Of a DNA stretch of 64,000 nt, positions 1 through 64,000 are shown piece by piece. Position numbers and translations under genes: made by a program. Source of the stretch: Heterotrichella gracilis (Eukaryota > Sar > Xanthophyceae > Tribonematales > Xanthonemataceae); the NCBI GenBank assembly GCA_032358255.1, contig JAULBX010024184.1, positions 1 to 64,000 on the forward strand, in the 5' to 3' direction. The notes beneath the pieces are model-generated. The model was not told the DNA's origin. It saw only the letters and a program-made list of their open reading frames with translations, and did no database searches. Every line of letters begins with the position of its first letter. Position 1 is the stretch's first letter.

Positions 1-3000
1 CAAAATCCCTCCCCTCCTGCTCGATCCTCTGATTCTCCTGCGCTCTCCGGCTCAGCCGGGGCCACAGTCGCGCCCCCCCACCCCCCCCCCCGGCCCCCCC
101 CCCCCCCCCCATGTGATGCACCCAACGTACTCCACCCTCCCCACAGGCTGTGTGGGATGCCCTCTCGGGAGCGCACGCATCCCAGGTGGGGGCCAAGCGG
201 CGGCGGGACAGCGCACCCCACGGCCCCCTCCCCTCTCCCCTTCAGTCCGTATCCCCCCTGGACCTGCTCATGCGAGCCACCGAGGGCGAGGAGGGAGCGC
301 GAGGCCTAGCGCAGGTGCGCACACCCCTCAACTTTGAACCCTACCAGAAACCCTAGCAAAGTTTGCGTATCACTGAAGGCGAGGTGCGCACACCTGCGCT
401 TAAGCCCTGAATCCAAAGCTATAAATTTTGGGTATAACTCCATTTCCAATTGTGCCAGCGCCACTATGTACTTTGTGAAGCCGACGCTGACTGGTGGCAT
501 GTGGCGCATGCTGGGGTGGATGTGGTGCAGTGGGGATCTGCGGCATGTGTGTGTGACGGAGGTACTGGTGGGGACGTATATGCATGGGGGTGTATGCGGT
601 TCCTCGCCCATCCACCAGCCCTCCACCCCTCGCCTTCCGCAGGAATACAGCAAGGTGACGGGCATGGATGTTGCCGCCAGCCCCTCACTGGCGCACCTGC
701 TGGCCTGGCTCACACGCGAGAGGCTACCGCAGGCCCTTGCGCTGACAGCTGTCAAAGTGTGGCTGCTGTCCAGGCACAGGTGGGGGGCGGTAGGGTTTGG
801 GCTAGGATTTTGGATAGGGCTGTGGGCGAGGGTTTAGGGTTTCCTTCAAATGCTGCTGGTGGCATGCGTGTAGGGTATAGGGTTTGTTAGGGGTGCGGGA
901 TTGGCGTGCAGCAGGTGGGGTGGCTGTGGCTGTGGCTGTGGCTGTGGGTAGCGCCCCTTTGCATGCCACTCGACAGCGTGCGACACGCGTTCTGACATCA
1001 GTATCTGTGGGGCAGGTGCATGCGCTCATGCAGGCGCTGCCACCTGGCGCCCCTTACAGCACTCATCATGTTGCACACCCGGCCCTCCTCCCTTCATAAC
1101 ACCCACCCCACCTCCCACTTCCCACAGGTTCGACACCAGTGACTCCCGTGCCCATACACTGACATCAGCAGCCCTGGACCACGCGCAGGCGCTGCTGCAG
1201 GCGCTGCCACCTGGCGCACCCACAGCCCTCGAGGAGGAGGTTCCGGCTGTGGCGGCCTGGCGGTACTGTACCAGCCTGGTGGGGGGGTGCTACCAGGGGG
1301 GCCTGCTGCGGCCGGAGGGTGTGTGTGGGTGGGTGTGCGAGCGGCTGGTGGTGGGGGGTCAGCTGCCGCAGGTGGCGCTGACCAGCCTGCTTCGCCTGGC
1401 GCAGCTGTGCATCAAGGTGAGGGTGTAGGGTTTTGGGGTGAGGTTTGGGGTGAGAGTGATGCAGCTGTGGATTCGGCTTGTGGCGGTTGGGCAAACCCTT
1501 GTGTGGGGTACAAGAGGGGGCTAATGGCATCTTCCATGGGTTAAGGGGTTGAAGATGTGCTGAACATTTGCAAAGAGCAGAACGTGCATGCATGCAGGCG
1601 CCACATGGCAGCGAGTCGAGTGGCGCCAGCCAGCTCGTATCTGCTCACACTCTTGGCATGCCCTCCTCTGGCTTTGGTCAACCTCGCTTGATCAAGCACT
1701 CTGCTCAACCGACAGGCCGTGGCCACCTCCTCAGATCAGCTGCCATCCAAACCCTAAACTCTGACCCTGAAACCTAAACCTGAACCCTACCCCCTGTTCC
1801 GTGCAGGACGTTGCCACCTCCTCTGACCAGGTTCGGCGCCTGACCGACTTCTGCCTGGCACAGCTGCAGCAGCCAATGACCAAGCTCAGCAACAGGCAGC
1901 GCAGGGTGAGCAAGGTACGTGTGTGGGGAGGGGGAGGGGCTGTGGCGCCAAGGCTGACTGCTCAAAGCTTGACCCCGGGTGCTATCCTGACACTGTCTCA
2001 ATTGTTGGCCTTGCCGCCAGTATCTCAAAGGCAAGGTCGGCCCCACCACAGGCATGCGTCTCCCTCCTCTCACTCTGGTGCCTTTTTAAAGCCCCAACAA
2101 CACCCGGGCCTGCCCTCCAAAACCTACCCAATTCCCTTCTCTTCCCGCAGGCCTGCTCCTCCCTGCAGCGACTGGTGCCTTACAACTCCGTTGTAAAACC
2201 CCAGCAAATCGCCATTAAAACCCTAGTAAAACCCTAATAAACCCCTTCTCTTTCCCAGGCTTGCTCCTCCCTGCTGCGCGACCTGCTGTGCCTGGTGCCC
2301 CAGTCCTTTGTCGGGCTGGACCTGCTGCCGCTGCCACCTGGCGTCAACTGGGGGCCGGGCAGCGTGGAACTGGTTGCGCGCAAGGCGGCAGCCCTGGCGG
2401 GGGATGTGCAGGCCAGGTGGGGGAGGGCCTAGGGATTCGGATCTTGGGATAGGGTTTTAGTTTGCACTCTTGCTTAAGTGCATATGCCAATCATTAACAG
2501 TGCCCTAGCTTGAGAGTGTTAGGGTATATGGCCTCTGCTGACACCTTGGGTTTTCATGTGCACACCAGGGTTTTGTTCTACACCCCCTGCCCAAGGTCAT
2601 GCGGTACCTTGATCTCTAGTGTTTTCAAATGCACCCGCAGGGTTTTGTTCTACACCCCTGCCGACATCATGCAGCAGCTGGACACAGGCCTGGCCAACGG
2701 CAGCGTGGAACCTACCCTGGCAGAAATCCTATCAACCGTCACCAAGGGGGCAAAACAATCAGCGAAAGAGGAGGTGGTGGAGATCACGTGCGCGTGGGGA
2801 ATTTCCCATCCCGTGCGCGCTGCGGCGCAGTCCCTGGGACCCGTGCTGGGGGTGGGGCTGGTGGCGGAAAACGGCGGCGGCGGGGGGGTGCAAGGGGGGT
2901 GGTGGGAAGGGGTAGAAGGGGAGGTGGGGGGCGGCGATCGGGTGCTGCGCATGCGCCAGCTGTATGCGGTGGCGGTGCTGCGGTGCCTTGGGGAGCGGGC

Positions 3001-6000
3001 AGCGGAGGAGGATGTCGAGGGGGGAGGCCCCACCAGCAGCGGGTCGCAGCAGCAAGCATTGCCTCTGCACAGGTATGTGTCTACACCCACCTCTGTACCC
3101 CAGTCCCACATGTTGCATTTGTGTACAGGGTTTGGCACAAGTAACACCACCCTTCGTGTGACATTCCATTTCTTTCCTGTGGTATGTGGGGTCCTATAAC
3201 CTTACGAGGAAGGCGCAACCCATGATCAGCGTCCTCCAAGTTCACACCCATGTCCTACTACGGTAACCCCTGTGCGCCATGCTTAGGATGCATCTGCATC
3301 GCCATGCACTGTGTGCCCACTGTGCTAGGATTTTGCGCATGTTGGCAGGGTGCAGGATTGATAATGTGGGGTTTGCTAGGGTTTTTCTTGGCTGGATTTT
3401 CCCTTCTGGTTTACCTGGCTGTGCTCTGACACCCCCTCCCTCCCGTGCTGACGACACACTTATTGTGATGCCGCAGTGCGCTGGTGGGGTGGCTGGTGAA
3501 GCAGGGGGATGCGCACGCATCAAGTACAGGGGAGGACACCCGCGCTGCCCTTGCGCTGGCACTGGCTGCTGCTGAGGCAGGGCTGATGTGTCCCAAGCTA
3601 ATGCTGCAGTGAGTAGCGGGAAACCCTAAAGACCCTTGATGATGTGGCTCAAAACCCTAATGCTGGACTGCATGGCAAAATCTGAAAGCCCTTGTTTTCA
3701 TGGCTGAACACAGTAGTGCACGAAATTTGTTCATGGCTCGAAATGCCAATGCATTGCTGCCCAATTTGGCCTTAGTCCTAAGCATCCAGTGCACCACTTC
3801 ACTTCATACTGTATCTGTCAAGTTGATTAAAACATCAACATTATGTATTCATATTTTGTGTTCAATTTTATCTCTTTCCCGGTGCAGGACGGTGGTAGCC
3901 CAGGGGCTGCTGACCATCCCTGGTCCCCGCTGCGACTTCCTGCGCATGTGTTTCATAACATTCCACCCCCGGCTACTCTTCCCGACCCTGCGGCAAAACC
4001 CTAGCGCGCACACTCAACACCCTATGGTAGGGTCGCAGTCGATGCGTGCACAGTATGCCAGCCAACGGGCAGCCGCGCTGCAATGTGAGGGCCCTGAATC
4101 CAATTCTCAAGGGGAGTATGATAACTTGGATGGATATGGGGAGGGGGAGGATGTGAGGATGGAGCGGGTGATGAGTGGGGGAGCAGCCAGTACCAGCAAT
4201 GCCAAGGACCAATCAGACCGTGCCCCGGGAGGCGATTTGACAGGGCTCCGGGAAAGAATCGCTGGGATTTTGCAACTGGCAGTTCATCCCCGAACATCAG
4301 CACTGGCACAGCCCGGGGGTGTCTCCCTTGCCAATGGGTGGGGTGGGAACGGCAGGGAAGGTGGCGGCGAGGGTCATGTGGGTGTCAACACAGGCAAGCA
4401 CTATGGTGAGAATGGTGGCGCAACTGGGGGCAGCAGCGGGGACCGGGGCGCGAGCCTGTGTGTCGTGTTTGGAGAAGTAGCAACGCTCAGGTGAGAGAGG
4501 GCTCAGGCTGAGGCTAGGGGTTGTGTGGCGATGATGGGGACAAGGAGAGTTGCTCATCATTGCTCATCATCTGATATCCATTGAGGTTGCTCATCGTGGG
4601 GAATGTCCGTGAAACTCATCATCGCTTTGCTCCATATGTTTTTCCATGCTAGCTTGCACCACACACCTCCGACGGTAATTTATTTGCCATCAGGTGTGTA
4701 TAATCGCATTGCAACATGGGCAGCAGAGGGCAAGGGAGTTTGTTTGGGGTTGAATGACGCCTGTGCAAGGGTGGTGTAGTGCCTATGGTAGGGTTTTTCT
4801 CGGCTCAAGGCAACAGTTGCTACCTGGAGTCCATGTGACACCCTTGCTAACGCAGCAAAACCCTGCTGTAGGGTTTGGGAGCGGCGGTGGCTTGCCCGCT
4901 GGCTGGCCTCAACCCTAGCCTCCCGCCTGAAAGCCCTACTGTCCCCAGCACCCGAGCTAGGTGCTAGGGTTTTGCCTCTGAGCAACAGCACCCTAATGGG
5001 GGCCCTGGCACTGCTGGATGTGTGTGGGGCTGAGGCCACTGCTCTGCACCTGCTCACGCGCCTGCTCAACAGGTAAACCGTGCACCCTTGTGAAAACCCT
5101 AGAGCTGCTGGGTGTCAAAATCCTGTCAAACCCTTGCTTGGTGTCAAAACCTTGTCAATACCCTAGGCTCCTGCACGCGGTGCAAGGCTGGGGCTACTGC
5201 GCTGCAAGTAACCACTGCATGTTTATGCAAAACCTTGGCTGGGGTGTTGCTGCGGCTTCATTTTGTACAATATCGGCCATCTCATTTCAGGCCTTTGCAC
5301 CATGTGCGATGTGGTGCCCACCAGCACTGCACTGCGGCGAGTGCAAATGCACAAATAATGCAGCGCAGGACCGAAAACCCATGTGCCTTCCCATTCAAAA
5401 CCCTTATACCCTCAATGACAAACCCTACCCACCTTTGTGGCTGCAGGTGGATGGGCATCAAGGCGGAAGCGTCCGCCAGCGACACCCCCAAAACCCTAAG
5501 CGCCACCATTGGGGTCAATGAAACGGTGCTGCTGGCGGCGTTGGTGGCCCGAGCGGACGTGCTCGCGGCTGTGGGGTCGTCAGCAGAGGTGGTGGCGGAT
5601 GTGGCGGGGCCTATTTTGGGGGGCAAGATCTCGCCGCAAGGTGGGCGCTCGCATTTTGGGACCGTGGTGGAGTACCTTGCATTCCTGGTGGCGCGGTTCA
5701 GGTGAGGGGAGAACCCTTGACAAGGGTTTGGTTGGGATCATCCCTGCCCACTGCATGTGGTGGTCCTTTCTGTTTGGGTGCGTATATGAGTGGGGGTATG
5801 AGTACCACTTGTGGAGTACCCCACATTCCAAATGGTGCGGGGTCATGCACACAGTTTGCCTTTCCGCTGAAAGCACTCCCAACCCCGTCCCTCTCCCCAC
5901 CCTCCCCCACCCCCTCCCGCAGGTCCAACCCAGCGGTGCAGCAGTGGTGGGGCGGCGTCACCACCCACCACACCCCCCAGTTCTGGCTGGTGGCCCACCT

Positions 6001-9000
6001 GGAGCCCTACCTAGACCCCACCCTCCTCCCCGCCACCTTCCCCACCACCCACCCCACCGCCAAGGCGCCTGCCACCCAGCCCGCCACATCAGCCCTAGAG
6101 CTTTCCCTCGAGCTGGGGAAGCACAGGGAAGATATGGAACGGGTGTGGGAGGGGGTGGAGGAAGGGGGGGTCAAGGGGGGCAACGGGGTGTTGAAAACCA
6201 CGGAGGGTTTCCTGCGCGTAGCCCTGGGTCACCTGGAGAAAATCCCTATGGGGTCTGGCAGGGGTGGGGCGTGGGAGGAGGTGGCGGTGGCGGTGGTGGT
6301 GGGTGCGCTGGCGGTGGGTGCTGGGAGAGGGGCGGTGGGGGGGAGCGAGGGGGAGGTGGTGGCTCGCCAGCGATGGCTGGTGGCATGCCTACTGGAGCTG
6401 AAGGGGAGGATACCGGCGGCAGGCAGGTGGGTATTTGTAAGGGTTTTGCAAGGGTTTTGGTTTGGATATATATGGCATCTGACAGGTGCATATCTGCATT
6501 GTTATGGGTGCATGTCTGTGGGGCTTTGCAACTGCATGTGTGTGTAATGTGTGCGTCAAGTGGTCATGTGGTTTCAATGATGATGTGGTGCACCTGTGTA
6601 CAATGGTTTATGGTTTTGATGCAGGGGGGACGCGTCAGTCCTGCTGGGGAAGTCACTCACCGCTGCATGCTGGTCACTGCTGGGACAAGCACTGCAGGGA
6701 GAGCAGGTAAGCTACACCTTCCACTGAATCCTAAACCCTAAATTGAAGTGCGCCGACCGGCTTCAATCCCCCTCCACCCTACCCACCCCCCTCCACTATC
6801 CCTCACCACTCTCCTCTCCCCTCCCCCCCTTCCTCCCTCCAATCCAGCTACTTAAGTCTAGGAGACTGTTTAGGGCTTGGAGACTGTCACATGCATCATT
6901 TAGTTGGCAAGCATGCGAGAGGGGAAAAACTCTTGTGTATGGCAGTCATGATTAGGATTCAAGGTCCTATGTGGTGCACTGGAAGCTAACTTGCACAATC
7001 CTAGACCAGTACAAAGCCTTAAGCTAGGGGTATGGTTGGCAAATCACGACGCTCTAGGCCAAGATTTGCCATCGCATCGCAACGCCCTAGGCTGTCGTTG
7101 GCTACTGCTTCATGAAGCCCTATACTAAACTTTTCATTGCAGCACATCACTCTAGCCTAGGTTTTCCCCCCCACATCACAAACCCTCTCCCCCCGGCCCC
7201 CCCGCAGCGTGAGACACCCCCCCAAGGGGTGTTACAACTCCTCCTCAGTGGGGTAGTGTACGGCCTGGTTGACCTCCCCACAGCCTGCCAGCTGGCAGTC
7301 GGCTCCCCATGTGACCAGCGCAGCCTCACATGGCTCGGGGCCCTCCTGGGGCCCGCCGCCACATCCCAAAATCCCGCCAGCCCCGCAGCCCAGGGGGTGC
7401 AATTAGAGGCCTGGGAGCTGCACTCCCTGCGGTGCCTACAATACCAAACCCCTTGCGCGGTGGTGGGGCCCATTTTGGCGCAGATGCTGACAAATGCGCA
7501 GGGGGCGCTGCAGGCCGGGGTGGTGGCCATCGCGGCGCACCCCCCCACCAAATGCGCGGCATTTTCCGACCCCCAGTGGCTGTACCAGCACGCCATGAGC
7601 CTCACTACACCCCCTCTAGGTACCTTCATCACCACCGCTCTGCCTGCCAGGTGCGCTGCTGTGTAGCCAAGATCTCATCTTGAGAAGGAGGCCATGATCT
7701 TGTATCTTCTCCCACACACCGACATGGTTATCAGCTTTCTCGCTGTTGCTGCATAAGCTGTGTACCGTATAAAGAGATAGACACCTTGATGCCTAGAATC
7801 CTCATTGCCAATCATTCTTAGCACTCAATTTCTGCACCGCCCGCCCCGCGCCCACAAGCAGCCCCCATCCCCCCACTGGGTGGCCATATGCGCTATGCTG
7901 CCTGCTACCCTCTGCCCCCCCGCAACCCCAACTTCCCTCCCACAGGGTTGCGGTGTGCGCCATGCTGTCCGCCACGCCTGGGCTTCCCGGCTCCAAGGTG
8001 GTCATATCAGACATCAGCTTTGAGGGGGTGTACTCCCGCGCGCTGTCGGGCCTGGGTGCTCCATGGGCGCGCCTGGCATGGCTGGTGCTGCGGCTGATGC
8101 TAAACGAGCAGGTGGGTGCGGTGATGTTCTGGAGAGGGGAGGAAAATGTCGTTTATTTGGTTGTTCTTTGGTGCAATCTGATGGAAAGTGGGCGTCCCTG
8201 AACCCTTGCCCGCGAGTCACACGCTCCCAGCTGGTACTCCCTCTGCCTCCCCGCATGTAGGCACGTGCGTTTGGCCCATGCGCCCCCCTTCCTTGCCTGC
8301 ACGCACACCATCATAGTCACCCCCCCTCGCCACCGCTACCTGCCACCACCCGTTCCCCTGCACCGCCTTCACCCCCTTTCCCCCCTTGCCTTGCGCAGGT
8401 CCTGCTGGGTCAGGTGCGGCGTGGTGCCACCTCGTCTGAAGCCCTGGCAGCCGCCGCCAGGGCCTATGGGGATGCGCAGCAGGGGCCACACAAGATTTCG
8501 GAGGATGAAAAGGCGTTTGCGGCAAAGGTGGGGTGCGGGTGTACCTACGTTATTGTGTATCTTGTGGGTGGGTGCGGGTGTGAGTGCGAGCGGGTTGCAA
8601 TTGGAGTACACGGGATGGATGGGGGTCACCAATCCATCACCAATCCATCCACCGTGGGAGAGCTGTCTCAGACGCGGTGCCATCCAGATTGGAAAGCATC
8701 CCCTGTGCATTCCCTTTGCATTTGCCTTGCATTCCACATTCACCAATGCCCCTTCTTGCTTTCTTGCAGGCGCTAGGGCATACGCTGGTCCGCCCTGGGA
8801 TGGCAGCTGAGTACAGCGCCCTGTGCTGGACCTTAGGCAAGGGCATTGGAGCATATCTGCTGCAGCTGTGTGACTGGACGCTGCAGGTGAGCCATACTGC
8901 CCACTGTGCCCTTGCCACTGCACACCATGGCCCCCACACGTTTCTTACAGAAGGCGAAAACCCTGCTAGGACACCAGCACATGCCACCACGTTCCCTAAC

Positions 9001-11165
9001 CTGCCCTGACCAAATCCCAAAATGAAACCACCTTTCTTTTTCTAAATATATTAATTGCCCCTTTTTACAGGACGTGGACACCCTCCTAGGACGCCAGTCC
9101 CTCTCCTCCGTCGTGGCCCGCCGCTGCTGCCCCCCCGGCCCTTCGGGGGATGCCACGTCAGCGCTGGCGGAGGCGGGTGCGGCCCAGCCCCCCTTTGCGG
9201 TTGAGGGGGGCCTGGCTGCCATGGTTCTGTGCTGCTTGGCTAGGAGCACCTCTGGCCAGCAGAGGGACTTTGCGCAGCAGGTGAGGGTGTGTGTGGGACA
9301 CCCATACCCCGTCCCGCGCTTAGTAGGATCCTGTGTGCAGGGAGGTGAAGGGGCCTTGACATCGGTTCCTCAAGTCCGATTTCTAAACACTGTTCCTCTA
9401 GGCGGTGATGCACCTGTGGAATTACCTTAAACTCTCAACGCTGAGCTCCAAAACCCTAACACCTGTCCCCCCAGGTGGTGATGCAACTGGACCAGCTAGC
9501 CAGCATCATCAAGTCCCTGCCAACCACCACCACTGAGCCCCCCCCACCAGCCCCACCCCCGCCGCCGCCCGACACCCCACCCCCGCCACCTCCGCCGCCC
9601 GAAACCTCCTCCCCCATCGCCCAGCGGCGCACCACTGGGTTTGGAGCGGGCAGGCTGCGCCGCCAGATCACCAGTGCCAGCTCATCCATGCTGGCAAGGA
9701 TGGGCAGCGTGACTTTGGGTACGCTTGGTGGAACCACGTAAACATAAATGGCACAGTTATGTTTACAGTTGCGATCACAACTACAAGTACAACTACAATT
9801 ACAGGTTGCAGTTTGAATTACTGGCGCGGATGGGCAGCGTGACTGTCGATGAACTTAGTAGGAATGGTACAACTACGGTACAATCACTATCACCATCACC
9901 ATTACATTTTCATTCACAATTACATTTTCAATTACAATCACAATTACAATTTCAACTACAATTACAAATACAAGAGATCCAAGCAAAGCACAATGCCTGC
10001 GCCATATCATCCTGGTCAAATGAATCTATACAACGTCTGCAAAAGTATAATTCAGCGAAAGGCCGCACCAAAACGCCCACCTGCCACGTGTGCAGGCACC
10101 CCCGCCGGCGTACAGGTGGCGGTCTGGGAGCGGCTGCTGGTGGTTATGCCACTGCTGCCTGCGGTGTATGCAGACAAGGAGGCAGACGCAGCCAAGAACC
10201 TGCGCCATGTGCTGGCAAGGGCGCTACTGCAGCTGCTGGCATGCCCGCTGCTGCACGCGGGGCCGGAGGGTGGGGGCGGGGCAGGGGAAGGGGGTGCGGA
10301 CGCGCCCGACCCTGGGGCATCGCTGGTAGGGGCTGGGAGAAGGGTGTAAACCGTTATTAGTTGAGGGGGTTGATTCATTGCCAAGCATGGTTATAACATA
10401 AATTTAGCAGTTGATCGAGCATCGCCAATCCCTTGCTCATCTGGTGCTCGTGTATGCTTTTTCCACCCCCTGGTTGGGTTTTGACAGCCTTCATGCAATC
10501 ACGCAACCTCCTGTACCTATTCGCCCCCGCAGGCAGCGCAGCAGCTGGCGCAGGACAGCCTGTTCTCCCGCATGCTCAGCATCCTCCACGCCGTGCTCGG
10601 CGGCCAGTGGGCCCCCTGGCTTCGCGGCAGCCAGGACCGATCCCGCCTACGGGATGTGCCGCTCTTCGACGCCGCTCCCCAGCTGCAGCGCGAGCTGGCG
10701 GCGCTGCCATGCCCGCGTCGCCTGCGGCTCGCGATGCGCGCCGCGATCCCCGCCATGTCGCCGCCGCCGCCCGCCGCGGGGACCGACCCCGCCAATGCCG
10801 CCGACGCCGCCGACCCCTGCATGGACCTCGGCGTCGGCATCCTGCCGGTGTTGCACAGGATGGCGGAGCAAATAGGGGGGGGCGAGCTGTTGGGGCCAAA
10901 CCATGCGCCGCCGGCGCATCCCCCGCCCACATCCCCGCCGCTGCCGTTGGCGCCGCTCCCGGGGCAGCCGCCGCTTCCCGACCAGCCGCCGCTGCCCATG
11001 ATGCCGGAGGAGGACGGCGGCGATATGTCGCCCGCACCGCCGCTGCCGCCAGACGAGGCGCCACCGGAGGCTGCCCCCGTGGTGGTGTGCCAGTGGCTGG
11101 TGGGGAGTGTGCGCAAGCCAAGGTTGAGCCACACCTATGCGCCTGCTGGGTACCCGGCATTCTGA
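1..11165 (+). CDS. MED12: Mediator complex subunit 12 (MED12) homologue, 5' end outside window
   Basis: Large multi-exon gene. In-frame exons: 147-314, 643-779, 1128-1416, 1807-1914, 2259-2416, 2641-3072, 3477-3608, 3888-4490, 4872-5072, 5447-5701, 5923-6426, 6625-6706, 7208-7650, 7946-8111, 8399-8527, 8770-8886, 9071-9280, 9475-9718, 10096-10325 and 10533-11165 (TGA); together 1746 codons with no phase conflict. Two helical stretches resemble plant MED12 (CCT/CRP) as I remember it: a segment with GGCYQGGLLRPEGVCGWV, like the 'W..AEGLL.P....W' repeat, and LLCLVPQSFVGLDLLPLPPG, like 'LVLAVPDTFVALDCFPLP'. MED12 belongs to the Mediator CDK8 kinase module in the nucleus. The C-terminal part (from about 9530) is rich in Pro and acidic residues, with poly-Pro runs. 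No start codon is visible, so the N-terminal domain lies to the left. Identity rests on remembered similarity without alignment; another large HEAT-like protein is possible. Confidence 0.62.
76..110. repeat. Poly-C tract
   Basis: Nearly uninterrupted cytosines in the intron just upstream of the first visible MED12 exon (acceptor at 146). Likely slippage-prone and error-prone in assembly. Confidence 0.8.
918..950. repeat. GGCTGT hexanucleotide microsatellite
   Basis: About four to five near-perfect GGCTGT (Gly-Cys-like frame) units lie in a MED12 intron. A simple slippage repeat. Confidence 0.7.
1005..1222 (+). repeat. Partial copy of a MED12 exon in the preceding intron
   Basis: The words gcaggcgctgccacctggcg and ctgacatcag occur in the same order in the intron (about 990-1060) and in exon 1128-1416 (about 1161-1222), marking a decayed duplicate of the exon's first hundred bases. 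Confidence 0.75.
2147..2290 (+). repeat. Duplicated MED12 exon head with acceptor
   Basis: CAGGCCTGCTCCTCCCTGC at about 2148 mirrors the true exon start CAG|GCTTGCTCCTCCCTGC at 2259, about 107 bases later. Confidence 0.8.
2560..2680 (+). repeat. Duplicated MED12 exon head
   Basis: The word AGGGTTTTGTTCTACACCCC is present both at about 2569 in the intron and at 2639, where it spans the acceptor and start of exon 2641-3072. Confidence 0.85.
8940..9100 (+). repeat. Duplicated MED12 exon head with acceptor
   Basis: ttcttacag followed by a segment reading AKTLLGHQ (about 8941-8975) copies ttttacag plus DVDTLLGRQ at the start of exon 9071-9280. Confidence 0.75.
9388..9500 (+). repeat. Duplicated MED12 exon head with acceptor
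   Basis: ctctaggcggtgatgcacctg (about 9396) copies ccccaggtggtgatgcaactg at the start of exon 9475-9718. Confidence 0.7.
9750..9975. repeat. Degenerate ACAATT-type satellite in MED12 intron
   Basis: Low-complexity array dominated by ACAATTAC / ACAACTACA words, AT-rich and sharply different from the GC-rich flanks. It fills most of the intron between exons 9475-9718 and 10096-10325 and encloses a copy of the preceding exon tail near 9820-9850. Confidence 0.75.
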
Positions 11166-12020
11166 TATATTCACCTTATGTGCAGGCTGTAGTAGGTCAA
11201 TTTTGTGTTGCAAATGTATGCCTTGTTGGCTTTCTGATGCGTCCCCTAAATACAGCAATGGATATTAATAAACAACTCTCTTTCACATGTATATATCCCT
11301 TGCTAATATAGGATAGGCGCATGGTTCCGCGTTCCAATTGAATGCCCTGTTGGAGTTGGTTGCTTTTTTCCTTGGATATTTTACTCGGGGCTTCTTTGGT
11401 TCATCCAATTCAAGGTGGTCCTCATTGCTGGGGTCTATTTACGGCAGCATGTCAATGGAATTTTCCAGATTTTGGTAGGGGGCACGATTGGGATGGGCAT
11501 TATTGCAGTTGCAGCGAGCTTTGCAATGCGGCACGCACATGTGGAACAAACCGCTAATTTTGAACCCCGGTTTTGGTGGAAATAATGCTTGCAAGCAGCC
11601 TGAGCCTGGGGCCAGATGCAGCAAGGCTTGCACTGGATATTTTTACACCCCTTACTAATCTAGTAGATTGACATTCTGGCAGGCTGCATGTTACGGATGA
11701 TCTACACTCCTATATGATTTTATTCGTTTTCATGAAAATTATGCGGTGCATGTGCAATGTACTCTACACTGCACATATATATCTGATTCAGTTGATTCAT
11801 TTTCCTGGCAGTGGAACAGGTTGCACATCGCATTGCTGTTTGCCACAGCAGAAGGTAACCGCAAAAAAGGCAAAAAACAACGCGTTTTCCACAAGACACG
11901 TAAACATTGTAATATGATGATTGCCCCAGGTCCCATATACAATAGAAATGCTACGACCCGCCCCTTCATGGGGAGTGATACACTTCAACGCCCTACCCAA
12001 CGCCTGATCCCGCTGCCCAT
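11166..12020. other. Tail-to-tail intergenic region, MED12/LIG6
   Basis: About 850 bases between the MED12 stop and the LIG6 stop, noticeably AT-richer than the flanking exons. It contains an unassigned open frame at 11307-11585 on the + strand (separate entry). Nothing else is recognisable. Confidence 0.6.
11307..11585 (+). other. Unassigned open frame with two hydrophobic segments
   Basis: Open from a TAA at 11304 to a TAA at 11583-11585, about 92 codons, with no early ATG. An acceptor-like tatag|GATAG sits at its start, so it would have to be a terminal exon. It encodes two strongly hydrophobic stretches: one around FFPWIFYSGLLWFIQF followed by KVVLIAGVYL, then ILVGGTIGMGIIAVAAS. It ends with a charged tail (MRHAHVEQ...RFWWK). 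I recognise no family. It could be the last exon of an unseen small membrane protein, a relic, or chance. Confidence 0.25.
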
Positions 12021-15000
12021 TCACTCCCCTTCCTCCCCCTCCCCCCCTTCCTCCTCCGCCTGTGCCGCTGCTTCCTCTCCACCCCCCACCCGCCGCGTCT
12101 GCCTCTGGTACATTTCCACCAGGGTACCAGGCGGCGTGGCCTCATCGGGCCTCTTATCGGGGCGCAGACGCAGGAACCGAGGAAAGCGCAGCCCCATGCC
12201 GCGATCAGGGTGCAGGTGACCTGCCGCCGCCTGCGCATTGGGGGGTGGAGTTTGTACAGATAATATTAATGTTCTTTCACAGGGGATTGCGTGCACAGCT
12301 GATGTATCTTGCCTCAAGAGGTGCCAGGGTCTGCATGGTGCAATGCTAGTGCATGCAAGTGCACTCCCCTAATACTTCGTGGCAACAAGAAATCCATATA
12401 AACGATGGCTGGGGGCAATGATGCAGCGACTGTCGAGATGGAAATTGCTCCTCTCTGAAACAAAGAAAATCCAGCAGAGAATTTTCTTTACACCATTATT
12501 TTTGGATTTATCCCCAGGGGCACCACCATGCACACTGGCATCAGGGTCAGCTTCGCCCGGCCCCTATTTACCCTAACCAAGGGTTTACAATCCAGGCTTA
12601 ACGCTTCCCCTCACCTTGTGCACTGGCGACAGCGTCAGCTCCACACAGCCCACCTTTACCCTAACCAAATGTCTAGGGTTTTAATTAAAGTACAAGCCTT
12701 CCCCTCACCTTGTGCACCGGCGACAGCGTCAGCTCCGCCCCGCGCATCTCCCACACCTCTAGGGGTTCGAACCACACATCAGGTGACTCACTGGTGCGGT
12801 AGTAGGGCTTGGGACCGGGCAGGACAGTGGGCTTGAGGCGGGCGGTGGCCTGATGAGGGGGGTGGAGAGTGAATGGTATGTGTGATTACGAGTGCGGGAA
12901 GTGCAGGATGCAGGTGCCGGTGTGTATGGTGTGGGGGTGTCGGTGGAATGCTGCACAGGTTGCAGTTGGGTTTGAAGCAGGCTTCAATACGTCACATGCA
13001 GGTGTGTTGACATGTCAGCCGTACACCGCCCATAGACCCCGCACTACCCTCCCACGAGTGTGATTTCAAGAATCTGCCCCCTCTTCCCTCCCCTCTCACC
13101 TCTGCGTAGAACACATCGCTGAAGCCCGACATGCACCTGCACAGCGACTGGTACTCCTCGGCATCAGGGTCCCACACAGCTAGCAGGAAGGGGCTGAACC
13201 AGCCCACCTTGCGGCCGTTGCCGTACCACGCACCGATGACAACCAGGTCCAAGGAATCGCGCAGCCCCTCACAGTAATCCCTGGGATGGAGGGGCACGCG
13301 ACACAATTGAGTAACCTATGCGTCGCCCAGGTTGAAAGCATGGAGTGGCAGAAAGTAGCAATGACCACAATGAGGGAATCATGCAGCCCCTTGCAGTAAC
13401 TCCTTAGGGGAATTGGAGGGCAGGGGTACACTTAGCGGCCTGCTCCGCCATAGCGATGTTGGCCAGTTGAATATACATGGGTGATCCAATCAACAGCAAC
13501 GAACAGATATGCTTCTCACCGCTTGATTTTGACCCAGGATTCTGTCCGCTTGGAGGGCTCATAGGCAGCCCCCTTCCCGTCCAGCTTCTTCAGCATCACC
13601 CCCTCCGCCCCAGCCGAAAAGGCTTGCAGCAGAAAGTCATGCACCCGCTCCACCCTAGGGTTTGACTCATCCTCAGCATGGTTTGCATCCAGTACCCTAG
13701 GGTTTGACCCCTCCTCCTGCACCCTAGGAACTGCATCCTCCCCCCTGCTTGCACTGGCACCTGATGCTGTTCCCCCTGGCGTTCCCTCCCCTGGTGCTGC
13801 CTCAGCCACTGATGCCACCCCCTTCCCCACCGATTTCCCCCCTCCATCCCCCCCATTGCCCCCCGCCTCCACCTCAATGGCGGTAGCTAGCTGCACATAC
13901 CCCGCCTCCATGCGGGGCAGCGCCTCAGCCAGCCTGGCTCGCCTGGCCCTGAGCATCTGTCCCAGCAGCACTTCATCACCCAGCAGGAGGAGGTCAAACA
14001 CAAACACGCACACATGCACAGTCACCTGCGGGAGGGTGGGAGAGGAGAGGGGTGGTGGTGGTAGTGGGGGTGGTGGTGGGCGTTATGGGAAGAGGTGATT
14101 TGTTAAATCTTAAGCTGGGATTAGGATTTTACATGTTTTTGACATTAATTATATTGGGAGTACAAGTTCACAGGGATAGCAATATCATAAATCGTCATGA
14201 GATTATGAGCTCAGTATGCAGGGTCCCCCCGCTTCCCGTCGCCTTTCCATCCCAGCCCCTCCCCCACCTGCTCCTCCTCCACCGCCCCCCTTGCCCGCGT
14301 GGCCAGCTCCTGGAATGCGCGCATGCGGAAGCCCTGGGTGCGATCCACAGCCACCAGCTCGCAATCAAGCACCAGTACACCGGGTCCACCTGAGGGAGAT
14401 AAAAAGTGAGTGGACAGAGGTCTCCAAAAAAATTCCAGGTTCTCAAAGGAATGCCAAAAAGGTTTCAAGGTGGTGCAAAGAGTCCAGCCAGGCCGCATAT
14501 GTGCTCCAAGGATTCATAAGATCACGGCCCCACAAGATACTGAAGGGCTGACAAAAGAGCCGTTTCCCACTCACCCTCCGCCGCCCGCCGCACCGCCGCC
14601 ACCACATCAGGGAATGCGCCCGTCTTATCCTCGCAATTGCGCGAGAAGATGCGCACTGTTCCGCCTGGCGCCATGTGAATCTGTGCCCTCTGACCGTCAT
14701 ACTTGTACTCAGCCAAGACTGCTGCTTCAGGGCCCAAGAGGCGCAGGGCATCGGGGACGCCCTCACTGATTCGGGCCAGCATGGGCTTGATGGGGACGCC
14801 TGCGGGGATGGGGACAGTCTGGAATTAAATAGAAGAAAAACAAATAAGATTTCATGCTGCCTGTCCTGTAGCATGGGTTTGATGGGGACGCCTGCAGGAA
14901 TGGGGAAGATACAGAAATGGGATGAATACAAAATGGATCAATAGTGGTTCATACTAAGCATGACTAATTGCAGTGCAAACGCTGAAACCGTCGAAGGCAA

Positions 15001-18000
15001 ATGTGACACATGTGGTGACATCGTGAATATATTAAAGACCTTGCAGTTGACAAGCTTGCTGGTGTGGCACAACATCAGGGTGTTGGTAGGGCTGTAGGGT
15101 TTTGTTCCCAGTCGGTAGGGTTTAGGATTTTGTGACCTGTACCTGGCGTCATTGCGCAGCGCCTCTCCAGGTCATCCACTCCCCCTTCAAGCATGGCGGG
15201 GATGAGCAACCCTAGGTTAGGGCAGGTGTGGTAGGCTGACGTGGCCGCCGCTGCTGCCCAATCAAGCCGCGCCTTGGTGGCCTTGGCCAGACCCTCCTGA
15301 AGGGTTTTCACATTGGGCTTGGCTAGGGTATTGTTGAGATACGCAAGGGCTTTTACAGGACACTAAATTAAGGGTTGTTACCGATTGTTAGACTGATTGC
15401 TTTACTGGTGTGGTAGGCTGATGCTGTGCTTGCTTGAACCCAACGGCCTTCCACAAGAAGTCACAATATGCATGCGTCCGCCCACAGCATAGGGGGGATG
15501 TGCAAATGCAACAAAGAGGCACACATTTGGAATACGAAACACGAAATGCAACCACCGACGCCATGGGATCACCCACCTGGTGAATGACCACCGCGCGTGC
15601 GATTGCCCCTATGACAGACTTCCAGTTGGCTCCCACCCGCAGGTTCTGAACCAGCGTGCGCACAAGGTAGCGCGTCTCACACGACCTGCGGGAGAGGTAC
15701 GGTTTAGGGTTTAACATCACCCTTGCATGCATCGCTGTAATATTTCCACAAACAAATATATCCAACCATTACCCCATCTCTGCAGATACCCCCCCACAGT
15801 GCAAAATCCAATATCATACGATAAACTCTACACTAAACGTTCAACCCCACATGCGACACGCAGCCCTCCACCTCATCCCTTCACCCTACACCCCACCTGC
15901 ATGCCCTAAGCAGCGTCATCACCCCCCTCTGGCGCCTGGCCCCTGCCCCTGCCCCCTTCTCACTTGCCAGCTGAAGCAGGCTGGAGTACACCCCGGGAGC
16001 TGTGAGGGGGGATGGGGGGTGGAGGGTGCCCTGGGAGTATGGGGGAGAGGGGCGGTTAATAGGCAATTGGGGACGGGAGGACATGGAGGACAGTGCAATG
16101 ATGAATGAAGAAGTGGACAATTCAGCCGATGGGTACAATTGGAAGACGCGGATGCAACAGTGGTCTTACACATGCCATGACACCAGAATCACATACATCA
16201 AACAACACATGCAAAATTTGCCTTGAAATACGATGGTCATACGACAGTGGCCACACGTTGGTACTTTCAGCACGGTCTCCTCACCTGCGTCCTCCTGCAG
16301 GCCTGGGCCACATCTCCCAGGTCCCCCAGCTCATTGTACATTTCCCGCATTTTGGCCCTTTTCACCCCCGTGGCCTCCTGAATCGCCTGGCTCACGGTGC
16401 TCCCCCCGATGCTCAATTCCACCCCCTCATATTCCGGCGCAATTTTGCCGCACAGCAGATATGCGGCAGGGAGGGCGTCGCCGGGCGAAAGGGCCAAAAT
16501 GGACCGGAAGCAATTTGTGACCACATCTGCGATTTTCAGCCGCTTAGTGGTCCCATCCATGGCCTCAAATGCGCGCGCAATGTGCAGGTAGGGGGTGGGC
16601 TGGCCAGCGGCCCAAGGGGCGTGCGCTACCTGAAGCAAGGGGAGGGAATGGGGGGCCGTCACATGGTGTAGTACGCACATGGACGCAGTCACATGGGTGG
16701 GCAACAAAAACGGAATTTGCACAGGACATTCTTGTCCTTCAACAGCCAAGTCTGTGGCCCCTGATGTGTACAATCTTTGTACATACCAATGAGCCCAGGA
16801 GTAGCAATTTGATAGGACAAGGGCATTGAGTGCTGCTGCTGCGCACAGAGCATGTGCTGTAGGGTTTCCAGCATGCATAGGGGATAGGGTTTGACCATCG
16901 CCTGGTACTTCTGTAGTGACAGCGCAAAGGACAGCGTGCCAACTAGGGTTTAGGGTTTAGGGTTTAGGGTTTAGCTCACCGGCTGATACTCCTGCAGCGA
17001 CAGCGCAAAAGGCTGTGACACCTCCACCTTGGGAGTTGAGGCAGGCTTGGGAGGTTGCCCACCAAGGGGAGCAACCCCTTCAGCATCAGGGGAGGAAAGG
17101 TGCGCCCCAACTGGCCGCTGTGCTGCGGTGTCCCTTGGCTGTGAGGTTCCGGCTTGCGCTAGGGTTTCGGTGGGGTTTAAATTGGGCTCTGAGGCAGGCT
17201 GAGCGGCAGATGTGCCTGCGGCAATGCTGGCTGTGGTATCTGGAGATTGCCGGGCAAGCTGGGGGCTGGCATTGAAAAACGCAGCAATACCCTGTGTCTT
17301 GGCGGGAGTGGCGATTTTGGAGCTGCGTTGCTGCCCCGCTGCTGGGGATTTGCCGGCTGCATTTCCAGACCCTGGTGTGGCCCCTTGGAATTTGGGCCCT
17401 TGGGCAGCGCTGGAGGAGGCCAATGTGGCGCTGGTTCCAGACAGAAAGGACAGCATGGTGCGCTGATTTGACGCATTCTGGTGCTTGGTTCGTTTACTGG
17501 CAGGCTTTCCTGGCGGCCCCCCATTGGCCACCCGCTTGCTGCCTCCATTGCTTGCATTTGAGCCTGGTTTCGAATTTGAATTTGACCCCCCATTGGCTGC
17601 ATTTGAACTCCGTTTTGAATTTGCATTTAGCCCCCCATTGGTGCTGTGTGGCCTCGTCGATGTGGATGGCTGGGGCCGATCATAGAATGCATTTATCGCC
17701 ACACCAATATCAAATTTGGCCGATTGCAGCAAGTGCAGGGCGTCATCCCTGAAACATTCACCCCCCACCACTGCCACCAGCTGCTCCACAGCAGCTGCCT
17801 GGGCAGCATCCAGGCTGGGACCGGGGGAAGGCGGCGGGTGGGAGGGTGGACGGTGGTGTGTGGGGCTGTCTGCTGAGAGATCAACTGCAATGGGGTCATT
17901 TGGAGCTGCTGGCTCATCTGCTGTATGGGCTCTATCCAGGGGTTCTGATATGCTCATTGCGCGGGGGGAGTGTAGGGATGCTGATTGACCAGCCGCAGGT

Positions 18001-21000
18001 TGCCCGATGCTGGCTGGGCCACTGCATGGACCAAGTGCATTGGCTGGGCTGGCAGAAGGGTCATCGCTCAGCTCCCAAAACCCTTCCTCGTCGTCACTCG
18101 CCACAGATGCCTCTCTGCCCCCACCCCCTGCCCTGCCCTCTGCGCCATTCACCATTCCTCCCCCTGTCTGCATAGGCTGCGCCCCTTCTGTTGGGCGCAT
18201 TGTTGGAGGGTCACGCATGCTGTCCCCTGCTGCGAGCTCATTTGCACCCAAAATTGACAGGTCAATGACATCAGCGCCAGGAATGCTGACATCCTCCTCC
18301 CCTCCCTCTTCTTGCATCGCATCATCCACCTGGCTGGCTAGGGTTTTAGGATTTTGCCCGCGCCGGAGCGAGGCCAGGAAGGTGGCCTTGGATGCGGTTT
18401 CATCCACCAGGTTTCTGAAATGCTTGACCATAGACGCTGCCTTCTTGTCCCCGTCTTCGCCCCCAGAGCCCACTGTGGGGATGACCTGCACCCCCAACAC
18501 ACACATTTTGAGATAGCAAAATCCCTCCAAACCCTCCACCCCATGCACACAGTACCAATTCTCTTAGCAACAGCCTATTCTACCGTCCTAAGACGAGGAC
18601 AAGAAGGCAGCGTCCATGATCAAGGATGTCAGGGTTCATGTCCTCGTGACTCCCACCTTGTGCGGTTTCATCACGCGCACGTATTCCCTCAGCTCGGAAT
18701 AGCTGCTGTGCTCGCTGTAGGGTACAAGGTGCACGCTGCATGCGTCCTTGCTCCGCTGGGGAAAGCTCACCCCACCATTGCCATTGCTGTTGCTGCCGCC
18801 AGCTGCACTGCACCATCCAGTGGGCAAAAAACCCACCAGCTGCAAACACAGGAACAGGGTTAGGGTGTTGGAAAACCCTTCCCTACAATTTCCAAAAGCC
18901 CTGCGATTGACTGGCTTCCTACAGGGGTAATGAAGGCGCCTTGCACACAACCGACAAATCTTACGGGGTCTGCGCACATCTCTGGCCTCCATAAATGCAA
19001 ATGGTTTCAGGATATACAGCTTAAGGTTTCCAGGTAATGCCGGCACCACATTCCCTATGGTAGTGCTCCACCTATGGATAATTGGTTTTGGGTGTAGGAC
19101 TAAGCATTTCCCCCGCACCTCCTCCAACCCCCGCTCCCTCCAATATTCCCCATCTACAGGTAATTTGGTTTAGGTTTTAGGTTTTGCACGCACCTCATCC
19201 GCCCCCCGCTCCCTCCTATATTCCTCCATCTAATGTTTTGGTGTAAGGTTTAGGATTTAGAATTTGCACGTACTCATCCGCCCCCGCTCCCTCCGATATT
19301 CCTCCATCTGATATTTTGGTTTAGGGTTTAGGGTTTGCACGCACCTCGTCCGCTCCCCGCTCCCTTCGGTATTCCTCCATCTGCACAAAGTTGGGGCGGT
19401 AGTATGGCCACGTCTCCCCCAGGAAGCCCCAGGGCACCACGTGCACGCATGTCTCCCCCTCGTCCAACGTGAATATGTCATCCACCCGCTGAGGGCCTGT
19501 GGGCAAGGTGAGAAGGGTTATGAGTTGTGGGTGGGACCAGGGGGAGTCTGGATTCATCCTGATGTGGCATGTGCCTGCTGGCGTATGGTTTTGCATGGGC
19601 ATGCGATAGGCTGACGTGGCAAAATTGCACATGATCGTAACGATTGGGCATGGTCATAATATTGGCACATTGGCACACCTACCCGCACGATAGGTTTGAG
19701 ATGAGCATGCCAGCACCGCTGGCTTTAGTGATGTCCTTGCCCACACGTGGCATTGCAACACTGCCTGGCAAACCACAGGACAACCACTGTACACGCACAT
19801 ACACAAGCCCACTGCCCTGCACAGCCTGCCCCTCACCGCTCCACTCCAGGCAGCGCATGACCTCCAGCTTCTTGGCAGAGACACAAACCTTGACACCACA
19901 CCGCTCATGCACCTGCATGGCACACACACATATTGCTTTGCACCGTAAAGTGGAGCATGGCGCGGCTGCATCAGATCGTAATTTACGCAAGGAAGGGCCA
20001 TTGCACTTAAAGGTAGGCCCAAATTGCATGGCGAAAGCAATGGTTTCCGGCGTGTCATACTCAAGCACTATTTGTGGTTTGCTTCATAACAAAGAAACCG
20101 AAAAAACAACAATTTGATGACGTACATGCAGTTCACACACTGCTGCTCCACGGTCAACAACCCCTCATCAATGGATCCCAGACCCGCGTCCCCATTCCCA
20201 ATACCCACAACCCCTGCCCAAGGGTCCGCACGCACCGCTGTCAATATGCGCTCCTTGCCAATGACGTATGTTGAGACGAGGAACAGGCGCCTGGTGCCAC
20301 TGCCAGCAGCGTCCGCCATACCCGCTGCAATGGTGGCGGCAATGTACTCCGAGGATTCCTCCTACATAGCAAGCTCTGGTTACTAGGCATCTTGGTAATC
20401 ACACTGTCAAAGATTGGGTTAGGCTTGGTGCATGATGCACATTGTGAAAGCAGGACACGATCTGGCTGACACAAGTGAATATGTGCAAAGTAATCAAGGG
20501 GTGTGTCCTTAAAAGCGTGACACAAATCAGGCAATTGGGCAATCTGCGCGCTGTAATTCAAGCCATGGTATTGCTTGTTGTGCAATCTGCGCTCTGTTAC
20601 CAATGCAGGAGGCAACCACCAACCCGCACCACAGAAACCCGATGCCCAATAAAGTCACAGCTACACCCCACCCCTGACCCACTGCGGCACCGCCTCCGCA
20701 GCCCCCTTACCATAGTGGGAAACGCATAGCGTGGGTGGCAGTATGTGGTGTCGAGGAACAGCCCTGCCGCGCCCCTGAACCGCATGAGGTGCGCGTCTGA
20801 GGCCATGGCGGTGTGGTAGCGCATATCTCCGCTATGCACATAGCGGCGGCCATCGGGCAGGCGGAACAGCACCTGGACGGCCCCGGGGCAGTGGTGTGCA
20901 TCCACTAGGGTCACCTCCACACCTGCAAGGTGTGTGGGTCAGGAGGGTTTGTCTAACCCATTACAAGAGTTTAGAAAGGACTGGTTGCATTCACTAAGGT

Positions 21001-21841
21001 CACCTCCACACCTGCGGGTGTGTGCGGGAGTGCTGGGGGTGAAACCCTTGGCTTCACTAATGCACAAACACGTATACACACGCACAATGGTGTCAACATA
21101 CATATATGCAGAAATGGGATGAACGTTGTGCACGTGTGTAGCGCTGCTCCCCACCCATGCCTCCACCCCACTCACCTTGGACTTGCTGCGGAATGTTGAG
21201 CGGGAGCGGGTGCAGGTGCGCCGCGTCCACCCCCAGCAGGTGCACCACCAGGCGGGCGGTCACGTGGCTGCAGTAGATGGGGCCAGCGCACCAGCTGTCG
21301 GTGATGCCGGTGTAGTGGTCTGAAGGGGGCGGCAGGAGATTGGGCTTGTGGGGTTGTGTGGTGGGTACGGAGCGGGTAGGGTTCAGGGAAGCAGGTCGTG
21401 GATGTTGCATTATCAAATGGAGATTTGATAAAATAGTATTGGGAACAATATGTTGCACGCTCTTGTTAAGAGAAAGCTGAAGTGGGGCTGTGGTTCGACT
21501 GCTCTGTGTGCTATGCATGCATCGGTGCGTGAGATGTACAGCCTTTCGGCACGCAAAGGCTGACCGAACTGCTGAGTTATCCAAAGAAAACAGAAACATA
21601 CGAAGGACTGGATACCAGAACAAGTCACTTTACTTGGTCAAAGCGTTGCATATGTGATGGGTTTTCGCCCTGGCCACATGCATGCACATGCCGGTTACCC
21701 AATTGTTTCTCCCCCAATTGAAGCACCCTTACCTGAATGTGCATGCGTCAGAAAGTACGCCTTGATGTTGGGGTTGGCGTAGCGGAAGGCATCCACCACA
21801 AACCCAGTACCGGGTACGCACTTGTGTGGTGGCACTGCCAT
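12021..21841 (-). CDS. LIG6: DNA ligase 6-like: SNM1 beta-CASP nuclease fused to ATP-dependent DNA ligase
   Basis: Exons (5' to 3'): 21841-21733, 21319-21176, 20922-20711, 20361-20236, 19912-19837, 19496-19345, 18839-18657, 18485-16980, 16629-16285, 16030-15897, 15685-15577, 15296-15143, 14799-14575, 14389-14268, 14025-13520, 13280-13100, 12849-12709, 12230-12021; 1544 aa, all phases fit. The ATG at 21839-21841 follows an in-frame TGA. Residues ~1-385: metallo-beta-lactamase/beta-CASP domain (HAHSDHY metal motif, HHCPGA, HSGDMR, DTTYC, YSEHSS). Residues ~335-836: one long exon with a UBA-like helix bundle (~556-600), Ser/Asn-rich linker and a PIP box (QRTMLSFL, ~670). Then ligase DNA-binding domain, adenylation domain with catalytic Lys in [10 protein letters not shown] (~1117) and LDCE motif, and OB fold. 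Order matches plant LIG6, which seals DNA breaks; nuclear location inferred. Confidence 0.93.
12520..12745 (-). repeat. Three copies of a LIG6 exon tail with donor site
   Basis: The tail of exon 12849-12709 (encodes [10 protein letters not shown], then GTGAGG) recurs downstream in the intron near 12606-12650 (nearly identical, donor retained) and, more decayed, near 12520-12560. The spacer word tttaccctaaccaa is also repeated (about 12567 and 12655), giving a unit of roughly 90-95 bases. Confidence 0.8.
13252..13415 (-). repeat. Duplicated LIG6 exon head
   Basis: The head of exon 13280-13100 (encodes [14 protein letters not shown]) has a diverged copy immediately upstream in the intron, about 13370-13415 (reads [13 protein letters not shown]). 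Confidence 0.75.
14781..14910 (-). repeat. Duplicated LIG6 exon head with acceptor site
   Basis: The acceptor plus head of the adenylation-domain exon (encodes GVPIKPML) is copied about 90 bases upstream at about 14872-14910, including a usable-looking CAG acceptor. Confidence 0.8.
16898..17020 (-). repeat. Duplicated LIG6 exon tail
   Basis: The tail of exon 18485-16980 ([10 protein letters not shown]) has a diverged copy ([10 protein letters not shown]) in the intron at about 16898-16945. The TTTAGGG array lies between the two. Confidence 0.75.
16943..16977. repeat. Interstitial telomere-like TTTAGGG array
   Basis: Four to five perfect TTTAGGG units directly abut the donor of the LIG6 exon ending at 16980. 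TTTAGGG is the telomere repeat of many plants and green algae. Confidence 0.9.
18430..18625. repeat. Inverted copy of LIG6 exon segment
   Basis: The exon segment encoding [12 protein letters not shown] (- strand, about 18430-18470) reappears in inverted orientation within the adjacent intron at about 18590-18625, where the + strand reads [11 protein letters not shown]. The two arms could pair as a hairpin in the transcript. Confidence 0.75.
19116..19383 (-). repeat. Four tandem copies of a LIG6 exon tail and donor
   Basis: The tail of exon 19496-19345 ([12 protein letters not shown] then GTGCGT) is followed in the intron by three diverging copies at about 19266-19315, 19185-19235 and 19116-19160. 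Each is linked by TTTAGGG-like sequence. Period is about 70-80 bases, and similarity falls with distance from the exon. Confidence 0.85.
20905..21020 (-). repeat. Duplicated LIG6 exon head with acceptor
   Basis: The head of the exon starting at 20922 (GVEVTLV) and its acceptor are copied upstream in the intron at about 20979-21020, including the run ggtcacctccacacctgc. Confidence 0.8.
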
Positions 21842-22323
21842 GCGTGCTCAGTGGCAAAGGAGCCACGTCATGTACACTTGCGCGGATGCATAACGGGACC
21901 GTTGCGGCAGACTTCCGTCTTAGGCCGGGTATGCCTCGCACGCTGCCGAAGAGTCTAGTGTTCCAGCCGTGAGGGCCCACTGTTTCCCTCGTTTGCAGAG
22001 CGCTTGTTAAGACTGGCAAAGGGGGGAGTAATCTTGGTCGAGAGGTGAAGTTGAGCGGGTAGGGAAACACTGGACAGGACCCAGCGAAATAAGTGCGGCG
22101 CAAAACATCACCGCTCCCTCTTTCTCTGTCGGCTCAGCACGGCGCTGCGGAGGTACGCTGCCTGTCTGTCTGCGTGTGATACCACCACCCTGTCTCAAAG
22201 CCTGCAATAGCCAAGCCTGCGGCGACCCTTGCCCCGGCCGCTTCATCTGCATCCTTCTCGAAGCATTCATATTTCGTGCTCACACAGCTTGCTCTGCTCC
22301 CCTAGGTCCCAAAGCACGACACC
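21842..22323. promoter_or_regulatory. Shared divergent promoter region, LIG6/RPS13
   Basis: 482 bases separate the two start codons, which are transcribed away from each other, so both core promoters and 5' UTRs must lie here unless upstream non-coding exons exist. The RPS13 side carries pyrimidine-rich stretches (about 22108-22125), as is common near ribosomal-protein gene starts. I see no confident TATA box. Confidence 0.5.
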
Positions 22324-23363
22324 ATGGGTCGTATGCACAGCAGTGGCAAGGGCCTGAGCGGTTCCGCGCTGCCCTACAAGCGCACCTCTCCATCATGGTT
22401 GAAGACAACCAACCAGGAGGTAATGCTTGCGTATGACACGACGGATGGGGGGCGACTTTACGTCGATGTGCGGGGTCTCCAAGGGTGGAATAGTAGAGTG
22501 ATCGGCACTCTAAGGGTGCCGAGCCCGGTGGCCTCTTTATGCCGGGAATCTTGTCATAAATAGGCATGTGGGTGGGCCGCCGAATCTGGGCGCTGTATCC
22601 ACCTGCACAGCACCCTTACTGCACAAACCCTTGCAGTAGTGTGACTTCTGCAAGGGGAAGACACAAGAGTGCGTAGGAATGTTGCTTCACAGTTGAGGCC
22701 CCTGGTGTGCATAAAGCAAACCGTATCCACCACATCCCACCACATGCCCTTCATGTTTTACTGACCCAACTGCTGCCCCGCCACCTGCAGGTGATTGACC
22801 ACATCGCCAAGCTGGCCAAGAAGGGCATGACCCCCTCCCAGATTGGCGTCATCCTGCGTGACTCCCACGGCATCCCCCAGGTGGGCACCGTGACCGGGTC
22901 CAAGATTCTGCGTATCCTCAAGGCGCAGGGCCTGGCCCCCGAGATCCCCGAGGACCTGTACCACCTCATCAAGAAGGCTGTGTCCATGAGGAAGCACCTG
23001 GAGGTGAACCGCAAGGACAAGGACGGCAAGTTCCGCCTGATTCTTGTGGAGAGCAGGATCCACCGCCTGGCCCGCTACTACAAGGTATGCTGGGGGACAG
23101 CGCGGCGACGTGGGTGGTATTGGATGGATTGCATTGCCATCTTCTAGTGTATGCTTGTAGTTGCGTGCTTACCCGAATCAGGCTTGTAGACTTGGAGGCA
23201 AGATGTGCTGCAGGTTTTGTTCAAAGTGTCTGTCGACTGTTTATGCGTCATCAGGCGCTGCTGTGTCGCTCACCAGCCCCTTTCTGTTGTCTTGCAGCGC
23301 ACCCGCAAGCTGCCTCCCAACTGGAGGTACGAGTCTTCCACCGCCTCCGCCCTGGTGGCCTAA
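22324..23363 (+). CDS. RPS13: 40S ribosomal protein S13 (uS15)
   Basis: Three exons, 22324-22419, 22791-23084 and 23298-23363 (TAA), encode 151 aa, exactly the usual eukaryotic RPS13 length. The protein starts [20 protein letters not shown], has the conserved [16 protein letters not shown] segment, and ends with the [20 protein letters not shown] region and a short Ala-rich tail. It is a component of the small cytosolic ribosomal subunit, where uS15 binds the central domain of 18S rRNA. The start context ACCATGG is strong. Introns are both phase 0. It is head to head with LIG6. No anomaly. Confidence 0.98.
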
Positions 23364-23426
23364 GCAGCAGCAGCAGCAGCCGTCCTCCCCACAGCCATGT
23401 GAAAAGGGCACTCCACGTTGCCAGCT

Positions 23427-23431
23427 TGTAA
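23427..23431 (+). terminator. TGTAA polyadenylation signal candidate, RPS13
   Basis: TGTAA, the usual poly(A) signal of chlorophyte algae, occurs 64 bases after the RPS13 stop codon. A five-base motif alone is weak evidence. Confidence 0.35.
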
Positions 23432-25753
23432 CTACCCCCAAGCAGCTCACCTCTGCTATGAGTGCAAGTGACGCGTGCTGCCAGTGAAAGCTAGACTGTC
23501 CCGGTGAAAGCTGGGCAGCTCTGGTCCTGGCCCCCAGTCCCGGCTGCTGCACCCCCGGGTGTAGCAGTCGGGCTGGTTGATGGTGTCGCCCTTGGATGGC
23601 GCACTGGGCTGGCAGGCGCAACGTGTCAAGCTCCTGACCGGAGCGCTGCGCCAAGGGGCGGCTGTGAGGGGCGGCCCTTGCGCCTCAGCTTCTGTCGTTG
23701 CACGTGCATCACAGCAACCTGTGTGCTAACCATGGTACTGGTCCCTGTTCTGGCTGCCTCAGTTGCACCTCTGGCTGCCGCACCTACAGTGGCGGGGTTG
23801 GCTCAGGCCGTCATCCAGGCAGACAGGCACTCTGTCGAGCCTTGGGCAAGGGCCAGAAGTGAGGGCTATCCTTGCATCCTGGCTTGCTGCCACTGCATGT
23901 GCACTCGCGTTTACCAGCTACCTCTGTGCTACCACATCAACCACCCACTGCTAATCGCCCACTGCTACGGACCACGACCCGTCACATAATATGAAGGTAT
24001 ACAGGTTGCACAGCTAGTCCAGGTGGCTTTTGGGTACACAAGCAAAGGTACACTGGAGCGTGCAGAGGTAGGGAACAGGTCCTTAGCAAGGCACAATATA
24101 GCAGGAGGAGAATACTGCCCCCAGCACTGTCAAGTGTTACTCGGAAGGGTCACAGGTAGGTACAACAAAGCTTAGGAAAGAGGAAGCAAGCAACAAAAGG
24201 ACAAGACCGTCTAAATAGGGCGGCACGATTCAGACCAGGGGTGTCAAAAATGACTGGCACTGCAGTGGCTGTCCAGGCTGATCACCCTGCAAGAGCTGAC
24301 AAGCGTGCAACCAGGGGTAGCCCACGCTGAAAGTCAGGAACTGGGTGCTACAGCACTGCTACTGGAACTGAAGTGGAGTGTGGAAGCAGGAAAAGTAGCG
24401 CTTGATCCTGAAGGTGCAGGATGTAGATAATGGGGTTGTGTTTCACCATTGTCAGTGTGTGTGCCATCAACAAGGTCAGGAAATTGCTCAAAAGTCCCAT
24501 TCAGCAATACTTAGGTTGTGGTTCAGGAAAGTGCCAGACTGAGGGAGAGGAAGAGGACATGATGGAGGAGCTACTACTTGCACGTCATATCTAGGAGGGG
24601 GTTTGTCTGTGTCAAATACATGAGGGTTTTACTTGCAGCTGCGGGCAAGTCCTGGGGTTCCTTGGCGGTGTTTTGAGCTCCAAGGAGCATGGGAATGAAC
24701 TTTTGGGTGCTCACTACGGCAAGGCCTATGGTCGCGCCTGGGTTAGTGCTGTCAGCGATGGGGGTCAAGGAATGCACCTGAGTGCATCAGTGAGGCTGTG
24801 GTTGACAGACTGTGGGCCATCATTTGTTTGAGGTAACTCCGTTACAGAACCCCACTCAAGGAAGACTGGCAGTGGGCAGTATTGTCGACATTCCTTCGTG
24901 AGAGGACAGCTGCCTGAACCTAGTTTGCGAAAACCTATTCAAGTCAAGTTGCCAACTGGGTTCAGGTCAGCGATATTGGGTTGTGACCAGCAGATAAACG
25001 GAGGTTTACTATGCATGTCTCCCAGTAAGCTGTAGGTCCTCACCCTTGATATCCTGGTACTGTAGCTCCATGCAACACTTGTGGGATAATATCAAAAGGT
25101 ATCAGATCTCACACTACACATACTACATTAGCGACACGTTGCTGGATAACAGCCATGCGCCAATCTTCGCAGTGGGATGCATGCATGCATGCCAAGTATG
25201 CACCACAACACAAAAAGCCAACGGCAAAGCAGGCCCATACCTGTCTAAATGCAAGTACTCATTTCAGTTACGTCTCGACTCTGCCCGAGAAGCACTTTGA
25301 AGGTTTGGCTTAAGTTACAAATGTTGGGTATTTTCGTGTAATATTCAGGGTATATTTTTGCCGGTACGTTTTTTTCGCTGTTCAAAGGTTTGCTACGATC
25401 TACCCAACTCTCGAAAGCCCGGCTTACTCAGATGTTACTTGTCTTACACTTGTGTGGAATGGATATGGCACAACTGACTGCTCGGTCAACGCAACCTACG
25501 CAAGGATCGGAACAACTGTTGGCCAATATGCATGCATAAATTCGATACCCAATCCACAGTAACGAATGCACAGCCTTGCTAGCGCCATTCGGTCTTACTC
25601 CTTGCCGTCACTGTTATGGTCTCTGGAGTTGCTGTACTTACGAAACCCCGGCATGCTGCAACAAATGCTGTCCTTACTAAATCATTGAGGGGTGGGTGGG
25701 ACGGGGCAGACAGGTAAAGCGCTGCTGGCTTTGCCTCTGTCTGGCCGAGAGAG
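23432..25753. other. Intergenic region without recognisable gene
   Basis: About 2.3 kb between RPS13 and DENND6. Short frames exist on both strands (longest about 160 codons, overlapping the RPS13 3' region), but none shows a familiar domain, splice-supported continuation or the exon-like GC content of the neighbours. It probably holds the RPS13 3' UTR, spacer and the DENND6 promoter. Confidence 0.5.
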
Positions 25754-28700
25754 ATGGCTGTCGCCTCAGATTGGTTGACAGCGCTGTGCTCCGTGGTGTT
25801 TGATATCGACGTTGGCCAAAAGCTGGAGTTCATCCACCCCCACGACGCTTTGACAGCAGAGGAGCAGCAGGATGTTGCCTTCCACTCTTTCCCTGTGAGT
25901 CCCCGGCACAGTGTTGCTGGACGCTGGCACCAAGCGTTTCCTGCTTGATATCAGTTAGAGTTTGCGGATCTTTGACGGTATCTTCTTGCCTTGCACTTGT
26001 GACCCCAGGGAACTTGCAACCATGGTCTAACATAGCACTGCACTGACAGGACTCGATGTCAGTGGAGCTCCAGTCCAGGAGCAGCATCAAGGACAGGTAT
26101 GTTGTGCATCCCACCAAGACTTGCAGCTCCTGTACTTCAAGTGTTGTTCCAGCGGTCGCATGCATCCATGCCCTGAGGGATGCACTCCTCCCACCCTTGC
26201 AGCACCTTCTTTTTCCGCATAAAACGACGAGAGAGTGCAGCTCCACTAGCCAGCGACGATGCCCAGCCGTCAACCAGCCAGCCAGCACAGAACGATAGCG
26301 GTCACCAGCACCGGTTCCTCTACGGGTGAGTCACCCGCCCCCCCATAACCATATGGTACTGTTTTTGGTACTATACCAAGGCACTAGTGCTCTGCATAGC
26401 AACTGGACCAATCAAACTTTTTGTATATCCTTTGCCACAACACAAAAGTTCAAGGCGAGATAAGCACTCCAATGAGCCCTGTTGGGTTTGAATGCAGGTT
26501 TGTATTTTGTCGGCAGCGCCAGGATGAGCGCTTGCGGCGAGGTGGCGAGCAGAAGTCCGTTGTGGTGCTGTCGCAGTACCCCTACTCAGCCATACTGCAG
26601 CAGGTGCTGCTGTACGTGGGGCCGCTGTACTTCAGCATGGGCACGGTGGGGCTGCTGCGGGTAAGTCAACTTGGTTCAAAACCCTAAACTAAGGGTGGCT
26701 CGAATGGGAGATGTGCAGAATGAGAACATAAGGGTGACTGGCAGTTGGCAGGTTCACTAAGCAGATACAAAGGTCCTGTGATGACATCTGAAATACAGTG
26801 ACTTTTGCGCTCTTCTTTATCACTGCACACCTTCCTCCTCACATCTAGGGTTAGGGTTTAGGTTTTACTCTGAGCCATGGCCCCGCTGGGACAAAGCTCC
26901 TACTACATCTAGTTGGAATTGTAGGAAATATGGGGAGGCAACTGTAGCGCTGCTGGGAACCCCAAACTCTAAACCCAGCGCCACCCTTGGCACAGGTGCT
27001 GGAGGAGCTCGCCGATTGGCCCCCGCCGCAAGGGGGCATGCGCTACGACCTGCCGCTGGGGAGTGTGACGCTGACGGGCATGGTGCCGCACGCGCATGTG
27101 CTGCCCCCACCCGCGCCCATGGACCTGCTTGACGAGGGCGGCCAGCTGCCCAAGCTGAGGCGCAGCAGCTCCAGCTCCGGCACTGATGACGTGGACAACG
27201 GGGCGGGGGTGTTCCAAGAGGTAAGTGGATTGCAATTGGGGCTGTCCCTGGGGTTTGGATCCTGGCCATCTGGGCTGCAAATATTTTCATTTTCACCTCC
27301 TCTTACAGCTTGGTCTGCACGGCTTGCTCAAAGCCTCCCTGCAGGGCGTGTGGATGCTTGCAGGGTAAAAATTCATCATTTAAATGTCATAAAAACATGT
27401 GATTATTTATTCACTGGTTTGCAGCTTGGTCTGTACGGCTTCCTGAAGGCCTCCTTGCAGCACATCTGGACCCTGTGGGAGATCATGGTGCTAGCAGAGC
27501 CGCTCATGGTGGTGTCACCTACGCCAGGTGGGTGCGGGATGCGGGCGGGCAGGGAATGGGGGCGTAGCGCGCATGCGGCCGCTGGGCATGTGGGGCCCAG
27601 GACATTGGACGGGGAGGGACTGGGTGTGTGGGGATGGTGTCGCCTGGCAATTATTGATGGGGAGCGTTGATGTCCATGCATGGCACTGGAGACGTTTGTG
27701 TGCATGTGCATGTGCATGTATACGCGTTCCAACCAGGATAGTAAATAGTGGGTATGCCTGAATGACAACTCCAGTTCCAAGCCATGGCTACTCTTATCAA
27801 AGTTACCAGTGGGGCATGTGGCTTACATGTGGCGTTCAGTCATTTATGCGCGTATCTTACATGCATGGAGCCTACACTATCCTTGCACCCCCCCTGGCCC
27901 CTCACAAAGCCGGCACTGGTACCTACTTCAAACACTTGCACTCCTGCTTCCAGGCGTGTGTTCCCAGACACTCGGTTCCCTGCTCTCTCTGGTTGCCCCA
28001 CTGCCCTACAGCGCCGACTTCCGCCCCTACTTTACCATACACGACCCAGACCTGGGGGCAATGTGCTCGGGCCAGCTGCCAGCCAATGACAACAGCCTGC
28101 CGCGCCTCATCGCAATTACCAACCTGTACTTCATCAAGGTGGGTAATGTAGCCATCATTGTGGGCAGCGCTCCAATTCATCGCCATCAATTAAGCTGCAC
28201 TGGTGGGTAAGGCCCTTCATCAAGGGTGGGTTAAGTGTCCATCAAGGTAATGAATCCCATCCAAGGTGGGCATACAAGGTATACATTTTTTGCGGTGTGA
28301 TTTTTAGAAGAGTGGTGCACAAATGGTCATCCACTGGGGAGGTGCATGGCAGGCATGAAGCCGTGCCCAATCCATAGAGGGGGACTGGGCAGGCATGCAG
28401 CCATGTGCCAACAAATATCCCGGCGAATTGTCTGCCCCTTGCCCATCCCCATCTCTGCACCCTCATCCACACACCGTTCCAAGCATTGTGTCTGGTGTTC
28501 TCTTATCTCTCTTCAGCTGTTCAAATTGAACACTCGTCGAGGCAACACACATTCCCTACCCCCTTCTGCCACTGCAGGCGATTCCCGGCTGGCCCAACGT
28601 GCTGTCGGTAGGCTCCAAGGCCCCCACTGGCCCCGGTGGGCAGAGCCCCGGCGCCGGCGCCAAGAGCAAGTCTTCCTCGCTCAAAGGCCTGCGGCGGCGC

Positions 28701-30858
28701 AACCAGGGCGCGGCTGTGCTGCTGTCGGAGCACGTGGAGGACTTCTGGAGCACCTACAAGTGGGTAGCGGTGGGCTGGGGGGTGGGGGACGGTGTGGCAG
28801 GGTTGGGGGTTGCGGCACCAGGGAGGCAGGTCCCACAGGGACAAGGGGGAGGGATTGTGGGCGGTCCGACCTTCAAAGTGGTGACGGGGTTGGGAAGCCG
28901 GGTGTAATGCGGTGTGAGTGGATGTAGATTTCTATAAGGCATGTAGTGGTGCAGGAGGGAATCTGGACCAGCTGCAAGCGAGTGGCGGGGCTGGTGGTTT
29001 GGGCGCATGTGTGGGGCGGTGCGTGGGTGTTGGTGGGGCATGGGATGGTGGGGAACAACGTTGCAGGCAGCTGCAAGGGAGTTGTGTGGCTGGATGAGTT
29101 GGGGTGGGCCAGGCAAATGAGGGGCTGTACCTAACCTCCTGTTGTTCCTGGGTGGCATTGGCGTGCCTGTAAAGCAACACCCAACACCCGCCAGCAAATC
29201 AAAACCCACCCTGATTGCAGACCGGTCACCCACTGCAGCCCCCACCCCATGCGTAGGCCGCTCACCACCCCCGACCCCTCCCTGCTGTCCCGCCTGGGCC
29301 AGGTAGGCGCCAGCGACCCCGCACACCAGGTGGCGCGTGTCTCGGCAACCAACTCGGCTGCCCTGCGAAGGCACTTCCAGGAGCTGACCACTGCGCTGCT
29401 GGCGCCATTCAACCAGGTGGGGGCGCAGGCTTTGAGATCTGTATCTCAGGGATTACGGTGCACGCCATTGGCACATGCTTTTACACGGGGCTATTTGTGG
29501 TTGGCGGTGTAGCTGGTACCTGGAGCATCGGTTGTCGTCGACAGGTGCCTTGGAATGCCGTGATGTTGTTGCATGTGTGGCAGAGGCGCAGCGGTGCTCT
29601 GTGCATGCACCCGCCAGTGCTCTCGCCCCATTGCCGCTCATTGCTGCACCAACCCGGGACCATAGTAACGCCGGGGTGGTGGGTGTGCGCAGTACTTCTC
29701 GCCTCCACCAGTCACTGAGGAGGAGCTAACGCATGCGGACGGCCCGTCCATGCTGCCGCCCTTCTCACACGCGGAGTTCCTGGCGCAGCTGGACCCGGCC
29801 ACGCTGCCACCGGCGCTCACTGCGCGGTTTGCCTCGCCCAATGCCACGGTCGCCTTCTACAAGTAGGTGGTTCTGCAGAGAATGCATTTTTTGCCGCGTG
29901 AAGCTTGATTGCGCGTGCGCCAATGGCTGCGTAGCTGTGCGTTGCGCAGGGGTATTGCTCGGTGGATGTGCAAGTGCATGCACCAGGTTGTGAATGTTGC
30001 CGGTGATGTGGTGTCGCCCAATGCAACGCATCCCTCCTAACCGCCTTAGGCGCATGACCAGCACCAGCCGCCCCTTGCACACCAAGCAATCCTGGAGCCC
30101 CATCGTACCCACCCGCTCCTCCCGCAGGCGCTTCATCACCTCCGCCAACTTCCTTGCCTGGTTTGAGCGGCGGCGCAACGCGGCCTGGGTGTGGCGGGAC
30201 ATGCAGCTGGCCATGGCCAGGCGGGCGGCCCTGGCGCGCAACATGATCCCGCTGCGTGACCACTTTGACGAGGTGCACAGCATCGAGACCTTTCTGACCA
30301 TGGAGGAGAAGCTGCAGGGCATGCTCAAGCTGCAAAGGCCGTCCTCGCAGGTGGGTATGGGGGTGAGGGATGGGGGGTCCACATCCAACATGGGAATGCC
30401 TGTGCGACGGGGCAGGGAGCATCGTGAGGGATTGGACTCTTTTGCAATGGAGTGTAGACCGGGCGCCCCGTTGGCATAGACGTACACCAGCCATGCATGT
30501 ACTTGTCAGTTCAGTTCAGCAGCCAGATGCCAGGTGGTTGCCCAGACAGTACCACCCCGGCAGCCCCACTGCCCACGTCTGAGCGCCGCCCCCTGCCCCT
30601 CCCCCCATGCAGGACCAGGAGGAGATTGCCCGGCTCCAGGGCGAGATCATGCAGCTGTTTGACGCCATGCCGCGGGACCTGCAGCAGACCATGGTCAGCA
30701 GCCCGCACCGCGCAGCACTGCTCACGCGGCTCACGCAGGCGCGCAGGCCCACGCACCCGCCCCCGCTGCGCCGCGTGTCCATGCCGCTGGCCACGCCATT
30801 TGCTGCTCTGGAGGCGAGGAGCAATTCAGGCAGGCTGCGCAACCAGACGTCCATGTGA
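25754..30858 (+). CDS. DENND6: DENND6-family DENN-domain protein (putative Rab GEF)
   Basis: Twelve exons: 25754-25894, 26050-26096, 26203-26325, 26498-26660, 26996-27220, 27425-27527, 27954-28138, 28578-28759, 29221-29416, 29693-29862, 30128-30350, 30613-30858 (TGA); 667 aa versus about 600 in animal DENND6A. Matches to the family run through the whole chain: N-terminal FDIDVGQKLEFIHPHD and HSFPDS, RFLYGFVFCRQRQD with QKSVVVLSQYPY, WEIMVLAEPLMVVSPTP, then SADFRPYFTIHDPDL, and C-terminal RFITSANFLAWFERRR. Animal DENND6 proteins activate Rab14-type GTPases on endosomes; the same job here is inferred. The C-terminus carries an extra ~80-residue helical and basic tail. Low-complexity Ser inserts follow the QLPKLRR segment. 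Confidence 0.92.
27307..27480 (+). repeat. Near-duplicate of a DENND6 exon head
   Basis: An acceptor followed by LGLHGLLKASLQ at 27309-27364 precedes the real exon, which begins LGLYGFLKASLQ at 27425. Using the first copy as a cassette (56 nt) would shift the frame, and reading on hits TAA at 27366-27368, so it looks like a decoy and not an alternative exon. Confidence 0.85.
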
Positions 30859-31762
30859 TCCATGGTTGGATGTACGAGGGCAGGCGCTGCGGGATGGCGT
30901 GGAGCGGCGCATGGGCGGGCAGCATTGCCACTTCATGTGCTGTGCCTTCGTGACTGGCGTACCATTTCCTAGTATACATGGGTACATTTGCAGGCAACAG
31001 GCGTGGTGGGGCAGCTGCATGCCCAATGTGGCTGATGTGATTCATTTGGGCTTTGGGGTGGTGGTCGAGGATTATGGGGTGTGCAATGCGGATGTGAGAA
31101 GAGTTATTGGATGGCTTTACTGTTTTTCTTGCGTCTCTGGAGGCAGCTGTTTGAACTTGGTTTGTTTTTGTTTGATCCTGTCAAGTATTAGAAGGAAGAT
31201 TTCTTAATTGTTAGTGGCGTGCCCCGTTTTGTTGGGCGTTATGTTTCTTCCTTCCTTCCAATTTCTTCACCCAGAAACTGCAGGCGGGCGATTGCTGGGT
31301 GATATAGCTAGCTGCGCCTCTAGGGGCAGGGGTCGGTGATTATAAGCACTGGAATTTTGTCCCAAAGCATGGCAGCACCTTAAGCAGTTGCAACTGGCAG
31401 TAAAGACCTGATGGGCCTAACAAACCCTAGACCCTGCCCTAGACCCTAGACCCTAACACTGTGCACGTGCGATCACGGGATAAAAAAGTGACTGGGATTG
31501 GATCAGCCCAGAAGGTGCCACCTCAGAAGGCTGTACGACGAAAACGTTTGTCTATTATCCTGACACCACTTCGGCGTTTATCTTTCATAGGCTGACGGTG
31601 CAACAAGTTGGGTTTTAACGTTCCTACAACCTCTACTTGTGCAAGCAAGTGTCCTCGGCTGAGCGGCCTAGCCACGGTACAGTGCAGGTTTGAACAGCAT
31701 GCCGTGCATTCAAAACTGCAGCGTATGTCGGCGTGGGCCGTAGCCCACCTTTCAAGGCAGGA
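30859..31762. other. Intergenic region, DENND6/lipase
   Basis: About 900 bases with the DENND6 3' region and the lipase promoter. CCCTAGACCCTA telomere-like words occur near 31425-31455. No gene seen. Confidence 0.5.
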
Positions 31763-34700
31763 ATGGTGTCCCTACAAAAGGTTCTGGGTGGTGGGGTGTG
31801 GTGGGTCCTCATCCTGGTGAGGTGGTTCTACGCACAGTTTTGCCAGCCCCCCATCGAATGGCTTATAGAGTCGGTGCTGGGTACCTGGGAGGAGGCAGTG
31901 GTTTCGGGGATACGGGAGACCTTCTCCAGCACCACACGCCTGCTCAACGGCTTTGCTGCCTGGTTCCTGTCTTTCTTCGTGGACAAAGCAGACGCTGAGC
32001 AGCTGCGCAACCCTTACACCAAGCCCAGCGCATGGCAGAGCTGGTGGAGGGACAGGCAGAGCACGTTCAACTACATGATACCAGGGGGGGACAGCAGCTC
32101 AAGGAACGGGTGTGGGTCGAGGCGGAAAGGCTCAGGCAAGTGTACAAACCCCCCTGCTAAGTTTGGACCTGTACTGGAAAGTACCCCCATAGCAATGCTG
32201 GTGCAGTAAATGCCTTGCTGCAGCAGATTGTGTGGGTGCTCGTGGACCATGGCAAGTGCATGGCTGCTTCTGTGCTTCTGGCCTGCTGATCCACATCCTG
32301 CACCACTACCTGAGGAGCCCCTTGCAACCAACAGTGCAGAACCCCTTGCGTCCGCAAGCGAGGGTGTTGCTATACCCCCTCTGTTATAAACCACCACACT
32401 GCAGCTATCTATCACTAGCCAACCAACAGCATAGCATACCACAAGCATAGCGGTACAGCCAGGCAGTGCATACTGCTTGTCGCACAGCTGGCCAGGCCAC
32501 CACGCACTGTCAGTATACTCAACCCTCAGAGGGATTGACCAGTTGAGGTACATATGGGGTCTTGCACTTGTCAGTAGTGACTCAGACTGGTCCCCGCCTG
32601 GAAGATGCATGTGGCTGATACGCACCCCTTGCCTGACACACCCAGGTGGCGCACAAGGGGAGCGGCGCACGCGGCCAGGCCCCCGGGGGAACGGCACCTA
32701 CCCTCCTCGCACAGGGGCTACCTCGGACGCCAGTCCCAGTGGGAGCACCTCCTCCTCCTCCTCCATCTCCTCCTGGCTGCTGGGCAGGGGGGAGCGCTCA
32801 AAGAAGGGGGGAAAGGGCATACCGCGCACAGGGAGCGACCTGTTTGACAGGCCTGCAGGTGAGACCCGCTAAACCCTTACTTACAGACCCTTGCTCCACA
32901 AATCCCTTGCCCTGTCACCTACCCTCACAGCCACCTGCTTACCCTTTCAGACTGCCTGATCCCCACACACAAAGCCCTACGTAAATCCTTTTGCACACCG
33001 TTGTTCTTATAACCTTCTTGCGTCATATCCGCCGTACCTGGCCTCACACCCACTCATTGAAGCGCGGCACGTTCATGCTCACATGGGGCCTAGCCATTCC
33101 ACTAGCTGCGCACTCGCCACGCCATTGGCTTCCCTCAGCCATGCCATTGGCTTCCCTCACGCACGCCATGCTATGCCGCGGCCGCAGGGTGGGGGATCGA
33201 CGAGAAGGTGAAGAGGAGGGGCCTGCTTGAGGAGGGGCGCCTGGGCATTGAGCTGGCTGTGTCTGCGCTATTTGATGGGGTGCGATGGCTGCTGCGCTCA
33301 CTGCTGCTCATTCCCGACCCCGACTCCGGGCCCCGGGGATTGGCAGGCACGCGAGGCGCCCAGCGCCACACGCGGACCAAGTCATGGGTAGGTGGCCCAC
33401 CACAGCACCTGGACATGTACTGTCACAGCAGGTGGAGGTGCTGGCCAATTTTGTGCATGCGTGGAGATGGCACAGGCATATGGGCGGCACAACTGGCTGG
33501 GGAGTCCTGAGCTGAATGGGTGGCTGCGCTCGTGGTCCATGTGCATGCATGGCTAGCCCACGTGGTGGAGTGTTGCACACCAGTTGTGACCCACATGGTG
33601 CATGAAATCCATCACATCAACGCATAGTGCATAATGCTCGGGCAGGTGCATGAATTGTATCACGTAACCACCACCACCACAGACTCGCTACTTGCCTCCC
33701 AGCTCCCCATCAATTTCCCCCACTCTCCCAGGCCCCCGGCTGGACGCCCACCTCCGCGCCAGCGCCTGGCCTGGGCCCCGCCGCCGGCCTGCGCCGCACC
33801 CGCAGCCTGACCGCATGGGAGGGCATGGCTGGCTTCTGGACCACCGGGGACATCATACAGCACGCTGGCTACCCCTTGGAGGTGCACCACGTGACTACGG
33901 GGGATGGCTACATGCTGCGCATGGAGAGGATACCGCGCAAGGGTGGGTGTCGGGGGTGGGAGGCAGGTTGGCGTTGTGAGGGTTAATGGGGAGGCGTTGT
34001 GTCGACTGGTGCATGGGGTGTCCTATTCTAGTCCCCCTGGTGTCCATGAGGTTCACGGGCCGCCAGACCTTCACAAAATTCATCCATATCGCTGGTGTTC
34101 ACCGTGGATGTCCAACAGGGCCATAAGCAATTGTTTCTAAAACATGCATCATTTTTGTAGGTAAAAATGATAATAGTAAGTAAAGTCTGTATTAATTCCC
34201 CTCAAGACCCGCACATATTCACACATATTCTCCTAACCAGTTCCCCTCCCCTCCCTCTCCCAGGAGCGCGCGACGTGACCTTCTTCATGCACGGCATCTT
34301 GGACACATCCATCACATGGGTGTCCAATGGGGTCACGGGCAGCCAGGCGTTTGCTGCCTGGGACCAGGGCTTTGACGTGTGGCTGGGGAACGGGAGGAGC
34401 AACCCGCCCTACAGACATGCAGGTGGGGCCAAAACCCTAGTCAGTGTTTTAGTAAGAATCTTGAAGTCGCTACATGTCCAGAAATAGTGTACGGCCTGCC
34501 ACGACAGGGCTGGGGTGCGCAAGCGTTGCAATCTGTGCAGGGGTGGCTGTTCTGCTGGAACGCATGCATTCATGAAAAATGAAAAAAAAAGTGAAGTGAC
34601 AATTCATGAAAACCACCTGACCCACCCAGCTGTGCCTTCTACCCACCAGCCCATCTACCCACCTCCTGCGCAGACCCCAAGAAGCAGGGTGCACGCTACT

Positions 34701-37700
34701 GGATGTACACAGTGAATGAGATGGGCATGGAGGACGTGGCGGCGCTGGTGGACCACATCCACCTGGTCAAGTGCGCGGAGCTGGGGGTGCGGGTGGCGCG
34801 GCCCCCAGGGGATGGATTTGACACAGCCTTTGAGGGGGGCACGCCGCCGGCTACAGTTGAGCGGCCGCAAGGGTGAGTACATAGGGGGTAGCGGGATGGT
34901 GGGGATTTGAGGGGGCACGCCGCTGGCGGCAGTTGTGCGGCCCCTGGGGGTGAGTGCAGCAAGGGTTAGCAGGCTGGGAGGGATTTGAGGGGGGCAGACT
35001 GGGGGCAGCGGTTGGCGGCGCCAGGGTGGAGTGCTGCAAGGGGTAGCTGAGTGGGGAGGGGGTATATTTGAGGCCTGCTGGTGCCGCCGGCTGTGGTATC
35101 CACCCATTTCTATCATCATTGTTACCTTATCACGTTTTCTTGCACTTTGTGGCGCAGTGGTATTTCCAAGGGCATTGTGGAACACAGGGTGGCCATTGCA
35201 ATATCCACCTGCATGACAAGAAGCTCCTTTCATAGTTTCCAATTACCATCTTCCCCTCATATCCCCACCCACCTTGTACTTGCAGCCCACCCACCCACCC
35301 ACCCATTCCACCTCCCGCAGGCTGCGCCGCTCGTGGAGCGAGTCCGACCTGCTGCGCCGCACCCGCTCCCACCCTGCGCCCTGCCTGTTCTCGCACCTGC
35401 AGCCGCCAAACGAGGCGCGCGTGCGGCAGCGCAGCGGCCAGCGCTCCTCTGCCGATATGCCGCGGTCGGCGCGCGCCCGGCAATCGCCCGCCGCCGCCGC
35501 CGCCGCGGCGCCGATCGGCTCCCCGCTGCGCGACTGCAGCCGGGAGCTGCGGGACGCGTTTGCCGACCTGGCGGCCACAGGGAGTGGGGGTGGGGCAGGG
35601 GGGATGCTGCCGCCGCTGGTCGGGGGTGGCGGGCGGGTCAGGGATTTGTCAGGGTCTGTGAGCAGCTTTGAGCTGACGTCGGGTGATGTGTCGCCGCCGG
35701 AACGCGCCGCTTCCCCGGCACCAGTGGCCAATGGCAGCGCGCCAGGTGTCCACGCCACCCCCTCTGATGGCCCCACCAATGGTTCCCTTCCTGGCCACCA
35801 TCCAGCAGCCAATGGCAGCATCAGCCGGGCGCTTTTCCCCGAGGCAAGGGGGAGTAAAGGTGGCTGCGCCTCCCCTCGCGCGCCGCAGGCCAATGGGGTT
35901 TCCGACGGGTCGGTGTATGTGTCAACATCTCCCTCGCCCTTTGCAGCAGATGCCCTGCAGCATCTGCCTCAGCAGCTAGGAGAGGGGACACATGGGGATG
36001 CGAGGGCAGATTCAGCATCCCCGCGGGTGCTGCAGCAGGCCAATGGGGACGCAAGGGCAGGCTTTGGGTCCCCGCAGGAGGGTGCCATTGGGGATGTGAG
36101 GGGGGGTTCCACATCCCCACATTTGTCTCAGCACGAGGGGGGAAGTGGGGATGTGAGGACTGGATCCACATCCCCGCATGTGCTGCATCTGGCCCGGAAG
36201 CTGCGGCTGAGTGCAGGGAGCAGCAGCATACTCACCCCCGACAGGTGAGCAGACAGCATCGCTTGCGGCGCATTATCTGCCTGCCCCTTTCCACTGTACA
36301 TGTGCCTTGGGTACTGCAGCATGCATGTGGACGGCCATGGTTGCGCGACAGGGGGTGGATTGCTACCCCATGCGCGGTTATTCCCTAGCTTTTGAGGGAC
36401 ACGGGTGCATGGCGTGTAGCCGCTGATCATACCTGCCTGGGGCACATGAACCTCCATGTAGTTAGGGACCGGGGGCTGTGAAGGGCAGGGAGTGCGTTAC
36501 GAGGGGCCCATGGTAAATGCTGGCAAGTGCATTCTGCACGTATGCATATGCGTAAGACGAACTCCACCATCCAGCTCCAGCCTTGTGGCACCAACCGCGC
36601 CCCCCCTGCCCCCAGGTTCTCGGTAGGAGGGGTGGAGCACGTGGGGGAGGACGCGACTGGAGCAGAAGTGGGGAGGGAAGCCCGCCGCAGGGCGGCGCGG
36701 GAGCCATACCGCCTGCGGGCAGTGGGGCACAGCCTGGGTGGCGCCTCCCTGCTCATTTTTGCGGTCATGTGCCGCAAGCTGTCCCGTCCCCACCACATCC
36801 ACCGAATGGTCCTGCTCACGCCCGCGGGCATCCTGAAGGATTACCCCACGGTAGGGTTTTCCTCGCTGCATAACTATAGGTGGTGGCGTTTTCATAGGGA
36901 CATAAGTTATGTCACTTGACTCACGGGTATGGTTGTCCTTTGCGACATTGCGCCACGGTACTGCTTTGCCTTCAGCTGCTACGTTGCTGTTTTTCTGCGA
37001 TGGCTGAGGCCTGCACACCCAAGCGACCCGCTAACTATCTGCGATGTCTACCGGCCGCAATCAGCACATATCCTGGGGTCCACATTCCTGCACGTCCACC
37101 TCTAACCCCACACTCCTTACCCACCAACCCTCCGCTGATGGTCATCCCCACCATGTGGATTTGGAAGAGCGCATTTAATGATAAAGCTATATTAAAGTTC
37201 TATTATATATGCAGGTCGCCATCCCCGCCATGTGGATCCTCCCTGTGCTGGTGTGGTTGCTCAAGGTGCTGCGCCCAGGGTGCGGCTGCCCCGCCTACGT
37301 GCCATCCTCGCTGCTGCGCTACGTGGCATTCAAGCTGACGGTGGACCTGCAGGAGATACCCGCACTCAAGCAGCTCGCAATGGCGGGGCTGAGGTGGGCC
37401 CTATAACCCTACACCCTATCCAAGAGGTGTGGCTATGAAGCAGCTGGCAGTGGCCAGGCTGAGGCGGGCCCTAAATAGGATTTATTAAAACATTTAAAAC
37501 CCTCGAACCCTATACCCTATGCAAGAGATATGGCCTGAAGCAGCTGGCAAAGGCGGGGCTGAGCTGCGGTGCTGTGGTGAGTAGCTGGCAGGACCGAGGT
37601 ACGGTTAAGGTGTGTGGGTAGTCGTAAACCCTGAACCCTATACGGGAGATGCCCGTGCTCAAGCAGCTGGCAATGCCGGGGCTGAGGTGCGCTGAGTGGG

Positions 37701-38531
37701 GTGTCGGAGGGTGGAGGGGCTGGCTTGCTTTGCTTTGCAATCTAAGGGGCAGCACAATTGGATTTCTGATAACATCTATGAGATATGCTGATCTGTCACC
37801 CACCCTCCCTTCTCTCCTCACGGACTCAGCCCTCAACCCTATGCCTTTGCAAGTGGGGCTACGCCCTAAAACCTAATACCCATGCGCAGGGTATTGCTGA
37901 GCGGGGACAAGAGCCAGTGGGATCGCGCCCTGGCCCAGCCCCACTACAACACGCGCAGCATGCCAGCCATCTCATTTCACTGTGGCATGCACCTGCTACA
38001 GTGGTGCCGCACCGGGAGGTTTGGCCTGTATGACTATGGGTCGGCGGGGGCAAACAGGAGCCACTATGGGACAGCTACCCCTCCTGATATCGCTGCGGAG
38101 TATCACAGGCTGGACATGCCGGTGGATATCATGGCAGGTGGGTGATGGGGTGGTGTGTGGCGGTGGGTGGGTGGGGTGGCTACAAGGCTGCTTGCACTGG
38201 CCCACAGACATGCTCAAGAGAGGGAAAGTACAGGAAGATATTGATAACTGCTGATATGACTGCCTTCACAGACATTGCCAAATTGCACCCCAGAGGCACG
38301 GGGAATAAGTTCCCCATCCAGTGCATGGTAATTTACTCAAGCCCTTGGCCCGCAGGGAAGCTTGACGGCATCATCCGCCCTGACAACTGCCGCCTGCACT
38401 ACGCCGCCATGCAGGCCGCCGGCTGCCGCGTGACCTACAAGGAGTTTGACTTTGGCCACATGGACTTCACATTCGCCGGCAAGGACGACCTGCGCCACTA
38501 TGTGCTCTCGCGACTTCTGCTCAGGTGCTGA
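31763..38531 (+). CDS. Plant-type alpha/beta-hydrolase lipase (At1g73920-like), expanded
   Basis: Eleven exons: 31763-32135, 32646-32858, 33188-33387, 33732-33942, 34264-34422, 34674-34872, 35321-36244, 36616-36850, 37215-37393, 37890-38137, 38356-38531 (TGA); 1038 aa, all in phase; intron 1 has a GC donor. The N-terminus has a hydrophobic helix (VWWVLILVRWFYAQF), consistent with membrane attachment. The hydrolase part starts at FWTTGDIIQHAGYPLEVHHV, with oxyanion region FFMHGILDTS, nucleophile elbow GHSLGG, an Asp in GIIRPDNC and the catalytic His in FGHMDFTF. This matches the acid-lipase (AB-hydrolase-associated) family, which hydrolyses neutral acyl esters; the real substrate is unknown. 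Plant homologues are about 700 aa. The excess is mainly a Ser/Pro/Gly-rich insertion of about 300 residues (exon 35321-36244) between the two halves of the hydrolase fold. Upstream ATGs exist only outside this frame. Confidence 0.9.
34836..35035 (+). repeat. Three copies of a lipase exon tail
   Basis: The tail of exon 34674-34872 (TTTGAGGGGGGCACGCCGCC ... donor GGGTGAGT) recurs at about 34907-34955 and 34981-35035 in the following intron, with decreasing similarity. Confidence 0.8.
35985..36195 (+). repeat. In-frame coding repeat in lipase insertion
   Basis: Four diverged units of about 17-20 codons with the pattern GD-(A/V)-R-x-x-(S/F)-x-SP-x-(V/L)-L lie inside the Ser/Gly-rich insertion. 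The unit frame is kept, so expansion has not broken the gene. Confidence 0.8.
37345..37705 (+). repeat. Four copies of a lipase exon tail with donor
   Basis: The tail of exon 37215-37393 (EIPALKQLAMAGLR then GTGGGC) is repeated at about 37424-37470, 37525-37575 and 37643-37700. Each is preceded by CCCTATACCCTA-like telomeric words. The last copy (MPVLKQLAMPGLR, GTGCGC) is the least decayed and could serve as a donor. Confidence 0.85.
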
Positions 38532-38632
38532 CCTGGGTTGGGTGGGGCTGACTTGGCGCTGTTTAGGGTTTAGGGTTTGGGCGCGACCTGCACTGCTATG
38601 TCGCGATTGCTGCTCAGATGCTGACCAGGGAT
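38490..38632 (+). repeat. Copy of the lipase 3' coding end
   Basis: The last codons and stop (CGACTTCTGCTCAGGTGCTGA) have a diverged copy about 100 bases downstream at 38587-38632, separated by TTTAGGGTTTAGGGTTT. Confidence 0.75.
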
Positions 38633-39729
38633 GTCACGGTGTGGGGGTAAGTCAAAAGGGCTGCGGGGTTTGGGACTATCTGAATGGGGCGGGTACAGGT
38701 TTGTCAGTGCTGAAATGAGGTTTGTTGTTTATAGGCTGGCAGGTGTAGCATAGGACAGGCAATTTTCCAGCAGGTGGTGTGGGTGGGTAACCTTTTGACC
38801 TGCAGCGTTGGTCAGTTGGCGTGGCTGGCGTGGTCAGAGGATGTGCCCTACATCCTCAACGCTCGCCTTGCCCTTCATTTCTTAGGATATAGTGAGCCTA
38901 CTAGTGAGAAGGTGGAGCTCCACGTAGAATTTTGGAACAAGGGTAGGATAGGTGATGGTCTTCAATTTTCAGGATAGGGTTCAGGACACAGGAGAGCATG
39001 TACGTCAGGTCACATACTCGCGTTTTGACACTCGGCCCAGCTGAGATCTACCTACTAGATTCTACCCCAGCCGTCTTGTGGTCCCACATGCCGGCTCGCG
39101 AGGACGTTGTGTTCTTTCTTACTGCAGTGTCGAGCATAGTGTCTGTGATCTGTGAGAGGATTACTAATTGCACCAACTAACTGGCGTACTTTGTAATATC
39201 ACAGGCACACATGATATATCTCGATTATTGAAGCAATAAAAATACAAACTCAACTCAATGTGATCACAGCCACATGCAATCCAGACAGGCAACACCAACA
39301 CCAGCAGGTTGTAGCACTAAGACTAGCTTAGTGTTGCACTGGAGACCAACCTTTGTACAAGTTATGTGACCATACTTGCTAAGTGAACAATGTGCTGATA
39401 GCTCTACTACAGACATTGAAAAAGCGGGGACATTGAAATTGGCTGTCTAGTTGACAATTAATTCGCTGCAGCTGGAAACTAAAAGGGAAGGCTTGAACAA
39501 GAAGAGTTTGGTGCGTTGATGAAAGCTGCAGTAAAAATCCCCACGTGAAACAGATGTTGGTTTGGCAGTGGAATGGCATTCAAAAACTGAACGCAGATGA
39601 GGCAGTCGCCCCCTTTTCGATGTGCCACACCACCCAGCAGCCTACCATGGCAAGCGCCGAGTGCGATTGCAATGCGTGACTCAGTTGACACGCCCCCGGC
39701 GCCCTTGTAACTATCCTCTAAAGCGGCGC
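38532..39729. other. Tail-to-tail intergenic region, lipase/urate oxidase
   Basis: About 1.2 kb with the two 3' UTRs. Apart from the copied lipase end (38587-38632) I see no gene, RNA or repeat. Confidence 0.5.
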
Positions 39730-42048
39730 TCAAAGCTTGGACCACAGTGTGTTGTGTGGTGGGGCGGTGTCGCGAGTGATCACGCACTCGATGTTGCCGT
39801 GTGGCTCGCTGGTGGCGATGTACACGTCGTCCTCAAACTTGGAGGTCACGGGGTTGCAGGGGAGGAAGTGGATGTTGGGCAGGTTGAAGAAGATGCTGTC
39901 CACCTGGGGCACCCTGCAGAGGCAAAAATTTAGGGTGTAGGGTTTTAGCTTTTTTCCCAAGGGACCGCGGGTGAGCCACAAGGGGAGAGCATCGCACCGC
40001 ACATGCATGTTTATGAACAGGCGTCGGCACTGATTTTGCGTTATAATAGGACATAGCATCAATGCCTGCTCATTCATTCATTGCCGATTTTTGATTATTG
40101 CTTTTGTATATGCATTGTGTCTGCCTGCCACAGCCTGTCCATACAGTGGTGCTCCTGAACGTTGAAGGTGAAACACATAGCATATGCATGGGTGATGGCA
40201 CCTACATCTCAATCACGTTCTTGCCCATCTGGTACATGGTGTACTGCACGGAGGGTGAGTACACGCCCTTGTCGGGGGGGCCGAAGAAGCTCTCCGCCAC
40301 CTGGCGCTTCACGTTCTCAAAGGTGGCGTCGTAGTTGTACACGGGGCCACGGTACCTGAGGAGGGGGGTAACAAACAGGGTTGGCGCAGGACAGGCCGGG
40401 TGCCAATTTCAGGCTTTAAGGTGGCTGATGGGCATGCCTTTGCCAACCAGGTGCTCCTAAACAATGCTGTTAACGCACGCTGGATGGCGGGTTTCTTTAG
40501 TGACTGCGGGCTAGTGGTGGGTGACAGGTGCTTGCCTTTGGGCTTAGCTGCGTTGAATCGCCAGTGCAGAGGTGCAGAAATGGTGTAAGCAGTGCCAGAC
40601 AGGGCTGGGTGGTGCAAGGCATGGGGGGAAGCTTGCTGGGCTGGCTGCAGTGCATGCAACCACTAGCTAAGCATGATGCTTTGCGCTGTCGTACTTCCAG
40701 GTGGCCGTTACTGTGGTGGCCAAGATGCGCTCCTTGCAGTCGGGCAGCAAGGTGTACTTGTCGTGCAGGAAGCCCTCGTAGCCGGACTGGGTGGTCTTGA
40801 GGACAGAGAGGTCACGGAACCCTGCGCCACACAGAGGGGGGTTTAGGGTTTAGGGTTTAGGATTTAGGGTTTATCTTCAGTGGCTGGCCCTCAGAGGCTG
40901 TGACAAGAAGCAAGGGCCACCGTTTGGTTGAAAACGGAGGGTTTGGTGAAAGGTACAGCAGCAAGCAAGCGCCACAGTTTTGCTTGACGATGTCACAGGC
41001 GGGGAGGTGTGAGGCAGCACACCAGGTGATACCCTACCTGAGGTGACCTCCACCTTGCCTGCCCTGTCAACAGTCACCATGGTGGTCCTGACCTCAGTAC
41101 CAGTCACAGCAAAGCCTGCAAAGGAGAGATATGGTATCAGCAGGTGCAAGCATACAAGTGGGCGCTCGCAAATCAATAGGGCTTGAGAGGCCCTAGGTGC
41201 GCACCATGGTTGTGTGGCCGCCCCTGGACATCAACCCTCTTCCAGGGCTTCTGCTCAACATAAATCTTCGCCTTCCACACCTGTGGGGCAAAATAACAAA
41301 TACAAGGCTTCATATTTCCACAGCAAAAGCGTATACACCAGAATGCAGCAGGTATCGAGGGTTAGGGTAACAGGGGGAGCAAGGGGCGGTTTACCTTTGG
41401 GTACTCTGCTACAAAGTGTTTGGCCAAAGCGATGGCGTATTCCTCCACGGTGCAGCGGGTTGCACACTGTTTGGCCACAAAGTACACCTGCGGCAGCACC
41501 CAGTGGTGGGGGTCACGATTAATCAGCACATGGGGGCATGCCAGCCACAATCATCATATACAACCATCCCGCACTGGGAACCTCAAACTGAACTACAGCA
41601 CTAAAACAGTAGTTGCGCGCTTGCAAAAGATCAACGCTACCTAGGCCTGTAGACGTCGCCAAAAGCGCCTGATCTGCCAGCTAGCACACACGGGGCACGT
41701 CGCCATCACGTGCATGCCACTGCAATGGCTGCAGCTCGTGCCCACAGCAAACAAGCAAACTTGTAAGATCAGCCTCCTAAACCCAAGTGCTCAAGCAACC
41801 ATCAGTCTCACAACCAAGGTTAAGGCACCCTTGTCTAGCTATTGCCAATATCCCCTTACCGTGTTCTTTTGGGTATCGGTTGCAGTCATGTCGGTGTTGG
41901 TGCCCACGAAAAAGTTCTGAGCCATATCCGACTCCAGTGTCGTCTGCACGTTCCACTCCACAAAGTGGTGCACGTTGCCCTCCCTCCACGTCCTGCCAAG
42001 ACGCACCCTCGACTTGCCATGCTGATGTTCAGCGAGCTTGGCCGCCAT
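39730..42048 (-). CDS. UOX: Urate oxidase (uricase), peroxisomal
   Basis: Seven exons: 42048-41860, 41487-41395, 41280-41205, 41115-41038, 40821-40695, 40355-40206, 39913-39730 (TGA); 298 aa, the usual length. It oxidises urate with O2 to 5-hydroxyisourate in purine breakdown. Recognisable blocks are KSRVRLGRTWRE and HHFVEWNV, the TATDTQKNTVYFVAKQC segment with the catalytic Thr, AIALAKHFVAEYP, SGFRDLSVLKTTQSGYEGF, FGPPDKGVYSPSVQ, and the C-terminal NIHFLPCNP plus SEPHGNIECVITRD. The protein ends in SKL, a classic PTS1 peroxisome signal. The start context ACCATGG is strong. It is divergent with the Ser/Lys-rich gene. Confidence 0.98.
40843..40873. repeat. Interstitial telomere-like TTTAGGG run
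   Basis: Three to four TTTAGGG units (one degenerate) lie next to the acceptor side of the urate oxidase exon starting at 40821. This is the last sizeable telomere-like run in the window. Confidence 0.85.
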
Positions 42049-42696
42049 GGTTGCGTGGGTCTGAGACAGGGCCAACAGGATGAGGAAGGTGCTAGGGGGG
42101 TGGGTGCTTGCGTTTGTTTGTAAGAAGCACAGGTGATGGACAGCCTCGTTTTGGAAGGCTAGATATACAAGGCCTGCGTCACCATTTTCCCGCCTTGAAG
42201 GTCTGGCCACGTGAAATTTTGGTCAGCTGCATGGCAGTGGGTACCCGGGATCAATCTCATCCCTAAGCCAGCATTTTGATTAGGCCTTCATCCAGCACAC
42301 AAACGTCGCTCAAAAACGCCAAGACAGGCGCTCATATTGTTCTTTATTTCACCCGCAAACAGCCTTCTTAACCTTAGTCAGCTAGTGCGCCTTCTTCCGG
42401 GCAAATAAACAACCAAGGGCACCACACTTGGGAGGTCCAACCTGTTTTGCCTAGTTGGCAGCACCCTTCAGACTGCAGTCACACAGGCCAAATTCTCAGC
42501 TATGTGGACACAGCTGCCCTTTTCTGGCGTCCCTAGCAAATTCCCTTGGCTGGACAGACCAGCAGCGTGATTCTGTGTTATGCATGCATATGGTACTGTA
42601 GGGCGCCCAAGTTCACTTGGGGGTGGTGTGCATCAGCGCCAGTACAATCAGCAATAACGCTTTAAAAGCCCTCAAAGCCTAATTTATTCAGCCGCC
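42049..42696. promoter_or_regulatory. Divergent promoter region, urate oxidase / Ser-Lys-rich gene
   Basis: 648 bases between two start codons facing apart. It must hold both promoters if first exons are coding. No TATA or other motif is convincing. Confidence 0.45.
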
Positions 42697-43680
42697 ATGG
42701 CTTCAGACAGTACAAGCTCTGCGCCAAGTTCCAGCACCACCTCTGACAGCAGCCAAGAGCGTGTCAAGCGGAAGCGAGCCAAAGAGAAAGTCAGGTACGT
42801 GGCGTGCCCACCTTGAAAAAGGGCTTTGCTTTTGACAGCTATCTATTCAGTGCCATCACCCTTGCAGATGGAGTGCTTATTAGTATACCAGGCAGAGCCG
42901 CTCACCCATGATGGCGCCATGCGCTCAGGGTACAGCTAGGGTAAACCAGTGTTGGCTGCCCCTCTCAATGTACTTGTTTCCAGTGCCAATGCAGCAGCTC
43001 GAGTGGCTCTTCTTCCAGTGACAGTGCGGCGGACAGGAAGCTTTCTCGCAAAGAGAAGCGCAAGCGCAGAAAGGAAGCAGTCAAGGAAGCCAAGAAGAGC
43101 AAAACGAAGGATAAGAAGATAAAGAAGGACAAGCACAAAAGCAAAAGCAAAAGTAAAAAGAGCAAATCTAAGAAATCAGAGGGCCCAGTGCAGCTCTCCA
43201 AGGTGGGTAGGAACGATCTACAAGCTGCCCGAGCTGCATCATGTGGGCATGTGAACTCATGCTCAACCTTGCTGCGGCTTGCCAGTGAAGTGCGGCCTTA
43301 CGTAGTATGTGGTGCATGTTGCAAAACATCCCAATGTTTAACCTCCCTATTGGGGGCCTAACATACACGTTGAACGCCTTGCAGTACCTGCACGGTTCGT
43401 CGCGGACGCGGTACAGCTCTGTCTCTGGCAAGAAGGTAATTAGTGACCCTTTCACAGTCAGTAAAGAACCCTGCGTACTGCAACAATTATGAGTGAACTA
43501 TACCTCCTTTGTGCACACATAATGGGAAGCCAACACCTGAAAGCATCATTTTGGCAGCTAAGCACTGATGTCCCATTTTGTGTGCAGATCAAGATGAAGG
43601 TTGAAAAGACCAAGGCGGACAGGGATGCAGAGCTCAAGCGGCAGGTGCTGCTGGAGACCTTGAACGCCACGTATGAGTGA
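42697..43680 (+). CDS. Small Ser/Lys-rich basic protein, unknown function
   Basis: Four exons, 42697-42794, 42995-43202, 43385-43435 and 43588-43680 (TGA), encode 149 aa; phases fit if exon 2 begins at the second of two possible CAG acceptors. Start context GCCGCCATGG is ideal. Residues 1-45 are Ser/Thr-rich, 46-95 are a dense Lys/Arg/Ser tract (KDKKIKKDKHKSKSKSKK) typical of nuclear or nucleolar proteins and RNA-associated disordered tails. The C-terminal third is ordered-looking (GPVQLSKYLHG, TRYSSVSGKKIKMKVEKT, DAELKRQVLLETLNATYE). I do not recognise the family. The conserved look of the C-terminus and clean splicing argue that it is real. Confidence 0.7.
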
Positions 43681-44329
43681 CTGGAGAGGGTGGACCCGGA
43701 TAATCCTCCCCATGACTTGTTGGCATAACTGACTCTTAATGCGGTGTGCTTGGTATGTGTTGGCGATGAGTTGCTTTGTCACCACCACACGCTGTGGTAG
43801 GCGGATTTGTATGATTTCTGCCTGCATGGGACAGCAGTCAGAATGATGGCGCTCCTAGGACTTTGTGGAATTTCAATATTCTTTAGGCGCTTAGGGCGTT
43901 GTACCAGCAGTTGGTTCAACACCTGTCTCAGACTCAAGATGGGGTATAGCTGCCCATTGGTGACACTCGCCTGCACACATGATCAAGCTATTTATCTTTA
44001 TGGACAATAGGACAGCTGGTTTTGCAAGCCTGACGTATGCGTAGGGCATTGGCCAGGGTGTAAACGAATACGGGTATGACAGAATTTTTCTTTGCCTTAT
44101 TTTTTATTTGAAATTTGTACCCCATCTACAAAAATCAACGGAGTTCACAGTGTGATACACCACTTTGCACCACGACGACTTGAAAATGCTGAGGACCCTC
44201 TCGATGGCTCGCATGTTTGATAGTTGAGCACTCAAAACTGCTTCCGGCATCGCACGGCATCTGTTTTTTGTGTTTCAACCACATGTGTACACCCAGGAGT
44301 TTTGACTTCGTTGGTGGAATGCAGTGAAT
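43681..44329. other. Intergenic region before TBC1D31
   Basis: About 650 AT-richer bases. No gene or repeat recognised; presumably the 3' UTR of the small basic protein gene and the TBC1D31 promoter. Confidence 0.5.
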
Positions 44330-47300
44330 ATGTCGGCTCCACAGAGGATTGCCACCGCACATTATGGCAAACTGTGGAGTGGGGCCACACGGCCTACGCC
44401 TTGCTCGGACGGGTTATTCCTGTCGCTCGTGAACCCTTCTACTCGTGCTACAGGGTCCGTGAACAGCTTTACTGTGCTTGAAGTAGCCTTGCACGGAGAG
44501 TGCATAGTCGCCGGTGACCTGGCAGGAAACGTGCTCAGTTTCAACATTAAAAGGTGGGTTGTCACAGGACCACGAGTGTTCACGTTCTTGGGGAGTTTCG
44601 TGGGCCCTCGCTCTTCACATCCCTCCAAGGAACTTTGACCTTACATATATGGAGGCGTTTGGCGTGTTGTGCAGGAATAGATACTCTTTGTTGGATACAG
44701 TTGGCCTGAGCTGCACTGCCATTGCAGTTTCACTGCAGCAGACAGATGTGTACCTCGGTTTTGAGGTGAGGTGGAGCTGTTCTTGCTCTGTGCACTTCCT
44801 AGTCCAAAGTGGCACTGATAGCGAGTATGACAGCTGGTACTGAACTTTTGCCTGTGTGTCAAAGGATGGCGCTATCCACTGCTACAATGTGAGGGAAGGC
44901 AAGAGGAAATTCAGGCTGTGTGGTCATGAGAGGTTCGTAAGGGTGTTGGTCAACTTCCATGCCTTGACCCTGTTGCCAGTTAACTCTTGCCAGTCAACTC
45001 TTGCCATACAACCATTGCTGTGGCCTGTAGCGCGGTGACACACTTGCACCTCAAAGGACTTTCAGAGGAGCTGTACAGCACTTCGCTGGAGAGGATAGTT
45101 GTCTGGGATACGCTGGTGAGTGCCTGCACCTCAACCAGGTAGTTTAGGGTTTCAGTGCTGGATTGGGACAACCCCATTGCTGGGATGGGCGGTGACTCTT
45201 AGTGTGTTGCAATTGCAGAGACTTCGACAGAAAAGGGAGTTTGACTGCAGGGCATATGGAGGACTGGTGTGCACTTTTCTGTTGCCAACAGAACAGCTTG
45301 TGACAGTCCTCAAATCCGGTGCACTGTGGGTTTGGGACGCAGCCACGTTTGTCCTGCAGCACCAGCTGCCCTTACCCGTGAATGCTTCAGGGCTCAAGTG
45401 GAAGACAGTGTCTGTGAGCTTCGATGGCAGGTGGTTGGTGGGGGCTGGCACAGAACCAGCGCTGTACGTTTGGGAATTGGCGCGTCCTAGGCTGGCTTTT
45501 GTCATACACCTCCCAGGCAGCAAGGCTTCGTACAGCATCGTACAGTGCAAGTTCTTTCTGGACGGCAAGTCAGTTGCAGGTGTGCAGTAATAATTTTGTC
45601 AGCTTTCAGACGTATGCAACAGCATGCAAATGTTGTTCAACTGAGCGCCATGCTCAACTGGTCAAAATGTTCACATCCAGTGAAATTGACAAGTAATGCC
45701 ATGCTGTCCTGGGGACATGCTAGCCCGACGCATGTAGGGTGCACAGGGGTGCCTGAGTCGATTATAAGGCATCTCATTCATGTTCACCATTAACGATTTT
45801 CTTTCACACGCAGTGCTGTGCTCACATGGTCCCGTGAAGGTGATCGACATCATTGACAGGACACAGCTTTTTGAGATCAACACAAGAAAGAAGCCAATTG
45901 ATGCCTCCAACTTTGCTGTCAGCATGCACGCCTTCCAGCAAGCAGCCATTGCTACAGCCGATGGCAAGGTAGGAATTTGGAATCTCTTGGTGCGTTGCAA
46001 GCATGGATGACTTAACCTCACAGCCTCTGTCTGCTCTAATCCAGCACCGCTGCCCTTATAATACTGACACAATAGTGCCAGTGGTTTTCCTCACCAATTT
46101 TTATTGAAAACCATCATGCCATCTGTGGATCTATGCAGATATTGATGTTTGACCTCTGTGCATCAAGAAAGCCCTTGCCAATCCAGCTCAGAACTGTTCT
46201 TGGTTCTGAAGGCGCTGAATCAGCCTCTGTAGAGTGCGCAGCAGCCTCCTCTGGCCATGAGGAATGCCCTGTGAGTAACGGTGGTCATGCTGCACAGCAT
46301 GAACGGTGCAGCAGCAGCAATGTAGAAGACGGTATTCAGCTGTTTCACGATGTTACACAGCGCACAGCCAACGTTGCTAGCAGCAGAGACAAAGACTGCA
46401 GAAAGGCGGAAGCATTTGATATACCTGTCAGTAGTGCTTATACGCACGGAGTCTCAGGCGCACAGCAATCTCAACTGGCAGTGTCAAAGAAAGGAGCAGT
46501 AAATCCACTTGTCAGAGGCAGACTGGTGCCAACTAGAGGCATCAAACACCAACAGGAGACCGCTCATTGTCCCTCCCTACCGCTTTCATCTGATAAACTA
46601 AAGGTATGGCAGGGGATCTGCTCAACGCAACCCATCCAACCCACACCAACTCGCTCTTTTCCTTGTCGCTGTGCCTGCAAAGGTATGTTGGCTTGGCTGG
46701 CATGCACGACATTGTTTCTCTGATGTCTCCACATGCATTTGTGGTTCACGAAATGGTGGGTACTATTGTCTTCTTACGGGGGGCGTGAACGCTGCTGTCT
46801 CCTTGCAGGACCTCTTGCTGGCATACGGTCAGTACCCATCCAAGTACCGCCTGCTCATCTGGAAATTTTGGTTACAGCTGCCGTGCAACACAGATGCTCA
46901 TGCTGCACTGGTCAGATTGGGTCCACACCCAGCATGGCAGCGGCTACAGGCTGTGTATCCATTGCAGGACAAGCGCGCTGCTGCAAGGCTTAACCGGGCA
47001 GTGTCGGCTTTGTCACACTGGTGCCCACTGTTTGGTGAGTTTTAGCAGTGTGCCTGTACATGTATCTTCTTCCAATGTATAATGCTGGTTGCGGTAGCAT
47101 TGTCGGCTGAATATACACACGCCCAAATCAGCATGCCATTTGCATGGGCCATGAAAGCCAGATGCTATATTTGTGGCAGGCAACTTGTTATGCATTTGTG
47201 CTGTGCAAATGCACGTATGCTATACCACTTGCGTTCAGTGTACAGTAAAAGTGTTCTGATGTGCCCAATGTCCAATACGTTCTGCAGCTGAGGTCCCATT

Positions 47301-50300
47301 CCTGCCGGCACTGGCGTACCCGTTTGTCAAGCTCTACAGGCAAGACGAAACAGCAGGATTTGAGACCTTGGTCACGTTCCTGCTACATTGGGGACACAGC
47401 TGGTTTGAAGACTTCCCAGGGGCACCAGTTGCCACTGTGCTGCAGGTGGAGCGGCTGCTGGCCCATCACGATGCGGAACTCCTGCAAGCGCTGGCCAAAG
47501 GTGTGCTGCTACTACTATGGAATCATCCAGCCATTCACAAATGCATTGTTGATTTATCCAGCCACTCATAAATGCATTGTTGATTTATCCAGCCATTCAT
47601 AAATGCATTGTTGATTTATCCAGCCATTCATGTTGACGTTTTGTTGCTAGAAGACAGCCATGCGGCAACTCAGCGTTCAACACCCATTCAGCACATTTTT
47701 TTCTTTTTTTTGCTCTAGGTTGTAGATCCACATCTCCGTGCCTGTGTTCAGGTTTTGAACCTGAAAAAAACCAAGTGCTGTGTGCGTCATGCTCTGCAGG
47801 AAAGCAGGCTCCTGGTCTATATGGCTGGCAGGTGCTGTCAAATTTGTTCACCACAGCCCTGGCACCAGAGCAATGGCTCCAGATGGCTGATCACATGCTA
47901 TCCAACGATCCATCCTTCTTGATCTACATGGTGACAGCATATCTCATTACTTCCAGAACACCCATCATGGCCGCATGCATGTCAGAACCAGTTGCACAAA
48001 ATGACCTGGACAAATTTTTCTCAAGAACAGGAGTTGCATTGAACAAGGTGCGCTGGTGTTTTGTGGTTCTGCACACAGAGGCTGTCTTGTACTGCAAACG
48101 CAGCACCTATGCACAGCAATTGTAAGCTACATGTCATGATGCCACATGTCATGTGGCACACATTGGTAATATGTTAACATTTTGTAGCATAACGAAATGC
48201 ATGAACGCTCACAAATTTTCAATTGCAGGTCATCCGCACTGCATACTGTCTCCAGCAAGACACTCCAGCACAACTGCGGCCAGACCAGCAACCCTTCCAA
48301 CCCATACCAAAAGGGGATGCATACCCCTTGTTTCTGGGCTACTCTGAGGCCCTGGCCCGGCTGGCCAGCCTTGAGCAGCACCACCTTGAGGCCCACGAGG
48401 AGGCCATTGAGCGGCGTAGGAGGGTGGTGGCTGAGCTGGAGGCGCGCAGCAAGGCGCTGGCTGAGCAGGGGTCTGTGGCGGCAGTGGAGGGTCAGCGTGC
48501 CCTTCAATTGCAGGCACACAGGTGTGTGTAGCATCTTTTGACTTCTGGCATTGAATCATGGCGGCCGCGTGTACATGTATTTCTTAACTGTTTCTTTTCC
48601 AAAGATTGAAGCGTATGCAGCAAAATCAAGAATAGCCTTTCCCCCCCTGTCTTCCTCACTTATATTTGATCCACGCATGGCCCATGGCATTGAGGGTGCG
48701 GTAGTCACCCAATTCAATTGCTTCTTGTCAGGCGCCAGGAGCTGGAGCAGCGTGAGCTGGACCTTCTAACCGTCAGGATGCACCTGGAAGACCGGGCAAA
48801 GGAGCAGCGGCTGGACCAGGTGGCGGTCATGGAGTCTGCCTACGAGGAGGGGCTGGCTCAGCTGAGGGAGGCATGGGGCAAGGAGGTGGAGGGCCTGCAG
48901 TCAGCTGTCGAGCACAAGCAGCGCATGGTGCTGCACGAGCTGCGTTCCAAGAGGGAAGAGGAGGCGGTCAAGGTAGGGCATGCAAGTGGTGTGCCTGCAC
49001 GTTTCAATGATCACGATTGAGCTAGCTAATGTCTGGGCGTTCCAGTTGTGCAGCCCCAGACTAGCACTCACTCTTGTATCTAATTTTAGCCACCCAGCTT
49101 CTGTCTGGCAGTTTTATACCATTTGCGTACAGGAATTGTTTCCATTATCTTTAGTAACAGCGCAAGCCATGTTGCCCTGAAATTTCCACAGACCGTCCTA
49201 TACCCCTTGTGTATTCACTCTCTCGAGTCTGCAGTCAAAGCATATATTGACTCCTGATAATATGCACAGGTGAACACCATGTGGATCGGCTGCATATAAC
49301 ATTTAATTCCCCCCCAACTTCGTAGGCTTTTTACCATCAATGTGCTTGCAGGCGCTGGAGTTTAAGGCCTTTCAGAGGTCCTGGGTGCTGCAGGAGGAGG
49401 TGCTGCGCGCAACGGGGCAGGCAAGACTCAAGGCTGAAGTGGATACTCACCAAGCTGTCGCGGAGGCGGAGCGTGAAATGGCAATTAAGAAGTGGGAGGT
49501 GGGTACATGCTATGACCTCCTCCATGTGCATGTTCAAACATACCTTGAATAAATGCTATTTCGTGACATAGAAGCAAGATGTTCCCACTGCAGACAAAAT
49601 AAGTACTGTGTCCAATTTTTTGCAGATGGAAGAAGGCGAGTTGATGGAAAGGCTGCAAGCTGGCCTGGTGCGGCGGCAGCTGCTGGCAGCTGCTGGTCAG
49701 GAAGCGGTTGCCGTGCGTAAAGTCCAAGGCTGGCTCGTAAAATCAGACATGGAACAAAAGCAAATGTTACTGAAGGTATGCTGTGGGATCATGCCAAGCA
49801 AAGCATAATCATTACCACACGGTGCACCATTGTTATGCAGATTCAATTGGGAGAAGCTCCCAATTTGTTACTAACAGTGGCCTTGAAAACCTGCAATTGC
49901 AATGTCCCTGGTGCCGGGAGTCTGCTAGAGTGCACAAGTGAGCATTGCAGAGTGCGCATTGCAATAGGGTGCATATATTTCATGTGTGCCACTGCACCTG
50001 ACAGCACCCTGACACTCTCAGGTAAATGCCATGTCATTAAATTGCACTGCTGCAGATGGAGCATGACAACCGGTCGCGGCTAGTGCAAGAGAAGGAGGCT
50101 CTTCGCACTGCCGAGCTGGAGGAGACGCGACAGCATCAGGCGGTAGTCAGGATGGAAGAAGAGACAGCCTTTGTCAAAGCCAAGGTGGTCATGCATTATG
50201 ACGACCATTGTATGCATCAATTTTAATAGATAGAGTTTTCTGTACTTTGAAAACTCATACTATAGTGCGCAAAGGCGTTCAACAATGGTACTGGCACCTC

Positions 50301-51924
50301 GACAGCTCATTGCCAGGCATTTCATGTGCTCTTGGAGTGGGGAGTTTGCTTGCATCTGATGTTGCTATATTACACTGAGCACCATGTTCACGGTATGTCA
50401 CAGATTGCTGCTGATAAGATGTGGCTGGAGGCCCAGCGTGAGCAGCGCGAGGCAGCCCTGGCTGTGCAAGAGCGCCAGCTGCAGGCCAGCACCAACGCAG
50501 TAGCCAAAAGGCTGGAACAGCTGGAGCACGCTGCACAGCACCAGCAGCATGAAGCTGCTTTGATTGATTACAGGCAAGGGAAACGTGCATATATGTATAC
50601 ATGGCACAGCCTAATTACACTCACGCCTGCATGCAGCTGGAATCATGTGGCAACCCTGGCAGTGGCGGTAAACCATACAATCTGCCATATAACCGTTCTC
50701 TGCAAGCTCACAGACACTATCATGACATCCTGCAGGCGTGAGATTGAACGCCAAAATCTTGCTGAAGAGCGTGCTGTGCAAGTGACATTGGAAGATGCTG
50801 AGCGCCAAGTGAATGCCGAGCGGCAGCACATGGTGGAGCTGGAACTGCTGAAACAACAGACACAGGTGGAGTATACTGGCGAGAGTGCTTTATTAGACTT
50901 ATATGCCATTGTGGAGAGCAATTTATGATGCTTTTGGTCATGTAAAGATAAATTTGGCTATAAAAATTTGCCACACGTCCAACCAACTCAATATTTGCTT
51001 TGAGCTACAAACCATTCTGTCTTGTGCTGCTGCCCCGGGGCCATTGAGTGGGGCTGCCTCAACCAAGTAGTAGCAGATGGTGTCACCAAGCTGACATGCG
51101 AATATACCCCTGGCAATCTGTGTAGCCTAAATGTGGCCTGCCATACATTGTGCAGGCACGGCTAGATCATGCATCCAAGCTCTGTGCTCAGCAGCAGACG
51201 GTTGAGACAGAACTGGGCAGCAAGTATGATGCCATGCGCGAGAGGCTTGCCAACCAGGCAGCGGACGAGGAAGCAGACTTGCGGCGGCGGCATCGTGAAA
51301 CAATGGCCAAATTGGAAGGCTTACGGGAGAAACAGGTGGGTGTGCTGATAGCTGGCATTGGTTGACCAGGTAGATACCCCACGGATGAACTGTTCAATAA
51401 TCTAGCATGTGATTTGTTCCATTTAATCCATTCAGCCATTGTTACATCGATCATTCACTGCACGCCCCATTCACGGCCTGTTGGTTTCGCAGTTGCTTGA
51501 CGTGGAGGCTGCGCAGCGCAAGATTGCTGAGAAGGAGGAGTGGCGCAGGCTGCGCAAGGAGACGCAGCACATGCATGCGCAGCGCCGTGCCCTGGAACGC
51601 ACACTGGCCGCTGCAGAGCAAGGCGCAAGGCAGCGCATGGCAGACATTGCCCTGCAGATCCCAGCTGCTGCCGATGGGAGAGGCGTGCAAGCAGTACCCC
51701 ACCTGGGCCACATGGACCAGGTGACCCCTGCCTCAGCAAATGCATCTGGTGTCAAGGGGTATGCACACAGTGGTGGCCAGCACGAGGGTCTGGGGTCTGG
51801 AAGCAGCAGCAGCCACAGCAGCAGCCCTGGAAGCGTTGGACCTGTGTCCACTGGCAGCAGCTTGCGCTCCATTCGGAGCATGTTTTCTTCTCTTGATAGT
51901 GATGAGGCAAATCCATCCAAATAG
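44330..51924 (+). CDS. TBC1D31: TBC1D31 (WDR67)-like WD40/TBC/coiled-coil protein
   Basis: Nineteen exons: 44330-44553, 44675-44765, 44865-44932, 45031-45115, 45219-45579, 45814-45968, 46139-46603, 46809-47034, 47288-47500, 47719-48047, 48229-48521, 48732-48972, 49352-49498, 49626-49775, 50056-50184, 50404-50573 (GC donor), 50736-50865, 51156-51335, 51493-51924 (TAG); 1362 aa, in phase throughout (animal protein ~1066). N-terminal third: WD40 repeats (e.g. RIVVWDTL, ALWVWDAATF). Then a Ser-rich linker (exon 46139-46603). Then a TBC domain whose blocks match TBC1D31: AYGQYPSKYRLLIW, ALAYPFVKLYR, HWGHSWFEDFPGAP, DPSFLIYMVTAYLITSRTP. From about 48320 a long Glu/Arg/Gln coiled coil, then a Ser-rich tail. 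In animals it sits at centriolar satellites and the centriole and supports ciliogenesis; the same here is inferred. No clear catalytic Arg/Gln fingers, as in TBC1D31 relatives. Confidence 0.92.
47526..47632. repeat. 31-base tandem repeat in TBC1D31 intron
   Basis: About 3.5 copies of a 31-base unit containing GCATTGTTGATTTATCCAGC lie 25 bases after the donor at 47501. Copies differ by one or two bases, so the expansion is recent. Confidence 0.9.
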
Positions 51925-53056
51925 GCACTAGCTCTGCTCTCAAGAGTTCTGGCACAGCGCTCCTCAGTACTGGAGTATAGGGCAGACAGGGAATGAATGC
52001 TCAGGTTCTGCCAAGAGTTGTTTACATTATCAACTGCATCAGCACAAGCTGTGTCTGCAAGCCCAGGTCCGGGTAGGAAGTCTCTGAAACCTTGTATTTT
52101 ACGGACTCACGTTTTATTAAGTAGGGTGTACTGTGTAGGGTTTGGGGTTTAAGAAGAGCCATCCACATTCAATGTGACACACTGTACCCACAAACGTACG
52201 ATACTGTCATCCATAATCGCCCCACTTCAACACTTTGTTGGAGTGGTACAGTCATACCATTTTCCCCAGTTCAGTGTCCAGTTCATCAGTCAAGTGGTGT
52301 TGTCAACTTGAATGACATATACAGTACATCAGTTCCAAGCCTATATGCATGCATTAATGATGACTGCCAACAAACTTGTTTTGAACATGGTTTTCACAGC
52401 CGATACAACCACAAGTTCAAATAAACCACATCAGTTTCAATGTCTATGCGCAAGTTTTCCTTCAAGACACACCCCTTCGGGTTGTCGTCGACATGTCATG
52501 ACACTCCCCTGCCCCCCCCCAGGGGGGGTGCAAACGGTCTAGCAGTTCCAGCCGAGTTCCACAAGACTGCTTATGCAAGCGCCAGCCTGATAATGTCAGA
52601 TTTTTCATCGCTGCATAGCTTTATATCCAGTCTTCTGCCTCTGAGCTGTGACTTACGAAAGAGAGCTTGCGAAGGATAGCATGTGCATGTGCACGGCATC
52701 CGGACATGGCACCGTTGCGAGACCTGGTAGAGAACGTTACTCTTGTGCCGGATTCCCAGGGCTTTGCATAGGAGACTGCTATAAACGCATGCATAACGGT
52801 TCAACAGCATGGGGTTGCAGTTGCGCAGTGGCAGTCGCAATGGCAGAGTAGCGCCATACTGAAACGTTTCGTCAACTGTGGAACCCTTTTCAGGTACTAC
52901 AACGCACCAGCCCAGCAAAGGCTTCTACAGCGGTCACTGACAATAGCTTTATATTATTTCCACATCACCACCTGTTCTTGTCTTTGCTTGCTTCATAATG
53001 CACCTGGGTATTGTACTGCAATGCTTGGCATCACTGACTGCACACCGTGCTGCAGA
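51925..53056. other. Intergenic region, TBC1D31/bestrophin
   Basis: About 1.1 kb. A GTGTAGGGTTTGGGGTTT telomere-like word occurs near 52133. An upstream exon of the channel gene with a plastid-targeting peptide could hide here (a Ser-rich frame starts at 52440), but no splice link can be shown. Confidence 0.45.
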
Positions 53057-55857
53057 ATGCAGCGTGGTGCTGAGACTGTGTCAAGGATGGTTCACACATC
53101 GAGGCTAGACAGAATTGGCGAGAACCTAAAGCACAAGTTTCAACAGCTGGATAATGACCCGGATATGTTTGATAAGGAAGAGGGCGACAGTGATAGGGGA
53201 ATAGTAAGTCACAGCAGCAGGAAGCTGCAAGACCAGCCCTGTACACGTGTGACGCACTCTTCATGAACCCACTTGCTGAGGCTGTCATATGTGTTCCAAA
53301 GATATCCACAAACTTTTTATCACTCTGTGCAGCTTGAGACATGCGGTGGGGTGTGGCTGCACAAGAGTTCATTATTGTCGCTCCCCTGACACTTGGTGAC
53401 AACTGGCTCTCGCAGGTCACCAAACAGGTCTTCAACTGGGACAGATGGAATAAACACAGGTCCACTACCCGCCATGCAAGGCATCTGCTCCATACACCAT
53501 TCTCAAGGATATTCCGGTCGCTGCTTCCCTGGATCTCTTTTAATCTGCTGTTTGGGGTGCTCATCGGGCTGTACGAAACATTGAGGAAGGTGAGCCAAGT
53601 TTAAGCTCCCTAGCTCATAAGCGCCATATGGAATATCGAAAGCTGCTTTGCATGTGAGCATAACCCAAGTATTTCTGACAGTGTGTTTGCCCATGTCCAA
53701 CCTTCCTTGCCCCAGTGGTCCCCTAATACCAAGTGCCACTGCTGTGCCAGAACGGAGTGATCCCTCAGGAATGGCCCAATGTCACCATTCCCACTGGTAC
53801 TCCATTCATGCTCACATCCTTTGCCCTCTCACTATTACTCGTTTTCCGGACCAACACAAGCTACGATAGATGGTGGGAAGCCAGGAGGATGTGGGGTAAC
53901 ATTGTGAACCGATCCAGAGACCTGGTGCGCCAGGTAAAACGAATTACTGAACAATGCATAGGGTCCTGGCTATGATTGCATTTTGTTTAAATATGGCATT
54001 TATAATGCATGGGTATGCTGATACCCACATCCATGCCTTCCCTACCTTTGTCCCCCTCCCCAACCTCCCTCCTCCCCCCCTATTTGTCACTTTTGTGCAC
54101 AGGGCAGTAAGCTTGCCAGCACTGACCGACGATGTGTGCTGGCATGGTTGTTTTTACGTGTGGCACTTTGCAGGGATTGACGTGGTTTCAAGATGATGAG
54201 TTGGCACTGAAGCAATTGTTGTGTAAATGGGTGACGGCGCTTCCTAAAATTATCATGTGCCACTTACGGGAGAATGGCGACCTTGAAAAGGAACTGAAGG
54301 TGTGTTGCACTAATAAATACATTTTATCTATAATGGGACACAGGTTGCAAGCTCAACCAAATTTAAGGGTCTCAGTTTTGTATCAAAATGTTTGATGCCT
54401 CTTTCTTAAATTGCCATGAACATTTGCAAAAGTGGTATGGCATGTCTGCGCATGCGGTAAGCACAACGACTGACTGAAACAACTCTTGGTCTCTTGAAAA
54501 TAATCCAGTGGATGAAGCATACCCAGTACTGACAGCAAAGGCTGGGAATACTTACTGACTGTTTGAATATATGGGCATTATTGCTGGTAAATATATCCCA
54601 CAGAGGAATTTTCTCTCTCATAAGAATTTGTTTTAACTGTTTCATGTACAAGCTATTGGTGACCATCCAATACCCAAGTAGGATATGTGCATACTAACTG
54701 AAGCATTGTGCACAAACAGAACGTGCTGTCACCCGAGGAGTTGAATGCACTGCGTTCATCAACACATAGACCCAGCTACGCTCTGCAAGTGATCAGCCAG
54801 ATCATTGCGGCGTCACGGATGGGTAAATACGAAGCCCTGCGCATGGACAACAGCCTGACCGTGTTTCACGACACAGTTGGGGCATGTGAGCGCATCCTAC
54901 GCACTCCAATCCCGCTGTCATACACCAGGTACAGGGGCCTTCTGAGGGCTTTTCATTACATGGCTTTCCAGTTTCTCCTTGCATTTCACACCATTTCTTT
55001 CACCTTGCATTTCTTTCTTACATGCAATGGTGTCATTATGCTTTGGGTTGTTGGGGTGCATTAAATTACTGCTATGGGTATAATTGGTTTTCCCGCTTAT
55101 CTTTTAGAAGCAATTACAGTATGTTGGTCATCCATCATTGCGTTGCCATAGGCATATCATTTAAAACACATAAAAAATCTCAACGTACCAAATTTGGCTG
55201 ACTTTGGGCATCATGCAGGCACACCTCTCGCTTCCTAACCATATGGGTACTTTTGCTGCCCTGTACGCTGTGGGATGCATGCAAATGGATGGTGTTGCCA
55301 GTGTCAGGTTTCATTGCGTTTCTGATGCTTGGCATTGAGGAAATTGGTGTGCAAATTGAAGAACCATTTGGGTACGAGCACAATTTGTCAAGCTGAGCAA
55401 CGTGCGATTTGGCTGTGGCTTGCAAATTGTGCTGACAGCACAACTGTGCACAGAACAGCATCTTCATTATTTTGTGACATTTAATGTTGTTCATTTGTTG
55501 CAATCAGTGGTTGCTACTCATCTGCTACCCATCAGCACACGAGGACAATCTTAAAAACATATTGACTGTACCTATTGCAGGATTCTGCCCTTGGAAGTGA
55601 TGTGCGACACAGCTGAACGCAACGTAAAGGAGCTGCTAGCAAAGCATATCGAGGTTCAAGGCATAGTATCCCGCCAAGCGCACCCTCGCATGGATGCAAT
55701 GGACGATGGCATGATGCAAACAGGAATGATGCACCGTACAGCAGACATTGGGGGGGACATGATGAACTTTGATACTTACGGCCTACCAGGAAGCCCAGAA
55801 AAGCATACAAACAGCGCATACGCTGTGCTGGACATTGATGCAAGGGGGGCGCGCTGA
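53057..55857 (+). CDS. Bestrophin-like (UPF0187) anion channel
   Basis: Exons 53057-53203, 53416-53589, 53751-53933, 54174-54299, 54720-54928, 55219-55371, 55581-55857 (TGA); 422 aa from the ATG at 53057. An in-frame ATG at 52988 would add 23 residues, and a further upstream exon is possible. Family signatures: a first membrane helix (LLPWISFNLLFGVLIGLYE), then TPFMLTSFALSLLLVFRTNTSYDRWWEARRMW, the best-conserved block of the plant and algal bestrophin-like family, then RTPIPLSYTRHTSRFLTIWV, and GIEEIGVQIEEPFGILPLE near the C-terminus. Plant members are thylakoid voltage-dependent chloride channels (VCCN1). Chlamydomonas BST1-3 are thylakoid channels thought to carry bicarbonate for the CO2-concentrating mechanism. 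Which ion this one carries cannot be told. A Met-rich disordered tail follows. Confidence 0.9.
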
Positions 55858-56461
55858 GTACCTTCTTTAAAAAAATACACCGGATTGGGCATGTTTTGGG
55901 ATGCAAGAACTGAACCCTGCAGTATAGTTCCGCCAAATGGGGGCGCACACAGTAGTGCATAGTGTTCCAAGGGAGTGTTGGAAGGTTCACGGGTGGCAGT
56001 ACTGCATGGCAAGGGTGCAAACATGCGCATCATGTAGTGCCAGGGAGGCATTTCAAGTGACACTAAGACACAAGCTGTTTTTAGTGACTGCCTGACTGGG
56101 GGGCTGACGACAAAATTGGAAAATGCAGTGTGGGCCAAACCGATGCCAAAAATGGAGAATGCATAAGAGCACTTTTCAACACTCCAGAAGATATAATGTC
56201 TAATCAAGAATGTAGGAACAAGACTCAGTCGCATAGTATGTGTCTAATAGACTCATACTTTGTACCAAAGGTCACTGTGCATGTGGGATGTGCAGTCAAA
56301 CTACAAACTCCTAGGCTCAGTAGGGATTATACGCACTACGTAGGGACTGAAATCAATATATAGTATACTTGATACTAGCCGTTAATTTCTTTACTACTTC
56401 ATTTGCAATGCATCAAAGATACATCAATACAAGATTACAAGATTTTATTTGACAGTCACAT
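55858..56461. other. Intergenic, no feature seen
   Basis: About 600 bases after the channel gene; only short frames. Holds the channel 3' UTR and the downstream flank of the retrotransposon relic. Confidence 0.45.
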
Positions 56462-56779
56462 TCAGGGAGCCAACCCGGGCTCGCAAGACCGTTGGAGGCG
56501 TTTAAAGAAGTCACCCCGCTCACTAAAAAGTCTGTGAATTAATGGAGCCACATTGGCCCCACATTTACCACCGAAAAAGCTAAACAAGTTTCTTGGAATA
56601 TCATCATAACAACTATGAAATGTTTCTCTGATGTCGTGGTATAGTGGACATTTAAAAATAAAATGGTTTTCATCTTCAACATGATGCTGTCCAATTGTAG
56701 TGCAATACTGGCACAACCTATGTTCATAATCAACGCGTCTCCATCTACCAGTTTCGACCTTAAGATCATGGGCACCCAT
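56462..56779 (-). mobile_element. Non-LTR retrotransposon (LINE) 3'-end coding relic
   Basis: A 105-codon frame carries the C-terminal zinc-knuckle pattern found after the reverse transcriptase of many LINEs: CQYC...EDENHFIFKCPLYHDIR (C-x2-C ... H-x4-C, then a 'CP.Y...R' tail). The upstream part expected on the - strand (56780 onward) shows no reverse transcriptase, so the copy is 5'-truncated, as is usual for such elements. No target-site duplication identified. Base composition is AT-rich compared with host exons. Confidence 0.6.
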
Positions 56780-57840
56780 TCTAAACCTAAATCAATGATA
56801 TTGTATTCATATTAAAATTTGATGTAATCCTGAATGTGATCACCTTTCACACAATGAACTCCCGCTGGTGAAAGGGCATCTTGCACGTAGGCTAAGATAC
56901 AGTATCCTTGCTCGAGTATGAACATTAGTGGTACTATTTGTTTGACACAGAATCAGTGCATTACGGCCTGTGTGTCAACTTTGGGAACTTGCTGTAAATT
57001 GTTTCTTAAAAATAATAATAACAATAATAATAGTTGTACAGGTTGACAAGCAGGGCCCCGGGCAAGTCCCATGCGTCAGCACACCATCACCACCCAAACG
57101 ACCAACCACACATACCAAGCATTGCTGCCTGCCAAGTCGATGTGCGTATGCCGCACTTGCTCCAACAGCTCAGCTGTGGCAAGCAGTTGCAGCAAGTGCC
57201 GCACTGCGCTGAGCATCACACACCTGCAGGCAAAGCAAATGAACAACTGGGCTCAACATGATGCTGACATGCCAGTCTCATGCAATCAGCACTGATCACA
57301 CTTTGTACCACATGCAACCGCATCAGAGCCTCTATCAGATAAACACAAGCGCGAATATGAGGCAAAATGCTGCTCCAGGCCAGGCCGTGCAAAACCAGCC
57401 TAAAAATAAAACCTATTTTGAATAAAATATGGGTTTGGCAATTATCTGCCGATAGGACATGTCACATTGGCGGAGTTGGATCCCTGAAATAAACGTTGTA
57501 GTCTAGACAAGCCTGTGATTTTTTGTAAAGGGTATTCCACTTGTGTTATTCTCCATACCGTAAGGCTTTCGAGTTAACTTTCCGGGAGGAGGCGCATTTG
57601 TTCAAGGTTATCGTGGCACTGTACAAGGTTATCTTGGTTGAAGAGTTCTCTTTCATACACTCCGTCGGTTGTCATAAAATGGGGGACTTGGCAACATACA
57701 CACCTTGACTAGTGATACTCTCAGGGTCGATAGGACATTGACGACTCGTGACGTTGTTTACGTAGCTTCCCGTTAGGAAAAAGAAGCAAGCATTTACTGG
57801 AGCACCTGTGGTTGCAGTCATGATGTAACCTATATGCAAA
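56780..57840. other. Intergenic with one copy of a dispersed repeat
   Basis: No gene recognised. The stretch of about 56845-57110 is a diverged copy of 63675-63925 (separate entry). An AATAATAAT-like run lies near 57010-57030. Confidence 0.5.
56845..57110 (+). repeat. Dispersed repeat, copy 1
   Basis: Shares ctggtgaaagggcatcttgc, 'ggcctgtgtgt' and 'gttgacaagcaggg...catgcgtca' blocks in the same order and orientation with 63675-63925. It lies directly beside the LINE relic, so it may be part of the same or another element. Confidence 0.6.
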
Positions 57841-60800
57841 ATGCGCCCTCTATGCGCCTTCAAGGTACCTGCGTCAGCGGTCACCGTAATACTCCCAACT
57901 ATCCTGTTCTGGCGAGCTCGAGAGGTGGCTGGTTCGTCATGGCCATGGGACGCCCTACCCCCACCGGTACACCCAAAGGTATCGCACCTTTCCAGACTGC
58001 CACTGCTTTCATGCGCACCATCTTCCCCAGGTATCTGATAAGTGAATTGCTCGTTTATCGAAGAATGGTTGTGACAGCACTACCGACTGGTCCCACAGGT
58101 CACTGAACTAGAGCAGGAGGCAGCACACTTCAAGTTGAAAGATTGCCCATTGGACAAGCTGATTACGACAAAACGGAATACGGCTGGGTTCAACAACCAG
58201 CTGACCATGGTCCAATTCGGCCTCATGCTGGGTAGGTCGCTGCACTAGCCTAGGTGAGTGCACACTCACGAGGGTTGGCTTTAACTTACTATGCCACATC
58301 GGTAATAGGTGTATATAGTGGTGGCAGATACTGATACTACAGCATTTTATATAGGTGTCTAAAATTTAAAATCGCTTTTATTTCCTTCCTTCGTCATTCA
58401 ATGATATGTAAACATGGTCCAGTTCGGCCTAATGCTGGGTAGGATTTTTTCATGTATTGTTTTGAGTGCCAGGATATGTTCAAATTAACCACCTGTAAAA
58501 CCAATATTGCTATGATGCTACATATACACGGAACACTACAAACAATAAAATGTCTTTCTGGCTGTCCGTAGTGCGCACCTTCACCTGACCATGCAGTGCC
58601 TTGCAGTCATGCAAAGGTTTTTAACCACCACTCCGTTCTCGCAAACAAGCAAATAACGCAAATGGCTGTCACTGCCACGTCTCTTTACAAATTGTTTTGC
58701 TACAATTGGAAATTGTTTAAGCAAGGTTGCCGAGTGCCACTGCCCCAGGCCGCCTGACCAACCGAACTTTCATCCTCCCACCCCTCAGCACCGCCTACCA
58801 TGATAAGGTACCGGTGTTCTTTTAGGACGCACTGGAGGTGCAGGAGCTGCGCAAGTTTTGGTGAGGCCCGACCCAACCCACATGCACAGTGAGCACATGA
58901 CATGCAGCACATTGTGAACTGCAAGTGTGCTGCAGCATATATGTGCGCATAATTAATGCCTGTGACAGTCATAGCAAATGTGCACAACTTATTTTAAAGC
59001 ACAAGTAAGCAGACGATCCAAATCAGTGCCGGCAATCAATCCCAGCCATTGTGAACGTTGCATGTCCAGGATAGTGCAAGAGCGCCGCATGCAGTGATCA
59101 TGCATTGGTGTGCCACCAATGGGCAAGAGCCTTACTGAACTCTGGTCCAGCATCCATTAGAGAGTGAAGGGGATGGGGGATAGTGCTGAGCTATGCAATC
59201 AAGAAACACAGCCAGATTAGGATTCACGCTTGCAGAAGTAATGCCAGAGCACTAGGGTACGCAACTGTCCAGCAGTTTGCTTAATTGTTCACCCCAGGCA
59301 AGCATTTGTGTAAACCCGTCCCTGTGATTACCTCCATCCATGCAGGCCCTGTTTTGTGGAGCTTGAACCCCACGAGCATCACCAACCAGCACCATCAAAG
59401 CGTACCAACAACCAGCAACCATCATTTTCCCCTGCAACCCCGACTGACCTATCCTCCTCAACTGGCGGTCTCTCACACCTCAACGCCACCTCCTACATCA
59501 CACAATTGCTGCGCCAGGGGGGATATCAGAACCTGAGAGAGGACCTGCATCAAAGAGGCCATCCAATGCAAGTTTTTGCAGGTTTGTGTGTACACATGTG
59601 TGTGTGGGGGGGGGTATGGGGTGTGTGGGGGGATCCCGGCTGGGGAGGCATGGCGCTGTGTGTGGAGGTGTTTGCCCACTCAGATGGGTGTGTGGAAGGC
59701 CGGTGTCAATGCATATAGTCCCTCCGTGACACACAGGCTCTTGCAAGGAATGTTATTTGGTACAGGACAACACCAAAATTAATGGCTACCCCAGCGCTGC
59801 AGCGAATATTTCTGTAACTCGTTACCATGCTTGTGTGGACACGTTATATCTGTCGTTGTATGTATATACGTTAAAATAGGCGATATGATAGCACATAACA
59901 TGAAAGGTTGATTAATCCATCATTGAGTGGTTCCCTAATCACTGCCTCTTTAGCTACAGCCACACGTAACACGCAACAAAGAAAGCAGGAAAAACAGCTC
60001 CTACTGATAGGTACCCCCATTTCCCAAAATCCCTACTTGCATATTTATAATACAAAAAATAAATAGAATTATCTATAATATATTTTGCATGGTATAATAT
60101 CAGGGGTGTTGAATGCACATCATGAAGGTTTTATTAAACACATTCTTACGTTCCCAAAACGACGAGATTGTGTAACAAGTGTAGTTATTTTGGACAATAC
60201 ATGGTGGTTTGGTGCTGTATGTTAGGCCATTCATATGCATGCACATTTATTTGGGAACAGTCCAGATTATGGAACAGGTTCCCATATGCGTCATGGCCAC
60301 TCTTTTCATTCCATTATCCCTCCATGCAGACTGGGCCAGCAGCAAGAGCGTGGCCAACTCCCCTGTTGTCTTCATTCCCCACAACACCCTGTTCACTAGC
60401 TGTCCCGGGGATTCTGCCTGGGACGAGCATTTTTGGCGCCACGTAGCACCAGCTGTTGACGTGGCACGCAAGGTGGAGACTTACCTGAAGGAATTCCTCC
60501 CAGAGGCAAGTCGGCAGGACCCGTGGGCTGACTAGGCTGATCTGACTCACCAGGACTTTGCGCAAGGTCAACATACCGCATCCAACAAACTTGATAAATG
60601 TCAACAGATGGCATCAAAACACTTGGTATAATGTGGAGATAATAAACGTTTGGCGCCCCTTAAGGCCGTGCATATATGACTGCTGAAATGACTGCAAAAT
60701 ACATTTATGAAAGTATTTATATAGCTCAGAACCTGCATTACTAATTGCAACACAGCATGTGCTGGCAATTGCCTTGGTTGGTTGAGAAAAGTGTGAGGTA

Positions 60801-62801
60801 GTCGGTACAACTGGTCAGGCACCATCTGCCTCACACAAAACAGTGGTCTATAAGAATAAGGGTGAGGCATACCTACCAATGCTATCTTAGCTATTGCGCC
60901 GGACCGCAACCGTGCCTATGTACTACGCCCAGTGTTCAATTTACGTATTAATTTATCAATTTCAAACATTTGGCCTTAATTATTCCTTGCACCTTTTGAG
61001 CATCCTGCTGCGTACCACTCTGATCCATGTTTTGCATGTCACAGAATCCCCTACCTAGTACCTTCCCTCACCAGTGAAAATTCAGTAGTGCAATCTGGTG
61101 CACTCCCTTCTATCTTTGAGCAAACTAAAGCTTCCAAAGTTTGGGAGCGGGGAATTCCCAACTGACAGAGGATAAGCTGGACAGTGCATTTGAAACTTTT
61201 TCCTCACTACAATTCAAACACCCCCCCAACGTGAGGTACCTCAGCCACCCCCTTAACCTTCTTACCTCTGCCACAGGGTCGTTATGCTGCGGTGCATTTA
61301 CGACACCTGGAGGGGTCGTGTACAGAGAAAGTGGGATACTGTTTTGAGGCAGGGCCTATTCAGGACGCGGTGAAGCACATGTGCAATATCACCCCCTCCA
61401 CGGTGGACCAGGTGCTTATGTCATATGGGCTGACAAAGGAGGAAAAATTGTATGTAGCCACAGACGGACAGATGCCTCACAATGAGGAATGTTCAGGTGG
61501 GAAAGGCAGCAATGTGATGGCAGTGGTATTGGGGGGGGGAGTGGGAGGGAGGGAATGCTTGGTCAAGAACCAGAGGGTGTTGCAATTTGGCTTCTTAAAT
61601 ATAGGGATGGCATTAGAAAGAAGAAAGATTGAGAACGCACAAGGCATTGCAATTTATGTGTAGTGCCAAGAAGCCCTCCACTATTTTGTAGGGCTTAGCC
61701 AGTAAAGTGTAACAAATTGGCAGCAATGCTCCTAGCTCTGGAAGATCACCACAGTCTTCAAATGATGATGACAGTGTTAACAGCTGAATTGATTGAACAC
61801 GAGAGATTAGTGGTTCAGCATAACCTACCCTCGTGTTCAATAAATTAAATTCCACATAAATTCTTAATAAATTCCACATAAATCCTCACGCCGCAGCCGT
61901 CTGGGCCCCATCATTTGCTGTGTGCCTGCGGGTCACTAATGCAATGCTCCCCACAATGGTCCAACCTCGCGAGTTTCTGTAATGCTGCAAAGCAAGGATG
62001 TCCCCTGCCTCCAGGCTGACCGGGCAAGCTTATTTCTACAAGGACGGCCTACCCGGTGCGCTTGTAGCGCATGACAAGAAAAGCACTAACATCTCCCTCA
62101 AACGCACTGCCATGGCACAGGTGCGCGCCATTATACTATTAATTTTTTTATCCCTTTGCAGAGCCAGCCGGCAGCCCCATCAAGGCTTGCAGGTGTTGTG
62201 CATTCCTAGCCGTAGTCCTGAAATGTAGTTCTGAAACATACGGGGTATTCTAAGAATGGTACGTTGCATCCCATTGTCACCGGCCTGTTTTCAAATGTAT
62301 GTGTGATTTGTTGCTATCCCCTTCCCCGTCTGCCCCTTCATACCCCCCACTGCTAGTGAACCATATGCTTCACCTTATCTGCTAGATGCATCTGTGCTCT
62401 CCTTCGCAGCAAAAATATCATGGGATATCATTTCCCTACCTTGGATGGCGCAAACCAAATTTAATGTTGAATAAACAACCTGGGATGTTACCTGCAACAC
62501 TCAAATGCGCCTTGGATGGCGCAAACCAAATTTAATTTTCCTAACACCACAAATTATTTGATGCCGTTGTGGTTATGTTTTGGTTAACTCATTACTTTGA
62601 GCCCATCAGACCTGCCAGCTTTATGTGGTACATCACATGCCTGACATTTGCCGCCCTCCCCTGCAGGGCCACGCCGGGGTGCCTGTGTTCACCCCCGCAG
62701 TAGAAATGTTCCTCATGGCGCGCGCTCCCCTGCCCATGGTGGGCAGCATGGCCAGCAGGGGGGAGCACCTAGCCCTATATGAAAATGATGGAGTTTTTTA
62801 G
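57841..62801 (+). CDS. O-fucosyltransferase-like protein (putative)
   Basis: Exons: 57841-57978, 58099-58231, 58749-58807, 58826-58860, 59346-59581, 60330-60505 (GC donor), about 61171-61230, 61277-61496, 61993-62120, 62667-62801 (TAG); 439 aa if all are right. An N-terminal hydrophobic stretch (VTVILPTILFW) suits a type II Golgi anchor. Fucosyltransferase-like (PF10250-type) marks: AGFNNQLTMVQFGLMLGRL followed by NRTFILPPL (cf. 'GG.NNQ......A..LNRTLVLP'), later GRYAAVHLRHLEGSC (cf. 'YIAVHLR...D....C') and an LYVATDG strand. Such enzymes transfer fucose from GDP-fucose to protein or glycan in the secretory pathway. Exons 4, 7 and 9 are the least certain: exon 4 requires an 18-base intron, otherwise an in-frame TAG interrupts the gene. 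No plain start alternative upstream. Confidence 0.72.
58207..58443 (+). repeat. Copied exon tail with donor in fucosyltransferase intron
   Basis: The end of exon 58099-58231 (encodes TMVQFGLMLG, then GTAGG) is repeated at 58411-58443 with only two or three changes, so a second intact donor lies about 200 bases into the intron. Confidence 0.85.
62441..62540 (+). repeat. Short direct repeat in last fucosyltransferase intron
   Basis: The 27-base word beginning CCTTGGATGGCGCAAACC occurs at about 62441-62467 and 62511-62537. Confidence 0.8.
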
Positions 62802-64000
62802 CAGCGCAGTTTACTCAATTCTGGCAGCGGTGAGTGGGGGGTTGAGGGATGTTTTGGTTTTTGTTGATGGCGGCAGTTTTTTATGAGTACCTCGGTTGCT
62901 GTTGTTGGATATTGCCTGGGACGATTGTAATGCAGCAGACCTACCACCAGCCAGACAACACTTAACTCCAGATTGGGATGTGTTTCCAAAACCGGCTTTG
63001 CACCCAGGGCAGGAATAACAGCTGTAATGAACAAGCCTGCATGAAAATCTCTGTCTATATGATGGACCAGTGGACATTCTCACTGACGTGACGTGCTCAC
63101 ATCTCCCCATCCAGTCCCCCGAGCTCAATTCTTCTGAGTATTGAAATACGGTCCAACGTACCTCGCCTTACCCCCCTTTTCCTATGACCCCTGGAATTTT
63201 TGCCTTGGGCTTTGATCGCACCGTGGTGCCAACAAAATTGGTCAGGTGCCAATAAAAATAATTATACCACTGAACGTCAGCATTGATGTCAATACAAACG
63301 GGAATAATACCGGTATGCAGATTGAAAATTGAAGACAATCAGGGGAACGATACACAAGCAGATGGAAATAGCAAGCCATCATGATTCCCATCTGCTCTAA
63401 AATGACTTTCCCTCAGACCCTGTCAGCCCATCAGACTGGCTGAGTGTCAGGAACAATAATTGATAATACAATGCTATGCCAAAAAAACAATATGTTTACT
63501 AACACTAGCAGTAATGCAGCACATGGCTCATTGAACAGAACCCCGTGCTGGTAGTACGTCGCTCGTCATGATGGAGCATTGTTTACTCACACGACTTGCA
63601 AATGCGCATCATCCCCAACGACGAATGACAGCACCACAGCTGCTTTGCTTGCACGTGCGCTCATGAACATTATCACCTTCACACACAATAAAATCCCCCT
63701 GGTGAAAGGGCATCTTGCACACAGGCTGAAAGACATTGGCGCGGGTATGACCAATGGTGATACCAAGCTGAAGACATAAACCAATGATGATACCGTATGG
63801 GGCCCAGAGTCAATTAAACAATGGCCTGTGTATTGATTTTGCTTGCCTGCTGTACGTTATGTGCAAACATGTTATAAAGTTCAAAGGATGACAAGCAGGC
63901 CCATGCATCAATCTCCCTTGTGTAGTCATGTAAATTATTGCACTTATCGCAGATCATGCCATGTGGTGCCAACTGCAGCATGCAAGCAGCCACGATGCAC
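62802..64000. other. Intergenic, no gene seen
   Basis: About 1.2 kb of AT-rich sequence at the right edge. Only frames of 60-105 codons without recognisable content. The copy-2 dispersed repeat lies at 63675-63925. Confidence 0.5.
63675..63925 (+). repeat. Dispersed repeat, copy 2
   Basis: Same-orientation partner of 56845-57110; see that entry for shared blocks. Confidence 0.6.

Follow-up and report, generated by a model that had tools for sequence, protein, structure and literature searches.

Copies of exon edges lie in the adjoining introns of Heterotrichella gracilis, both in the window (the whole stretch of 64,000 nucleotides that was analysed) and outside it, and most of them probably represent one of the two copies in a long target duplication of the form X-telomere-X, in which insertion of telomere repeats would have duplicated a segment X of approximately 25-90 bp. 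The copies had been noticed in a first-pass annotation of the window, which missed the telomere-like filler and the X-telomere-X structure.

Each of 329 introns, from gene models predicted for this analysis in the 64-kb window and in 200 kb of the same genome (sequence-only predictions in which some neighbouring genes are fused), was aligned with the 60-nt edges of its two flanking exons. At a score of at least 16 this gave 38 matches, with 1.1 expected from shuffled pairs and 2 found in inverted orientation. The edge of the upstream exon was copied in 16 introns (0.7 expected, 1 inverted) and that of the downstream exon in 22 (0.4 expected, 1 inverted), while segments 120-180 nt inside exons had no match in introns (0/155 and 0/171, together 0/326). 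With the score lowered to at least 15, one copy or more was present in 18/86 introns of the window and in 24/244 introns of two other contigs. The 20 cases listed in the first-pass annotation were scored as 25 positions; at 24 of these a repeat that exceeds the window background lies no more than about 320 bases away, and their p values of 0-1.8% are upper bounds because the null windows were taken from the entire window with each locus itself included. The exception is position 8946, which at a score of 10 (p 0.225) does not stand out from that background. Shuffled-pair alignments, which had been suggested as a check, and the scoring of these positions together rule out chance as the cause of the copies, as had been claimed.

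The copies and related structures in the window are given below, first those at the MED12 and LIG6-like loci and then those at DENND6, the lipase and the fucosyltransferase.

992..1064, + strand: copy of exon-interior 1159-1230, from the exon after the intron (58/73)
1713..1739, + strand: copy of acceptor and exon start 1804-1830; telomere-like block 1749-1789 between
2136..2170, + strand: copy of acceptor and exon start 2245-2278 (31/35), with a telomere-like block (2218-2244) in between; 2151-2174 in this region called a mini-exon by the gene finder
2566..2612, + strand: copy of acceptor and exon start 2638-2682 (38/47)
9390..9416, + strand: copy of acceptor and exon start 9463-9489; telomere-like block 9451-9459 between
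9821..9864, + strand: copy of exon end and intron start 9691-9733; ACAATTACA-like filler, no telomere between
12524..12580, - strand: LIG6-like exon end, outer copy in an array of three; telomere-like block 12570-12587
12604..12655, - strand: inner copy of exon end and donor 12698-12749 (46/52); telomere-like block 12658-12681 between
13361..13420, - strand: copy of exon start and acceptor 13236-13293
14870..14906, - strand: copy of exon start and acceptor 14778-14814 (34/37)
16885..16928, - strand: copy of exon end 16966-17009, with a perfect telomere repeat (16944-16974) in between
18590..18632, no strand assigned: inverted copy of 18415-18457 (38/43)
19107..19383, - strand: array of exon-edge units of about 78 bp, separated by telomere-like sequence; the real exon edge is 19337-19383
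20982..21024, - strand: copy of exon start and acceptor 20892-20936 (40/45)
27303..27354, + strand: copy of acceptor and exon start 27419-27470 (42/52); no telomere between
34897..35047, + strand: further copies of lipase exon end and donor 34829-34872, in units of 78 bp with no telomere 7-mer separating them
37413..37715, + strand: three copies of lipase exon end 37352-37399, two of them called exons by the gene finder; telomere-like blocks 37405-37411, 37469-37512 and 37625-37640
38486..38633, + strand: X-telomere-X where the lipase gene ends, with its telomere block at 38561-38578
58413..58443, + strand: copy of 58206-58236 (29/31); repeat only, no gene predicted there by the finder used

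The earlier description of the copied piece as an exon edge with its splice site holds for most cases, which do lie across exon-intron borders, but not for the copies at 1005 and 15408 (the latter in LIG6), which are of exon-interior sequence, nor for that at 38587, which lies just past the predicted stop codon 38531, repeats mostly the last coding bases of the lipase, has 12 telomere-like 7-mers between its two copies and carries no splice site. Direct-strand copies dominate, as had been stated, with 18590 as the inverted exception among the listed cases, while the supposed fall of similarity with distance did not appear in 44 junction-anchored copies (Spearman 0.03, p 0.87). Copies often continue past the exon edge into matching intron flank. 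For 41 of these 44 matches (three whose start is over 13 nt away from the junction were left out) the mean alignment score of the intron flank was 11.4 vs 6.5 shuffled in donor copies (n=17) and 10.5 vs 6.8 shuffled in acceptor copies (n=24). Since intron flanks often match too, copying of the exon only was rejected as the general case; some strong copies, e.g. L009 and L010, have little flank match.

What lies between copy and exon is often telomere-like, i.e. CCCTAAA/TTTAGGG, which covers 12.0% of the copy-to-exon intervals vs 1.9% of matched copy-free introns, and 2.5% of the sequence elsewhere in the same copy-bearing introns. Counted per intron, a telomere-like 7-mer is present between copy and exon in 17/35 vs 14.7% (p 2e-6), and in 18/35 introns with an anchored copy the nearest interval is without one.

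The same structure is found when telomere repeats, and not gene models, are taken as the starting point. In 264 kb, 44/315 telomere-like blocks were flanked by direct repeats at a score of at least 15 (including one artefact caused by a run of N), while 0.9 were expected and 4 were inverted; telomere-free control sites had flanking direct repeats in 0.3-2% of cases. With N excluded and a score of at least 16, the proportions were 41/312 for all telomere blocks and 27/120 for large ones, as compared to 40/1264 and 4/107 for seven distinct permuted heptamers (the eight rows of this control total 43/1493 and 4/133, and two of them are rotations of each other). Permuted heptamers thus show the effect weakly, and simple-repeat composition was rejected as its cause; their flanking repeats nevertheless exceed their own shuffles, so that some of the local duplication has nothing to do with telomere repeats. 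Among 60 independent (CCCTAAA)3 sites on other contigs, 27 were flanked by direct repeats of 25-89 bp, with 1.1% in shuffled flanks and an inverted repeat at 1/60, so the duplication of tens of bases around the insert is direct and not inverted, as in overhang-fill-in duplication. The other 33/60 perfect telomere runs had no flanking repeat at the threshold. Exact (CCCTAAA)3 occurs 834 times in the genome (overlapping matches counted) and the reversed sequence 0 times; interstitial repeats of telomere type are far above chance, and the sites sampled lie mostly far from contig ends. A telomerase RNA-binding domain (PF12009) is present on contig C626, and TTTAGGG is given as the likely ancestral telomere repeat of green algae (PMC12636532).

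What the DNA itself shows is that direct repeats occur in pairs with telomere filler in between, that such pairs are rare where telomere repeat is absent, and that they are present in introns and intergenic DNA; we infer from these that the telomere run is the insertion. A break with long overhangs, formed by two offset nicks, would have its 3' end extended by telomerase, and fill-in with end joining would then keep the overhang sequence on both sides, so that X becomes duplicated. If a donor or acceptor falls within X, it would be present in both copies; use of the outer one would leave the mRNA unchanged and the event could survive, while the inner copy would become part of the intron and decay, leaving a longer intron and a decoy splice site. 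Identities of the copies spread over about 70-100%, which is consistent with events of different age. Further rounds, or unequal exchange between units, may have produced arrays such as 19107-19383 and 37352-37715, and copies with no telomere sequence between them could come from the same repair with another filler or from filler that has eroded.

Tandem duplications have reportedly been traced to long-overhang breaks or paired nicks by Schiml in 2016 and by Vaughn and Bennetzen in 2014. In mouse cells, tandem duplications are the main product of breaks whose 3' overhangs are 46 nt long (PMC5730883). They resemble those found here in being direct duplications at a break, and differ in that here telomere repeat often fills the space between the copies and the duplications have become fixed in the genome. 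Telomeric insertion at double-strand breaks is described for mammals, some insertions having direct target duplications explained by staggered breaks, and 31% of human interstitial telomeric sequences lie in introns and none in exons (PMC2246262, PMC7215372). These too are short telomere-repeat inserts at internal sites, but in mammals duplication concerns a minority (6/130 rodent, 4/25 primate and 3/66 horse loci, plus 2 complex), unlike the 27/60 sites found here, and in introns here the repeats often enclose splice junctions. Both telomeric insertion at breaks and duplication by overhang fill-in are known phenomena, while their combination, its frequency and its consequence for splice sites look like a new variant; among the titles found in literature searches none concerns telomere inserts in introns with long duplications on either side, though this does not prove absence.

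An unlikely alternative is that units with a pre-existing telomere-like stretch underwent ordinary short tandem duplication by slippage or unequal exchange, the motif being a passenger or a recombination site. Several loci are indeed true tandem arrays, with block length equal to or above the offset, and telomere-like sequence is also found outside abutting pairs, in 8/18 on the 5' side and 6/16 on the 3' side, counts in which arrays confound any reading of whether the bases at the break site are in register with the insert; exchange between existing telomere runs may therefore produce some pairs. However, L048 (34 bp, 33/34), L049, L061 and L079 have telomere sequence only between the copies and none just outside, and for such events pure tandem duplication was rejected. 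Over 49 events telomere coverage is 0.371 between copies vs 0.089 in the 50 nt outside, and the much weaker association of permuted heptamers points in the same direction.

Gain or lengthening of introns by duplication of an AGGT-containing exon segment, a process specific to exon borders which the first-pass annotation had favoured, seems to us rather improbable. In its favour, the direct-repeat signal in a fine profile is highest at the junction (5.8% at the donor and 8.8% at the acceptor, 20 nt inside the exon) and 0.3-0.6% at more than 240 nt into the intron. A coarse test counted windows of 60 nt that have a direct repeat no more than 240 nt away, and gave 3.5% in introns and 3.8% at exon-intron edges, 1.2% in intergenic DNA, 1.4% in exons and 0.07-0.3% in far controls. 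It left generic duplication throughout introns undecided; this reading was rejected on the finer profile, which alone revealed the concentration near junctions. Of the intronic events 20/35 span a junction, which is above uniform placement (p 0.002 even with twofold visibility allowed), although they include array units and so are not all independent; this preference is left unexplained by the X-telomere-X model. A potato gene gained an intron via duplication across an intron-exon border (PMC4974935), a duplication that like those described here carries splice signals, whereas here dozens of introns are lengthened, with a decaying inner copy and often telomere filler, and no new intron was seen. 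Against the AGGT explanation, the X-telomere-X structure is also found further inside introns and between genes, and is thus not a property of exon borders alone. If introns were created from such segments, the donor region of an intron should be a repeat of its acceptor region, and such repeats are not clearly in excess: one at a score of at least 16, in the lipase array (0.2 expected), and four at 13 or above (1.7 expected), with no case of intron creation seen. From the earlier proposal of tandem duplication or templated break repair we retain direct duplication, with break repair as the likely cause of the exon-edge copies, and not the creation of introns.

Penelope-like elements are retroelements with a telomere-repeat end, and short dead copies of such an element, or telomerase acting through target-primed reverse transcription, could leave long target duplications around a short and often almost pure telomere insert, as is seen here. 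We give this little credence, as no element body was seen by eye in the spacers inspected from the independent sites and the length of the duplication is very variable (25-89 bp). Introner elements are likewise intronic insertions with target duplications, and differ from the present case, in which no repeated element body was seen and the spacers inspected are mostly telomere repeat by eye. It is highly improbable that selection maintains the copies as functional alternative exons or as regulators of splicing: many do keep AG or GT and some were accepted as exons by the gene finder, but some have frame-shifting gaps and those in paralogues L012, L013 and L016 seem, by eye, to diverge like the surrounding intron.

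Copy-bearing introns are longer, with a median of 390 vs 312 nt (p 0.005), in accordance with the lengthening that had been proposed. The decoy splice sites predicted along with it are present as well, AG being kept at the exact aligned position in 19/24 acceptor copies and GT in 8/17 donor copies (20/24 and 11/17 when the position may be off by as much as 3 or 2 nt). Several copies were accepted as mini-exons by the gene finder used here, and annotators should be aware that decayed copies can be mistaken for them.

Intron lengthening and decoy splice sites would thus be tied to a specific and datable mutation, the insertion of telomere repeats with a long target duplication, in which decay of one copy can date each event because the other copy is an exon under selection. 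It is a tentative and less probable extension that insertions made by telomerase at staggered breaks act as a mobile element without a body, and are a leading source of intron growth and duplicated splice sites, preferring exon-intron borders and feeding alternative splicing and occasional new introns. This genome could be used to study how well splicing copes when a splice site is present twice, and whether duplications of this kind develop into new introns.

Copying of exon edges into their own introns, which the first-pass annotation had described in the window, is confirmed and reaches beyond it. Besides the window (C242:1-64000 of a 68.5 Mb assembly) we analysed twenty 10-kb stretches of contigs C35 and C57 and sixty 301-base stretches of other contigs, each surrounding a (CCCTAAA)3 site; eight 3-kb loci were excluded from every count. 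For gene models we trained a small hidden-Markov gene finder, covering both strands, on these data; in the window and the C35 and C57 stretches it predicted 43 genes with 382 introns of median length 302 nt. It joined the S13, DENND6 and lipase genes as one and called no gene at about 58.4 kb. Exons under 60 nt were counted as intron and introns longer than 1500 nt discarded, which left 330 introns, 329 of them without N. All statements on exons and introns depend on these predicted models, from which the tests of the 60 loci, made from the telomere side, are independent. Pfam searches of seven window protein pieces recovered an SNM1/ligase fusion (DRMBL; DNA_ligase_A_N, A_M), the lipase region and two genes absent from the first-pass annotation:

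22333-23858, plus strand, ribosomal protein S13 gene
39730-42048, minus strand, uricase gene

The DENND6 piece matched Avl9 weakly, under the cut-off, and the single MED12 piece tested had no Pfam match.

Alignment of introns with their own upstream and downstream exon edges (60 nt) reached a score of at least 16 in 16/329 and 22/329 cases, where shuffled pairs predict 0.7 and 0.4. As had been claimed, the copies are mostly same-strand, with one inverted match at this score on each side, and control segments 120-180 nt inside exons gave 0/155 and 0/171. Of the 25 positions listed earlier 24 stand, and matches of at least 15 were present in 18/86 introns of the window and 24/244 elsewhere. Similarity had also been said to drop with distance, but copy identity does not fall in this way. 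Widening the search to as much as 300 nt of exon produced 58 matches. Of these, 44, in 35 introns, lie at most 13 nt from the junction; the other 14, deeper in the exon, were excluded from later counts. Copied exon pieces measure 18-77 nt (median 32) and lie 22-215 nt (median 81) from the junction. Coverage of the exon by matches is about 6% over its outermost 20 nt and drops to 1-2% at 40-60 nt; farther in, it is near or somewhat over the shuffled level, with a maximum of 2.1% versus 0.3% (240-260 nt). In a finer profile, local direct repeats are commonest 20 nt into the exon, at 5.8% on the donor side and 8.8% on the acceptor side. They fall below 1% by 60 nt into it; within the intron they amount mostly to 1-4% over the first 200 nt and to 0.3-0.6% past 240 nt. 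Inverted local repeats are rare near junctions and climb to 1-5% of 40-nt windows in the depths of long introns, more than 220 nt away, while direct ones drop. A strong inverted copy (18590-18632 versus 18415-18457, 38/43), contrary to the direct-strand bias elsewhere, may represent a separate kind of repair event. At 58206-58443, where no gene is predicted, there is a 29/31 repeat with an offset of 207.

The new element is telomere filler together with long target duplications. Examples from the window are:

2218-2244, imperfect telomere-like block between copies
12658-12681, imperfect telomere-like block between copies
16944-16974, perfect telomere repeat (4.4 units) separating the end of a LIG6-like exon from its copy

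Telomere-like sequence makes up 12.0% of the copy-to-exon interval in the 44 anchored cases, compared with 1.9% in copy-free introns of matched end and length. One or more telomere 7-mers are present in 25/44 intervals, versus 14.9%; counting the nearest copy once per intron, it is 17/35 against 14.7% (p 2e-6). Arrays and exchange contribute too, since telomere-like sequence also lies outside pairs (8/18 and 6/16 abutting cases; over 49 events, coverage of 8.9% outside versus 37.1% between copies). Some telomere-free pairs have other simple filler, e.g. at 9821-9864 and at 7307 of the C35 stretch L013. Simple repeats resembling ACAATTACA, possibly a second filler type, separate copies at L013 7307-7432 and at 9719-9973 of the window. 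In the last 30 nt before the acceptor of copy-free introns the CCCTAAA orientation prevails (9.4 vs 0.7 per kb), perhaps because the opposite one would break the pyrimidine tract.

The association was also found starting from telomere-like blocks gathered irrespective of genes, whose left and right flanks were compared with telomere 7-mers masked. Direct flanking repeats (score at least 15) occurred at 44/315 blocks, with 0.9 expected and 4 inverted, although the 44 include one N-run artefact, and some rows belong to a single array or represent one repeat pair counted twice. Among large blocks they were found in 16/55 near junctions, 5/26 and 4/19 deeper in introns, 3/13 between genes and 0/9 in exons; control sites without telomere sequence gave 0.3-2%. 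With N excluded and a threshold of 16, 41/312 blocks and 27/120 large ones had them. Seven distinct permuted heptamers (eight were entered, two being rotations of each other) gave a weaker signal, 40/1264 and 4/107 large, that still exceeded their own shuffles, so some local duplication takes place with no telomere repeat involved. A genome pattern search returned 834 exact (CCCTAAA)3 matches, overlapping ones counted, and none for the reversed pattern. At 60 independent sites, taken in listing order with overlaps and one site inside a 10-kb stretch skipped, direct flanking repeats (at least 16) occurred in 27 (8/20, then 19/40) and inverted in one; shuffled flank pairs gave 1.1% of 3540. Duplications at the 27 sites are 25-89 long (median 37), with spacers of 24-128 (median 41); at one of them, L048, 33 of 34 bp are identical and the 25-base spacer is telomere repeat except for one base. 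Age or another insertion mode could explain the 33 sites with no flanking repeat at this score.

The genome codes for a telomerase RNA-binding domain (contig C626). Mammalian breaks are described as admitting telomere repeats, target duplication being reported there as a minority outcome (PMC2246262, PMC7215372), and in a mouse-cell report breaks with 46-nt 3' overhangs are repaired mainly into tandem duplications (PMC5730883). Entry of telomere repeats at a break, combined with overhang-type tandem duplication, would yield two copies of a target X around a telomere run (X-telomere-X). We infer, rather than show, the insertion, the role of telomerase and the staggered breaks. An X lying across a junction would place the splice site in both copies, the outer one keeping the protein, and insertions within exons would be lost. 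Of 41 events, two were assigned to exons, and one of these lies 1 nt from a junction. A predicted junction fell inside 20/35 intronic events, whereas 19% are expected under uniform placement, or 32% when the conservation of one copy is allowed to make events twice as visible (p 0.002), and inside 13/20 younger ones (p 0.002). Therefore some border preference remains unexplained by the X-telomere-X model. The first-pass reading, duplication or break repair by which introns are created or lengthened, is right in part; the introns bear no clear mark of having been created in this way.

Introns with copies are longer (390 versus 312 nt, p 0.005). AG stands at the exact aligned position in 19/24 acceptor copies and GT in 8/17 donor copies, or in 20/24 and 11/17 if a small shift is allowed, and 18 and 8 of the latter exceed the tenth percentile of predicted sites. 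Similar C35 genes (L012 5680-5830, L013 5400-5551, L016 4441-4528) have, by eye, a common exon-edge copy in apparently the same intron, so this duplication may predate the gene duplications and is a possible clock for decay. Our gene finder called copies exons at 2151-2174, 12615-12653, 19194-19229, 27309-27347, 37528-37609 and 37667-37686, and automatic annotations of the Heterotrichella gracilis genome may repeat this mini-exon error at exon-edge copies.
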